In this document: positions 1-64,000 of the stretch, piece by piece
Layout: every line of letters begins with the position of its first letter
Numbering within the stretch: the stretch's first letter is position 1
Assembly (NCBI GenBank): GCA_015146655.1
Contig: VKHL01000001.1
Span: 241,501-305,500, forward strand
From: Ochromonas danica
Lineage: Eukaryota; Sar; Chrysophyceae; Chromulinales; Chromulinaceae
Direction: 5' to 3'
DNA length: 64,000 nucleotides
Made by a program: the position numbers and the translations under genes
The notes under the pieces: generated by a model
What the model was told of the DNA's origin: nothing
What the model saw: the letters and a program-made list of their open reading frames with translations, nothing else
Databases searched by the model: none

Positions 1-485
1 GTAGGATCAAGAGTAGTAAAATGAAATAACATTTTCTTTTGTTGTGAAAATGTCATTTTACTCATCTCAACTACAGCATTTTCTTGTAATGCAGAATCTG
101 TTAAAGGAATTAGAATTTGAAAAAAACTTCCAACAGGTTGCCATTTCAAGATATAAACATTTGGTGAATGAAAACGTTCATCAGGGAAATGTGTTTGTAA
201 TTGTTTGAATAGATAGAGATCTTCCATCCAAACATTTCTACGAGTTATATTAGTGAGAAGAAAAGTATCTTTCTTTTTCTTAGGAATGTCATTACCTAAG
301 GCAATTCTCCATGTTTGATTGATTTCTTCTTTTTGTAGTTTTTGTTGTCGATGTAATATTTCACGTTTTTTCGTATTTTCTTTTGTTGCTTTCTTCTTAT
401 TAGTAGTAGTATTACTATTGTTAGTGTTGTTAGTATTGATAGTGGTAGATGAGGACTGGAAAATAGAAGAGATCCAACTAAACAT
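1..485 (-). CDS. hypothetical protein, N-terminal part, cut by the window edge
   Basis: An open frame runs from ATG at 485 to the window edge without a stop, about 161 codons. The N-terminal 20 residues are Ser/Ile-rich. They are followed by an Asn/Thr run, then a very basic stretch rich in Lys and Arg (about residues 30-55). A folded-looking segment follows with TWRIALGND, RRNVWMEDLYLF and VYILKWQPVGSFFQI. I do not recognise the family. It is divergent from the START-like gene that begins 138 bp away, so the two probably share a promoter region. The codon use matches its neighbours. The frame is sound but the function is unknown, and the gene continues to the left of the window. Confidence 0.6.
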   Translation of the reverse strand, partial: MFSWISSIFQSSSTTINTNNTNNSNTTTNKKKATKENTKKREILHRQQKLQKEEINQTWRIALGNDIPKKKKDTFLLTNITRRNVWMEDLYLFKQLQTHFPDERFHSPNVYILKWQPVGSFFQILIPLTDSALQENAVVEMSKMTFSQQKKMLFHFTTLDP

Positions 486-623
486 AATAACCCACCATCA
501 AAATCCTTCTCAGAACTATTATGAAGCAATTCAATTCTCATCAATCAAATGCATTGCTGAGTTGAAACAGCTCCACCCTTCATCCATGGAATAGTGTGTG
601 GAGTGTGGAATCCGTGGAAAACA

Positions 624-1576
624 ATGATTCCATGGAAAAGAGAGAAAGTGGGTGATATTCATCATTCTTTCAACATGAAGTGGAAGTGCAGTGGTCAACT
701 CTGCTTTAGAGGCACAGTCCTTCTTGGATGCTCTATTTTGGGGGTTCTTCTAGTCTTGTTCTATAACTATGTTATGGTAATGAAGTTACCAACTAGTCAG
801 TATCTCCTTCCCGAAGTTCCCATCACCTCCGATCCTTATTCCCATGCAGGTCGGATGGTTGAGGAAGCAGAGCTGATCTGGGCATCCAACTCCACATCTT
901 GGAAAGAAGAAACACAATGGTTTTTCATGTGGCAGAGACAATCAATACTGGTGGAGTCTAAAGTAGTTGCTGGCCCATTGAGTGTTTTTGGACTGCCTGT
1001 ACTGCGCGCAACCATCACTTTCAACGCTTCAGCTGATGAACTGTTTGAATTTCTGACTTCTGTGGAAGGGTAAGTACCTATCCTAGCTATTTGCTATTCA
1101 TCAAACATAACTTGCTTGTTTTGACCAGCTTCCGGGTCATTGATCCTCTCAGTGATCCAACTAGCCTCGATCATGTCATCAAGAAGTGGGATTGGGAATA
1201 TGGTCGTCTAGAACTAGCTAGAACCACCTTTGGCTTAGATGACTTTCTTGTATTGAATTGGGTCAATCCAACCTCGAGATTGTTTTGCAGCAAGTCAGTT
1301 CTCCATGAATCTCATCCAGGAGGCAGTCGAGCATCTTCTGCTGCACTCCGTCCTGCACAAGGAAATAGAGCAGTTAACACATTCGCTCTCAAAGTTACCC
1401 CCATCTCAGATCATTCCAGTAGCATTCAGATCATCAACTTTGTTGGAGAGGAAAGGATTCTCAAGGGGTTTCTTGGTTATATTATTCTCTCGCAATTCTA
1501 TTTTGGTCCTTTTCTGAGACGACTTAGAGCATCATGGGATAGCCACAAGTTGAAACAAGTTCGAAATGAACTTTAA
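624..1576 (+). CDS. membrane-anchored START-like lipid-binding protein
   Basis: Two exons (624-1069 and 1129-1576) give 297 aa. The 59-nt GT-AG intron joins SVEG to FRVIDP in frame. A basic N-terminus is followed by one strong membrane segment at about residues 30-53. The rest is predicted to be soluble. Residues of about 120-265 carry features of START domains: ADELFEFL, then FRVIDP with an aspartate-rich turn, then YGRLELARTTF and DDFLVLNWVN. START domains bind lipids in a deep pocket; with one N-terminal anchor, this one may work at a membrane contact or within an endomembrane. The in-frame ATG at 624 is the first available. Family assignment is by motif pattern only. An alternative is another member of the SRPBCC superfamily. 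Confidence 0.6.
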
Positions 1577-1654
1577 ACAGTTGCCATTTATAGTCTTTTT
1601 AAATTTCTCAGATAACTCAATCTTGTTTCTCAAGTAAATTGATGGTTTACTTGT

Positions 1655-4357
1655 TCATTTACTGTCTCTGAGCCAGCTCTGAACTGTGGCCCACTTTTGA
1701 GCAGCTCTATTTTGAATTTCTCTTTCCTCTAGACACTGCTCGTAAAAAGTCATCCATATACGCCAAAAATGCTTTAGAACAGACTTTCGACCTCGTGGAG
1801 CCATAGCACGCATCGCTCGTGCCAATTCCCGATGGCACTTTTCGAAAGCAACTCTCCATGCTTGCCAAGCACGTCTTTGCAAAGTAAATCGCGAAAAATG
1901 TCCTGTTATAGCAATTGTCTTTGCTCGCAATACCTTGCGATACATTTTCCATCCTTGCCAAACTTTTCTCATTAGGGATCTATTGAAATGTGCGGACGCT
2001 ATCACTGTTTGCTGATGATCACGCCGATACCGCTCAGTCTTAACAGAGACCACATAACCTCTCAGTGCTCTCCAAATCCGCCCCATCAATTGCTCTTCAC
2101 GAAAGCGTTGTGCACGATCTTCCAATCTCCTATAACAACTCCAACATTTCAAACTGTATCCAGAACAAACAACCTATCATATAGTACCGTACCTCGTCTC
2201 CTCGATAAACCTTCGCCAAGGCGCCAGACCACATCTGATGAGTAACTGTCGCTGATAAAAGACACGAGCTCGATCTAACAACCTTCTCTGTTCATTCTGA
2301 AGTGCCAGTAAACGAGCATTTTTGGCTTTCTCTTCTTCTTTGCGACTGCGTGCCTCTTCACGCAATCTCTGAGCCTCAGCTTCCTCCTCTTTCAATTTTG
2401 CTCTACCAACATTCACATGAAAGAGAGCATGTAATTATTCAACACAAAGGAATAAGTATCACAAAGCGTACTGTTTAGCACGATCATTCTCAGCTTGTCT
2501 TTGTTGAACTCTCTCGAATGCTTGTTGTCGTAGCGCCTGTAGACGTTCTTTATGTGCTCGAGCACGATCATCAAAACCAGAACCATCACCATTTCTCATA
2601 GAAGATCCTCCGATTTTCTTGTTTTCTTCTTCTTTTCTTTCCGATTCCTTTGCCTCAGCAAATATTTGAGAATAAGAAGGTGGCATTTCAAAGGATGAGA
2701 GACTTTCAGATTGGTGGTCTGGTTGAGATGAAATATCCTCCATAACGGAAGTGGGAGGAGGCTCTTTGCTGCGTCTATCAGATGTGATTGTGGCTGTAAC
2801 TCTATTAGAAAGTCGTGAGCTAGTTGGTGGCCTTTGAGACTTAGCCCCCATGTCCTTAGAAATTCGGTTCTGTGCAGCAGAGTTGGCGGTTGTAGTGCCA
2901 AGTCGAGACCGGCTACTTGGACGCGGCTTTTCTTCTTTGGCCTGATTACCAACTTTATCTAACAAGGCATGAATCTTTTGTCGTCGAAGGAGATGTTCTT
3001 CTTCCAGTTTTCTGATTACAAAGCATCAATGAACATTTGCATCCCACCACATAAACAAGACATTCATACCTGGACTCTGTAGCCAGCTTTGTCACTCGTC
3101 TCCAAGGTCTGAAGACACTCAACAGCAAGTTTTTCCTTCGAAAGTGGCGAGCTCTTTCTCGTCTATTTATTCTCTATTAGAAATAGAATCAATAAGCGTG
3201 TATGTTTGCAAAGCAGGTTATGATTTGCAGCAACAATCTTGGTGATACCTTCTTCAGCATCCTGCTCATCAGCACAAGATGTTGAAGTCGTCGTAAAACC
3301 CTGCGGATAGATCTATATTGACCATATTTCGCCGCAGAGTAGTTGGATAGCTTTGATCGCATAGAACCCTGTATGATACATTGAATCGTTCGTATGATAA
3401 CATGGTCGAAGCAGTCATACAAGATTATTTCCTCACCTGATGCCAACGCTTTAGACATCGAAAATAGGTGTATTTCTATCCAAAAACAATTATTGATAAG
3501 TGAACAGCTTTTCCGTATGTCATTAGATATACCTCATGATGAAATATAGCTCGGCATATTGTGTACCAATTTCGCAACACAGTCTTTTTAATCCAACGTT
3601 TGTGTAAGACATAACAGGCTTGTAGAAGGACAGCATCTCGATCTCTCTTAGCTAGGATATAACTCTTCCAGTCACGTAAGCACCGTCTCAGTGTGACTAC
3701 TCTTACTTTAGAGCTAGCCAAGAGATCCTCAGAAGAGAACATTGTTGAATTATAATCAGGCACAGGAAAAGCTCGAAGAGGAGAGGGTTGAGGGGTATGA
3801 TCACTATCACTATAACTAACACTATCATGATAAAGAGAGGAAGACTTGTGTTTTCGTGGAGATAAAGCAGCTTTACGCAATCCTTCAAACGGAGATTGAA
3901 CGATTTTTAACTCTCGAGAGGAGCGTGTGGGTGATGCAAGAGGCTCGGCAAAGTCAGGTTGAGGGAGGGACACAGCAATGTTTCTGGTTGATTTATAATC
4001 TAAATGAGCGCGCCATGAGTGAACAAGCTTGATTGGAGCAACGGGCTCCTCTTTCCCTGTCTCTCTGGTACTATGAGATGATGTAGTAAGACGTGTTGAT
4101 CTACTGGCTGATGCAGGTGAACGAATAGATTTTCCCTTCTCAATATACTTGTTTGAGTTGCCAATAAAGAAATCTTGATCATCAATGATGGTGCGATCTT
4201 TATTGTTGTTCTGGTTGATAGTATGATTGTGTTTCAAGGAACTACCCGCTGAGACTGGTCTTGATCTTCGATCAGCATAAGCTTTACGAGATGATTCTAA
4301 TCGATCATCAACAAATTGATCAAATTCTTTTGTTGATGATGTTACCACAGATCGCAT
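1655..4357 (-). CDS. Sfi1-like centrin-binding repeat protein
   Basis: Seven exons read in one frame to give about 778 aa: 4357-3533, 3475-3437, 3368-3249, 3173-3070, 3011-2472, 2402-2193 and 2153-1655. Residues 1-220 are Ser/Arg-rich and disordered. After that come repeated short helices with a Leu-x-x-Trp pattern, such as LRDWKSY, VLRNWYTI, LKRWHQ, FRPWRRV, APWRRF, VWQGWKMY, AWQAWRVA and FWRIWMTF. This is the Sfi1 type of centrin-binding repeat, found in spindle-pole, centrosome and basal-body fibres. A Lys/Glu-rich coiled coil lies in the middle. One intron is only 39 nt and one exon is only 39 nt. The start is the first in-frame ATG, and extra 5' exons cannot be excluded. It is divergent from the dehydrogenase gene. 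Confidence 0.72.
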
Positions 4358-4591
4358 CCCTTCTTTCAAAAGAAATCAAAAACTGAGTCCTGTGAGCACT
4401 TTTCACTTTTACCACTTTAGCAGCTTTTACCTCTTTTACCCTTTTTCCCAGCCTTGTGCATACAGCAGCAGCTTTGCCTCTTGTTGGGATGGATGAGATC
4501 GTATATGTTTGCGTTAAGGTCCATTTCTTCCTGTCGTAAAATCAAGAGAGCTTTCTCCCACTTTTCGTATACTTTGAAAGATCGAGTAAAA
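4358..4591. promoter_or_regulatory. divergent promoter region with three TTTTACC motifs
   Basis: This is the spacer between the starts of the Sfi1-like and dehydrogenase genes. TTTTACC occurs at 4407-4413, 4425-4431 and 4434-4440, all on the plus strand. The same heptamer or its complement occurs in two other head-to-head spacers in this window. A role as a promoter element is inferred from repetition only. Confidence 0.4.
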
Positions 4592-5737
4592 ATGGGAAAT
4601 GAAACTTCATCATTAGAGAAATTACAAGCAACTAATTGTCGAATTGTTGTTGTGGGACCGAAAAGTGGAGATGATTGTCTCTTAGAACTTGTTAACCTAC
4701 CCAAAGATGCACGTATCTTAGCTACAGGAGCAAACTTAGAAGAATTAAAGAAAGATGGTAATTTATATACTGAGGTAATATTCCTTCTAGTAAATCTGAA
4801 TATCTTTTTGTTTTTTCCACTCTCATTTCTACATCATATGTTTGTTTGCTTCTGCTTGGTCTTGTTGATGGCGGGTATTGGGATGACTTACGCTTAGGGT
4901 AATGTCATTCTCAATGTCTCCGGGAATGGTCCTATTCTTACAGAGATCATTAATGAAATGCCATTTTTGACTTGGATTCATTCAATTACTGCTGGAGTGG
5001 ATCATTTATTATGTCCTGAGATAGTAAACAATGAAGAGATTATCTTAACAAATGCCAAGGGTATCTATAATCATTCATTAGCAGAGTATGCTATGCTGGC
5101 TTGTTCTTATTTCTCAAAGAATGTTCCTCGCCTGATGAAAAATAAAGAAGAAAAGGTTTGGGATAAGTTCGTTGTGTCCGATCTTCGTCATCGTACTATG
5201 GGTATTGTAGGCTATGGAAGTATTGGACAAACATGTGCAAAACTAGCTAAAGCCTATGGAATGAAAGTATTGGCCTTGAGAAAGCATCCTGATTTAAGTG
5301 CGAATGATCGTAATGTTGACCAGGTCTTTGGTCGCGATCAATTGGAGATGATCATGCGTAACTCCGATTATGTTGTTGTGTCTATGGCGCTTACTCCAGC
5401 AACCCGCCATTACATTGATGATGTTCATCTCAGAATGGCTAAGAAGGGCCAGGTTATTATCAATATCGGACGTGGTCCTTTGATTGATGAAGATGCTTTA
5501 ATAGCCTGTCTTCAAGATGGTACGATTGCTGGGGCAGCACTCGATGTCTTTAGTGTGGAGCCATTACCCTCCGATTCTCCCCTCTGGACTCTGCCCAATG
5601 TTCTCATCTCTCCACACAATGCAGATTATACAGGCGATGGAAGACATCGCAGTGTTCGCTTTTTCACTCAAAATTGTGCCAAATTCCTGGCTGGCGAAGA
5701 TTTGGATAGCATAGTGGATAAGACTTCTGGTTACTAA
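4592..5737 (+). CDS. D-isomer-specific 2-hydroxyacid dehydrogenase
   Basis: Exons 4592-4774 and 4898-5737 give 340 aa, typical for the family. It reduces a 2-keto acid to the D-2-hydroxy acid with NAD(P)H. The Rossmann motif GYGSIG lies at about residues 166-171. The catalytic set is present: Arg in INIGRG (about 253), Glu in VFSVEP (about 282) and His in ISPHN (about 301). The residues after the second strand of the Rossmann fold are LRKHP, with no acidic residue. This usually indicates NADPH rather than NADH, as in glyoxylate/hydroxypyruvate reductases. No transit peptide is seen, so it is probably cytosolic. The exact substrate cannot be read from the sequence. Confidence 0.88.
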
Positions 5738-5921
5738 TTTATTTACAATTTTCATCTTACCAGCTATCAGACAGTTGATATCCTACTTCGTGGATTCTCT
5801 TAATTTGCTGCACTAATTCTTTTTGTAAAGCTGTAATTAAGTCATGCGAGTTGAATAAACATAACCACTGTCTCCACATACAGCACAGCAAGGATGGAGT
5901 ATTGAATCAACATTAAGAATG

Positions 5922-7822
5922 CTAACGCATTTGATTACGAAGTGCCTTTAAATCTCGGTTTCGAATGTACTTAATCTTGGCAATGGCTTCCGCACACTCA
6001 CGACTGGTTTCAAATGAGTATTCAATATCATACAGATCTTTATCATCGCGCCATGTGATGCGGAAGGTACGACTATCACTTGGAAGAATCTCGATATTGA
6101 CTATAGAAGAGATGTCTCTTTCAGCACGTTGAACTTGCTTAGCTTGAACTCCACCTTTCAGCTGACCACGCTTGCCATTATAGACTTTCTTCCCATCCAC
6201 CCCAAATATACGCTCCTGCTTCCTGCCAAATCTGTTTTTCTTCACCACATTCCATTCCTGATATGCGTTAGCAGTAGCTTCATTGAAATTATAGCTCTCC
6301 ACTTCGCTTGCGCGAACTGTGATAGCAGACTGTTGATTAGTGTTGGTCACTTGAGGGGTGACCTTGGACTTAGCCATTTTTACGGAATCAGCATAGGTTT
6401 TCTTTTGCAAGTCGAAGAAAGTGGTCCCAATAGAACTAACCTTCACAGAAAGATCCATCTTCGGTGAAGCATATTGTAGACGTCGTTGATCTTGTTGCGA
6501 GATGGTGAAAACATACTCATCCGTATATAGACGCAGTTTCGTTAATGGATGGAGCTTTGGTACCAATGACAAAAGCTGTTGTAAGGTTGTATCTTTATCA
6601 AATGGAACCTCCACTTGTTGTCCATTAGGAAAGCGAATAGTAGCATTTTCCACAGAGTTCAGTTCTTGGAAAATATAGCGTTGTTGCTCAGAATGATCCG
6701 AGGAGCCATTGAGTGGTCCATCCTCCTCATCAATACGTCTACTACTTGAGTCAGGCAGAACTCCACTTGTACTATTTTTCACAGGTGATGGAGTACTAAA
6801 ACTTCCAAAGTCTCGAGAAAAATCAAACTGATGAAGTTTGGCAGAAGACATATCCATAGATTGAAAAAGACTAAGAGATTGGAACTGATTATAGGAACGA
6901 TCCATAGCACTGTATCCTTCAACTTCACATATACAATACTCATCAAGTTCATATTGTTTCAATATTTTTTCATTATCAAATGCTGAGAAATCACGATCAG
7001 GTTCACCATCACCTTCATGTAAACGAATCTCATAAAAGGAAGCATCATCATAATGTAAAGGAGGTTTTAATCCTAGTAGCTTATGCTCCAGTAAAACCTA
7101 TTAAATAACAAGATTAAATGTCATGATATAAATCACAGGAAATGATAAGAAAGAAGATACTGACCGCACGAATTAGTTCACCGAAGGTACAGCTTTCTTT
7201 CACATAGACTTCCATACTATTACTATCTGGTAAATAGATGGTGAGCTCAATCTCATTATTCTTAGCTCTGCCAACTGTTGGTTTCTTCGCCTCATCGAGC
7301 ATCTTGGTTAATGCTGAGGACATCTCTGTGGCGGTCGTCACAGCAGGCGGCACCACACATCTGCCACAAACCACCCAAGCACCAATTAGAAGAAGTCGGT
7401 TGACAGACAAGACAGCCTTTAGATAGTGCTTTCTTACTTAAATTCTGGTTCGGTTTCATCAGGACAATTAGGCCAACAAGCTAATGGAGTCATCTCACAG
7501 TGTGTCACTTCCTGTTTGTATTCCCACCATCACCCCATCACCCACCCCACAGATAACACAAGACAAGACAAAGCCAGACAGACCACAGTGAGCGAAAGTG
7601 ATACAGAATTTAATTCCATGGGAAAAATCATACCTCATCTTCTACACTATATAAATTGTCGAAATTGAAAGCAATTGGCCATTCCGAAACTTTAGGTGTC
7701 CCCACAAAATACATTCGTTCAATATCCATATCCACACTTTCATTACGACGTTGTGTCTCGGTTGAGAGTACCGCTGTATTCCTTAAAACTTTTCTTAAAG
7801 AATGTATATCACTTAACAGCAT
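5922..7822 (-). CDS. TORC2 subunit SIN1 (CRIM, Ras-binding-like and PH domains)
   Basis: Three exons (7822-7634, 7323-7165 and 7097-5922) give about 507 aa. The CRIM domain at about residues 85-160 is assembled across intron 2 and holds the hallmark LHEGDGEPDRDFSAF, which is followed by a YELDEY block like GFSTLALVE of the family. A ubiquitin-fold, Ras-binding-like segment follows at about 265-340 (IRFPNGQQVEVPF). A C-terminal PH domain lies at about 390-505 (YQEWNVVKKNRF, RIFGVDGKKVYN). SIN1 scaffolds TOR complex 2 and presents AGC kinases through CRIM, while PH binds membrane lipid. Intron 1 is long for this window (310 nt). Its acceptor was chosen because it is the one that keeps the frame into EMSSALTKML; nearby AGs break it. 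Confidence 0.87.
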
Positions 7823-8091
7823 TTCATTCAATCTGAATTAGACCTTCCTCATCCCCTCTTTTCTCTTTCAACACTGGGCAGCTGAATAATTCACCATCGC
7901 CCCGCAAAGAGGGGGCAAAGAGCTAAATCTGGGCATTTGGATATCATTTCCAACTATTTATTCCATGGAATGAAGGATCGCCACTATGAAATTCCTCACT
8001 ATTGCGTGGGGATGTCATAATTTGAGTTGATCTTCTTTGCAAAAACAAAATTCGGAAGTCGAGCTGGTGGAAGTTCGAACTGAAAGAAGGA

Positions 8092-10342
8092 ATGACTTCA
8101 AAGAGTATCTTTCAAAATGAAGAAAGTGAAAAAGGAAAAGATATTGAAAGTCAAGAAGTTCAATCACCTCTTCAAGTTCAAGTTGTCTCTGGCAGAGGTG
8201 AATTACTTGGTCTGGAGCTTCAGAATTCTATTAGGAATAACTCCCACTCACATCCTCTTGCTAGTCCTTCACTTTCATCTGATCCTAAAGAGAAAGAGAA
8301 GCATGACCATGGTCATACTCATACTCATGCTCATACTGATACTCATCCATCTCCTTATGAAGCAAGAAAAGTTGAGTATCAATGTCAATGGTTACGCAAA
8401 CGTATTATTTTTGATGCCGTTGGTGTCCAATTCCATATGAATATATTCCTGTGGCAATTGCTAGTTCATATTTTTATTTTCCTCTTCCCATTACTTCGAA
8501 ATCCCAGGGGACAGGGTTTTATAAGTGACGTCTCCCTGAGAATACGATTCAATGTCCTGCTTCCGTTGGTCACGTACATGGTGCCCATTCTTTATTTTGT
8601 CCTCCCTGAGGAAGACCAAAGTTTATTACGTAATTATGTGTGGATTCCAATACTGTTCTTTGCTGTCCACCGCGTTGTATTGTCCTTGAAATATGGTACT
8701 TTGAGTGAAACGGAGTATGAGAGGTTTAATAGCTGCACATGTGAGGAGCTTTCTCGAGAGTATCTTCGTCAGATGCAGCTGTTTGACGGTTGGTATCGTA
8801 TGGAGGCAGATGTGCTCTACTTCGAGCTAGGTGCTGCCTCAGCGCGCATGGGCGAGAGGATCAATAACATTCATCTCGTTGTTCCCGCTCCCGATTCCTC
8901 TCCTTCTGCTTACAATCAATATCTGTATTGGAATGCATTTATTCGTGGGCAGTCATATGTATCACATTCTTTGAAGCCTGCACCAGAGTTGAAGTTACTG
9001 CCTTGTGGAAATTATGCCCTGTCTGTTTATGATTTATGTCTTTCTATTATTCTTAACTCTCAATCTTTGGACAAAACCATGGATGGAATTTGGTTGCTGG
9101 TACGAGCAGTTGTGCTGACCATCATACTTATTTCCTTCATACCAGTTCTTTTCCAAGCATCAAAGATTCAAGCTCCTGTGGTTGTGTCGTTTTTCTTGAT
9201 TTGTTCGTATTATTCGATTTGGTATTATGGTATTATATTCTTCAGCTTACTCTATGTCGTGAGCTTTGACGCGCTGCGGCAAAAGCAAATGGTTGCCTTT
9301 TTGCACTCTATGGTGCGTCTTACGGAGTTAATGATGCACAATCAATTGGCACTCATCAATAGTACAATGGATTGCAGTAAAGCATATGCAGATGATCGTG
9401 TTACTGCGGTGCTATCAATGAATGAGCAAAAGGCTATTGGATGCAGGCATGGCGATGATATCGAAGATTGTCGAGCTTTCTATTCTTCGGACTGGTCTAC
9501 ACCTGTGACTGTTTCCTCCACGGTCCTGCCTTTGTTAGAAGGCACACAGGACGAAGAGGAACTGTTACCCCAGCAAATCAAAGAGGGAGAGAGCTTGACA
9601 GCAATTGAAGGGGTGGCTGACGAGCCTTCTCGCACTTCATCCATTTTAGGCGAAACTTATGCAAATGAAGCATCCTGTGCGCGAGTACCAAGAATCACAT
9701 TTCAGCACCCACAAAATGTTTTGGCTTGGACGTATGCTCGGTTGGCTCTTCAGAACTTTGGCGATCGATTTCGCTTTCGCATGGATTGCTACATTGGTAA
9801 GTAGCTTCGTCCCGATATTATGTTGTTAATATTCTGTGTTTCTAACTTTTTTGATGGTGAAACACAAAGCTTGTACGGTCCTATTGACGTTGCTGTTAAT
9901 GATATATGCCCTCGCCACCATTGTTATATCTCCGACGGCTGATCGAGTGAAGATAGTGTGTGAACCTTTCTTCTTGCAAACAATACTAATCACCTCTCTG
10001 CTCATTCTCTATCTCATCTTGCATTCTAAGCTTGCCGCTGATGTCAATAAAGAATTGGAAACTCAAAGACGCACTTTGGGAGCTCGTAAGTTGCGCACAG
10101 TGAGCTATTTGAATCGAATCGGGAAAGAAGCAGAGGGATGTCGAGAAACCCTTGAGCAAATAGTGGACAACTTGGATGCTGCTATGGAGATGTCAGAGCT
10201 CAACAATGAGCTGAAACCCTTCCGAATCTTTGGAATGGTAGCTCAAGATGCGCTTACCGTCTCCATTCTGACTACTGCTCTCTCTTTTTACAGCATTGTC
10301 TTCAGCTTAATTTTCTCTTCTAACAACACGATTAGCTCGTAG
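8092..10342 (+). CDS. multi-pass membrane protein with His-rich N-terminus, family unknown
   Basis: Exons 8092-9796 and 9870-10342 join in frame to give 725 aa. The N-terminal 95 residues are soluble and include a histidine stretch, HDHGHTHTHAHTDTH, that looks able to bind metal. Then come about seven to eight hydrophobic segments: near residues 115-140, 150-175 and 180-200, three or four between 330 and 410, and two after the intron (about 570-620). A large loop holds PEEDQ and a Cys pair. An acidic hydrophilic region of about 130 residues separates the two membrane blocks. I do not recognise the family. The His-rich tract resembles that of ZIP or CDF metal transporters, but none of their membrane motifs are visible, so a transport role is only a guess. 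Confidence 0.75.
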
Positions 10343-10533
10343 GTCTGCGGCTTCCTTAGCGTGTTTCCAAGCCATGCTGTGCTCTATTACAACGTTTATT
10401 TATGAAAGCCACTCTGTGAGAGATAAGCTCCCATGGTATGAGCAAGCTTTATCTTTTGTTAAATTAAAACTACCACTACCAACAAGTCGACTAACCAACC
10501 ACTCCGAATCTAAAACGTCATTACTATAGAACA

Positions 10534-11529
10534 TTAAGCCTGGCCCATCATTCTGGCGAGAACAGGACTCATTCGAAAGGCTTTGCGAAAGAGAGGAATA
10601 GCCTTGTCGTTGTCTCCTGACTCCGCCAGCTCCTCCGCTTCTCTAAATAGTTTGTAAGCTTCACGATCTTGAGGACTGTCACAAACTGGAGGATCTCTCT
10701 GGAAAATCACATCGGAGCGAATGATATACTTCTTATAAGGAGACACTGGTGGTACCCCTTCATGTACCCAGGCTTGATGAAACAAGACCATTCTCCCCGC
10801 AACAGCATCTACCTCACCTTTCAAGAGCTCTGGACTCGCAGTCCATTGTAGAACCTCGTCTTGACTTTTCTCATCCCGCAGCAGTTGCAATTTATCTACA
10901 GCCATTGCATCATAGAAACGAGTACCAGCACCATAGCCTACTGGTACACTATTCAAGAAAACCACAATAGTGTAATGCGACCTTCGATTAAAGTCAATAA
11001 CAGCTCGACCATCTGTATGTGGTGCAAAATGACCAAAATGTGGATAACGAGCAAATAGACTATCTGGATTAGTCCCCACAGGGATCCATTTCCCTACAAG
11101 ATCTCTCTCAAAGTCTGCATCATCTTGATCATCTCTAATCTCAACTTCAGGTAAGTGTTCTGTGACAATATGAGCAACACGAGACCATAACAGATCAGCA
11201 AAGGTATCACTATGCATTTCAATCGTTTCTGCATTGCGATAAGAGCGAGTAGAGGGATCATCTTTCTTATCTAGACACCAAAAGGAGATTGCTTGATTAT
11301 GGTCAATCTCTTTGACTAAGGCATCACATTCTTGAGAGGTGAGGACATTGTCGATGTAGTAGACACCAGGTAGATGAGTAGTAGAGAGTTGCAAAGTTGA
11401 TGTTGCCTCATAATTCTTTGATAAACAGTCTTCAAATACTTGGCATTCATGATCTAGAAGAGGAATCTTCCCTCTTGGAGTGATAGTGGAGAGAGCTGGA
11501 CCTGTCTCAACTTCCTTCTCTTCTTCCAT
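10534..11529 (-). CDS. 2-oxoglutarate/Fe(II) dioxygenase, prolyl-4-hydroxylase-like
   Basis: A single exon codes for 331 aa. The facial triad is visible: His171 and Asp173 in APHTDG and His256 in WVHEG, with a basic residue for 2-oxoglutarate in KKYIIRSDV (Arg271 or a Lys just before it). Between them lies a double-stranded helix core with YTIVVFLN and GAGTRF. The N-terminal part (YYIDNVLTSQECDALV) matches the usual entry helix of P4H-like oxygenases. The last 45 residues form a TPR-like helical hairpin (AEELAESGDNDKAIPLFRKA). No signal peptide is present, so the protein is probably cytosolic or nuclear, unlike collagen-type P4Hs of the ER. The substrate is unknown. It faces the GFA-domain gene head to head. 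Confidence 0.82.
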   Translation of the reverse strand: MEEEKEVETGPALSTITPRGKIPLLDHECQVFEDCLSKNYEATSTLQLSTTHLPGVYYIDNVLTSQECDALVKEIDHNQAISFWCLDKKDDPSTRSYRNAETIEMHSDTFADLLWSRVAHIVTEHLPEVEIRDDQDDADFERDLVGKWIPVGTNPDSLFARYPHFGHFAPHTDGRAVIDFNRRSHYTIVVFLNSVPVGYGAGTRFYDAMAVDKLQLLRDEKSQDEVLQWTASPELLKGEVDAVAGRMVLFHQAWVHEGVPPVSPYKKYIIRSDVIFQRDPPVCDSPQDREAYKLFREAEELAESGDNDKAIPLFRKAFRMSPVLARMMGQA

Positions 11530-11900
11530 TCCTTGGTGTTGTTTGTGATGAGAGAGACGAAGAAACGCGTAGGAAGATGAAAAACTGCTTTTCCGTTACA
11601 CACACTTCATAACACCAAGCCACATGCACCATCCCCAATGTTGATGAAAGTCTAAAGATTGATACTTTCCCTTAGCAGTTGATAGTAAATTACGTATTAA
11701 CCAAGAAATTTAAGTGCAGGGTGTGCCTTCTTCTTCTAATTTGACCTTCTAAAGGTCAACAACACAACTTGCCCACCATTCAGATGAGAGACGGACCCAG
11801 ATGGCCAGACTTCGTGCCAGAGAGCCAAACGAAACCACTCAAACACAAACACGACACATCCTGTGACATCAAATAGTATCAATCAAGAACAACCCGAACT
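11530..11900. other. divergent spacer between P4H-like and GFA genes
   Basis: 371 bp with no ORF that I can support. The stretch 11,800-11,835 holds three CCAGA boxes, like those in the 47,409-47,619 spacer. It presumably carries both promoters. Confidence 0.4.
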
Positions 11901-12578
11901 ATGACCAACACCACCACAACCACCGCACCACAAGATCAACTTCTCTCTAACTTGGGATTGATTTTATTTGCAACTTTACCACTTTATCACTGGTATCGGA
12001 TTTGGCAAGTAAGAAAAGGACAAGAATTGAAAACCTATAATGGTAGCTGTCATTGTGGAGAAGTCTGCTTCACTGTCAAGGCTGCCAAACATCTCGTAGT
12101 CTGGGACTGCAACTGCTCTATCTGTTATATGAAGAAGAATTGGCATTTCATTGTTCCTGCCAAGGATTTTCGTGTCACTTCTGGTAAGTCTTATTTCTTA
12201 TATCTTTCATCCTAACATCCAACATCATCACGTTTCGTCATCATTATCTTCTTCTCCCTGCTGGTATTGTTAATCAGGTGCAGACTTCCTCACTGAGTAT
12301 CGATTTAACACCAAGATGGCCAAACATCTCTTTTGTAAGAAGTGCGGAGTACAGGCTTTCTATATCCCTCGATCCAATCCAGATGGTGTGGCCGTGACTT
12401 TGGCCTGCATCAAGCAGAGCGAGGTGAGCTTCTACACTCCTCTGCTAGCCTTTATCCTCTTATCTTCTCCACACTCTCTCATTAGATTGAATCCGTGGAA
12501 GTTCGTGGTTTTGATGGTAACAATTGGGAGAGCTTCTACAAGACGTCGAACATCCAGCAGTTCAGTCAGTCTGCCTAG
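11901..12578 (+). CDS. GFA/CENP-V domain zinc protein with N-terminal anchor
   Basis: Three exons (11901-12183, 12278-12423 and 12486-12578) give 173 aa. Residues 15-32 are hydrophobic and look like a membrane anchor or an uncleaved signal. The GFA fold follows, with zinc ligands in GSCHCGEVCF, CNCSIC and FCKKCG. This is the pattern CxC...CxxC...CxxC seen in CENP-V and in enzymes once called glutathione-dependent formaldehyde-activating. The last exon ends with VRGFDGNNWE, a common C-terminal element of the family. Members have been linked to S-(hydroxymethyl)glutathione or other small-molecule binding. The function of single-domain algal copies is not settled. Both introns preserve the frame exactly. 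Confidence 0.85.
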
Positions 12579-12798
12579 CTCAATAGAATTCATGATTCAA
12601 GCTATTACCACATTAATGATGCAGTTAGTTCTTAGTCATAGAGTGGATTAATGTCATATACCATAGAAATGTTATTGCTCGTGATCAAATTATGGCGATA
12701 ATTTAACTCACGCTGATCGTTCAATAAGGTAGTAGTGCTATAGTGGAAATGATTGATTGCTAATGCTATTTCCATTTCTTTTGCGCATTGATTCACAC

Positions 12799-15700
12799 TT
12801 ATTTCCTTTCTCCTTGTCTCAATTGCATTCTGTGCTTATCAGTAAGGAGAGGTGCCAGTAATGCTGGAGTGTGTGGTCGAATGTGAAGACCGCTGATAGA
12901 TCGACTTAACTCAAGCCAGCTATTCTCCCCAACATTTTCGGGAGGAGCAACAACAGTGCTCATTGGATTCATACTAACTGAATATCTCTTCTGGATATCG
13001 GTAGGAGGAGCATATTGCCTTCGCAAAGATGCTGGCGCTGTCACCAAACGCCGAGCAACAACATTACCTTTTGCCTCATCTTGCATCTCAGCTCGCATCT
13101 TAATGGTGTCCGAAAGAGCTCTTCGATTCTGTTCTCCAATGACTCCGCCGTCAATGTTCTCTGGAGAGGATGAACGCTCTCTCACCAGCCAGCGATTGAA
13201 GTTCCTTAGCTTGGAAGACAACTGAATGTATCTTAACAGTTGATCCTCCATGCTTTCCATGGACGAAGCCCGCGATCGATCACCCATTTCTACATCGGCA
13301 CGAGGTCGAGGTCTAGTTTGAGCCTCCTTGGCCTCTTCCTCTTCCCCTTTCTCTGCCTCCTTTCCCTCAGGCTCTTGCAGCTCCTCCTTTTCTTCAAGAT
13401 CTCCGGGATCCTTGAGATCTGTAACATGATGTTCGCCCAATATAATTAGTCCCACAACTTTGATTACGTCTACTACTCCCAAGACAAGAAAAGAGAAGAA
13501 CCAGACGATGAGGATATCTGTAACGTACAGCTCTCCAAACACACGAATGGTTCCAGCGAAAACTGATAGCACAATGCATCCCAAGAACACTGCAATAATA
13601 AGAGAATAATGTGGAAAATAGGAATTCCAAAGAAAGCTCGAAGCTCTTGTTGAAAAGATGAGAAACTCTGTGGACAGCGCCAGTTGTAGCCACACGGCGC
13701 TCTGGGCCTGTGCTGAACAATTGAAAATATTGAAGTCGTCGTGAAAGAATCCTGTCTTATGAGCAAAGAAGGCCCAAAACATGGTAATAGCTGCTTGGAA
13801 TATACCTAATAATGTGGCCAACGATAGAATTTTGATGACGTCGGGATTATCAGGTTGTGCAGATGCTTTTTGATTGTCATATGCAATGGGCATCATAGTG
13901 AGGTCATTGAATAGAGCCAACAGAACAACAAGCAGTGGTCTAACAGCACATCCAGCAATATATATCAAAAGTGATAAAGACATCACTATTTGGATAGTGG
14001 CTGCAAGGCGGTAGATTACATAAGCCCGTAGTTTACGAAAGATCCTTCTGCTTTCAATCAAAGCATGATATACCGGTGAAAGTCCAGGTGTTGTCAATAT
14101 AATAGATGCCGCATTCTTGGCTGCATCTGTCGCTCCGTCAACTGCAATACCACACTGAGCTGCGGAAAGAGCGGAAACATCATTCACTCCATCTCCAGTC
14201 ATTCCCACCACTGATCGATATCGCTCTCTTAGACTAAGAACAATCTGACGCTTATCCTGTGGTAGAACTTCAGCAAATCCATCTGCTTCGTATATTTTCT
14301 GATCTCTATCGGACTCATCGCGTATTTCCAGACCATGATAGAATCGATCTTGCTTCAAGCCAATCAATCTCGCTGTTTCCTTCCCGATATTCAACTGATC
14401 ACCTGTGACCATCTTAACAGATACTCCAGCATTACGCAAGCAACTGATTGTTCGTGCTGTGTCGTGGCGGGGAGGATCAAGTATAGGTATCATACCTACA
14501 AATTGAAATGGCTCGGAACCAACTTTGACAGAGACTCCTAAGGACTTGTAGCCGCGCTCGCTGAAGGATTGAGTTGTAGTCATAACTTCCTTCATGACGG
14601 ACTCATGATTTTGGACCCTCCATTGATCTTCTGCATCGTCTTCACCTCCATCAGATGTATCGATGACTTTATTTGGAAGACCTTTTGCTATCCGCACTTC
14701 TCCCCATCTTGGATGAGTGTACACCCATAAAGTGCGCTTGTATGTTGATGTGAATCCCACTGTTCGCTTGATGTGATACTCCGGGATGTTGCTTTTCACT
14801 TCAGGTGGTGCTTTCATTTCGAAGAAGATTAAACAAGCTCGATCTATGGGGTCGTCCTCTTTGTCAGGATTTGAAGCCAGTCTGAGATATAACAGTAAGT
14901 CATTGAGATGATATCCACTCTGCAAACTCACTGAATCTCTGAGGATGGATAGTCGGGCAGACGTTAATGTTCCTGTTTTATCTGAACAAAGAATGGTCAT
15001 GCTACTAATATCCTGCAGTGCTGGAAGAGATGTCACGATTGCATTATATTCCCTCGCCATGTAACCAGCTCCCAAGGCCATCGTCACTTGTAAGACTAAA
15101 GGTAATGCCACAGGAACAGAGGCAACCATAATGGATAAGATAGTCAGTAACAACGGTCGAATACCAGCGGGTGTGAAGAGATTCTCGCGAACTCCTCTCA
15201 GTATAAAGATGACAAATACATCGATGAGTGATAAAGAAATGACTATCTTTACTGTCAGTAAGATCTTTGATTCGAAAACAGAGATCTTTTTCTGTGACTT
15301 ATCTTGCATCACTGCTTCTTGTGTCTTGCCAATCTCTGTGTTCGATCCTGTTCTTCGAACCAAGGCATAAGCTTCTCCTGCCAGAATTGTCATGCCCCCT
15401 AATATTCTCTTTCCGAATGTATCAGATGGGTATTTCCTTGGCATGGATTCCCCAGTCAAGGCTGCTGTGTCAACAGATAGCACATCACCTTCAATCCAGT
15501 CTACATCAGCTGCCACCATATCACCACCAGTGAGTAGAATGACATCTCCTGGTACTAAGAGACGAGCTAACATCTGTTGAGCTTTTCCATCTCGTACTAA
15601 GACAACTTTTTGTTCCATTTTATTAGTAAGTTCATTCTATTAATAGTAAGCAATAAGAATGAATGAATGAAAAGCTAAATGTGATGATGAGGAAGAGACG

Positions 15701-16023
15701 GTGTTGCTTACTAAGCTATTTCTTGCTTTAATTTCTTCATGATATCCCACACAAGCATTAGCAATGAGGATAACAAGAATGACGGCAAAATCTTCATATG
15801 ATGTCACAGCTAGAGCAATGACACAAGATGCTTCTAAGATATAGGGCATAAGACCAAGAAATTGATAAGCAAATAACTTCCATGCTGATACTTCAATATG
15901 TTTTAATTCATTATATCCCACTTCTTCATACAATCTCTCTGCTTCAGCTGTGGTTAGACCTTGTCTACCATGATCTCCTACTGAAGTAGTGACATCCTGA
16001 TTATTATTATTATTATCAGTCAT
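12799..16023 (-). CDS. P-type (P3A) plasma-membrane H+-ATPase
   Basis: Two exons (16023-15712 and 15636-12799) around a 75-nt intron give 1049 aa. It pumps protons out of the cell using ATP. Visible landmarks are TGES at about residue 165, the phosphorylated Asp323 in CSDKTGTLT, MVTGDQ, and the hinge TGDGVNDVSAL. In the sixth membrane segment FNDLTMM keeps the Asp that binds the proton in fungal and plant pumps. The N-terminal cation-ATPase segment GLTTAEAERLYEEVGYNEL and ten likely membrane spans are present. The C-terminal tail of about 200 residues is cytosolic, charged and partly coiled-coil. It is unrelated in sequence to the plant 14-3-3 tail and is a likely regulatory domain. It is divergent from the mL46 gene. 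Confidence 0.93.
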
Positions 16024-16374
16024 GATGATTGTCTTATATGATGATGAGTGAGTATACTGTTCTGTTCTCCTTCGTTCTCCCCACTCTGTTTGTTAGTGAT
16101 TTGTTTTGTTTCTTCTTGTGATCCAATGATGATGATAATGCTTGTTGTTGTTGGTGGGAGAAGAGAGAGAGAGAGGGCCTGCTGCGACTGCATGTGTGGG
16201 TAGTACTATTGCGTGTTGTTGGTGTGAGTAGTACTATTGCGTGTTGTTGGTATTGGAGTGAACACGAAACTTCAGATACCCGAAACTCCAAATATCCGAG
16301 AGATGTGTGAGGAGAAGGACAAGCTGTTGTTGTGGCGGCATCAAAAGCACCACTGCCGAGTGAAGAAATAGAGG
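16024..16374. other. divergent spacer between H+-ATPase and mL46 with a 28-bp tandem duplication
   Basis: 351 bp without a gene. A 28-bp unit containing TAGTACTATTGCGTGTTGTT occurs twice in tandem (about 16,195-16,251) with one mismatch. The rest is plain sequence with a short GA run. Confidence 0.6.
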
Positions 16375-17598
16375 ATGATGATGATGAATGCTGGTCGGAG
16401 AATCCCTAGTCTTTCTACTAACTCTGCTGTGAGAAGACTTCTGTCCACAGTAAGTGAGACTCCAAAGAAACCTTTTCGTCCTGTACGAAAAGTTCGAGGT
16501 CGTCGACCTGTTCTCCTCGAACAGGAAGCACGTAATGCCCAATTAGAAGAGAAAGCATTGAAAGAAAATCTTCCTTGGCGTATTGTTGGCTCTGTGTAAG
16601 TTGTTTATGATAAAGATGATTATTGACTATAGTAACTGAGCATGATGATGATGATGACTCAACTCACTCAACTCATTCATTGTTGGTTTTAGTGTTCTTC
16701 ATCGCTACCCTGTCATCACTCCTGATCTTGAGCAATGGGAGATTGACTTTGAAAACCTGAAAAATAAAAAGCAAGAAATGCATGGTGAAGTAAGTTCTAC
16801 TTTGGTCATGATTGACTTGTGTTAAAGTTGGTTCTTATTGCTATTGCTATTGTCTAATTATTATTATTGTTATTATTATTTGTCTTATTCTGTTATTAGC
16901 ATTTACTGAGTCTGGTCAGCGAGGATTCAAAAGAAACTTTAGGACTTACACTTCCAGAAATTGTGAGTATCTTTTACTTTCTATTTTTCTGATAAATGAT
17001 CTGTTTGGACTGATTCTGGTTATTGTATTTGATGCATGTTGTTGTTGTTGTTAGACTCATGAAGATGTTTTGCTGTCATTGCCATTTGAGCCTGCACCTC
17101 GTGTCACTGAAGCAGGTCAGCTAACAGTCAGTCATTCTCATTACTCTACTATTCTCTAATGTTAAACATCTGCTCTTAGATAAGACGGATAATAGAAGAT
17201 CAGTGGAAAGAAAGTTGCAAGAATCTCTCTTCCTTGTCGTCAAACGTAACCGTGAAAATTATAGTTGGCAATTCCCACAAGGCAAGTGGTTAGAAGGTGA
17301 AACCTTGCGCCAAACATCTGAACGTGTTTTGAAACGTGCTATCGGCGAGGTCTCGTACTATCCAATTGGAAATTTCCCTGTTGGCCACTACTTATATGAA
17401 TATCCAGAGGAAATGAAGCAACAGCGTAAAGCCTTTGGAGCCAAAATATTCTTCCATCGGATTGGTTATACTTCTGGCGATGATTTCAAGTTTGAGACAA
17501 GGCTGTACAAAGACTACGTATGGGTAACTAGAAGTGAATTAGGCGAGTATTTTGATGAGGAAACTGCAAAATACATGCAATTCATGGTTCCATATTAG
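16375..17598 (+). CDS. mitochondrial ribosomal protein mL46 (Nudix fold)
   Basis: Five exons (16375-16595, 16693-16789, 16900-16962, 17055-17115 and 17180-17598) give 286 aa, close to animal mL46. The N-terminus (Met-rich, then RRIPSLSTNSAVRRLLS) is a basic, Ser-rich mitochondrial presequence. The core has VVLHRYPVITPDLEQWE, typical of the mL46 N-domain, and then a Nudix-like fold with WQFPQGKWLEGETLRQTSERVL. This segment lacks the full catalytic Nudix box (REXXEE), as expected for the ribosomal protein. It is part of the large mitoribosomal subunit. All four introns are GT-AG and hold frame. The start is the first of four tandem ATG codons (16375-16386); any of these would serve. Confidence 0.9.
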
Positions 17599-18129
17599 GA
17601 AACTTTAGCTAACAGCGTGATAGACATGTCATTATAACAATGATAAATAGTTGTCTATTGTTGAATTACCATTACCCTGCTTGAGTGTTTTAATCCACAG
17701 ATTAAAGTTACTCTGGATTGACCAGGTTTAAACTACTTGTTAATCCTTTGAAGGATATTATTTTTCCTTTCATATCAATCAACAACTCTTCTAATATATT
17801 ATCATTTGATTGCCTGGTCTATGGAGGCCAGTAGGTTCTCTCCACTCATGATGATGGTCGAAACAGCCAAAGCAATGATGAATATATATGTCAATTTGTG
17901 ATGCATCAAAAGCCAACCTCTCATGCAAAATACAGATTAAAGACTTATATTACATCACAGAAAACATCTGATAGCATGAAGGTGAGAATCAACATCACTT
18001 AGACTAAGGTAGAGGTAGTGACAGTATCAAATGGATAGTGTACATAGTGACTATAGCCCTACTATCCCCAGGTCACAGTATAGAACAGCACAGTACAGCA
18101 TAGTATGGCGCAGTATAGGGGATTTGATG
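17599..18129. other. tail-to-tail spacer with CAGTATAG-like minirepeats
   Basis: 531 bp between the mL46 and BTB gene ends, the longest 3' spacer here. Around 18,074-18,120 there are degenerate repeats of CAGTATAG/CAGTACAG type. I see no ORF or RNA gene. Confidence 0.5.
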
Positions 18130-18740
18130 TCAACGTGTTGCTGTCATGTTAATATGTGGACTAAAGTTGACCACTTGATCTGTTGGGATATTCTCAATAG
18201 CACGTTGAAGACTTTCTAGTCGATAGTAGGATGCTTCTTTATAGAGCTCTTTGAGTGTGTCAAGTTCATTAGGTAGCTTACGTGACCGCAGGAAAGAGAG
18301 AATATGACGGAATAGCCACCAATCACGATCAAAATAGAAAGTTCCATCTGGTAAAGGTGTGATCAATGGTTTTATTCTACAAATTGTAGCTAAGAGAGAA
18401 TACGGGTCAACAGTGAGTACTTCCACAGTCGTCTCAAAGATCTGTCCACCAACATTAATTGTGATGACAGTGTCGGGTGTGTGGAAGACAAACTCTTCTT
18501 TAGCCAATACTCTAAACATAACACAACGCATGTTATAACAAAGGTCTATTAGAGGACAGTCTAATAGACAACAACAGGTCAGAGGTGTCTGTCTTACTCA
18601 TCCATCTCTTGTTGTGTTTTGTTTTTGAGTTGAGCAATTTTCAACCAAACATCTTGTAATAACTTACTTTCTCGATCTAATTCTGAATTATAGTCATCTA
18701 ATTCTTTCCAGAGTTTTTTAAAGTCTAATTCATTAAACAT
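18130..18740 (-). CDS. BTB/T1-domain protein (KCTD-like)
   Basis: Two exons (18740-18598 and 18511-18130) give 174 aa. Exon 1 codes for a helical, charged N-terminus of about 48 residues with heptad spacing, a probable coiled coil. Exon 2 holds a T1-type BTB fold: ITINVGGQIFETTVEVL, FYFDRDWWLFRHILSFLR and LKELYKEASYYRLESL. This is the pattern of potassium-channel tetramerisation (KCTD) proteins, which form pentamers or tetramers and often serve as Cullin-3 adaptors. No channel segment or other domain follows the BTB fold, so a partner or substrate cannot be named. It is divergent from the AAGAB gene with a 355-bp spacer. Confidence 0.85.
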
Positions 18741-19095
18741 CTTCTTCTATTTCTTCTTCTATAGAAAAATAAAGGCAATAAATAATGCTTGGGGAGCAGT
18801 TGATTCTATCCCATCCCGTCAACATTCGAAACGAACAGAGCAGTGAGCCAAATATCTTGAATTTAGAGATCTAGATTTAGAGAGAGATCCAAATGTAGAA
18901 AATTGGAGATCTGGAGATTCTTCAGAAGGTGGTCAAGCGGGGGTCAAAGAAGGCAAAGAAAGCTGAAAGGAAAGCTGAAAAGGCAAAATTCAATTACAAT
19001 TACTTCTTCTTTGAAGTGTCAGTCAATTGATTCATTGTCAGTATTAAGTTAACAGGATTATTGATTATTGTACTTTGTGAAGCAATGATTTGAGA
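18741..19095. other. divergent spacer between BTB and AAGAB genes
   Basis: 355 bp with no gene seen. It has several AGATCT/ATTTAGAGA repeats at 18,858-18,925. It presumably holds promoters for both neighbours. Confidence 0.4.
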
Positions 19096-20348
19096 ATGAC
19101 ACTTGTTTTACTTGGACCTTTACCTCATATTCATCAATTAGCTCATTGCTTGATAGACTATGATAATCTGACTAAGAGGTAAGTCATACGATATAACACT
19201 GTACTGTCTCTCTGATGCTCTCCCAATACACACTGTTTCTCACGCTTATCAAGATACCCTCCTTTAAAGACTTCCACTAATCCCTTCATTGTCTTTCTTC
19301 CTGTGTGTGTGTGTGTGTGTTTGTGTGCGTAGGGAGAATGCTACGCTACCATCACCTGCTGCTGATCTCTCCTCCCAACAAGAGAGATTAGATTGGGAGA
19401 TTGAGAACAAGTACTATAATGCAAAGATCAACCTTCTACTAAAGGCTATTACGTCTGACCTTCCTACTGAACTCATCGATTATGAAGGTCTGATTGTGGT
19501 CATTCCAGAAAACCCACAGGTTTTGATACAGTCTTTCTATCTCTCTATTACCAACCTATCTACTATGTGGTGATGACGTCTGGGTAATGCTTTGTGTGTT
19601 AGTTTGATCTGAAGCAAGTGGGTCATATTTTGGGAAGAGCGGAAGGTAGTAATGAACTAAGACTACTAGTTCGCTTCGAGGTACTGTAGATTAATGGTAG
19701 TAATTTGACATGTTGAAAAACTGAGAGGCTTTCTTTGTCTCAGCAGGAAAGTGATTTAGATGAAGCTGATAGTGAGGCTTTCACTCTATTTGCTTTGGAC
19801 CATGGCTTCGAGTATATTGAGATCAACCCTTCTGCTCTTGTGAAAGGTATTTTTCCATTAATCTCCTCCCTTCATATCTCTTTGATCATTCTTGAATACT
19901 ACTATGTTGTGCAGATCATGAATCGCGAGAAAAGGTTGGTTTGCCTCGTGTTATGGAGGCAATTGAGTCGCACATGTGGACGACCATGCAACGAAAGCCT
20001 AAAGGTCCAGTTGCAGGACATCACAAGGCTGAGAATGAGGAAGTCAGTAAGCGTGCATCAACCAGCAGCGACTTTCTTCCAACTCCTCCAGCCACCGTCT
20101 GCAGTTCTACTGACCCAAGAGCTTTCTCTCTAGACCCCACTCTTGAACTACCTGCTATTCCGCAAGAAGATGAAGAAGATCTGGGTTTGGAAGATCTTGT
20201 GCACACAATGATGCAAGCGCGCAATCTGCGGGAACAAGTTGAAAAGGGTCAAATGAGTGATGCTCAGCGACGCGAGCAGGCTGCACAGTTCGCTCTCAAA
20301 CTGATGGAGATGTTAGAATTGGAAGAAAGTAGTGAGGAAGAATCCTAA
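19096..20348 (+). CDS. AAGAB/p34-like AP-complex assembly chaperone
   Basis: Five exons (19096-19178, 19333-19519, 19603-19680, 19744-19846 and 19915-20348) give 294 aa. The N-terminal half looks like the pseudo-GTPase domain of AAGAB/IRC6 (WEIENKYYNAKINL, YEGLIVVIPE), and ALDHGFEYIEINPSAL and VGLPRVMEAIESHMW fit the family. The C-terminal helix, LVHTMMQARNLREQV ... EQAAQFALKLMEML, ends in an acidic SSEEES tail like human AAGAB. The family binds alpha and gamma adaptins and guides AP-2 and AP-1 assembly in the cytosol. The usual P-loop is not visible in exon 1. Intron 1 ends in a TG repeat against the acceptor, and the exon 4 acceptor is a CAGCAG tandem. Confidence 0.78.
19302..19332 (+). repeat. 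TG repeat against the 3' splice site, AAGAB intron 1
   Basis: (TG)n at 19,302-19,320 continues as TTGTGTGCGTAG, ending at the acceptor at 19,332. It takes the place of a pyrimidine tract. Confidence 0.85.
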
Positions 20349-20471
20349 TTTTATTTTGTATAGCTGATTGTAAGTTGTGAATAGCGGAAAGAATTCAGCA
20401 GGAAGGTTTGTGAGGAGCGACATCAGGAGCTCTGAGTAAATTTACAGCTATCAGTCCATCGCATAACTTGT

Positions 20472-21084
<613 letters not shown>

Positions 21085-21297
21085 TTATATGATCGAGTCG
21101 CAGTGGGTCACAGTGGCTGGCTGGTTTATGTGGTTCGCAGCAGGTTGTCAAACTACACTTTCTGCGTCTAAAACTCATAATATGAGGACTTCGTGTGGCT
21201 TCTCGTCCTTCCCTAACTTCCCACCAACCAAAGAGGTTTGTGGCTGGAAAAACACCTTACGACGAAAGTGTTTTTCAGGCAGAATGTGCTTGGAAAC

Positions 21298-22366
21298 ATG
21301 AAATTCATGGTATCCATATCTAGTACCACTCTTCTTCTCTTGAGTAGTAGTAGTCGTAGTCTCTTCAGATCGACTGCCTTGTCATCTAAGCTCAACGTAG
21401 TAAGACACATGAGTGCTTTTCATAGCGTAGAGAGTCCAAAGACTCTCTCTGTGGCCCTTTGTCAATTAGCGGTAGGAAGTGATAAAACACAGAATATTGC
21501 CAATGCTGCTCAAGTCATTGATTCCTCTGCTGGTGCCGAATTAGTGGTATGAACTTTTTCTCTGTTCTCTTCTATCATGTGAGGTGAATTTAGGCTCAGG
21601 CTCCCTTCCTACTCGTGAATAGGTGCTTCCTGAGTGCTGGAACTCTCCCTACGGTGTCGCCAGCTTCCCAGTCTTCGCTGAGAAAGTACCCAACATTGGA
21701 GAACAACCCGATGAAGCTGATTCGCCTTCAACTGCCATGCTTGCTCTCAAGGCACGAAGTTTGAATGCCTGGATCGTTGGAGGATCCATTCCTGAGCGTG
21801 AAGGAGACAAACTCTTTAACACTTGTTTGGTATTCAACAATCATGGAGATATCGTGGGCAAGCATCGCAAGGTCCATTTGTTTGATATTGATGTGCCTGG
21901 GAAGATCACTTTCCGTGAGTCTGATAGCTTATCTCCAGGAGACAAGCCCACTTTGGTAGACACTCCATGGGGTGGCATCGGCGTTGGTATCTGCTATGAT
22001 ATTCGATTCCCTGAGTATGCTATGCTCCTTCGTGAAAAGGGAGCTCGCCTTCTTGTCTACCCTGGTGCTTTCAATATGGTCACTGGACCTGCCCACTGGG
22101 AGTTGTTGCAAAGAGCCCGTGCTGTGGACAATCAATTGTTCTGTCTGACTTGCTCCCCAGCGCGCGATGAGACAAGCGGAGGCTATGTGGCATGGGGTCA
22201 CAGCAGTGTGATTACTCCTTGGGGAGAGGTTTTAGCAACTACTGACCATCAACCATCGGTGGTTCGAGCTTCTTTAGATCTTTCAAAAATCGATGAGATG
22301 AGATCTAACATTCCATGCTGGTCTCAGAAGCGCTCAGATATATATCAATTAAAGGCGTCAATGTAA
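21298..22366 (+). CDS. omega-amidase (NIT2-type nitrilase), organelle-targeted
   Basis: Two exons (21298-21546 and 21623-22366) give 330 aa. The nitrilase triad is complete: Glu87 in LPECWNSPYG, Lys166 in KHRKVHLFDID and Cys207 in GICYDIRFPE. The flanking sequence (YPGAFNMVTGPAHWELLQRA) is very close to human NIT2, which hydrolyses alpha-ketoglutaramate and alpha-ketosuccinamate to keto acids and ammonia. The first 38 or so residues are hydrophobic, then Ser- and Arg-rich (SSSSRSLFRSTALSS), which suggests a mitochondrial or plastid presequence. The ATG at 21298 lies 221 bp from the start of the divergent ubiquitin-eS30 gene. Codon use is G/C-rich at third positions, as in that gene. Confidence 0.92.
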
Positions 22367-22413
22367 AGTTAACCAATACTTTGTTGTACTGATTATACCA
22401 AAATATTCTACTA

Positions 22414-23451
22414 CTAAAATAAGCCCAGTGCGGTAGTAACGGCGAACACCAAGAAGAGCACACCGCCAATGTAGCCAATGACCTTCTCTGACAAGAAGCG
22501 TGACATCAACGATCCTCCCACCACGGCCACTGCTGTAGCAGATCCATGCGCAGCAATAGCTCCGAGGGCAACTGCATAAGGGTTGAGAGCTGCACTGAGA
22601 GCGATGGTAGAGAGGAAGGACTTGTCTCCAATTTCGGCGGCAAAGACCAAGGAGAAAACCTGCAGGATCAATGCTACCAAGCTATTTCTCTTCTCTTTCG
22701 TTGTAGCTTCTTCAACTAACTCTTCAGCTTCTGCTTTCTCTTCTTCAATTCCAGACTGGTCATTAGGTTGTAATCGACTGGCATCAATGATGTTCTTAAT
22801 GCCAAAGTAGGCAAAGGCAGCAACTGCTAGATAGTCATCAAAAGGAATACCTTGTGTGAGAGAGGATGGTACAGCATGAAAGATTTGTCCCAACACTACA
22901 GAGATCACTGTCATGACAGCAAGTGCACCAATAGAACCAGTGAAGGAGATTAGCTTGCCATACTTGGCAGCTAGCAAGGCAGCGATGAAGAATGTCTTAT
23001 CTCCTAATTCACTGATAAAAATGAGTAAGTAAGATTGTAAGAAACCACTATTGTCTGCTGTAACAGCAGCAGAAGCAGCGACAGTTAGGTCAAGAGGGCT
23101 AGTAGAGGCAGTAGAGGCAATGGGATGGAAAAGCAATGCAAGAGTTGTTGCTAAAGCAATTCCAGCAGTTTGTCGAACAACAGGATTCTTGTAGAACTTA
23201 TCCATTTTCAAATGTTTCCATTTGTTAAACAAGGAAGGTTTATAGGATGTAGTGGATACTTCTTGTGGTTGCACATGCATACCCAAGGAGGAAGAAGATG
23301 ATGATGAAGATGAAGTGCGAAGCTTGTTGGATGAAGAGGATCCAATAGATCTTGCAATTAGTGGAACAGTGCTTGGTAGCAAAGCCCAACTATAGCTTGC
23401 AGAATAAAGCAAGGCTATAAGTAAGGTGAAGAGATATCCATAGGATTGCAT
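22414..23451 (-). CDS. GDT1/PAM71-like (UPF0016) Mn2+/Ca2+ transporter, probably plastid
   Basis: A single exon codes for 345 aa. It carries the two family signatures: ISELGDKTFFIAALLA (Glu near 147) and AAEIGDKSFLSTIAL (Glu near 270). Each sits in one of two inverted three-helix repeats, divided by an acidic loop (IEEEKAEAEELVEE). UPF0016 proteins move Mn2+ and Ca2+ against H+; PAM71 in chloroplasts supplies Mn2+ to photosystem II. The N-terminus has a signal-peptide-like core (LFTLLIALLYSASYSWA) and then a Ser/Arg/Thr-rich stretch, as in complex-plastid preproteins, although no clear Phe follows the cleavage site. Golgi GDT1 is the alternative location. It ends only 47 bp from the nitrilase stop. 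Confidence 0.9.
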   Translation of the reverse strand: MQSYGYLFTLLIALLYSASYSWALLPSTVPLIARSIGSSSSNKLRTSSSSSSSSSLGMHVQPQEVSTTSYKPSLFNKWKHLKMDKFYKNPVVRQTAGIALATTLALLFHPIASTASTSPLDLTVAASAAVTADNSGFLQSYLLIFISELGDKTFFIAALLAAKYGKLISFTGSIGALAVMTVISVVLGQIFHAVPSSLTQGIPFDDYLAVAAFAYFGIKNIIDASRLQPNDQSGIEEEKAEAEELVEEATTKEKRNSLVALILQVFSLVFAAEIGDKSFLSTIALSAALNPYAVALGAIAAHGSATAVAVVGGSLMSRFLSEKVIGYIGGVLFLVFAVTTALGLF

Positions 23452-24027
23452 GGCACAGCAGTCTTCTTCTTCTTCTTCTTGGCTGCTATGCTGTTGTGCT
23501 TGTGCATGACTGACAGAGCAGCAGTGGAAGAGAGAAACGAAGACAAGAAACGCGTTTATTGTGTGAAATGGATTTGACTCTTGATGATGATGATGATGAT
23601 GATGTTATTGGTCAATACCCGGAGCAGCTAGATAGTCAATGACTTGCTGTGTGGGTGAATGGGACAGAGCAGAGAGCACAGAGGTGGACGGACTTTGTTT
23701 GACTCTTACTCTCTCTGTGAGTGAGTTCATCCTCCATATGGATTCTACCCATGAGTGTAATTATGACTGACTCTGACTGACTGTGTATGTGCAGTGGAAA
23801 GAGCAAACAGACCATTATCTTTGACTTTCACTATGACTATAGCGGATGAGGTTTTGATTAGGATGAGGATATAGTGATCGAAATCAAATCCTATCAAATC
23901 CTGCATCACACCAGAATACAATTTGACTGACCCATTCTATCCCATCCTATGCCATTCTATCCTTCTTCCTCTCATATCAAAGACACAAGATGAGTCAGTC
24001 ATTCCAAGAGCATTTTTGAAAGCAATC
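23452..24027. other. divergent spacer between GDT1-like and ankyrin genes
   Basis: 576 bp, the longest head-to-head spacer. It has short CTT and GAT microsatellites near the GDT1 start. No ORF with an ATG is convincing. It may include an untranslated exon of the ankyrin gene. Confidence 0.4.
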
Positions 24028-25317
24028 ATGGGTAATCTACATATGACATCCTTATTATGGAGAGAAGAATGTTGTTCTTTCTCTTCTTGTGTCTGTTTGG
24101 CAGAAGAAGAAAACAATAACAATAACAACAATTACAGTCATTGTGATGACATCTACAAGAAGTCTCATAGTCATAGTCATAATCATGGCCATGCAGACTT
24201 CTCTGCTAACCTGTCCGATAATAACTCCAGTAATGATGGCGATGATGATGATCATCATCATTTCTCTTCACTTTCTCCTCGCAATGATGCGAGCTGCTCG
24301 TCTATTATTGCCAACCCTCTAAACATCGACAATACCACTACTACTACCACTAATGTGGTGATGGTTGAGTCCAGCAGGGTGGAGGACGATAATAGTCTTT
24401 CTCACACTCCCATTGCTATTCCTAGTGCTAATAATGAGATGCGTGATGAAATGGACCATTCTGAGAGTGATAGTAATATCTCCAATCAATCTGTTCTGAC
24501 TACTATTAGCCCCACTAAAGACCTCATGCGGTAAGACAGAATCACTCCCTCTTTCTCTCTAAGACCCTTGACTCATTAGCAGATGTTGGCATTGGTATGT
24601 TGTTATTGTGGTGGTTGTTATTTCAGAAAGTGCCCTCGTCGTCCATCACCTCTAAGCTTACAATTGGTTGATTTGAGAAGAGAAACATCTCATCTGAAGG
24701 ATACGATCCAACCTGTCATACCAGCTGATACAGAACTAACAGAAGCTTTTCAATCTGCTTCGTTAGATTCGATTGTACAAATGCTTCATGATCGTAATTG
24801 TCATATCTCACAAATCCTTTGGAAAGAGACTGGTTACACAGCTCTTCATATGGCTGTCATAGAAGAAAGAGAAGATCTTCTCAATTATGCTCTAGAAGAA
24901 GGAGTAGAAGTACTTCAAAAGGATTGCTTGGGTAGAACAGCTTTACATTTGGCGTACATGGGGAGTAATCCACTTTTAGTTATGAAGTTGACAGACCATC
25001 TGAAAGATTGTTCTAGTACTCCATTCTCTCCTTATTCTCGTTCTTCTGCTACGAATACGTGTTGCTATAAAGATGGTGAAGTTAGTTCTGTGACAAGTCC
25101 TCCTTCAAATCTTGCTGTAATGATTGACAGTCCTGTTAAAACTAGTACCATGACAATGGCAATGACAATGACAGATTGTCTCGTCCATGACATGAAGAAG
25201 GAGAAGATGGAAATGAATCATAAGAAGAAGAAACGACACAGTTTTCGTCGTCTAATTGGTAAAGCAGCTGGCAAAGTACAAAAATTAGTCTTTCCTGTTA
25301 TCCAAGAAGAAAGATAA
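24028..25317 (+). CDS. ankyrin-repeat protein with possible N-myristoylation site
   Basis: Two exons (24028-24530 and 24627-25317) give 397 aa. The first in-frame ATG opens MGNLHMTSLL, so Gly2 could be myristoylated; Cys residues close behind (EECCSF, CVC) could be palmitoylated. Residues 30-165 are low-complexity: Asn runs, a His/Ser tract (SHSHSHNHGH) and acidic runs. Two ankyrin repeats lie after the intron (TGYTALHMAVIEEREDLLNYAL and LGRTALHLAY). The C-terminus is basic (KKKKRHSFRRL). This suggests a membrane-attached adaptor. The specific function is unknown. A stop in frame just upstream of 24028 is not needed for this choice, since no earlier ATG exists in this frame. Confidence 0.7.
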
Positions 25318-25425
25318 ACATCATTAAAATTTAAGAAACTTCACTTACAATCAATCAATCAATCAATCAGCAAACATACTGTAGACATACAAATCATCAT
25401 CACCATCATGTTTTAGGACTCTTGT

Positions 25426-28400
25426 TTACATGGTTGCTGATAAGGCAGCCTTGTCAGGTGAAGAAGGAACACCTTTCTCCGCTTTTAAAGACTTGGCAGA
25501 CTTCTTCAGAGTATTACGAAGACTTTGCAATGAAGCAGTCTTGACAAAGTTACGTTCCCAAGGTCCTTCTTCTTCATTTTCTTCATCTTCCATGGTGACA
25601 TTACGTTGTACATGAGCATTCACACTCATCTCATCTCCATGTGGTCGAGAAGGAAGTTGTCTAGGAAGACGAACCTTAGGAGAGTCATACTTTGCAATAG
25701 CAAAGTCTAACTCTGGAGACCTGTTCGTATGAGTCTCACCAATCTACAGTAAATACAACAACAATCGTATCATTATTAAATCAGTCATCAATCAGTATGG
25801 TGATCATGATCAATAGAGACTTACCACAGATGATGCAGAATCACGACCACCAACACCAGCAGTTCCACCTTGTTGTTGTTGAATTTGTTTCTCACGTTCA
25901 TTAATTAACGTATCTAATACCGCTTCAATCTCTCTTACAAGATTATTAACGGCAGCATCATCTTCACTCTTTGGGATAAAGAGAATATCACTAACATGTG
26001 CTAATCCTGCTACCGCTTTTTGTTCTAATTGTTCCATTGCTTCTGTCTTTTCTTTAATCTGACGTAATTTTTGTTGTTTCTCTGCTAATTGTTTTTTATG
26101 TTCTTTTGAAGATGATTGTACACCTGAGAATGATGCTTCATAACGCATTTCTTCTAATTCTAATTCAACACTAACAACTTCTTTCTTTAACATTTCTAAT
26201 CTCATTTCACTTGTCTTACGAATTTGTTTAATTTGTGCTTCTAAAGTTGCTGAATTATTCATACGTTGAAAAAATGCTTCAGGTTCAATCACACCAGTAC
26301 GAGATGAAATAATAGACCAAGTTTCTTCCCATGACATCTTTTGTTGTGATCCATCATTATTTTCATTTTCCTTTTCCATATTTAATCCATGTTTATCAAT
26401 ACTACCAGTACTACTACCTTGAGTATGTTTAGTACGTTTACTTTTACTTTGTGATCCTGATACTAATGCTCGTTCATCTTCTTTCACTTGTGTTACTAAT
26501 TCTGAAGCATAAGATTGACGGAAATTTGCAAGTTTATTATACATACGTACAGCATCAGCAACCAGATTTTTCATCATACGATAATTCATTTGATGTGCTT
26601 GACGTTCAAAACGTTGTTCCCATAATCTTTTCTTAATCTCTTTAATCAGAAAGGCATCTTGATCAATCTTCTCTTGTAATTCTGTAATTAAAGCAGGTAC
26701 ATTAGCTGGATGACGATCACAAATTAAATGTAAATTACTTAAATTGCGATGTAATATTTTAGCCTTTTCTAATTTATGTGATGCTTCTGATTCACGTTTA
26801 ATTGCAGCTTCTAATTCACCATCATAGATAGAACAAGAATCAGCTGTTCGTTGAAGATCAACTAACTGATCTTTTAAATCTTGTAAACGACGACCTAAAA
26901 CTGATCGCATTTGATTTAAATAATCATATTCTTCACGATGTTTTTGAATATTATCTTGCAATGCTATTAGACGTTGCATTACTTTAGAAGAAGTTTCTCC
27001 GTCACCATTAGCACCATTGTTATTACCACCACCTCCTTGTGTTCCACCACCAACTCCTTCTAATACATCTTTAGGTAATCTTGGAATAGAACGAGAAGCT
27101 TTACGATTGAATTTAATAGCAGGTAGTTTGAATGTATCCACACTCCAACTTTTTGACATTTCACTAGCTGAACCAATAGATCGTGTTGATGCTAATAAAG
27201 GTGTTTTAGATCGTTTCAATGCTTCAGCTGAAACAGATTGACGAAGTTCATTTCGTGTACGACCACCACCACCAGCAGCACCACCACCACCACCACCTGG
27301 TCCTCCTGTCATACCACCATCATTATTATTATTCTCTTGTTGTAAACTTTGTGAAACACCTTCTGTAAATCGTGCTTCACAATTACCTAAAGCAACATAA
27401 GGATATTGTATCCACATCCAACGAGAATAATAGTAATTAGAACATAGAGGGACATCTTCAATAGCTTTCGATGGTGCATCATAGACAACTGCTACATTCC
27501 CTCCAGCACCACCACTACCACCACCACCTCCACTACCAGCAGTACCACCACCAATAGCACCACCACTACCACCACCACCACCACCTGCGCTTTCTTCTCC
27601 TTTTTGCTTATTACATGCTGCATTAAGTACTTTAGGATAGTGTAAGACAGCACGTCCTTCTTCATCAACTTCAATATAAGGAACACCTAAAGCACGTAAA
27701 TCTTCAGGTAGTATTTTCGGATGAACTAGATTTGGTACATCAGCATCATTTTCATAACCTAATGTAGCAAATTCTAATAAGAAATCACCAATTTCTAAAA
27801 TAATAGATGCTATTGCTTCATCACTTGGATGTTTTGCATTACGATATTCATCTAAACTTTTAACATATTCTTCAACAATATCAAATGTTGGACGAGTATT
27901 TGTTTGTGATGCACTTTCAGCATCTGATAAATCACCTGAAACATGTCTTTTACTTGTTTTACTATTATTAGATGATACTACTAAGCTATTACTACTACCA
28001 TTAGCATTAGTATTAGCATTAGCATTAGCATTATTACCATTAATATTATTATTATTACTACCATTTCCACCTCCTCCTCCATTAGCATTAGCATTAGTAG
28101 AAGAAGAAGAAGAAGAATGAGTAATACTAGTTAAAGAAGACCAAAATTTAATAAAATCAGATCGAAATTTTGGTGTCCACCAAATTTGAAACATTTCAAT
28201 ATCCGTTAGACAATTTTTCACTTTTGTCCAAGAACCAGCCATTTCTAAATGATAAGGTAAAGCAACAAGTTTTCGATCACATGGTGGTAATTGTCCAAAA
28301 AATCTTGCTAAAATATTATGCCAACGTAATAAAGTAGAACGAGAACTAATATATTTTTGATAGACAACTTCACGATAAATTTCATGTGAAAAGGAATACA

Positions 28401-29234
28401 TATTATCAACTACCATAGTAAATTCTTTTAATAATAATATTAATTGTTGTCCTTCTTCTTCACTTCCTAAACGTGATACCATATGTAATATACCCCATAT
28501 TTCAGCTTCTGTTAAACCACTACGTGAAACATAAATTACAGAAAGCATTTTTGCTAATAGATCAGCTAGATTTGATTCTTGATTTTCATCACCATGTCTA
28601 CCAGAAGCACATAGATTTAATGTTTTATCAATTAATTCATGAGCTGTATTACAAGCAAGAAATCGATCTAATAATTCATCTAAATTCACTTGAGTCATAG
28701 CAGCAGAAAGATGTAAAGCTTGTAATAAAGCACGTAGATACATTGGTTGTGCTGCAGTTGGTGCATTAACAATCTTTGCTTGTTGACTTGATGTAAGTTC
28801 TAAACTACTAGAAGAATGTAATCCAAGAAAGGCACTGACAATATGTTGTCTTGTTTGTATACCTAATGGTTCAATACGTAAGACAGGACATTGTCTACGC
28901 ATTAATCCTACAAAGGAAGCATGTGGTGTATGTTCTCGTTTTCCACGAAAATGTCTTTCAAATTCTACTGTTGAAACAATAAATCGTACACATGGTGGTA
29001 ATTCTGTTGGTAACCAATAGAGTGTACCATCAGCAGTAGCTTCACATTTCAGTCTATGAATACCATCAATAATGATAACAATTCGTGCAGGAGAATGTTT
29101 CTTTGAAGCAGCTTCTAAGAAGCGATTGAGAGACCATCGTAATTCTACTTCTGTATCTGGTACTTTCATCTCACGTAATTGAAAGAAATCTTTTAATGCT
29201 GTCTCTAATCGATAGAGAGTGTGTGATAACTAAC

Positions 29235-29267
<33 letters not shown>

Positions 29268-29815
29268 GATGAAGAGTTAGTACAGTAGTAGTTAAAAAGG
29301 ATGCAGTAGTGGCAATAAGGATGTAGTATACAAGTATGTAGCCGTAGTAGCAATAGTAGTAGTAGTGTCACAGTGTGTTTCTTACTTGTAAACTTTGTGT
29401 AGTACATCCAACAAAATGTTGAAATAGAAATTCATCACGATGTTTATGTTCTCTTCGTTTCGAAACCCAATTGGCTAATAATGCACTTTTCCCACTGCCT
29501 TCATTACCAAGCAGGACAAGTGGTGGCTTGACATCTCCTTCGAGAGTATCCGCATGTTGATCTAACGTATTGAAATAAATCTCTTTTGTGGGCACAAAGA
29601 CATATTGTGACACACGACTAGATATTCAATTCCAATACAATATACACCACACCATAACCAACCAGATTAATAACAAAATGAAGAAAAATAAAAAACAAAA
29701 ACGAAAACAAAACAAATGAGTTAATGAAACAAAAACAAGACGATCAAAAAGGAAGGAACAAGGATTATTACCTTGCAGCAAAGGCTTCATGCTCATCAGA
29801 AAAGGACACGCTCAT
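25426..29815 (-). CDS. NACHT/STAND NTPase with coiled coils, nephrocystin-3-like
   Basis: Four exons (29815-29772, 29617-29386, 29229-25825 and 25743-25426) give 1332 aa. A P-loop, GNEGSGKS, lies at about residues 52-59 and a Walker B strand, IVIIIDGIHRL, at about 142-152. The region after it (LPPCVRFIVSTVE, IVSAFLG) matches the NACHT module of nephrocystin-3 and related ciliary STAND proteins. The middle third is low-complexity Asn/Gly. From about residue 850 there is long coiled coil, and the tail is charged. I infer a flagellar or basal-body role, based on family and on the ciliary genes nearby. The usual NPHP3 TPR array is not seen. Intron 2 contains a GT repeat against its acceptor. Confidence 0.72.
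29230..29268 (-). repeat. GT repeat against the 3' splice site, NACHT gene intron 2
   Basis: The plus strand reads (AC)n at 29,233-29,266. In the transcript this is (GU)n ending three bases before the acceptor AG. Confidence 0.88.
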
Positions 29816-30016
29816 TCTTTTATTTTATTTTTTATTTAATTTTTACTATTGCCTGGTCTAACGAGTTCTCATCACTGTTTGTCACAACGACAACAATCAC
29901 AACACGGCAGTTTCACCATGACCAGTATTGGGATATTCGGATATTCGAATATTGGGATATTGGTATATTCGTATTCGAACATTGATTAATTATAAGTTTA
30001 CAATTATCGCAGTTCT

Positions 30017-33000
30017 TTATCCAAATGCCTCCTCAACAGCATTTTGATAGTCAATACTACTTTCTTTCGGCTTCTTCACAGGCTTCCCCAATTTCTTCAC
30101 TGCTGTATTATCTGGCACAGCATGTAGTGCTGACTGCTGGAGAACATGACTCCCTACACCCATAGATTCCAATGAGAGAACTAGATCTGTATAAGCATTA
30201 AGACCTATTCGTTGCTTGAGAAGTTCTCTTAAAGCACCAGCACTGCGTTCCATATCCAGCAAGCGATAGGTGACTTGTTGGCTTGCCATAGTTTGGTCAA
30301 TCCTCTTCTGCACCTCTTCAGCATTCTATATGGTCCACAAATACAGTTAATTAATACACCAATCAAATACAATGTAGATTCTTCTTACCATGGCTTTCAA
30401 TTCATCCCTTTGCTTTTGTAAACGAGACAAAGAATCACGTAATCTCCGTACTTCTAAGAGAACAATCTGTGCAGCTTCTCGTCGAGACATAAGGCCTGAA
30501 CGAGGAAGAGGACGCTGTACTGGTGGTAATGCAGATGGTTTACTAGCTCTTGCAGGAGGGTTAGGCATGATTAGCTTCTGATTGACTCCACCATTGATAC
30601 CTTGCTGGCGCTGTTGCCATTGTTGGTCAGTCACAAACCCAACCTTACGAGACGTTTTGATTGGTTTACTTCTGTTTGTCACACGATCTTCTTCTTCTTC
30701 CTCCTCCTCCTCGTTATGTCCATTATCTTCATGAGGCTTGACATTTCGTTGATGACTGTCTTCAAGCAATCTTCTCAATTGGTCTAACTCTGCTTTGAGT
30801 AATTTGACTTCTTTACGACTTCTTGCAACTGCTTCTTCTTTATCCAGTAAATCATGTAAGACAACATCTCTTCGTTTAGCAAGAGAAACATTACAAAGTT
30901 CAAGTAATTGTAATTGTAGATTTTGAATACTTGCACGTAATTCATTATTTGTTGCATTGAGTTCTCTGTGATGAGTATTTATCATGTGGGCATATGATAT
31001 TAGCCATCACAAAGGGATTGAAATTAATAGAGTTAATGGAAGTGTCTCACCGATTTAAAGCTTTTTCAGCAGCTAAAGCAGCAATATTAGCATCTTTATC
31101 GCCTAGTTCTTGTAATTGAGCTTGAAGTTGTAATACAGATAGCTTGAGTTGAGCCAAACTATCCGAAGCACGAGCCCAACGAGGTGATAAATGAGAATTA
31201 CGTTTCCAGAGATCCCAATAGATCCGCTTCACTTTCTCATGATTATATCCCATTGCACGCATCATTCTAATCAACAACACAAAGTAAGTTAGTAAGTGGC
31301 CCCCATCACATAACAATCCATTATCACAAGTCATCACAAACATGTCATATTTACCTGAAAACACATTTCCCAAGATGTTTGCGATTTTGAAAGGCTTTAT
31401 ACCAAACTTGCCAAAATTTACGACGTAGTTTTAATGTTTTCTTTTCAACAAAGTCAAATCGTCGAATATCTTGTCTTTTCAAGTCTTTGGTTGCTGCCAA
31501 CCATTTGCGAAATCCTCCACGAAGTTGATGTCGATTACCAATATCAACCAACTTACTCAATCTATTATCACAAATGACGAAACCAGTGTTATTTAGAGTG
31601 TTTAAGCTTCATAATGAAATGGAAGGGAATACCGTTTGAATCGTTCGCTCACAAGGCCTGCTTCTTGTTCACGTACACGCTCTAACAAGGCCAAGAGATC
31701 AGCATCATGTTTTAATCCTCGCATTTCATCAATTTCTTCTTCATAAGAGGACAACAAGTTTGGTAATCGACCTTTATTATTATTCCGATTAGCATGAGTA
31801 TGTGTCAAGACAGCTTGTTCAACCTCAGCAGAAAGAGTGAGGAATATCGTGTAAAGGTCATAGAAGTCTTCCACTAGATATGATAGACTCACTAGTAATA
31901 CCTCATAGAAGTTGAATGTTGCAAAATGTTTGTTAACAATCTCCTCTTGTCGTGTCACAAAAGAAGCTATACGAAGAAGTACTTCCACACTATTTCCTAT
32001 TATCTCTACTAGATTACATGGATTTTCTTTGTTTTTGATATATCGATGCATAGCAGATAAGACAGCTGATTGTTGTACAATTTGTCCTTGTTCTATAGCA
32101 ACTTGTAATGCTGATAACAATTCATTTTTCACAAGATAGTCTAATTCTCGACTATTAGCAAGTTCTTCCATAGATAATGCTGTAGAAGTTACACCACGAT
32201 TACGACTAGAGTTGATCTGAGAGCCTAACAAGCAATGCTGTAGCAAGTCATGTAGACGTGATAGCACTCCCTCTGTAGAGGTAAAGCAACTCTCTCCTCC
32301 ACTAGCCTGAGCCATACTCTCTGCTAATAGTTCTGCCATTAGTACCTCTCGTGGTGTATTACGCTTACCTTCTTTCTCTTCAGCAGTACCTTGTTTAGGT
32401 GCACAAAGTTGTAGATAGCGACTTTGATAGCGATTCTTTCGTTCTTTAGACTTGGGTAACTTTCCCAAAACAACACTAATATAGTCATCAAGATCATGAC
32501 GATCTTTCAATACTAATATCCGAAGAGAAATCAACTGTTCTCTCGCTTGATCTAACTTATCAAGATATTTCAGAACACTTCCTCTTCCATCTCGATCAAA
32601 AGGTTGGAAGTATGGTAATTGGAAAGACTGTAAGACGTGATTGATTGGTGAAGAAGGTAAAGACACAGCAGCAGCAGCAGCAGCAGCAGCAGCATTATTA
32701 TTGCCCTTGTTGGGTTGAACATTTTGTTGAAACTCACTTGGTCCACCAGGTTTAGAGGCCTCTGACTGTGCTTCCCCACTGATAGGTGCTCTTGTACCAT
32801 CGACTGAGTCAGCTATTTCAGCATAAGCTGGGAGGTCTGAATCGATAGCCTGACTGGTGACAACACGATTAACTGGAGGATCAGCTGCTGCTTTGGGGAG
32901 GTTGAGTTCGGGTAGAATGAGACCTTCATTTCTCTCCAACCCTCCACCTCTCCCCATCATTAAACCACTACCAATATCACCAATACCAACACCACTACTG

Positions 33001-33503
33001 TTACGTGGATCATATTCTCCACCTCCTCCCACACCAGCATATCGGGTATTACTCCCAACCCCACCACCACCACCAACACCACCAACACCTCCTCCTCCAC
33101 CATTATTACCTTGTTCCATACCAATCGAAGTGGTCTTTGGTACAATAGTTAACTCTGGCATAGCAATTTCTTGCTGTATGGGGACGTGATCCACTAGTTG
33201 GAAGAAATCGTTCATATAGCCTAAACGAAGACAATCTCCAAAATGAAGAATCTTCTTGCCTATAAGTTTTTCAATCTCTAAACGATTCTCACCAGTATAA
33301 GTTCCATTTTTTGATCCAAGATCTTCAATCCAAATCTGTACTTTATCTTGAGGTGGTAATGTTTCAATGGTAAGACGGCAATGATGAGTTGATACTGAGC
33401 GATCACGAATAACTATAGAGTTTTGATCACCACGACCAATAGTAACTTCACCAGGACAGGGTAAAGGTTTATATTCACCATTGGGTGTAAAAAGATAGAC
33501 CAT
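30017..33503 (-). CDS. FHA-domain coiled-coil protein with Sfi1-like helices
   Basis: Five exons (33503-31633, 31561-31355, 31266-31051, 30965-30389 and 30325-30017) give 1059 aa. The N-terminal FHA domain (about residues 10-105) has all key positions: Arg in TIGRGDQNS, Ser/His in SVSTHHCRL and Asn in GSKNGTY, so it should bind phosphothreonine. A Gly/Asn-rich linker and a polyalanine run (from a CAG-type repeat at about 32,665-32,695) follow. The middle is helical. Exons 2-3 hold Trp-containing helices like those of Sfi1 (GGFRKWLAA, KFWQVWYKAF). The last 350 residues are coiled coil. The family is not recognised. The make-up suggests a centrosomal or axonemal scaffold that reads phosphorylation. 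Confidence 0.75.
32665..32695 (-). repeat. in-frame CAG/GCA triplet run coding polyalanine
   Basis: A run of AGC triplets on the plus strand lies inside the FHA coiled-coil gene and codes for about nine alanines in its disordered linker. Confidence 0.85.
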
Positions 33504-33665
33504 GTCTTAATTTTGATCATACTGTTACAAACAAACAAGGTGATGAGATCGTGTGGAATTTGAGTCATTCCATGGAATTCAAATTGATATAGAAAAGCGC
33601 GTTTCTTCTGTAAAACGGGTTGCTGAAGTTGTTGCAATTTCCTCTCCTTTTCACAACAGAGAAGA

Positions 33666-34981
33666 ATGAGAAGAAGTAGAAGTAGCAGCATTGATAGATG
33701 GGCTTATGGTCTGCTTATTCTCATCACTTTGATGAGTCAGATTCCTTCTGGGAATGCTCTATCTTATGGAGATTTCTCAACAACCGAGAATGAAGGCAAA
33801 GGCTGTGGATGTGCTATGGCAAGAGGGGATCATCATTCCCAACAAGAATCATTACCTGCCCAGACTGACAGTGCTGATAGGAATGATGGTATTGTTGATG
33901 CTACTGGAAGTGAAAAGAGAGTGTTGGGAGAAGTTCCTGAGGTAAGAAAGGCTCTATTGGACCTGCCCCAAGGGTCTGTGACGGAGGATTTGGTTTTCAT
34001 CCCGGGTGGTCTCTCTTATATTGGAGTTGATGATCCTGTGATTATCCGTGATGGAGAAGGACCTCGTAGACAAGTTGACTTATCACCTTTCTATATTGAT
34101 CGATACTCTGTCACCAATGAAGGTGAGTTGACTGTTTATTATCATTCATTACCACTCTGGAAGAAGCTAACCCTCTCCCCTGGTGCTTTGTCATGCCCCT
34201 CTGTATGTGCTGTATTATAGACTTCGCTAAGTTTGTAGCAAAGACAGGTTATGTTACTGAAAGTGAGAAATTCGGATGGTCTTTTGTTTTCCATTTAGCT
34301 GTTCCAGAGCATATCAGCTCAACTATCACACAGGCGGTGTTAGGCTCAGAATGGTGGTATCCTGTCAATGGCTCTTATTGGAGAGAACCTGAAGGGCCTG
34401 GTACAGATGTCTTCACTTCGAATCGCTCCGACCATCCCGTGGTGCAAGTGTCATGGAATGATGCAAAGGCTTATTGCGAGTGGAGAGGAAGTCGTCTGCC
34501 TACAGAGGCGGAGTGGGAAATTGCTTCCACAGGACCTGAGAGACGATCGAAGCGTAAACTGCCTCGTTTCCCCTGGGGAAATGCTCTTGTTCCGAATGGA
34601 ACACATCGCATGAATGTTTTTCAAGGTGAATTTCCCACTTACAATAGTATGGATGATGGATATGCTTTCACCTGTCCTGTGACAGCCTATGGCCCACAGA
34701 ACAGTTACGGTGTCTACAACATGATGGGCAATGTCTGGGAGTGGGTAGAGGATTGGTGGACTATTGATCATGCTTTCGAAACAGAACATGAAGTATTACA
34801 TAATCCTCGGGGTCCACCAGAAGGCAAGGACAAGGTGAAGAAAGGTGGTTCCTTCCTCTGTCACCGCAGTTATTGTTATCGCTACCGTCTGGGTTGTCGC
34901 TTTCAATCCACTCCAGATACCGCCTCTCTAAATATAGGCTTTCGATGTGCTAAATCGAGAGAAGAAGAAAACGAGCTTTAA
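33666..34981 (+). CDS. SUMF1: formylglycine-generating enzyme (SUMF1-type)
   Basis: Two exons (33666-34122 and 34221-34981) give 405 aa. It converts a Cys of sulfatases into C-alpha-formylglycine in the ER. A signal peptide (GLLILITLMSQIPSGNA) is followed by a Cys-rich GCGCAMARG, similar to the N-terminal SCGCG of human FGE. The copper-binding active-site pair is intact: Cys366 and Cys371 in GGSFLCHRSYCYRYR. Many blocks match SUMF1: DGEGPRRQV, WWYPVNGSYWREPEGP, DHPVVQVSWNDAKAYCEW and GNVWEWVEDWW. Its presence implies that this alga makes FGly-type sulfatases, such as those acting on sulfated polysaccharides. It is divergent from the FHA coiled-coil gene with a 162-bp spacer. Confidence 0.95.
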
Positions 34982-35048
34982 GCTCTTTAAATCAAGAAGA
35001 AGTTTTGAATTGGAAGGTGGCTTTATTCCATGATAGCCTATCGACATG

Positions 35049-37205
35049 TTAATCACTTTTAGATGTAGCTCCTCCCTCTAATATTGAGAGTAAACTTTTT
35101 GAACTACGAATGCAACGTTCTAACATCCCAATTAGCATTTGGTGACTATCACCTGAGGTTTGACGAAGACGGTTCTTGATCGAGGTAGCTGTTTTCAGAA
35201 CTGCACGCCATCCTTCTCGGTAGGAAACCAAGAACTGTTCCATGGAAGGCGTGCGAGCGAATATAGCTAACAAAGAAGACAGGTCTTCTCGTTCCAGTAC
35301 ATGGCAAGACACCTCTAAGGCCTCAAGGCTGCGCATGTACTGATTGATTTGGTCTCCAGAAGACAAGGGAGCAGAAGGAGGGGCATCTGGATTGTTTTCC
35401 CTCTCCTCTTCTCGACTCTCCCGCAGCTGTAGAAGGCTTAAAACCGAGCCAACTTCATCGATTTCTCGTGTCATAAAACCCATTCCATGCACAGCTGTCT
35501 GACATAACAACTCTAAATTGAGTTGACCAGCTGCAGTGGGGCCTTGTTGCAGTCTGAAGAGGATAGACACGATAACAGTCAAGATAAGTCCTACCCGACA
35601 ACTTCCACCATTGGCCAATAGACGAGCACTCTTTTCATCGTCATGCAAAGTTTGTTGTAGAAGAGTCCATATTTCCTTCAAAGGAGGAGAAGCATTACAG
35701 AAAGCAGCCAATTGCGAATGCCAGAAACAAAACCGTGCCAAAGCAATAGTGAGCCGAACAGAGAGAGACCAGTACTGTGCATCATGAGCTTTAACAATTG
35801 GGTTGTTTTGATATTGAAGGTATAATTGGGTAGCTTGGACAAAGGAAGAGACTAAAATAGGTAGAAGGCGAGACGATTGAATACGTTCCACCAATGCATT
35901 GACATCATAAGCTGGACAGATAGCCGGCGGTATATTAGTGGGTACCAAAAGAAGTGTAATATCAACTAGAAAATCAACTGACTCAAGATCCACAATCTCC
36001 GTACCGCAGCTATTCAGTTGTGCTTTGGTTCCAAGTGGAGTTGTTGTAGGTTGATTGTGTGAACGAATTAATTGGCAAAGATCTACCATATCACGAAGAT
36101 TTTGACCTGTTGATAAATAACTACGAATAGAGTTTATTGCAACTCGAATAGCTAGTACACCTTCTCCTCTTTCCTTTTTATTCAATTGACTAAACCGTTG
36201 AGATAATCGACTAATACCTACCAGTAACAAATATTGGCTTAGGGATGGAATAGATGGCTGTAAAGAAAAGATATCAACAACAGCATCTTTCTTGCTCCCC
36301 ATATGTACTTTACAAAATCCAGCAAAGACAGAAGGAAGTAATTGTGGAAAAGAACATAAGATCTCTACCAAGAGAGATGATGTCTGAGAAATTAGATCCT
36401 TCAACCACTTTAAGCGATATTCTCGTTCTTCCTCGAGACATTCTTGATTCATAGGTCCAAAGACATATTCTACTAAATGTAATAAATGGCGAGGTTTATC
36501 ATTGGTAGTTGTCAGCTGAGAGGATTGTTGCATCTTATCATACAATGCGATGAGTTTATCCAGGAAACGCAATGATTTCACCTTTAAGCCTCTTTCTGCT
36601 AAATACTCAGACGGGGTGGAGGAGATGATTTGAGAGATTGGCATATTACATAGGAAGGATCGGAAGTCCTCTAAGACTTCACTTCTCATGACACTTGCAC
36701 TAGTTGATTGGATGTGGAATAAAGCTGTCAATTCCTCAAAGGATAGATCCAGAATGGCAAAAGGCAAATTCATATAGAGCTCAGCTGAGATACAACTTGT
36801 CAATTCTTGCTTCTTGTTCATTGATGCTGTGGTGGATGTGTGGATGGTGGATAATCCCTCTAAAGAGGATGACGATGATGATGATGATGATGTCGATGAA
36901 TCATGCAAAGTTGCTAAATTATACAAAAGTTTCTTATGTAAAGTAAACGTCGATCGAAAATCATCACTCATCAAAGTATTGGTCTTCTTTTCTTTGTCTT
37001 GAGATGATTCCCAAGATGTTGTCAATGCTGTCAAAAACAATGTCAACATCTCTTCATTCACTAATGGAAAATCAAAACATAGTTTATGATAAACATCTGA
37101 TGCTGTTAAGTCTTTTCCAGTAAAGAAGTTCTCATTATTTCCTTTAACATTCTTCTGATGATTTAGTTCACCAATCAAAGCTGCAATGAAAGCATCTCTA
37201 TCCAT
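35049..37205 (-). CDS. hypothetical 718-residue helical protein
   Basis: A single exon runs from ATG at 37205. It predicts an almost entirely alpha-helical, Leu-rich protein with no membrane segment and no signal peptide. Short polar loops (a poly-Ser run near residue 110, Gln/Pro-rich loops) break it into blocks. The pattern of hydrophobic helices (LVEILCSFPQLLPSVFAGF, SLSVRLTIALARFCFW) resembles HEAT-type or other alpha-solenoid scaffolds. I cannot assign a family. Members such as Integrator, NELF-B or MMS19-like solenoids were considered, but no signature supports them. It is divergent from chorismate mutase across a spacer of 197 bp that holds three copies of a GGTAAAA motif. Confidence 0.65.
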   Translation of the reverse strand: MDRDAFIAALIGELNHQKNVKGNNENFFTGKDLTASDVYHKLCFDFPLVNEEMLTLFLTALTTSWESSQDKEKKTNTLMSDDFRSTFTLHKKLLYNLATLHDSSTSSSSSSSSSLEGLSTIHTSTTASMNKKQELTSCISAELYMNLPFAILDLSFEELTALFHIQSTSASVMRSEVLEDFRSFLCNMPISQIISSTPSEYLAERGLKVKSLRFLDKLIALYDKMQQSSQLTTTNDKPRHLLHLVEYVFGPMNQECLEEEREYRLKWLKDLISQTSSLLVEILCSFPQLLPSVFAGFCKVHMGSKKDAVVDIFSLQPSIPSLSQYLLLVGISRLSQRFSQLNKKERGEGVLAIRVAINSIRSYLSTGQNLRDMVDLCQLIRSHNQPTTTPLGTKAQLNSCGTEIVDLESVDFLVDITLLLVPTNIPPAICPAYDVNALVERIQSSRLLPILVSSFVQATQLYLQYQNNPIVKAHDAQYWSLSVRLTIALARFCFWHSQLAAFCNASPPLKEIWTLLQQTLHDDEKSARLLANGGSCRVGLILTVIVSILFRLQQGPTAAGQLNLELLCQTAVHGMGFMTREIDEVGSVLSLLQLRESREEERENNPDAPPSAPLSSGDQINQYMRSLEALEVSCHVLEREDLSSLLAIFARTPSMEQFLVSYREGWRAVLKTATSIKNRLRQTSGDSHQMLIGMLERCIRSSKSLLSILEGGATSKSD

Positions 37206-37402
37206 CCTTTTCTCTTGTGATGATGGTGGAGGTCAATCGATGGATAGTGGACAACATCAAATCTAGAACCTTTCTCATCTACAACCCTTATATTGGATTA
37301 TTTAAATCGAAACTACGGTAAAACCCAGAGTTTTACCATGTGGGGTGGTAAAATGAGAAAACGGTGTTGCCGAGGTTTTGATGCAAAAACAAAGACAAGA
37401 AG
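37206..37402. promoter_or_regulatory. divergent promoter region with an 8-bp inverted repeat GGTAAAAC/GTTTTACC
   Basis: This spacer lies between the unknown helical protein and chorismate mutase. A perfect inverted repeat (GGTAAAAC at 37317-37324, GTTTTACC at 37330-37337, 5-nt loop) is followed by another GGTAAAA at 37347-37353. The heptamer is the same as in two other divergent spacers. Binding by a dimeric factor would fit. Confidence 0.42.
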
Positions 37403-38495
37403 ATGAATCCTAAAAGCACTCGGTGGATCATTCTACTTCTGACTATACACTTTACTTTAGCTTTTTTTATTAGATTCTATTCATCTAGTAGTCATGTTCG
37501 TGTTTATGGAAGTGGCAGTTTGCAGTCAACCATCACGACCTCTGAACTGCTCTCCTTAGAGTCTATCCGATCCACTCTTATTCGACAAGGTCAGTATACC
37601 TTACTTTTGCTTCTTCCTGACTTTCTTTTCCTCCAACTTATTCTTATATCTATCTTACTTACTAGAGGAGACCATCATCTTTGCACTTATTGAACGTGCG
37701 AAATATCGTCGCAATTATGCCATTTATGATGCGAAACAGTCAAAATATCGCAATATCTATGGTACTCCTATCTCTTTTCTAGAGTGTATGCTAATTGAAA
37801 CTGAAAAACTACATGCTAAAGTTCGTCGTTACACTTCCCCTGAAGAGCATGCCTTCTTCCCTTCTTTCCTACCCGCTCCTGTCCTTCCTGAACTACAATT
37901 CCCTGAATTACTCAAAGTTGAGAAAAATGCAGTCAATGTGAATCATGAAGTCTTACGATGGTATGTCTCCAAGATTATTGATCGACTCTGTGCGGAAGGA
38001 GATGATGAACAACATGGATCCTCCGTCCTCAGTGATATTGCAGCTTTACAAGCAATTTCTAGACGTATTCATTATGGAAAATTTGTTGCTGAATCGAAAT
38101 ATCTTTCAAATCCTGAGTTATTTGACAAGTTAGTACAAGATGATGATGCTGTTGGAGTGTTAGAAGCATTAACTAATGTGGAAGTTGAGCGTGGTGTTCT
38201 ACGACGAGCTTTTATTAAAGCTCTTCATTATGGACAAGATATCACAGGATCTACAGAAGGGAGTAAGATTGAAGCTAAGTTGATAGCTGACATCTATCGT
38301 GATATGATCATCCCCATGACGAAAGATGTTGAAGTGCGTTATATCTACTTACGAATGGGTAGACATCCTCCACCTCCTGATGTCTACTATGCTCATTGTC
38401 GTGGACCCTTGGATGCATTTGATGATAAGGAAGCCTTAAGGAAGTATTACATGCCAATTAGTGGTGATGACATCATCAAGTCACAAACGGAATAA
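37403..38495 (+). CDS. chorismate mutase (eukaryotic AroQ), plastid-targeted
   Basis: Two exons (37403-37589 and 37666-38495) give 338 aa. It turns chorismate into prephenate for Phe and Tyr synthesis. The first helix, spanning the intron, reads SIRSTLIRQEETIIFALIERAKYRRN, the classic AroQ helix 1 with its catalytic Arg. Downstream blocks fit the plant/yeast enzyme: LLKVEKNAVNVNHEVLRWY, SDIAALQAISRRIHYGKFVAESKY and RGVLRRAFIKALHYGQ. The N-terminus is a signal peptide (WIILLLTIHFTLA) with Phe-Phe right after the likely cleavage point and then a Ser-rich stretch, which is the bipartite plastid signal of algae with complex plastids. Allosteric control by Tyr or Trp is likely from family knowledge but cannot be judged here. 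Confidence 0.9.
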
Positions 38496-39017
38496 TAAAG
38501 TGAATGTGTGGATTGTAGTGTAGTATGGTTGTTAGTGAACTTAGGACTGATGGAAATTAAAAAGAGTTTAAGAGATTCTTTAGAGAATGGCCTAGTATCA
38601 ACTGGTCCCATTTCTTCATCTCGTTGGAATAGGCGAAGGAAATATTCGCCACTTGTTGGAAGGAAAGCAAGGAGATCTAACTGCAAGAAAAGCGTTAAAG
38701 GCCTATTTGAGGAGTTAGATCGTCCTGCTTTCCTTTCAAAGTGTTACAATATCTAGTAGACTAAGCAATTTGTGTACTCTGCAGGAATTCCCACTACATA
38801 CGTACATGTAGACGGCTGGGCAGGGCTGGGTGTGTAATTCTGTTAAGTTAAAGAACGCGCTTGTTCTAGAAACACGTTTCTCCTTCCCCACAAGGCATTG
38901 GTGCTGACCATTGAATTGTTGAGACCAAAACAAATAAATAACTAAATAAACAAATTATTAAATAAATCAACTCCCTCCCTCCCTCCCTCTTTCTCTCTTT
39001 CTCTCTCTCTCTTGACC
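38496..39017. other. spacer between chorismate mutase and DCAF13
   Basis: 522 bp between two same-strand genes. A frame of about 69 codons from ATG at 38550 to 38756 exists on the plus strand but shows no family, and I do not call it. A CTCC repeat passes into a CT repeat at about 38,969-39,013, directly before the DCAF13 start. Confidence 0.45.
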
Positions 39018-40352
39018 ATGAAGATTCGAACTATTTCACGAACAGAAGAAGACTATGTACGTAAAAGTAAATTAGATATTGTTAAAGTTCATCGTAATCG
39101 TGATCCTGCAATTCATCCTTTTGAACGTGCACGAGAATATCAACGAGCTGTCATGGCTACAAAATTAGATCGTCTATTTGCTAAACCTTTTCTTCATGCT
39201 TTAGATGGTCATAAAGATGGTGTCTATGCTATGTCAACAATACGTACTAATCTTGTTCCTTTCATTTCTGGGTCATGTGATGGTGAAATACGTGTTTGGG
39301 ATCTTTCAACAAAACATTGTTTATGGAATACTATAGCACATGAAGGATTTGTTAGAGGTATTACACCTGATATTACAGGTAATGCTTTTTATACTTGTGG
39401 TGATGATAAATTGATTAAATATTGGGGATTACAAAAAGAATCAAATGAAGAAATTATACCATTAAATGTAATTCATGCTAATCAATCATTAACTTCTATT
39501 GATCATCATTGGGTTGATACACAATTTGCTACAAGTGGTGATTTATTAAATGTTTGGGATGTTAATCGTGCACAACCTATTCATAGTTATCGTTGGGGTG
39601 CTGATTCTATCCTTTGTGTACGATATAATCCAGCTGAACGTTCACTTTTAGCTTCAACAGGCAATGATCGTAGTGTTTGTCTTTATGATTTAAGAGCTTC
39701 TGTTCCTATGAGAAAGTTTGTAATGGCAATGAATGCTAATAAACTAGCATGGAATCCTCGTGAACCAATGAATTTCACCTTAGCTAGTGAAGATTACAAT
39801 CTTTATACTTTTGATATGCGTAAACTTGATCATGCTTTAATGATTCATAAAGATCATGTTGGTGCTGTAATGGATGTTGCTTACTCTCCAACTGGACGTG
39901 AATTTGTTTCTGCAAGTTATGATCGTACTGTACGTATTTTCAATATTAACTCAGGAAGAAGTCGTGAAGCATATCATACGAAACGTATGCAACGTGTCTT
40001 TTGTGCTTCTTTTACTGCAGATAGTCAATATGTCTTATCTGGTAGTGATGATACAAACATTCGTTTATGGAAAGCACAAGCTTCCAAATCTATTGCAGCT
40101 GATGCAGGACGTGCTGAACGTAAGAAACTTTACCTTAACACTCTCAAGAAACGCTTTGGACATATGCCTGAGATTCGTAGAATACAGAATGATAAGAAAT
40201 TACCCAAGGCTATTCGCAAGGCGAAGTATATTGCACATGAACAACGCTTGTCTACACATCGTAAGATGGAAAATCGTAAGAAGCATAGTGCAGAAGGAAG
40301 TGTTCAAATTGCTCCTGAACGGAAACGTGCTGTTGTTAAAGAACTTTCCTAA
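39018..40352 (+). CDS. DCAF13: SOF1/DCAF13 WD40 protein, U3 snoRNP and ribosome biogenesis
   Basis: A single exon codes for 444 aa. The N-terminus (MKIRTISRTEEDYVRKSKLD, then HRNRDPAIHPFERAREYQRA) is almost colinear with DCAF13/Sof1, and about seven WD40 repeats follow (GSCDGEIRVWDLST, GNDRSVCLYDLRA, ASYDRTVRIFNI, GSDDTNIRLW). The C-terminal basic Sof1 domain is present (LNTLKKRFGHMPEIRRI, KAKYIAHEQR). Sof1 acts in the small-subunit processome during early 18S rRNA maturation in the nucleolus. The upstream ORF could begin two codons earlier at a TTG, but ATG at 39018 matches the family start. Codons are strongly A/T-ending. IMP4, another U3 component, lies 1.8 kb downstream. Confidence 0.95.
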   Translation: MKIRTISRTEEDYVRKSKLDIVKVHRNRDPAIHPFERAREYQRAVMATKLDRLFAKPFLHALDGHKDGVYAMSTIRTNLVPFISGSCDGEIRVWDLSTKHCLWNTIAHEGFVRGITPDITGNAFYTCGDDKLIKYWGLQKESNEEIIPLNVIHANQSLTSIDHHWVDTQFATSGDLLNVWDVNRAQPIHSYRWGADSILCVRYNPAERSLLASTGNDRSVCLYDLRASVPMRKFVMAMNANKLAWNPREPMNFTLASEDYNLYTFDMRKLDHALMIHKDHVGAVMDVAYSPTGREFVSASYDRTVRIFNINSGRSREAYHTKRMQRVFCASFTADSQYVLSGSDDTNIRLWKAQASKSIAADAGRAERKKLYLNTLKKRFGHMPEIRRIQNDKKLPKAIRKAKYIAHEQRLSTHRKMENRKKHSAEGSVQIAPERKRAVVKELS

Positions 40353-40516
40353 AGAAATGAATTACAATGGATACGTGTCTATAGATATGCATAAAAGACC
40401 CCTCTCCCTGTACAAAAAGATAATATTAAAATCGGAGTTATGCTTTCTTTCTTTCCCCTTAACTTTTCGTAACAGTTAGTTAGTGTGATTAGATCATAAC
40501 TACTGTACTACACAGA

Positions 40517-40915
40517 CTACTGTTCTCCCAACTCACCAATCTCAAAAGATTTATCCTGAGCTAACTTCTGTAATGCTCTACGAAGATATTGCACATCTAC
40601 TTCTGAGTTATGCATTTGTGGTAAATCTTCATCCAGAGCATGAAGGACAAGTTCCTTGAGACTGACAGCCTTAGGATTACCTTGTTTGTCTTTCAACTTC
40701 ATGAAATCACGTGTTCCTAACATAGAGCAAAACTCCTTCTTCGAATCTAGCACAGCAAGATCATCTAGCAATGCATGTCTGAAGAACTCACTCTTGATAA
40801 TATTGATGACAAAGTCTGCGTTATGAGCCACGATGACATTTGTCTGTAACACAGCCTCCATGAATGACTTCGCAGCCACTTCAAAGTCAACTAATACATC
40901 ACACACACACACACA

Positions 40916-41004
<89 letters not shown>

Positions 41005-41925
41005 ACACACACACACAGAAAAATTTACATTTAAAAGAGGAAAACACGGAATGGATACAGAAACTTAGACTTTCTTACCTCCACGAGTTAGAGACGTTTG
41101 CTGTGAGATACCATGGAATTGTGTGTTTTCAATAGGAAAGCCATCACTACGAATGATGAAACTACCTCGAGTTAAAGACTTGTAATCCAAACGATTACAT
41201 AAAGCATAACTTAGTTGTACAATACGTGCTGTATCATAACTACGTAATGTAGTATAAGGAGGATAGATATTTCCACGTATGCCAGTTGGCAGACCATTGG
41301 TATCACAATCCACAATGAGGACAGTATCCTTTCTAGCACTTGATTTAGCTGCAGCCACTGCCGCTACAGCTGTTGCGGTAGGAGTAGTAATTGACTGCTG
41401 TGAGTAACCAGCAGCAGGACTAGCACTAGCACTATCACCGGTTTTGACCATGTTGTCATTGTTAATGTTGTTGTTATTGTTTGCTTTTGTCCAAGCAGTC
41501 TTTTCTTGATTTTGATTCTCATTTGATATATTTTTAATATCAGACTCGTCCATCCATTCTAAGAAAGGCTTCGTATCTTGACCACCTGTAATAAACCATT
41601 TTCCTTCGACACGATCCCAACTAGCACCTAATTTCTTGACTTGATCTTTCTTTTCAAAAGGAACTTGAAGATAGATCTTTCGCCATCGATTAAATGCTTT
41701 CTCATCAATACCATCAGGTATAAACCATTTCTTAGCTTCACCATCCCATCGTCCACCTAATGCTTTCACGGCACTATTGTCTTGGAAAGGAACCTCAAGA
41801 AATCGACTGCCTGCATTGATTGAGAGTTGACTTATCAGCCCTCGAATAACTGGTGATTTCCAAGAATGGCGAAAAGCACGTGATCCAAGAAGACACAACA
41901 TTAGATAGAAAAGATGGAGGATCAT
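40517..41925 (-). CDS. DEDD-type 3'-5' exonuclease with two DUF5710 repeats, possibly plastid-targeted
   Basis: Exons 41925-41079 and 40890-40517 give 406 aa. Two DUF5710 repeats lie at about residues 42-80 and 85-124 (FLEVPFQDNSAVKALGGRW and YLQVPFEKKDQVKKLGASW). A DnaQ-like exonuclease follows from about residue 200: motif I is VDCDTNG, with Asp in place of the usual Glu, then AHNADFV and the His/Asp motif HNSEVDVQYLRRAL. It probably trims DNA or RNA. An in-frame ATG at 42054 would add 43 residues. I favour 41925 because it opens a signal peptide, MILHLFYLMLCLLGSRAF, with Phe near the cut site. The 188-nt intron is mostly GT repeat. Confidence 0.75.
40900..41018 (-). repeat. long GT repeat against the 3' splice site, exonuclease intron
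   Basis: About 119 bp of AC on the plus strand with two T interruptions. In the transcript it is a (GU)n tract ending about 9 bases before the acceptor at 40,891. It makes up most of the intron. Confidence 0.92.
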
Positions 41926-42156
41926 GAAATAATGGATGAACAAACAAAACAATTTCTCACTCGAATGGATTATACCGTATTTTACCACACTTTCGACCAC
42001 TTTTGTCCACTTATACCACCTTTTGACGTGGTGGTTTGGTGGATTGATTGCCATCCATTAGAGAAAGAGAAAATTGATTAGGTCGATTTGCTTGCTCTTC
42101 TCTATCTCTTCTGATTCAAGTCTACTTCATTCTATTTCTCCATTCTTATCAAAAAG
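41926..42156. promoter_or_regulatory. divergent promoter region with TTTTACC and related motifs
   Basis: This spacer lies between the exonuclease and IMP4. It has TTTTACC at 41980-41986, next to degenerate relatives (TTATACC twice, and several CCAC boxes). If the exonuclease starts at 42054, part of this would be coding. Confidence 0.32.
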
Positions 42157-43094
42157 ATGTCTGTTCGAAGACAGATTCGTTTACGTAAAGAATTCTTACA
42201 AAAGAAACATGAAGAAGCACAACAAAGTCAAACTAATGAGAAAAAGCGTAAATTACATGCTGCTATTATAGAAGGCAAATCCATTCCAACAGAGATTGCT
42301 CATGAAGCTAGAAGTCTTCATCATGATATGGAAATGAGTGTTCAACCCTTTGATCCAACTTCCAACAAAGCTGTTATTGATGATGAATACAGTAAAGTGG
42401 GTCTCTATGAACCAAAAGTCTGTGTGACTACTTCACGTGATCCGTCAAGTCGATTGAAACAGTTTGCTAAGGAAGTCAAATTGATTATTCCTAATGCACA
42501 AGCAGTAAATCGTGGTAATCATCGTACAGATGAGTTAGTAGAAGCATGTCGGAAGGCTGACTTCACAGACATGCTCATTGTGACTGAGACAAGAGGTCAA
42601 CCTGATGGGCTCATTGTTTGTCATCTCCCTTTTGGACCAACAGCATATTTCACATTGACTAATACTGTGTTAAGACATGATATTCCTGATGTTAGTGCTG
42701 CCTCACAAGCTTATCCTCATTTAATAATTGATGGATTGAATTCTGTGGTGGGACAACGAGTTGGACGGATCCTACAAGCACTTTATCCTATCCCTAAAGC
42801 TGATTCCCATCGTGTAATTACTTTTGCTAATCAACAGGACTATATCTCTTTCCGTCATCATATGTACACTAAAGAGATGGGCAAAGTCGTGCTGAAGGAA
42901 GCTGGTCCACGCTTTGAGATGATGCCTTATGAGGTGAGTGAATGATAAGTACTTGTTGATATTGGTATTTGTCTTTAACTTTGTCTAATGAATGGTTTCA
43001 GATTCGATTGGGAACAGTGGATCAGAAGGAGGCAGAGAAGGAGTGGGTGTTACGGCCGTACATGAACACCGCCAGAAAGAAGCAAGCACTCTAG
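42157..43094 (+). CDS. IMP4: U3 snoRNP protein IMP4 (Brix domain)
   Basis: Exons 42157-42933 and 43002-43094 give 289 aa, the normal length of IMP4. The start MSVRRQIRLRKEFLQKKHEE is typical. A Brix domain covers about residues 80-255 (VCVTTSRDPSSRLKQFAKEV, ITFANQQDYISFRHH), including the LIVTETRGQPDGLIVCHLPF block. The last exon supplies the conserved tail EIRLGTVDQKEAEKEWVLRPY. IMP4 with IMP3 and MPP10 joins U3 snoRNA to the pre-18S rRNA in the nucleolus. It is divergent from the exonuclease gene across 231 bp. Confidence 0.96.
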
Positions 43095-43429
43095 AGATAC
43101 TGTGTGTATCAGCAACATTCACTGCGAGCTTAGTATAAGAGAAGGGTGATGGTCTTCGATCACGATTTGTTGTGAGGAGGGATGAGATAAGATGGGAAGG
43201 AATTTCTTGTAATTACTACTATTGTGATAATAGCACCATCCCTCTCTTGACACTTATTCTATCATCTTATAAAACCGTGAAGTATTGTCTTTTTATTCAC
43301 TCAGAAGAGTTGCGTTGTACTGCTTAGATTGTGAGTACATCATCATATCAGACAGCGAGTTTTGTTTGCGTGTGATGGTGGCCGTTGTCACAAAATACGA
43401 ACAAAATTACAAAATAGAAAATTGTCATC
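43095..43429. other. spacer between IMP4 and the small FHA gene
   Basis: 335 bp between same-strand genes. Nothing beyond ordinary AT-rich sequence is seen. It should contain the 3' end of IMP4 and the FHA promoter. Confidence 0.4.
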
Positions 43430-44418
43430 ATGGCAACAGTAATGAAGGCAAAACGACCTGCACCAATAGAGGTGAAAGCCGCACCTGTTTCTTCTTCTTC
43501 TGCCTCACAGTCAGGTAGGTGATCGAAAATTAGATAATTGCACGAACCATCCTGACTGTGACTGCTTCTCTATCAACAGACAGTGTGGATGAGAATATGT
43601 CGGTGGAAAAGTATCTGGAGGCCAAGTTTGAAGAAATGCTTCAGGTCAGAGCATTTGCTTGACGACTGACTGACTGGCTGACTGTGTTTGAGATTGGCTG
43701 ACTGACTTTCCCTCTGCCCGCTTCTTCTTGACAGGATTTCCGCAACCATGCCGAAGGATTAGTTGCTAAGCTACGGCAAGAATACAAAGAAGGCATGGAG
43801 TCGATCAATGGCATGATGCCTGTGCCTGCTTTCTGTGAGTATCATAGCCTTTCTGTCTGTCTTGTTAGGCTGTTTACACAACACTAACTCTTCTCTCTCT
43901 TGTGCTGCAGCTCCACAGGTGGTGGTTACATTGAAGTGCATTGCTGGTCCTCATATTGGCCAGCGCTTCCGATTAGAACCTTCCACGGTAAGAATGGTCT
44001 TCCTTCCTAACTTGCCTTCTTCTTGTTGATAATGAGGAATATTGGTGTTGGTCTAGAATGATGGAGAGGATGTCTTCAAGATGGGTCGGTCTACTGGCAA
44101 GCTCTTCAAAGAGAAAGGTGTCAGTCTGTACAAGGACAAGGAAATCTCTACCACACATGCCAAGGTGAGAACATCGTATCTCGCATATGTTGTTATGACA
44201 ACTGATGGTTTCCTGCTTTCTAACAGATCGAGCTGCGCAATGGACAAGCCTTTGTTATCGACATGCGATCCACCAATGGCAGTCAACTCAATGGAGAAGA
44301 TCTGGAGCCGCAGACTCCTTATCGTCTGAAGGATCAGGATGTTATTGTGATGGGGTCCACAGAGCTGCAAGTTACTATTTCGGACCAAGTTGACCAAGAG
44401 AACATTCCTGCGAACTAG
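43430..44418 (+). CDS. small FHA-domain protein
   Basis: Six exons (43430-43514, 43580-43644, 43735-43834, 43911-43987, 44057-44164 and 44227-44418) give 208 aa. This is the highest intron density in the window. The N-terminal 80 residues are charged and helical. An FHA domain fills residues of about 90-200: FKMGRSTGKLF, then EISTTHAKIEL and MRSTNGSQLNGE, so the Arg, Ser/Thr-His and Asn-Gly positions that read phosphothreonine are kept. No other domain is present. Codon use has more G/C-ending codons than the large neighbours. The partner is unknown. A plausible but unproven role is as an adaptor in a kinase pathway. Confidence 0.85.
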
Positions 44419-44608
44419 AAGACAGATGAACCATTACTCTCAAGGATACTAGCTACTCACATGCACTAAAAGAGATGTCATGATTTTGTTAACACAACCC
44501 CATAACTCCCTATCCTCTCCACTTCTACTGACAGCTTAATTTATTGCCTGTCTGGCCACATACTAATTATGCTGTTTTATACTACTATACTGACGACCCA
44601 CTATTCAT

Positions 44609-47408
44609 TCACTCGTGCCATTTTCCAGCCGTATGCTTGATTATGAATGCCAAAATAGTGGACATTTCCTCGGTGGTCATACCTAAATAAGGACGCTCAA
44701 TATTCTTGCCGGCACGGGTATTTAGATCTCGATCTTCATCTTGAGTCACGTAGAGCAAAAATGGTTTGTCAGAGCTCTGTCTCACTTTGCCACCTACTAA
44801 CTGTTGTAGTTGAGCTATGAACTTCGCCGAATGCACGGGAGAGACGCTGTCACTGTAGACCTTACCAGCGGGAGGCAAGGCTATGAAGTCAAGCCATTTG
44901 TAAGTAAGACAACATTTTACAGTTATAAAGAAGCAAAAGATTACCTGCAGTGAGAAGGACTGCGGGGAGGGAGGACGGATTGAGAGAAGATGTCAAGTTG
45001 TGCAGCGGTGACAAACGAAGCAGACGCATTAGTTCATCTTTGCTATCTTCTGCACAGCCAAACTCTTGATACCAAGTGCTTTCTTTGATGAAACGATCAT
45101 CAGCTAGAGAATAGCTATCAGCGAAAACAGGATTGTAGTGGTGATAGCGAATGAGATCAAAGATTCCATCCTCCACAACAGCCGCCCCAAACAATTCAGG
45201 TGAGCGGCACAACGCTGCTCCAATAAGAAGGCCATTAAAAGTACCGCCATATAGACAGAGTTGGGCAGGAGTTGTAAATCCTTCCTCTTCAATAAACTTC
45301 ATCACGGCTAGTAGATCTGTGACGCCATTCTCTTTATCCTCTTTGCTGCCACCCTTCGCCCAACCAGAACCATACAAACCAGATCCTTGCAAGTTAGTAA
45401 CCATGACCAGACCATGACACCCTTTAACAAAAAGCCATAGCGGTAAGGAAAATACAGGTGTGGCACAAACACCAAAGCCTCCGTTGACGAGTAAAATAGT
45501 AGGCTTTGGAGACAATCGACGATCTTCCTTCTTCTGACGAATCTCTTCGATATCTTCTTTCAAACCTAAAATTTGAATGGGAAGGGAAACATTCCGAGAC
45601 ATTTGCAAGTCAACTTGCTCGACATCGCACATATACTTATCCATTCCTGGTAAGGACGTAGAGTTCACCTCATCAAAGGTAATCGAAATCGATCCTGTAA
45701 AAGGGTTTCGATCAATAGAGGCACGATAAATTGAAGACGGATCACTATAACCCGTGAACTGGTAAAAGATCTCCGAAGAATAGAAACTGCAATTGGGCCC
45801 CATAATTGTTCCAAATGAAGGATGTGGTAAACTAGCCACGGGAATCTGAGACTCCTTTTCTAAGTTCTGCGTAAGATCATAAAGCTTAACTTCATGGCTA
45901 CCTTCTTTGAGGTATTTAAGGACAAGGATAGTGTGCGCAGCAATACCTGCAGATACCAGGTAGTCTCCATCTCTTCGTGCAGGGATCCAGTCCAGACAGT
46001 TCTTCCAACTATTGCTTAACTTATTACGAATCGCCTCAGTCTCGATATCATCATCTTGACTATTTATCTCCGGTAAGGTTACCCGAACAACTCGGAAGTT
46101 CACAGCATTATAGTTGGTACGAAACCAGAAATCATCTTCAATATTGGAAATATATTCGAATCGATGAGCAAAGGTGTCAACAAGCTTTATACAGCTACCT
46201 AATGACTCAGTGTAGAGTCCATCAAACTTACAAAGATCATAATAGTAGACCTTGTTACCCAATGGTGAACTTACTGCATAGTCATTAACCAAAGTTCTCC
46301 ACAACGTGTTGCAAGTTATCTCACGACGTTTCTTAAATATCTCCAATAGAAGATAATGACCATCCGAGGTAATATGACTGCTAATGGTAATACTGTCACT
46401 ATGTGAGGAGAACTCGAAGACTAGGAGATCATGTACTTGTCTAGAACCAATCTTATGGTAATAGACACGATTTGAATAAAGCATTCCCACTGCATGTTCC
46501 ATTGATCCTTCTCGTTCACGTTCTCCTGCATTATTCTTAACGTCGTGATCATATCCAGGCTGGACTAATAGTTGTGTGGTATAGAAAAATCCACCTCGAC
46601 TATCAATCCAAGAGACACTGGTATAGTCTACAAAGCATCCATGTATGATATCAATGGATGAGTCTTCTCCTGTTCTTAAATCACGCACAGCTAAACTCAT
46701 CTCATTGGTATGACCTGTCTTCGAATAACCATAGACTAGCTTAAATCCATCAGGACTGATCCATATAGCATGCACAGTAATCATCTGTCCTAATAGTTCT
46801 TGACCTTCTTCATTACCATCATGACTCACTTCTTTATTCACTTGATCAATTCCTATAGAAGGATCAATGAGAGTATTAGGATCTAATACAGGTTTAGCTT
46901 CAAGATTTAAATGAGGTGTCATAAAGAGAGTATATTGTGGTAATTGTAAATGAAGTTTCTTAAAGAAGAAATAAGAAGCTCCATAATGGACAGGAGTATC
47001 TGGCATCTCCATACCTTCAGCATGATGAATCTCCTTCTTAAGAGTATCTTTCAAAACTGAAAGATCGCAACTTGAAGAATGGTTGAAGTAATGAAGTGTA
47101 TGTTCAGTTTGACTTTCTAACCAATCTTGTGTATTTTCAGTTTCAAGATTTTCTAATGATGGGAAAAGATTTTTCAGTTTTTCATTATGAATTTCTATAA
47201 TTTCTTCTTTAGGAAGGATATCAGAGAGAAGAGGATATTGATTAGGTTGATCTTTACGATGACCATGTCCTGTTATCATAGCAAGAAGATCTTCTTGAGT
47301 GTCTTTATCTAATAAATTGAAAACTAGAAGAAATCCTGCTAAAAAGATAACAAAGTTATCTAAAGTTAATAGTGCTGTTAATAACCAACCTTCTAATGGC
47401 CATGACAT
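44609..47408 (-). CDS. membrane-anchored prolyl-oligopeptidase-like protein, active site degraded
   Basis: Exons 47408-44945 and 44880-44609 give 911 aa. One membrane segment lies near residues 10-33. The seven-bladed propeller region of S9A peptidases follows (DPNTLI, then AIWISPDGFKLVYGYSKTG), and then the alpha/beta-hydrolase domain (TILLVNGGFGV, LQGSGLYGSGW). The nucleophile elbow reads YGGTFNGLL where active enzymes have NGGSNGGLL, so Ser is replaced by Thr. The Asp segment (LLTADHDDRV in POP) reads LLTAALPPAGKV, and the region that should carry the catalytic His has RAGKNIERP. I read it as a pseudoenzyme, tethered by its N-terminus. The exon junction falls at the Asp motif, so a cDNA is needed to be sure of that residue. 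Confidence 0.78.
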
Positions 47409-47619
47409 TTTCAATTTAGGATTTTCTCTGGACCAAATCGAAGGGAAATGTTTCTCTTTGTTGATTCATCCTGGCATCATCAAGCAGGAACCCACCCAGA
47501 ATGCCAGAACGCCAGATTAGCAGATTTCTAAATTGCTAGAATCTGGGCGTCTAGCCTCTGGCCCCACTGACATTTGATCTTGTTGGTGTAGCCTAGTAAA
47601 GAGGGAAAAAGATCTGATC
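47409..47619. promoter_or_regulatory. divergent promoter region with an imperfect hairpin and CCAGA repeats
   Basis: This spacer lies between the prolyl-oligopeptidase-like gene and VPS26C. CCAGATT-AGCA (47512-47522) pairs with TGCT-AG-AATCTGG (47534-47546) around an 11-nt loop with a 2-nt bulge. Three CCAGA boxes precede the second arm within about 25 bp. A similar cluster of CCAGA boxes lies in the P4H/GFA spacer near 11,800. Confidence 0.35.
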
Positions 47620-48552
47620 ATGGAGAGTAGTTATCTGGAGATCAAATTAAAAAGATTAGATCGTGTTTATCGTCCTAAAGAGAAAGTAGAAGGTGTAGTA
47701 GTAGTAGGAGTGAAGAAAGGATGGTCTCATTCTGGTATTCGTGTCACAGTGGAAGGTTTAATCTATCTGAGTCATGTTAATCGTGGATTTGCTGGTATTG
47801 CTGGTGATGCAACAAGTAAACCTTCTCATATCCTAAGACAAGAATTTACTATAAGTAATCCTGGTAAACTAATGGAAGGTGTAACAGAGATTCCATTTGA
47901 TTTCATTTTAAATCCTTTACCAGGACAACAACTTTATGAATCTTATCATGGAGTTTATATTTCAATTGTCTATATTATTCAAGCAACTTGTGATCGAGGT
48001 GTGATGAAAAAAGCTTTAATGAAAGATTTAGAATTTCTTGTTGAAGTTCCTCAGCAAGTAGTAGCAGCAGCAGCTGAACCACCATCAGAACCTGTGCAAT
48101 TCTCCATTACCCCTGAGGCTTTGTCTAATCTTAGTTCTAAAGCTTTAGCTAATGTACCTAAATTCTCCTTGTCAGGTCAGTTACATCGTACGAAATGTCC
48201 ACTCAGTCAACCTCTGACAGGTGAAGTGATTGTGGAGTTATCCGCCGTGCCTGTCAAGTCACTCGAGCTACAGCTTGTACGAGTTGAGACTGTCACTACT
48301 GCGGATGGTCGTGTCACGAAAGAAGCTACAGAAGTTCAAACTATCCAAATTGGAGATGGAAATGTATGTCGCAATCTTAGTGTGCCCATGTATATGGTCT
48401 TTCCGCGAGTCTTCTCTTGTCCTACCATATCAACAAACACTTTTCGAATTGCCTTCGAGGTTAACTTACAGCTTATCTATGGAGATGATTATATGGTCAC
48501 AGAGAATTTCCCTGTTGAACTATATCGAGATGCTAACTCTGTAAATCTCTAA
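47620..48552 (+). CDS. VPS26C: VPS26C (DSCR3), retriever complex subunit
   Basis: A single exon codes for 310 aa, close to the family's usual length of just under 300. The arrestin-like N-terminal domain (LEIKLKRLDRVYRPKEKVEG, HSGIRVTVEGLIYLS) and the second domain (KFSLSGQLHRTKCPLSQPLTGEV, VPMYMVFPRVFSCPT) are both present and distinguish it from retromer VPS26A/B. With VPS35L and VPS29 it forms retriever, which recycles membrane proteins from endosomes. No targeting signal is present. It is divergent from the prolyl-oligopeptidase-like gene, with a 211-bp spacer that holds an inverted repeat. Confidence 0.93.
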   Translation: MESSYLEIKLKRLDRVYRPKEKVEGVVVVGVKKGWSHSGIRVTVEGLIYLSHVNRGFAGIAGDATSKPSHILRQEFTISNPGKLMEGVTEIPFDFILNPLPGQQLYESYHGVYISIVYIIQATCDRGVMKKALMKDLEFLVEVPQQVVAAAAEPPSEPVQFSITPEALSNLSSKALANVPKFSLSGQLHRTKCPLSQPLTGEVIVELSAVPVKSLELQLVRVETVTTADGRVTKEATEVQTIQIGDGNVCRNLSVPMYMVFPRVFSCPTISTNTFRIAFEVNLQLIYGDDYMVTENFPVELYRDANSVNL

Positions 48553-48936
48553 CAACAGTCTGTAGTAGACATTAGCAGACAGACGACAGACTGCAGCAGT
48601 TAGGTAGTGGACCACTACTAATGCCGTCATCAATGAGGTGCTGCTATAGATACTGTGTTACACTGTGTCTAGCTAATGTAGAAAGGAAAGAGATAAAGTT
48701 TGTAAAGAGAAATAATGTCTTTCTACTTCTCATTACATTTGATAGATGTAGTAGACTAATGTTTGTTTTGTTATTATCATATTATTATTATTGTTATCAA
48801 ATATACAAGATAGTAATATCACAGAGTTAGGTGGTTTGATTGATGACATGGTACTACTACTGAAGCAGCGGGTAGTAACAGTGAGTAGTAACTGCGGGTA
48901 GTAGCAGTGGACGGGTAGTAACAGTGGTACTGCTGT
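48553..48936. repeat. tail-to-tail spacer with three copies of a 14-bp unit
   Basis: 384 bp between the VPS26C and RSPH14 ends. GGGTAGTA(A/G)CAGTG occurs at 48,870-48,883, 48,896-48,909 and 48,913-48,926. No gene is seen in the remainder. Confidence 0.6.
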
Positions 48937-50016
48937 CTAAGGGGTCCAATTAACAGCCGCGAGAGCCACTCCTGCATGCTTGGCTACAAGTGCATCTTCT
49001 GACTTACTCAATTTACGTAATTTGACAGCACAGGTACTATCAGATAAGAAAGCTTCACGATTCTTAGGATAAACAGCAAGATTACCAATAATCTTAAGAG
49101 CATTGAGCAAGACCACTCGACTGTCATCATAGAGAAGAACCATGATGGCATCTAATCCATTGCATTCAAAGACTTTAATCTTCCCTTCACTTGTGATAGT
49201 AATAGCCATTAGTGCAATCGTAACAGCACAGCGTGTAGAAGATGGTAAGGATTTGTCTTTCAACAAGCCAATCAACTTCTCAACGGCACCCAATTCTAAC
49301 GATTGTTTCTTTGCACGACCATCATAACACATATATCCTAATGTTCTTGCTGCATCTGCAATAATTTCTTCTTCATTTGCTGCTCGAAGAGAAGGTACTA
49401 GACCACGTTCTAATAAGGTAATACATGATTCAACAGCTTTACCATCAATAGCTTCAATTAGACCTGATTCATCAGCAACAATATTATGAATAGTTCGAAG
49501 TATAATAGGTTTTAAAGCATCAGCTTCTTTACGAAGAACAGTCACAAAAGCTGTTGTAACACCATGACGAACACAAGCATGAATACCTGCTGTTGTCCGA
49601 CTAATAGCAAGAATACATTCATAAACATGACCACGTACTACTTCAGAAGGATCATTAACACCTCTGACTAACATAGGTAAGACATTATCATGATTATCAA
49701 GAATAGAAGCTAAACCATTAGCATCTCCTGCAGCAATCATTAAAGCACGAGAAGAACGCATTCTTGTGGTGAAATCTGGATCAACTACCATTTGTGCTAG
49801 AACAGAGATAACACCTTCTCTTGCACATCCTTCAATTGAGTAAGGATTCTTAAATTCATCACAAAGAACTTCTAAAGCATTAATACGTACATCAAGATTA
49901 GTACCACAAATTTGTTCTACTAATTTTGGACATTTGCCTAAACCAAATGCTTCTACAATCTTTGTAGGTGCAGAAGGTTTAGGCATATCTTTAACTTCAA
50001 AACGACTTTGAGCCAT
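48937..50016 (-). CDS. RSPH14: armadillo-repeat radial spoke protein RSPH14 (RTDR1-like)
   Basis: A single exon codes for 359 aa, made of about seven to eight armadillo repeats (ALEVLCDEFKNPYSIEGCAREG, VVRGHVYECILAISRTT, TLGYMCYDGRAKKQSLELGA). The N-terminal segment, DPTKI-like (PTKIVEAFGLGKCPKLVEQI), and the pattern of helices fit RSPH14, a component of the axonemal radial spoke. The cell therefore has a motile cilium. It is divergent from the large EF-hand protein gene, which also looks ciliary, with 304 bp between start codons. Codons are A/T-ending. Other armadillo proteins are possible, but the length and repeat order favour RSPH14. Confidence 0.85.
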   Translation of the reverse strand: MAQSRFEVKDMPKPSAPTKIVEAFGLGKCPKLVEQICGTNLDVRINALEVLCDEFKNPYSIEGCAREGVISVLAQMVVDPDFTTRMRSSRALMIAAGDANGLASILDNHDNVLPMLVRGVNDPSEVVRGHVYECILAISRTTAGIHACVRHGVTTAFVTVLRKEADALKPIILRTIHNIVADESGLIEAIDGKAVESCITLLERGLVPSLRAANEEEIIADAARTLGYMCYDGRAKKQSLELGAVEKLIGLLKDKSLPSSTRCAVTIALMAITITSEGKIKVFECNGLDAIMVLLYDDSRVVLLNALKIIGNLAVYPKNREAFLSDSTCAVKLRKLSKSEDALVAKHAGVALAAVNWTP

Positions 50017-50320
50017 GATTATTTTATTCTTTGTTTGGACTCAATTTCCTTTTTAACACTCTATTAACTCTAATAACTCTAACCTACCAACAAGTTGGAA
50101 ACGGATTGGTTGTTGTTGTGTTGTCCTTAACATGGCCGTTACAACCATGACTTATAAGATCTAAATTTAGCCTTTTATAAGTGACTGTTTAGGGTTTGAG
50201 AATGAGGGAAAACGGTTGATTTTGCAACGATCGATCAACACAACAACAACAAATCTCGATAACCTATCTGTATTGCCCCCTATTTCTTTCTGTTTTGTTT
50301 TTGAATAATCTATCTTAACA
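50017..50320. promoter_or_regulatory. divergent promoter of RSPH14 and the EF-hand gene with nested palindrome
   Basis: The 304-bp spacer has ACTTATAA (50150-50157) and its complement TTATAAGT (50175-50182) around a perfect 10-bp palindrome CTAAATTTAG (50161-50170). It sits roughly midway between the two start codons. No clear RFX X-box was seen. No other gene is apparent. Confidence 0.42.
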
Positions 50321-53300
50321 ATGACCACTTATAATGGTCGTAGTGCAAGCTATGAAGCAGGTCGTGAAGTGATTAATAAAGAACCTTCTGTTTCCAAATA
50401 TGTTATTGAGAAACTATATCGTGTTCATCGTGAACGTGTATTAAATGTCAAACCTACTATTGAAAGTCATATCACAATTCCTGATTTCTTAATGAATCAA
50501 TCATGGAAGAAGAATGCTGAACGTCAACGTGCTTTAGCAATTATGCGAACAAATCGTTCTTTATATAATCGATTAGCTAAAGTTGAAGCTTCTGAGAGTA
50601 ATTTAACAAAAGAAAATAAAGGTCATATTAAACGAATGGAAGCTAAAATGAACTATTTAACAAAACTTAAAGAACATGGTCGTCTTGTTTCATTAATTAA
50701 AATACAAAAAGAAAATGAATATATGTTACGTCGTATTGAAAAAGCAAAACCAGAATATACCATGAAAGAATGTAAAGAATGGTATAAATATCATCAAGTC
50801 TATAAATCAGGTCGTCGTAGTGATCCAACAGGTGGACATATAATGCATGGTCTGAAACATCTCATGCCTAGTACCTTACCACCATTATCTGGTAGTCAAT
50901 CCTCTCCAAGTTTAGACTCTGCACTCAAGAGTAATCGTCAACTACTCCCATCATTAAATTCAATAAGTGCTTCTACAATGAAGTCAAGTATGACATTGTC
51001 ACAACCTTCATCAGCACCATCTCAATATTCTAATTCGATCACTTCTGTTTCAACATCTAATGCAGTACATCGTAATAAACAGTTACCTCGTGTACAAATG
51101 ATTGGGTTCTATGATCGAAAACCTATCATAGAAAGTGAAGAAGAAGAACGAGGTATGAATGAGGAAGAAGATGATGAACGATTTATTGGTGGTAGATCCA
51201 TGGATATGGATGGTCAACACGGACACCATCCTCATCATTCTCATTCTCATCATCGAGGTGGTGGTAGTGGGGAACAACAATCTAATCCTACTACACCACA
51301 TAATGCTTCTTCTCTTAACTTAACTCGTAGTAGTTATATGAATTTTGAATATAGAGAGGAAGGTGGTAGTGATGAAGAAGGATCACAACCACCAGGTGGT
51401 GATGTAGAAGAACGATATGGTGAATTAGCAGAAAATGATGATTCACAACAAGAACAACAAGGACAAGGACAAGGACAAGAAGGAAAAGAAGATTTAATGC
51501 TTCTTTCTTCACGTCCTTTTGCTATTCCTTTTGATTCTAAGAATTGTCTCGTACAAATCTATTCATCACGTTCTTATGATGAAAATCTGTATTTAAAAGT
51601 TATTACAGCTGGTTTATCCTCTAAGATAGTAGCTGAAAGATCATTAACAATTGATAAAGCATATGAAATTATTAATTCAGGTGGACATTCTTCACAAATT
51701 ATTCATTCTACTGATAATGAAGATTTACAATCATTAAGTGCTTTATTATGTGGTATGTTTGAAGAAGCAGATGATGATGGAAGTGGATCATTAACATTTG
51801 ATGAATTTCAACAATTAATGGAACAAGTTGAATTAGGTATATCTCCACAAGAGTTACGTTTTGTTATTTCAGAAGCAGATGAAAATGAAAATGGTGTTGT
51901 TGATTATGAAGAATTTGTTCCATTAGCTGTTGATTTAATACAATCTTTTCGTGCACGTAATCGTGCAAAAGCATTAAATAGTCAAACAGATGTTATGATT
52001 GATGATCAAATTATGAAATCTATTTCAACAGAAGAATTAGAAGAAACAGCAAGACAATGTCTTGAAAAGATATTTGAATTTGATAGTAAGAAATATGGTT
52101 TAATTCGTGTACAAGATTTAAAACGTTGTTTACATGGTGTAAATAAAGTAAATGAAGCAGAAATTAATATGTTATGTCAAATGTTACCACGTGATCAATT
52201 TGGTCGTGTGAAATATAATACAACATCCAATGCTTTCTTAGATACATTAAGTAAAGTAAGATTTATGACAATGAAGAATACATTAATTGAAAGTCAAGGA
52301 TCAGGATTACAAAAATATCTATTAGATTTATGTCGTGAAGAAGAAGCAAGATTAGAACATTTTGAAGGACATATGGAGAAATTTGTTCCCTCTGGAATTA
52401 TACCATGTCGTTCATTAATTAATATTTTAAGTAATTCATCACGACTTTCATTAAGTAGATTACAAGTGTTAGTAATCATGTCTGAAGCATCTGTATTAGA
52501 TGGAATGATTAATTATTTTCAATTTATTCCTGTTGTTGCAAAAGCTATTGAAATTATGTTTGAACCTAAAGCATTACGACAACGTGCAGAATTAATTGAA
52601 AAAACTGATTTATCTCCTGAAGCTTTATTAGCGGGTATGTCATCACCTGAAATGTTTGCACAAAGATTATCAACTTTATTTAAATCTTATGATATTGATC
52701 ATAATAGTCGATTAGATCAAAATGAATTTATTGCTTGTTTAGAATCATTAGATTTCCATTTAACTTATGATGAAATGGTGAATTTAATGACTAATGTAGC
52801 AGATCTTGATCAGAAAGGATATTTAGAATTTCCTGATTTTGTTTCCTTCTTCAAGAATAATCTTCTTCATTTAGAAAAAGAAAAACGTATTCGTTTATTA
52901 CAATCTTCAATTCATCATCATGGTGGTAATGGAAGTGCTAATGGTGATCAAGATGATCGTAAGAAAGAGAATAATAACAATAAGAATCATCCCCATACCA
53001 GTGGTGGAGAGAATAGTCTCAATTCCACGACCAACATGTCCCTGTCACGTGGTAGTGGTGGTGCTAATAACAGCAACAATAATAATCCCAATGATGCTAA
53101 CAATAGTAATGAGGAAAGTCTTATGGATCGTTTGTTAGGAATTTTCAAATTATCTGATCCTGAAAATTTGGGTCAAATTCCAATCGAAGAATTTCAAAGT
53201 ATTATGCAAAATTTCTCTGTCCATTCTTCTCATTTTTTAACTGATGTTCTATTATCTGAATTACATGTTACAGATGATGGAATGATTGATTATCAAAAAT

Positions 53301-55234
53301 CATTAAATACATGTAGTGAATTATTAAAAGTTTTCCAAGCAAAAGAAAGTGCATTATATGCACATAAAGAAAGAGAATTATGGGCAGAAGAAAAAGCTAT
53401 GACAATTTTACAAGCTTCTGCATCTGAAATTAATCATATTGTACGATATATTCGTCATAAACTCAAGAAAATTGCTGAAAAAGCATGTGATGTAATGACA
53501 CGTTTTCTTGATATTCAAGAAGCTATTCGTAGTCCACAAAGTGGATTATCTCGTAGTGAAAGTAATATGGTTTTATCAAAATTATTCTATGGATTAATTC
53601 AACCTAGTGGTTCACGTTCTATTGAGAATAGCCCAAAACATATTCATGATGTACCATCCTTTGTTTGGTCTAAGAGTGGTGGTTTTACTTCATCTGAGAA
53701 AGATGGCACAACTAAACCATCAACTCCAAACAGCACAACTGCATTAGGAGGTGGAGGAATATCACCATTAAAACCATTACCATCCATTTCTTCTATACGC
53801 AGTAGTCAACAATTTCGTGAAAATTTGAAATCATTACGATATCAATTTACTACAGAAGAATTATTTGATGCTGTTTTTGAAGCACGTAAAGTAACTGTTA
53901 TGAGAAGTCTATTACAAGAGACAGATCGTACACAACTTTATCGTTTAATACAAAATATCTTACAAAAGGAATTAACAGAAAGACAAGCACATGGTGAAAT
54001 TTCATCAGATAATCATTATTTACCTGTTAAAGTATGTTTTCATACATTAGAAAATTGTGAAGCATTACATTTAAATCGTGCACAAGTTATGTTTATTATA
54101 TCATGGGCAGAATGTTTTGATCGTGAAGGATTAGCATTAGATATTTATAAATTTGCTGAACATGCTGCAAGTATTATTGATCGATTACATTTACCTGAAG
54201 TTATGGAAACACGTGCTTCAGTTATTAATCAAGCTACTATTGATGATAAAAAAGCATTAAATGGATTAAAAGAAAAAGATTTAATTCATTATTTAGAAAC
54301 TGGAATGACACGTTATTTAGAAGATGATGGTAGTAGTATTACTTTAGATAATCTACGTATTGTCTTACATGAATTACCACGTGTTAAACTATCAGATCGT
54401 GATATTGCTACTATTATTGCAGGTTTAACATTAAATGAAGATGGTAATTCTATTGATGCACAAGAACAATTACTTATTTGTATGGGATTAGTTAGATCAT
54501 TATGTCGTGAACGAACTATTCATCGTCGTCTTTCTTTAGTTGTAACATCAAGTATGCCAGATTTACAACAAGGTATTACACCTGAAGCAAAACGTATACA
54601 AGAAGAAAGTCTTGAAAATTTAAAACAACTTGCAGAAAAATTATTAAATTATGTAAAAATTGTTATGCAAGGTGATTCTATGTTAATCAATTTACCTATT
54701 GATACATTACAAAGAAGATCATCACAATTATTAGAAGATGGATATAAGACAGAACATCATGCTATCACATTAGTCTATCGTGGTGCAAGATTTTTACCAT
54801 TTCATACAATACGTTTTGTATTAGTTGCTGAAGTGGAGAATAGTCTATCATCATCATCTTCGTCAACATCACCAAGTCGTGATGGTAGTCTTCTTATTGG
54901 TCGTAAACATAATACAGCTAGTCGAGATTTTAGTGCTGTCATGACAAATCCAAAACCTATTGTACAAACAGAAACAATTAAAACAACAAAAGCTGCTTTC
55001 TTACAATTATTATTAGTTGAAGATAAGCGATTGTATTCTGGTAGCTCATTGATTTGTAATATCACCTTCTTGGATGGACAGACACTTTGTGTTGATAATT
55101 TACCTATTAAGATGCCAAGTGCAGGATTAGTTGATACAGAAGCTGCAGAACAATTTGCTGCTAATCTAGTAGAAACATTTTATTTGGAACTAACTGATGG
55201 TTGTGATCAGCCTACTCTGAAGATGAACAATTGA
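50321..55234 (+). CDS. large EF-hand protein with CFAP97-like N-terminal segment
   Basis: One uninterrupted exon codes for 1637 aa. Residues of about 115-165 (IKIQKENEYMLRRIEKAKPEY, then EWYKYHQVYK) resemble the CFAP97/hemingway motif of ciliary proteins. A Ser/Gly/Gln-rich linker with a His run follows. Clear EF-hand loops lie near residue 485 (DDDGSGSLTFDE), 522 (DENENGVVDYEE) and 792 (DIDHNSRLDQNE). Two degenerate ones lie near 830 and 946 (DPENLGQIPIEE). Much of the rest is helical with further EF-hand-like pairs. It should bind calcium and may sit in the axoneme. Its codon use is extremely A/T-ending. I know of no protein that joins these modules at this size. Confidence 0.8.
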   Translation: MTTYNGRSASYEAGREVINKEPSVSKYVIEKLYRVHRERVLNVKPTIESHITIPDFLMNQSWKKNAERQRALAIMRTNRSLYNRLAKVEASESNLTKENKGHIKRMEAKMNYLTKLKEHGRLVSLIKIQKENEYMLRRIEKAKPEYTMKECKEWYKYHQVYKSGRRSDPTGGHIMHGLKHLMPSTLPPLSGSQSSPSLDSALKSNRQLLPSLNSISASTMKSSMTLSQPSSAPSQYSNSITSVSTSNAVHRNKQLPRVQMIGFYDRKPIIESEEEERGMNEEEDDERFIGGRSMDMDGQHGHHPHHSHSHHRGGGSGEQQSNPTTPHNASSLNLTRSSYMNFEYREEGGSDEEGSQPPGGDVEERYGELAENDDSQQEQQGQGQGQEGKEDLMLLSSRPFAIPFDSKNCLVQIYSSRSYDENLYLKVITAGLSSKIVAERSLTIDKAYEIINSGGHSSQIIHSTDNEDLQSLSALLCGMFEEADDDGSGSLTFDEFQQLMEQVELGISPQELRFVISEADENENGVVDYEEFVPLAVDLIQSFRARNRAKALNSQTDVMIDDQIMKSISTEELEETARQCLEKIFEFDSKKYGLIRVQDLKRCLHGVNKVNEAEINMLCQMLPRDQFGRVKYNTTSNAFLDTLSKVRFMTMKNTLIESQGSGLQKYLLDLCREEEARLEHFEGHMEKFVPSGIIPCRSLINILSNSSRLSLSRLQVLVIMSEASVLDGMINYFQFIPVVAKAIEIMFEPKALRQRAELIEKTDLSPEALLAGMSSPEMFAQRLSTLFKSYDIDHNSRLDQNEFIACLESLDFHLTYDEMVNLMTNVADLDQKGYLEFPDFVSFFKNNLLHLEKEKRIRLLQSSIHHHGGNGSANGDQDDRKKENNNNKNHPHTSGGENSLNSTTNMSLSRGSGGANNSNNNNPNDANNSNEESLMDRLLGIFKLSDPENLGQIPIEEFQSIMQNFSVHSSHFLTDVLLSELHVTDDGMIDYQKSLNTCSELLKVFQAKESALYAHKERELWAEEKAMTILQASASEINHIVRYIRHKLKKIAEKACDVMTRFLDIQEAIRSPQSGLSRSESNMVLSKLFYGLIQPSGSRSIENSPKHIHDVPSFVWSKSGGFTSSEKDGTTKPSTPNSTTALGGGGISPLKPLPSISSIRSSQQFRENLKSLRYQFTTEELFDAVFEARKVTVMRSLLQETDRTQLYRLIQNILQKELTERQAHGEISSDNHYLPVKVCFHTLENCEALHLNRAQVMFIISWAECFDREGLALDIYKFAEHAASIIDRLHLPEVMETRASVINQATIDDKKALNGLKEKDLIHYLETGMTRYLEDDGSSITLDNLRIVLHELPRVKLSDRDIATIIAGLTLNEDGNSIDAQEQLLICMGLVRSLCRERTIHRRLSLVVTSSMPDLQQGITPEAKRIQEESLENLKQLAEKLLNYVKIVMQGDSMLINLPIDTLQRRSSQLLEDGYKTEHHAITLVYRGARFLPFHTIRFVLVAEVENSLSSSSSSTSPSRDGSLLIGRKHNTASRDFSAVMTNPKPIVQTETIKTTKAAFLQLLLVEDKRLYSGSSLICNITFLDGQTLCVDNLPIKMPSAGLVDTEAAEQFAANLVETFYLELTDGCDQPTLKMNN

Positions 55235-55653
55235 GAGTCTCGATTATCTGATTGTCCTCTCTTATTACTCCACTACCACCTACTAGTAGTACCCCTGTAC
55301 TACTACTACTGCTACTCTCTCTCTCTCTCTCTCACTGTGTATGTGTGTGTTTACCTTGTTACCCCTCTAGAGCAAGATAAACAAACAAAAGGGAATAGTA
55401 ATAACAACCATAATAATAATAACAATAATACTACTAGTGATGATGATGATGATGATACTGTGTTTTAACATTAATTTACTTTCTCAATTCAATGTTAACT
55501 TCACAGTAGTAGCTTACAGTATGTTTCCACAGTAGTAGATAATCCTATATGATACTAGTAGTACTGTATGTAGATGGTCTACAGAACTTGATATAGTATC
55601 CAATGGGATTTATATCATATTACAAGTAGTTACTATTACTTCTATTACAGTAG
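55235..55653. other. tail-to-tail spacer rich in microsatellites
   Basis: 419 bp between the EF-hand and SELENOF-like genes. It contains CT (about 55,313-55,332), TAA and GAT runs, and many CAGTAGTA-like triplets. No gene is seen. Confidence 0.5.
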
Positions 55654-56385
55654 TTAGTGTGCAGTAGTATCCACTTCCTCTGTAGTCTTAGTAGTGGTAG
55701 CGGTTGTTGTAGTAGATGAAGAAGAAGACTGATGATCTACAGGAAGAAGATGATCATGTAAGTAATCCTTGAAATCATCAACTTTCCATCCCTGTACAGA
55801 CAATGTCTCTACCGCACCAGCAGCAGTAGTAGCAGCTGGTTGTTGTTGTTGTTCTTCTTCCTCAGATGTTTTGTACATGAACAAACGTGGACTAGCAGAA
55901 GCTGAAGAATAACGAATACGTAGTCTTAACTCTTTCTTCATCTTAATTACTTGAGCTATCTCAGGATAGAACATTAATACTCTTCGATCAATTTCAAGAA
56001 CAGCATGATGATAAAGTTCTTCTTCTTCTCCTTCTTCTGTTGTTGTTGTCGTCAAAAAACGAATTTTCGTACAACATGACTTACACGTTGAGGTCAAAAG
56101 ATCGTATTGGAGGTGATTATTGTGATTGTTATTGTTAGTTTGACTTTGAAGATGTTTGTCAATAATATCACAAGTACGACATGATAGAGTAGTTGGATTA
56201 AAACCAAAAGTCAGACAGTTATTGTCATCTACTACTGCTGTTGTTGATGGTGATGATGATGATGATAATGATCCTTCTTCAAGTGAACTACTACTAGTAG
56301 ATATCACTAGCAAACTCAAGAGAAAGACAAGGAAGAAATAGTAAAGAAAAGAACCGACCATTCTCTTTTTTGATGCCATGACCAT
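55654..56385 (-). CDS. SELENOF (Sep15)-like ER protein without the CxU redox motif
   Basis: A single exon codes for 243 aa. It opens with a signal peptide (SFLYYFFLVFLLSLLVIS) and a Ser-rich run. The body aligns along its length with SELENOF: CLTFGFNPTTLSCRTCD, then STCKSCC, then AVLEIDRRVLMFYPE, then LRLRIRYSSASASPRLF and LSVQGWKVDDFKDYL. In the human protein the third block reads EVCGUKLGRFPQ. Here the Cys-Gly-Sec is replaced by Asp-Arg-Arg, so the redox site is missing while the N-terminal Cys cluster that binds UGGT is kept. Asn, Thr and Gln runs are inserted between blocks. It probably works in ER glycoprotein folding as a non-redox UGGT partner, but this is inference. Confidence 0.72.
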   Translation of the reverse strand: MVMASKKRMVGSFLYYFFLVFLLSLLVISTSSSSLEEGSLSSSSSPSTTAVVDDNNCLTFGFNPTTLSCRTCDIIDKHLQSQTNNNNHNNHLQYDLLTSTCKSCCTKIRFLTTTTTEEGEEEELYHHAVLEIDRRVLMFYPEIAQVIKMKKELRLRIRYSSASASPRLFMYKTSEEEEQQQQPAATTAAGAVETLSVQGWKVDDFKDYLHDHLLPVDHQSSSSSTTTTATTTKTTEEVDTTAH

Positions 56386-56858
56386 AATGATGTGTGAAAT
56401 GGTCTTCCAGCAGATGATGGAACAGGAGCGTTAACTTAAGACAAGAAGAGTTAACTTAAGATAGAATTAAGTTAAGAAGAGAGTGACAGCGTTGGGGGAG
56501 AATTTACATTCATGGAGGCAATTTACATGATGATGTAACTACTCCCAAATTTCACTTGTAAATGACTTCATTATCACAATTAAAAAAGGGATAGGGATGG
56601 TTCAACTTAGACACCACTCAATTCTTTGAACTTACATGTTAAACGAAAATAAAGTGACAGAATGGTTTTCATGGGCTATATATAGAAGACCACTAGGCAT
56701 AGACTACTTGGTTACAGTCTACTAGGCTATGCCAACGAACATTCTGCAGGAGAATAAAATTAATAAGCATGCATCAATACAACTGGCAACACATAATAGT
56801 CTTACAACAATAACACTAGTAGCATCAACAGTTTACATTACATTTCTTACAGTTTACA
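56386..56858. other. spacer with an 11-bp hairpin between two same-strand genes
   Basis: 473 bp upstream of the SELENOF-like gene and downstream of the 1561-residue gene. GGCATAGACTA (56,696-56,706) pairs with TAGGCTATGCC (56,723-56,733) with one mismatch. TATATA lies just before. No ORF is supported. Confidence 0.45.
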
Positions 56859-59800
56859 TTACATCATTCTTCGATTATTCATATTAACAGCAGCAGAAGA
56901 TATTGAATTAAGATGACTGTTAGTTGAACTACGATCTGACATAGTTGTAGCAGAACCAGATATACTCATTGGTCTAGCAGATGATGTTAAAGCAGGTAAT
57001 GAGATCGTTTGACTGCTTTGAATTAATGTCTTCCTTTGTGCTTTCATCATTTTACGTTCTTGTTGTACTTTCTTCCCACTTTCTGTCCTTTTAGGAGAAG
57101 TTCTTGTTGGTTGTCCTTCTTCAGGTTCTAAATTAGTATAACAAAGTGGACAATAGGTTAACGAATCTGCTGAACCACCACGTAGTTTACGTTCTGCAAA
57201 CCAATTTAAACGAACTTGTGACCATGATTGATGCATTATACCATACTTCTCGACTAATTTTTCAATAGATGGCATTAATGCTAAACAAACATGTAAACGT
57301 TTCCGTAACGTTACATAATCCATATGTACAGTATAATTAAGAAATTTCTTAAGATGATCAAATTGTAAGACCAATTGTTGTAAATTTGGAATATACGATG
57401 GATCATGCATTAATGCAAAGAAGAGAATAGCAGCAGGTGTACGATCACGTGCTTGAATTACTTCCATTAATTCCATTTCTAAATCTTCAATTTCTTGTTC
57501 TGTCATTTGTAATTCTTGTTGTAAACGTGTTATAACTTCTAATGCTTGTTCCATAGTAGCATTAGGTGGTAATGTAGCATTAGGTGATGACGATGATGGT
57601 TTATGAAGTGTTGGTAAAGGATGGAAATTAATTGTTGGTTGAATAGGTAAATCAGCCCATGAACCTGTTGTTGACATTCCTTCCTCTACCATCATATAAG
57701 ATGCTTGATAGTTACGTTTGAAATGTGCTGGTAGATATTCTTCTACACGATATCGTTGACAACGTTCTTTTACTGCTAATAGACGTTCTTGTATTTCTAA
57801 GACAATCCCTTGTGTCTTAAGGAAGGAATCATATGTCTCAGCAAGTTGTGTATTTTCTTTTGTTAAGACTGCTAATTCATTTGCTGCATTAGCATGAACA
57901 CGATCAAAAAATGATCGAAATTCTAATAATCGTAAATTATTTCCAATTAATTGTGCTTCAAGATCACCATTTAATCTAATGGTAACAAACACGACAACCA
58001 ACCAACAAGATCAGAACAAATTAAGAGAAAGAAATAGAGGAAGGAGGAAGGGATGATAATGATGATTACCTACCTGACAATATCTAATACAGAACTTTGA
58101 ATCATTTCTGCTTCTGATCCTTCAAATTGAATGGCTCCACCTTCTCCTATAATAGGATTTCCATTTGTTCCATTTCGTATCGTAGTTCTACGAATATTTT
58201 TAATAATTTGAATTAAATTTTTAGTAATATTATCAATTGTATCCATAAAGGGTAACATCATTTTACAATCATCCCATAAACGTTGCATATTATTCCATAA
58301 TAATGGTAATAATTCTAACCATTTATGATCTTTTAAATCTTGTGGTAAACATGCTTGTAAAAACCGTTCATTTTGTAATTTATTTAAAAAAGGATGAAAT
58401 TCTTTATAAATAATTGATAATGGATCATCTACTTGTTTTAAATGTTCTTCAAAAGTGATTAATTCTGGTGATAATTTATAAGTTCTGGTAATTAAAATAT
58501 CTGCTTGATTATCATAAATTGGCAATTCCCAACCACCACCACCATTATTATTGCTATTATTAGTATTATTCCCGCTATTGTTTGTTTGTGTTTTATTTGC
58601 TCCAGCACCTACAGTACCACCATCATCTTTGTCTAATAATCCACCAAAAACGGTTGAACTAAATGAACTTGTAAATGAAAGAGCACTTGATCCACGTGTA
58701 CCAACTCCTCGATTAACATGTCCTCGATGACTACTACGACTATCTTGACGCATGAAAGGTGGAGTATCATCAGTAGTACTTGTTGCAACTTCTTTTTTAG
58801 GTAATTTCATTCCTGTTGCATCTTGTGGTAGAGAGATTTTAATCATATCCCAATTAACAGCAAGAGCACCTGTAGCACTATTACCATCTTTAACAATATT
58901 TGATAAAATATGATTAATCATCTCCTTTACACGATGTGCTCGTGGATCATCTTCATTGAATCCAAGATTACGTCCCACTAGAAAAACAAAATAGAATAGA
59001 CAAACAAAACAAATTAATAAACTATCCTATTATAAGAAACATGAGTGACAAGAGTACCTTTCTGAAGAATGAGACTATCTAACGTATGCTCTGTGAGAGG
59101 AAGGTTTGCAGATTTTTGTGGACTACGACTGGGTGTTCTTGCATTATTACCATATCCACGAAATTCAACCTTCTTGACACGACGACGATGTTCATCTTCT
59201 TCTCCTTCTCGACTAGATAAACGACGATTACTTGGTGTACGAGATGGACTTTCACCACCTTTCTCTCGAGATCGAGCACGTTCATCATGAGCAGCATCAG
59301 ATGAAGCAGAATTCATAATAGGACTACGAGCTTTAGGAGACCGTGCCCTCGATGTGGGACTACCTTTTCGAGGTCTTCGTTTTTTACCTGTTGGACTCTT
59401 TCCTGATGGTTCTCCATTTTCTTGAATGGAAGCTAAGTACAAGGCACCTGCTTCATCGGTATTAGCTGTGACAACTGCAGGTGACCGAGATTGACTGGCC
59501 AATTGTCTTTTCTTCAGCAATTGTCCACTCACTTCAGAGTCAGTTTCAATCTCATCCGTGTAAATCATACTCTTCCCCCCACGTTTAGACATATGTTTTT
59601 CCTTCTTGCGTTGTTGTCTACGACGACGCCTACGCCTACGCCTACGACGACGACGTGCTTCAGAACCATCACCATCATCATCATAATCGTCATCATAATC
59701 GTCGTCATCAAAATCGTCATCATCATCATCGTCATCATAATCACTATCATCTTCATCTTCTCCCTCTTCAATAGAAAGTTGGGAAACAACAGAACCTTCA

Positions 59801-61722
59801 TCATCCGCCTGGCCTGTCTTATCCTTGTTTCTGTTACTTTGTCGTTGTGAAGGTTGTCGACTAATACCTTGTTGCTGACCAGAGCGATTGCTATCTTTAC
59901 GTTGTCTAGGATGTGAAGAAAGAGACCTACTATCATTGGCATCATTCGATCCTCTTGCTGCAATACCTAAGCTTGGTGTGCTGCCCACAGATTGTCGCCT
60001 CGATCTCTCATCATCTTCTTCATCATATTCTTCCTCTCCTGCATCTCCACTATCTCGACTTCCTGTAATAATCTTTTGAATAGGTGGACGATATTCTCTT
60101 TTATCCACATCAGCTACAGGATATTGTTCTCCTTCTACGAGAGAGTTTGATGCACTGTTAAGATTTAAATCTGCAGATACTGTACGACCTATTCCTCCAC
60201 CTCCATTACCAACTGATGAGCGATTGCTAGACAGAGGAGGTTTCTTAGAAATACTTTTATTATCACTTTTCTCTCTGTTCAAGTTACCTTTAGTGTCTTT
60301 TTTACTACTACGAGATGATCGCATACTTTTACTTCCCACACTACCTGCATCTCTTACATCATCATTGGGTAAGATATCACGACCTTCATCATCTTCCTCC
60401 TCCTCACGATAAACATCATCATTCGTGATTGAACTTGTGTTTGATGCTAAGCTTCTTTTAGATGCATTGCGAGTTGTTCGCGCAACAGCTGATGCCACAG
60501 AAACATCATCTCCTGTATCACCATCTCCTCCTCCTCTTTCTCGACCAGATTCGGTAGGGTCTTGACTGTCAAAAGAACGACGACGCCGTGCTGAAGAATT
60601 TCCTGATGACTTTCCCTTTCCTTTTCCTTTGACTTTCTTCTTCCGTCGTTTCCCACTCTTTCCAGGTTCTCCTTCCTCGTCATATTCATCTTCAGCTTCC
60701 TCCAATAAATCTGAATCAATATTATTTGAGCGACTTCCGCGCGAGTTGTTAGTAGCACCAGGTGCTTTGTCAGCATTCTGTGCATTGGCCGCAGGATCTG
60801 AAGCACTTGGCGCAGCATTAGCAGGTTGACTCTCAGTAGCAGCAGCAGCTGTTGTTGTTGCTGTTGTTGTTGGATTGGCAACTTGTGGTGCAGGAGAAGA
60901 TGTAGAGCCAGAGTTGCGAGAAGAATCATCTTGATTTTCTTTCTCTCCTTTACCTCGATGACCATGCTTGCGTTTATCATCTTTCCCACCACCTAAATCT
61001 AAACTAACCGGAGCGATCATAACATTATCCTGCTGTTCATTTTCTTCCGATATTGTTGGCGTACTATTATTAACAGCTGATTTAATTGATTGAGTGACAA
61101 CATCTCGATGATTTCGATGAACATTACTATGTGCATTTTTCACTTGTTTTTCCAATTTATCTGCAAAGGCTGCATCATTTCTTTGTGGTAAATGCATTGT
61201 TTTATTTAAATGCACTATTACCTCACTATCAATCTTACGAATAGTATTATCTAGTTTTTTACCTGGTGAAACAATTAAACGAGAAAGTGAATCAACAGAT
61301 TTCCATAAGAGATTGACATTATCTTGTACTTTCTCCATGACTGTACTATTATCTCCATCTTCAGAGAAGTTATCCTTATTTGATAATACATTAAATAGAG
61401 ATTCAATTTGTACTTTTAAACTACCTACAATTCCTGTAAGATATTTTGAACGTATTTGTTCAGTTGCAATCATTTCAGATAGTTTTTCATGTGTTAATAG
61501 ACCTTGTTTAGAACTTGCTAGAATCTCTTGTATTTCATGTTGTAACTCATATTGATTTTCAGAGAATTTATCTAACATTGATTCCATTCCTGTTAGAAGG
61601 AAGCTAACTTCTAAGGAATCTTCTGTACGATTCCCTTTTTCCAATCGTTCTAATAATTGGGCAATATTATTTTGAGCTGATTCAAACTCATCTTTATTAT
61701 CGAAAAAAGACTCTCCTTGCAT
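56859..61722 (-). CDS. 1561-residue coiled-coil protein, family unknown
   Basis: Three exons (61722-59058, 58977-58074 and 57975-56859) join in frame to give 1561 aa. The first 170 residues are helical with heptads. Then comes about 700 residues of charged disorder: Ser/Arg runs, a run of Asp at about 59,690-59,760, and a run of Arg next to it. Exon 2 starts a second folded part (LGFNEDDPRAHRVKEMINHI, DNITKNLIQIIKNIRR). Exon 3 holds coiled coil, then MHDPSYIPNLQQLVLQFDHL and one CPLCYTNLE motif that is too short for a known zinc finger. I do not recognise the family. A cytoskeletal scaffold is a fair guess. It is divergent from ChlM. Confidence 0.72.
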
Positions 61723-62059
61723 TCTTCTTTATAATCTATCTTTCTCACACCTTTTTTCTTTGCTTTTTTTTTTTTTTTTTTTACTTTTTAAGTATATCCT
61801 CTACCACATTTATCTCTATCAAAGTACTAAATTGATAGACCAGCTAATTTATGGTATGAAAGACACCAAACCCAACGACAATGAAACGGCGACGGCACAG
61901 CAGCAGGTGATTTATTATTGTGTTGCGAGGGAGACCACCGTCATGGCTGCGTGACATGGCCAACAGAGAACGTCACGTGGTCTTCCTTTTGCACAAGACA
62001 AACACAACAAGAAAGAGACAACAAATCTTCTTGCAACATCTCCCTTCAATTTGCAGAAT
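61723..62059. other. divergent spacer between the 1561-residue gene and ChlM
   Basis: 337 bp with a run of about 20 T at 61,765-61,785 near the minus-strand start. No gene is seen. It should hold both promoters. Confidence 0.45.
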
Positions 62060-62940
62060 ATGTGGTCTATTATTGCTTTGGTTTTGGTTAGTCAATATCT
62101 TCTATGTGCAACAGCATTCCGTACTTTGCCATTTAATCGTGCAAGCAATACTTTCCAATCATTGAGTGCTAAAGTGGATGATAAGGCAGAAGTTACACAA
62201 TACTTCAACAATGAAGGCTTTGATCGTTGGAATAAGATTTATTCCGAGTCCGGTGAGGTAAACAAGGTTCAGCTGGACATTCGCAATGGTCATCAGCAGA
62301 CCATCGACAAGGTTCTGGGCTGGCTCGGCAAGGAGGACAATGCTAAGAAATCCCTCTGCGATGCTGGCTGTGGAGTGGGATCTCTTGCACTCCCTCTTGC
62401 CACTAAGTTTAAGTCGGTCTCTGCTTCTGATATTTCTGCTGCAATGACCAGCGAGGCTGCAAAACGTGCCAAGGAACTGAAGATCAAGAATATTAAGTTC
62501 GAGACCAGCGATATGGAGGCTTTGAAGGGTTCTTATGACACTGTCACTTGCATTGATGTCATGATTCACTACCCTTCTGCAAAGGCAAGCCTGAGAATTA
62601 GTCCTTGTCATTCTGTCCTTGTGTGGAACTAACATTCTTTCCATGTGGAACTAACATTCTGTGTTTACATTCTGTACAGTTGCCTGAGATTGTAGGCAAG
62701 TTGGGAGGTCTTGCAAAGGAGCGCCTGATCATCTCCTTTGCTCCAAAGACATTCTATTTCGAGTTGTTAAAGAAGATTGGAGAGCTTTTCCCTGGAAAGT
62801 CCAAGACCACTCGCGCGTATTTACACACCGAACAGGATGTTGTTAAAGCTCTTAAGCAGGCGGGATTCAAGGTGCGTAGAACTGAGATGACAGCTACTAG
62901 CTTTTACTTCTCTCGTCTGTTAGAGGCTGTTAGAGAATAG
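62060..62940 (+). CDS. chlM: magnesium-protoporphyrin IX methyltransferase, plastid
   Basis: Two exons (62060-62584 and 62680-62940) give 261 aa. It methylates Mg-protoporphyrin IX with SAM in chlorophyll synthesis. The SAM motif is LCDAGCGVGSLALPLA, and the downstream blocks are diagnostic: CIDVMIHYP, LIISFAPKTFYFELLKKIGELFPG and EMTATSFYFSRLLEAV. The N-terminus is a signal peptide with CATAF, the Phe-containing cleavage motif of complex red-type plastids, followed by a short transit part. The intron starts GC rather than GT (AAG|GCAAGC), and splicing there gives exactly the expected HYPSAK-LPEIV junction. It has more G/C-ending codons than its neighbours. The gene shows that the organism is photosynthetic or of recent photosynthetic descent. 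Confidence 0.96.
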
Positions 62941-63103
62941 AGTTTTGTGTCAATCTAAATATTGTAAACGCCATCCTCATTAGCTTTGATTAGTTGAGGC
63001 AATATGCTGTACAAAATTACATACTCCATTAATAAAGAGGACCACGGTTGGTTTCTTCTTTCAGGGAAAGTCTGCAGACACAATGATCTTGACAGACATT
63101 CGT

Positions 63104-63521
63104 TTACACAGCCATGCCAGGTCGTCTTTGAGAAAAATCCACTTCAGGTTCATCAAAAGTCTTATGAGGACCACGACAACAGCCAGGCGATCGCAAGTCT
63201 CCCCCACAACACGAATAGAAGTTATAAATATCAGCAGCACCTTTAGTCTCTCCAGGCGCCATCCAACGCTGGGCAGTCTCACCTGCGTAACTGTTGATCA
63301 AAAGCAGAGGCAAACATCAGATTGATGACTCAACAGCTTCGATAATCAATCAGAGGAAATGGATGAGCAACAAACCTCTCAGGATGGAATACACAAGCTA
63401 AAGGACTATTCTCTTTAAATTGCATCAAGCAAATCCGGCAAGTTCTTGATACAGCTTTCTCTTGATTACCAATTTTCACTTTTGACATCCTTAATACCAC
63501 CATCTCCTCGTCGTCGTTCAT
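63104..63521 (-). CDS. small Cys/His-rich protein, CHORD-like zinc binding
   Basis: Two exons (63521-63376 and 63290-63104) give 110 aa. Joined, they show CRICLMQF, then CVFHPESYAG, then YSCCGGDLRSPGCCRGPHKTFD. The order C-x2-C, C-x2-HP, CC, GC, G-x-H is like a CHORD domain, which binds two zinc ions in SGT1/HSP90 partners. Spacing differs and there is only one domain, with no CS domain. It could be a distant or stand-alone CHORD, or another zinc module. The start ATG is followed by an acidic MNDDEEMV. The last codon lies 163 bp from the ChlM stop in tail-to-tail arrangement. Confidence 0.6.
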
Positions 63522-64000
63522 GTTTGTATTGATTCTTATAGAAAAGACAATCTGTCACGCTGCTTCCATGTAGAATCAGCACTTGATCAACCACCTTTTG
63601 TTGTGGGGCTTGATTGAAGATGCCGGCTAATTAAGGAATTACGCTGTGCAAGGAATGTTGTGATAACGAAGCCACGTTGAGCAACTTTGTATTGTATCCG
63701 CTAACGCTTATATCACTGTAATTAAACGAACAGTAGTTTAAGAAGTATAGATCTACTTGATAGTGATACAGACACGCAAAACTGTCCAAAACCTACATGA
63801 GGTTTACTTCATTAGATACAAGATGTTACCATTTTCATTTACAGTGGCAGCAGCTGGGAAGACCCGGAAGCGGGATTACCTGTTCCTGCATTGCTTTTGT
63901 TGTGAACACATTCATTGACTGGTTGGTTTCCCTGCCTGTCTTGTCTTTCTGTTCTTCTTTCTTTTCTTTGAAGTAAATTCTTACATTGTGATATTAATCT
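63522..64000. other. right-edge region, no supported gene
   Basis: 479 bp upstream of the CHORD-like gene. I see no ORF with support. By the strand-alternation rule a plus-strand gene might start near or beyond the edge, and an ATG at 63,823 is one candidate, but the evidence is too thin to call. Confidence 0.35.

Follow-up and report, generated by a model that had tools for sequence, protein, structure and literature searches.

Gene Content and Strand Order of the Window

The window, a stretch of 64,000 nucleotides on contig C1 (G000:C1:241501-305500) of an assembly of 31,187,593 bases in 337 contigs, carries 33 predicted genes between positions 1 and 63521. Genes were predicted by a GHMM gene finder that combines a 3-periodic order-4 coding model with learned splice sites and decodes both strands at once under an equal strand prior. 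The finder was trained on the sequence itself, with the window among the training data, and predicted genes scoring below 5 or having fewer than 150 coding bases were left out before counting (146 of the 149 genes predicted in 344 kb were kept). The introns are short and of the GT-AG type, with the donor consensus G|GTAAGT and a median length of 77 bases (n = 211 introns).

Many gene calls are backed by Pfam matches, which were sought mostly in the longest exon of each gene: 2-hydroxyacid dehydrogenase, SIN1, NUDIX, BTB, adaptin-binding p34, S30, carbon-nitrogen hydrolase, GDT1, FGE-sulfatase, chorismate mutase, Sof1, Brix, FHA, S9 peptidase, VPS26, CFAP97 with EF-hands, and methyltransferase. 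The exonuclease and SELENOF labels given in the first-pass annotation correspond to Pfam matches below the curated cut-offs. For the gene that it labels NACHT, the long exon shows nothing in Pfam at E 0.01, and the ORF at 41068-42054 retrieved nothing from a search of solved structures. At the Sep15/SelM-like locus, the 106-aa model of the gene finder is probably too short, the ORF reaching 56385. No SECIS element or other Rfam match at the gathering score was found in the window.

The strands of the 33 genes switch at 28 of 32 junctions (p = 9.7e-6 against a rate of 0.5), and 12 settings of the gene and intron penalties gave 27-28 switches in 31-35 junctions. Thus, a strand-neutral gene finder reproduces the near-perfect alternation that had been described earlier, including the same four same-strand junctions (Table 1). 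The short gaps are recovered as well: head-to-head gaps measure 133-576 bp (n = 14) and tail-to-tail gaps 47-531 bp (n = 14), nearly the earlier figures of 138-576 and 47-531 bp.

Table 1. Strand order, head-to-head gaps and same-strand junctions in the window (window coordinates; genes given as left / right)
Feature	Position	Length (bp)	Strand	Genes and remarks	Source
Strand order	1..63521		-+-+-+-+-+-+-+-+--+-++-++-+-+--+-	33 predicted genes	gene finder
Head-to-head gap 1	486..623	138		no Pfam match on either side in exons scanned; right start 624 or 780 by model	
Head-to-head gap 2	4358..4591	234		no Pfam match in exon scanned / 2-hydroxyacid dehydrogenase	
Head-to-head gap 3	7823..8091	269		SIN1-like / no Pfam match	
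Head-to-head gap 4	11530..11900	371		2OG-Fe(II) oxygenase / GFA-like, both below curated cut-off	
Head-to-head gap 5	16024..16383	360		P-type ATPase / NUDIX	
Head-to-head gap 6	18741..19095	355		BTB / adaptin-binding p34	
Head-to-head gap 7	21077..21297	221		ribosomal protein S30 / carbon-nitrogen hydrolase	
Head-to-head gap 8	23452..24027	576		GDT1 / ankyrin repeats	
Head-to-head gap 9	33504..33665	162		FHA / FGE-sulfatase	
Head-to-head gap 10	37206..37402	197		no Pfam match / chorismate mutase	
Head-to-head gap 11	41926..42156	231		DUF5710 and weak RNase_T match / Brix domain (IMP4 of the first-pass annotation)	
Head-to-head gap 12	47409..47619	211		prolyl oligopeptidase / VPS26	
Head-to-head gap 13	50017..50320	304		RSPH14-like / CFAP97 with EF-hands; sole pair with evident shared function	
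Head-to-head gap 14	61723..61855	133		no Pfam match, 1561 aa / methyltransferase	
Same-strand junction 1	29816..30019		-	NACHT / FHA (labels of the first-pass annotation)	gene finder
Same-strand junction 2	38493..39017		+	chorismate mutase / Sof1-domain protein (DCAF13 of the first-pass annotation)	Pfam
Same-strand junction 3	43092..43429		+	Brix / FHA	Pfam
Same-strand junction 4	55975..56861		-	Sep15/SelM-like / 1561 aa	gene finder, Pfam
Sep15/SelM-like ORF	55654..56385		-	Sep15_SelM match below curated cut-off	Pfam

Genomic Setting

The chlorophyll a/b-binding family has 47 matches in the genome, some of which are exons of one gene, and the organism is therefore a photosynthetic alga. It is probably flagellated, judging by the relative of RSPH14 and the CFAP97 domain encoded in the window. 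The adjacency of rbcL and rbcS on C193 and again on C289, two contigs considered through their matches only, suggests a red-type plastid, although one of the contigs could be foreign. The two rbcL-rbcS loci may represent two plastid sequences, or one of them may come from a companion organism. For the fusion of triosephosphate isomerase and GAPDH, which we take to be a stramenopile mark, no contig carries matches to both enzymes (C106, C160, C45, and C306 versus C116, C73, C58, and C23, respectively), and the GAPDH motif is absent from the three triosephosphate isomerase loci examined. The enolase of this genome matches many kinds of solved enolases. Cryptophyte phycoerythrin alpha found no match, and the control queries found none either. 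Across the sampled contigs, 10-kb stretches have GC contents between 0.375 and 0.553, a spread that might be produced by two mixed organisms; however, the GC3 of most genes in these contigs extends from about 0.2 to 0.75 continuously, without a clear gap, and the introns are alike in both groups, so that one organism is likelier.

Strand Switching Outside the Window

Strand switches were also counted in 280 kb outside the window, comprising 60 kb to its right on C1, 50 kb of C2, 50 kb of C3, 40 kb of C20, and eight single stretches of 10 kb; together with the window, about 0.34 Mb of the 31.2 Mb was sampled. The standard gene models yield 102 junctions there, of which 63 switch (p = 0.011), distributed as 16/25 on C1 right of the window, 13/17 on C2, 10/14 on C3, 6/16 on C20, and 18/30 in the single stretches, among which that from C10 holds one long gene model and provides zero junctions. 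When the seven junctions between paralogous genes are set aside, 62 of 95 switch (p = 0.0019).

These counts depend on the gene models. The 12 penalty settings, applied before the extension of C20, gave 53-59 switches in 82-113 outside junctions, and the highest intron penalty brought the outside rate to 0.52-0.58. Since same-strand neighbors may be fused via a false intron, each of 237 introns was forbidden in turn and the cost of the split was recorded; the gene was then split in 47 cases. With doubtful introns treated as boundaries, the 63 outside switches fall among 102-127 junctions, a rate of 0.50-0.62. Addition of splits costing less than 2, 4, 6, 8, and 10 log units, paralogs being left out, changes the count to 62/100, 62/103, 62/107, 62/112, and 62/120 (p = 0.011, 0.024, 0.061, 0.15, and 0.39, respectively). 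The outside rate falls in the range 0.5-0.65 and is most likely about 0.6, and the bias outside the window is modest, not secure, and hinges on the gene models. The first-pass annotation had suggested a genome built on bidirectional promoters. The 280-kb sample weakens this genome-wide reading, as the sampled rest of the genome reaches about 0.62-0.65 at best, C20 stays below one half, and conservative gene models lower the rate to 0.50.

Given such counts, the genome might have no true strand bias at all, the window being a striking one picked from many windows and features. We assign this reading a small but appreciable probability: the finding was indeed chosen as striking, C20 shows no excess of switches, and the outside rate comes to about 0.50-0.55 under conservative models. 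However, at a rate of 0.5 the number of windows expected to reach 28 of 32 switches among 487 is 0.00, and 90 of 155 non-paralogous junctions, window included, still switch after addition of 28 doubtful splits (p = 0.027). At rates of 0.618 or 0.653, the chance of at least 28 switches in 32 junctions is 0.0014 or 0.0045, equivalent to 0.7 or 2.2 windows among about 487. At these rates the window represents the upper extreme of a mild bias and not an instance of a strict rule, although, picked as it was for its alternation, it differs from the outside sample in a direct comparison (Fisher p = 0.008).

Another explanation confines strong alternation to low-GC, conserved, single-copy regions and has it absent where duplication is recent. 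The six sampled groups, window included, differ in switch rate (chi-square p = 0.015), the low-GC contigs outside the window switch at 44 of 64 junctions versus 19 of 38 for the high-GC contigs (Fisher p = 0.09), and six of the seven paralogous junctions are same-strand. On the other hand, the groups are no longer different once the window is removed (p = 0.19), the division by GC was drawn with the data already known, and C3, though assigned to the low-GC contigs, resembles C20 in mean GC3. We consider such a regional restriction unlikely.

Gap Lengths and Possible Shared Flanks

Gap lengths were measured between the coding ends of predicted gene models. Throughout the 344 kb, the median gap is 315 bp for head-to-head (n = 46), 190 bp for tail-to-tail (n = 45), and 655 bp for same-strand neighbors (n = 43), the latter value becoming 544 bp without paralogs (n = 37). 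Head-to-head gaps are shorter than 600 bp in 42 of 46 cases and are shorter than the same-strand gaps without paralogs (Mann-Whitney p = 3e-5). tRNA genes do not explain the length of the same-strand gaps, as there are none in the window and five in the 344 kb, four of these on C20, the least alternating block.

If every gene had its own 5' and 3' flanks, a same-strand gap would be as long as the mean of one head-to-head and one tail-to-tail gap. The observed same-strand gap is 1.82 times this additive expectation (95% bootstrap interval, 1.43-2.77) and 0.91 times the full sum of the two (0.74-1.39), which is the pattern predicted when flanks are shared at both kinds of opposite-strand boundary. 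With eight doubtful splits the ratio to the additive expectation is 1.62 (1.17-2.18); with all 28, the same-strand median drops to 326 bp, the ratio becomes 1.05 (0.58-1.50), and the gap test fails. The bidirectional promoters suggested earlier are thus in line with the short head-to-head gaps and with gap lengths that fit shared flanks under the standard models, but not with the gap test under the most conservative ones. Promoter regions common to divergent pairs are plausible.

We therefore favor, with moderate confidence, an account in which the compaction of the genome creates a modest genome-wide bias through cheap common boundaries and the window belongs to its upper tail. In this account the window is a gene-dense nuclear stretch of a photosynthetic, probably flagellated alga. 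Divergent genes may both start from one open-chromatin region, and a single short 3' region may serve both members of a convergent pair, whereas same-strand genes would require a full 3' flank plus a full 5' flank, at a higher cost in DNA. Because both opposite-strand boundaries would be cheap in DNA, neighbors would tend to occupy opposite strands, at about 0.6-0.65 switches per junction genome-wide. We infer that an open region is common to the divergent pairs and that compaction, not co-regulation, keeps the arrangement. Among 12 blocks of eight junctions, the relation between alternation and shorter opposite-strand gaps is weak and non-significant (rho = -0.31, p = 0.32). A further proposal, which we rate as quite unlikely, is that parts of the genome are organized so that almost all boundaries between genes are common start or end regions. 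Alternation above 0.85 would then be an architecture at the level of domains, maintained by selection for compactness, and it would be stricter than in any genome known to us.

Candidate Promoter Elements and Functional Relations of Divergent Pairs

The palindrome AGATCT ranked first among 841 6-mers (in a test whose p-value counts a palindrome twice) and among 64 palindromes (p = 3e-5 by sites). It occurs in 15 of the 46 head-to-head gaps but in none of the 45 tail-to-tail gaps. We rejected it as a bidirectional promoter motif, since it is also present in same-strand gaps (14 of 43) and has no fixed place in the gaps; none of the elements found in these tests marks head-to-head gaps alone. 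In coding sequence AGATCT occurs at 0.49 per kb, and the density of GATC is 1.41 per kb in tail-to-tail gaps and 2.27 in introns compared with 4.82 in head-to-head gaps and 5.02 in coding sequence. The AGATCT pattern is less the mark of a bidirectional element than a reflection of how scarce GATC is in introns and 3' regions.

According to their domains, one of the 14 head-to-head pairs in the window appears functionally linked, the putatively ciliary RSPH14-like and CFAP97-EF-hand genes. Eight pairs have domain matches on both sides, found mostly in scans of the longest exons, and no evident link; in the remaining five, a partner is without a Pfam match in the exon scanned. Promoters that are truly bidirectional and co-regulate both genes of a divergent pair, as proposed in the first-pass annotation, would agree with the short head-to-head gaps and with the ciliary pair. 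Yet the eight pairs with no evident link and the presence of AGATCT in same-strand gaps argue against them, as do the divergent pairs of the brown alga Ectocarpus, which are uncorrelated in transcript level according to the portion of the report used here (Pearson 0.042 for all pairs and 0.054 below 600 bp; PMC7784034). We regard co-regulation as very unlikely to underlie the arrangement, and co-expression of the divergent pairs should not be assumed.

Comparison with Other Genomes

The layout looks like that of Ectocarpus, where, in the sections of the report drawn upon, neighboring genes show a tendency toward opposite strands, a feature reported as unusual, and 61.7% of the genes at 5' intergenic regions belong to divergent pairs (PMC7784034). 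The corresponding share in our genome is 64/103 outside the window and 92/135 in all. The same sections give median gaps of 409 bp for divergent and 2293 bp for same-strand neighbors in Ectocarpus, as against 315 and 655 bp between coding ends here, measures that are not strictly comparable. They also describe one common nucleosome-depleted region in divergent pairs below about 600 bp (PMC7784034), for which the 42 short head-to-head gaps noted above would be short enough. As in the Ectocarpus type, divergent gaps are much shorter than same-strand gaps under the standard models (315 versus 544 bp without paralogs). A genome-wide majority of opposite-strand neighbors would be a further similarity; outside the window, 63 of 102 junctions switch under standard models, the fraction declining to 0.50 with conservative ones. 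In contrast to Ectocarpus, the present genome is dense and has 31 Mb, its window alternates more strictly, and its layout is known from sequence alone.

A survey of 64 eukaryotes found mostly about 50% co-directional pairs with few exceptions, in the part cited here (PMC2871058); our genome, under the standard gene models, likewise departs from this value, as do four exceptions whose direction is not given in that part. The same source describes mammalian divergent pairs that have bidirectional promoters and, in fungi, divergent pairs that are conserved (PMC2871058); the head-to-head genes studied here resemble them in being less than 1 kb apart. There, the conserved pairs tend to have a common function, whereas a link is evident in one of the 14 pairs of our window.

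Thus, the alternation is a known kind of compact-genome feature found in a further genome. This second algal genome, much smaller than that of Ectocarpus, shows a similar tendency and, under the standard models, has gap lengths that sum as expected for shared regulatory DNA. It offers a simple test of why alternation arises: if compaction drives it, the switch rate should track gap length both within and between genomes, in pairs without co-expression.

Paralogous Neighbors

Four paralogous genes of 532-576 aa follow one another on the same strand on C1 to the right of the window (L004:787 to L005:163), where they are part of the longest non-alternating run. In addition, two paralogous 453-aa genes with equal model scores lie head to head on C80 (L017, C80:50001-60000, positions 4048-7213), and this pair is likely an inverted duplication.
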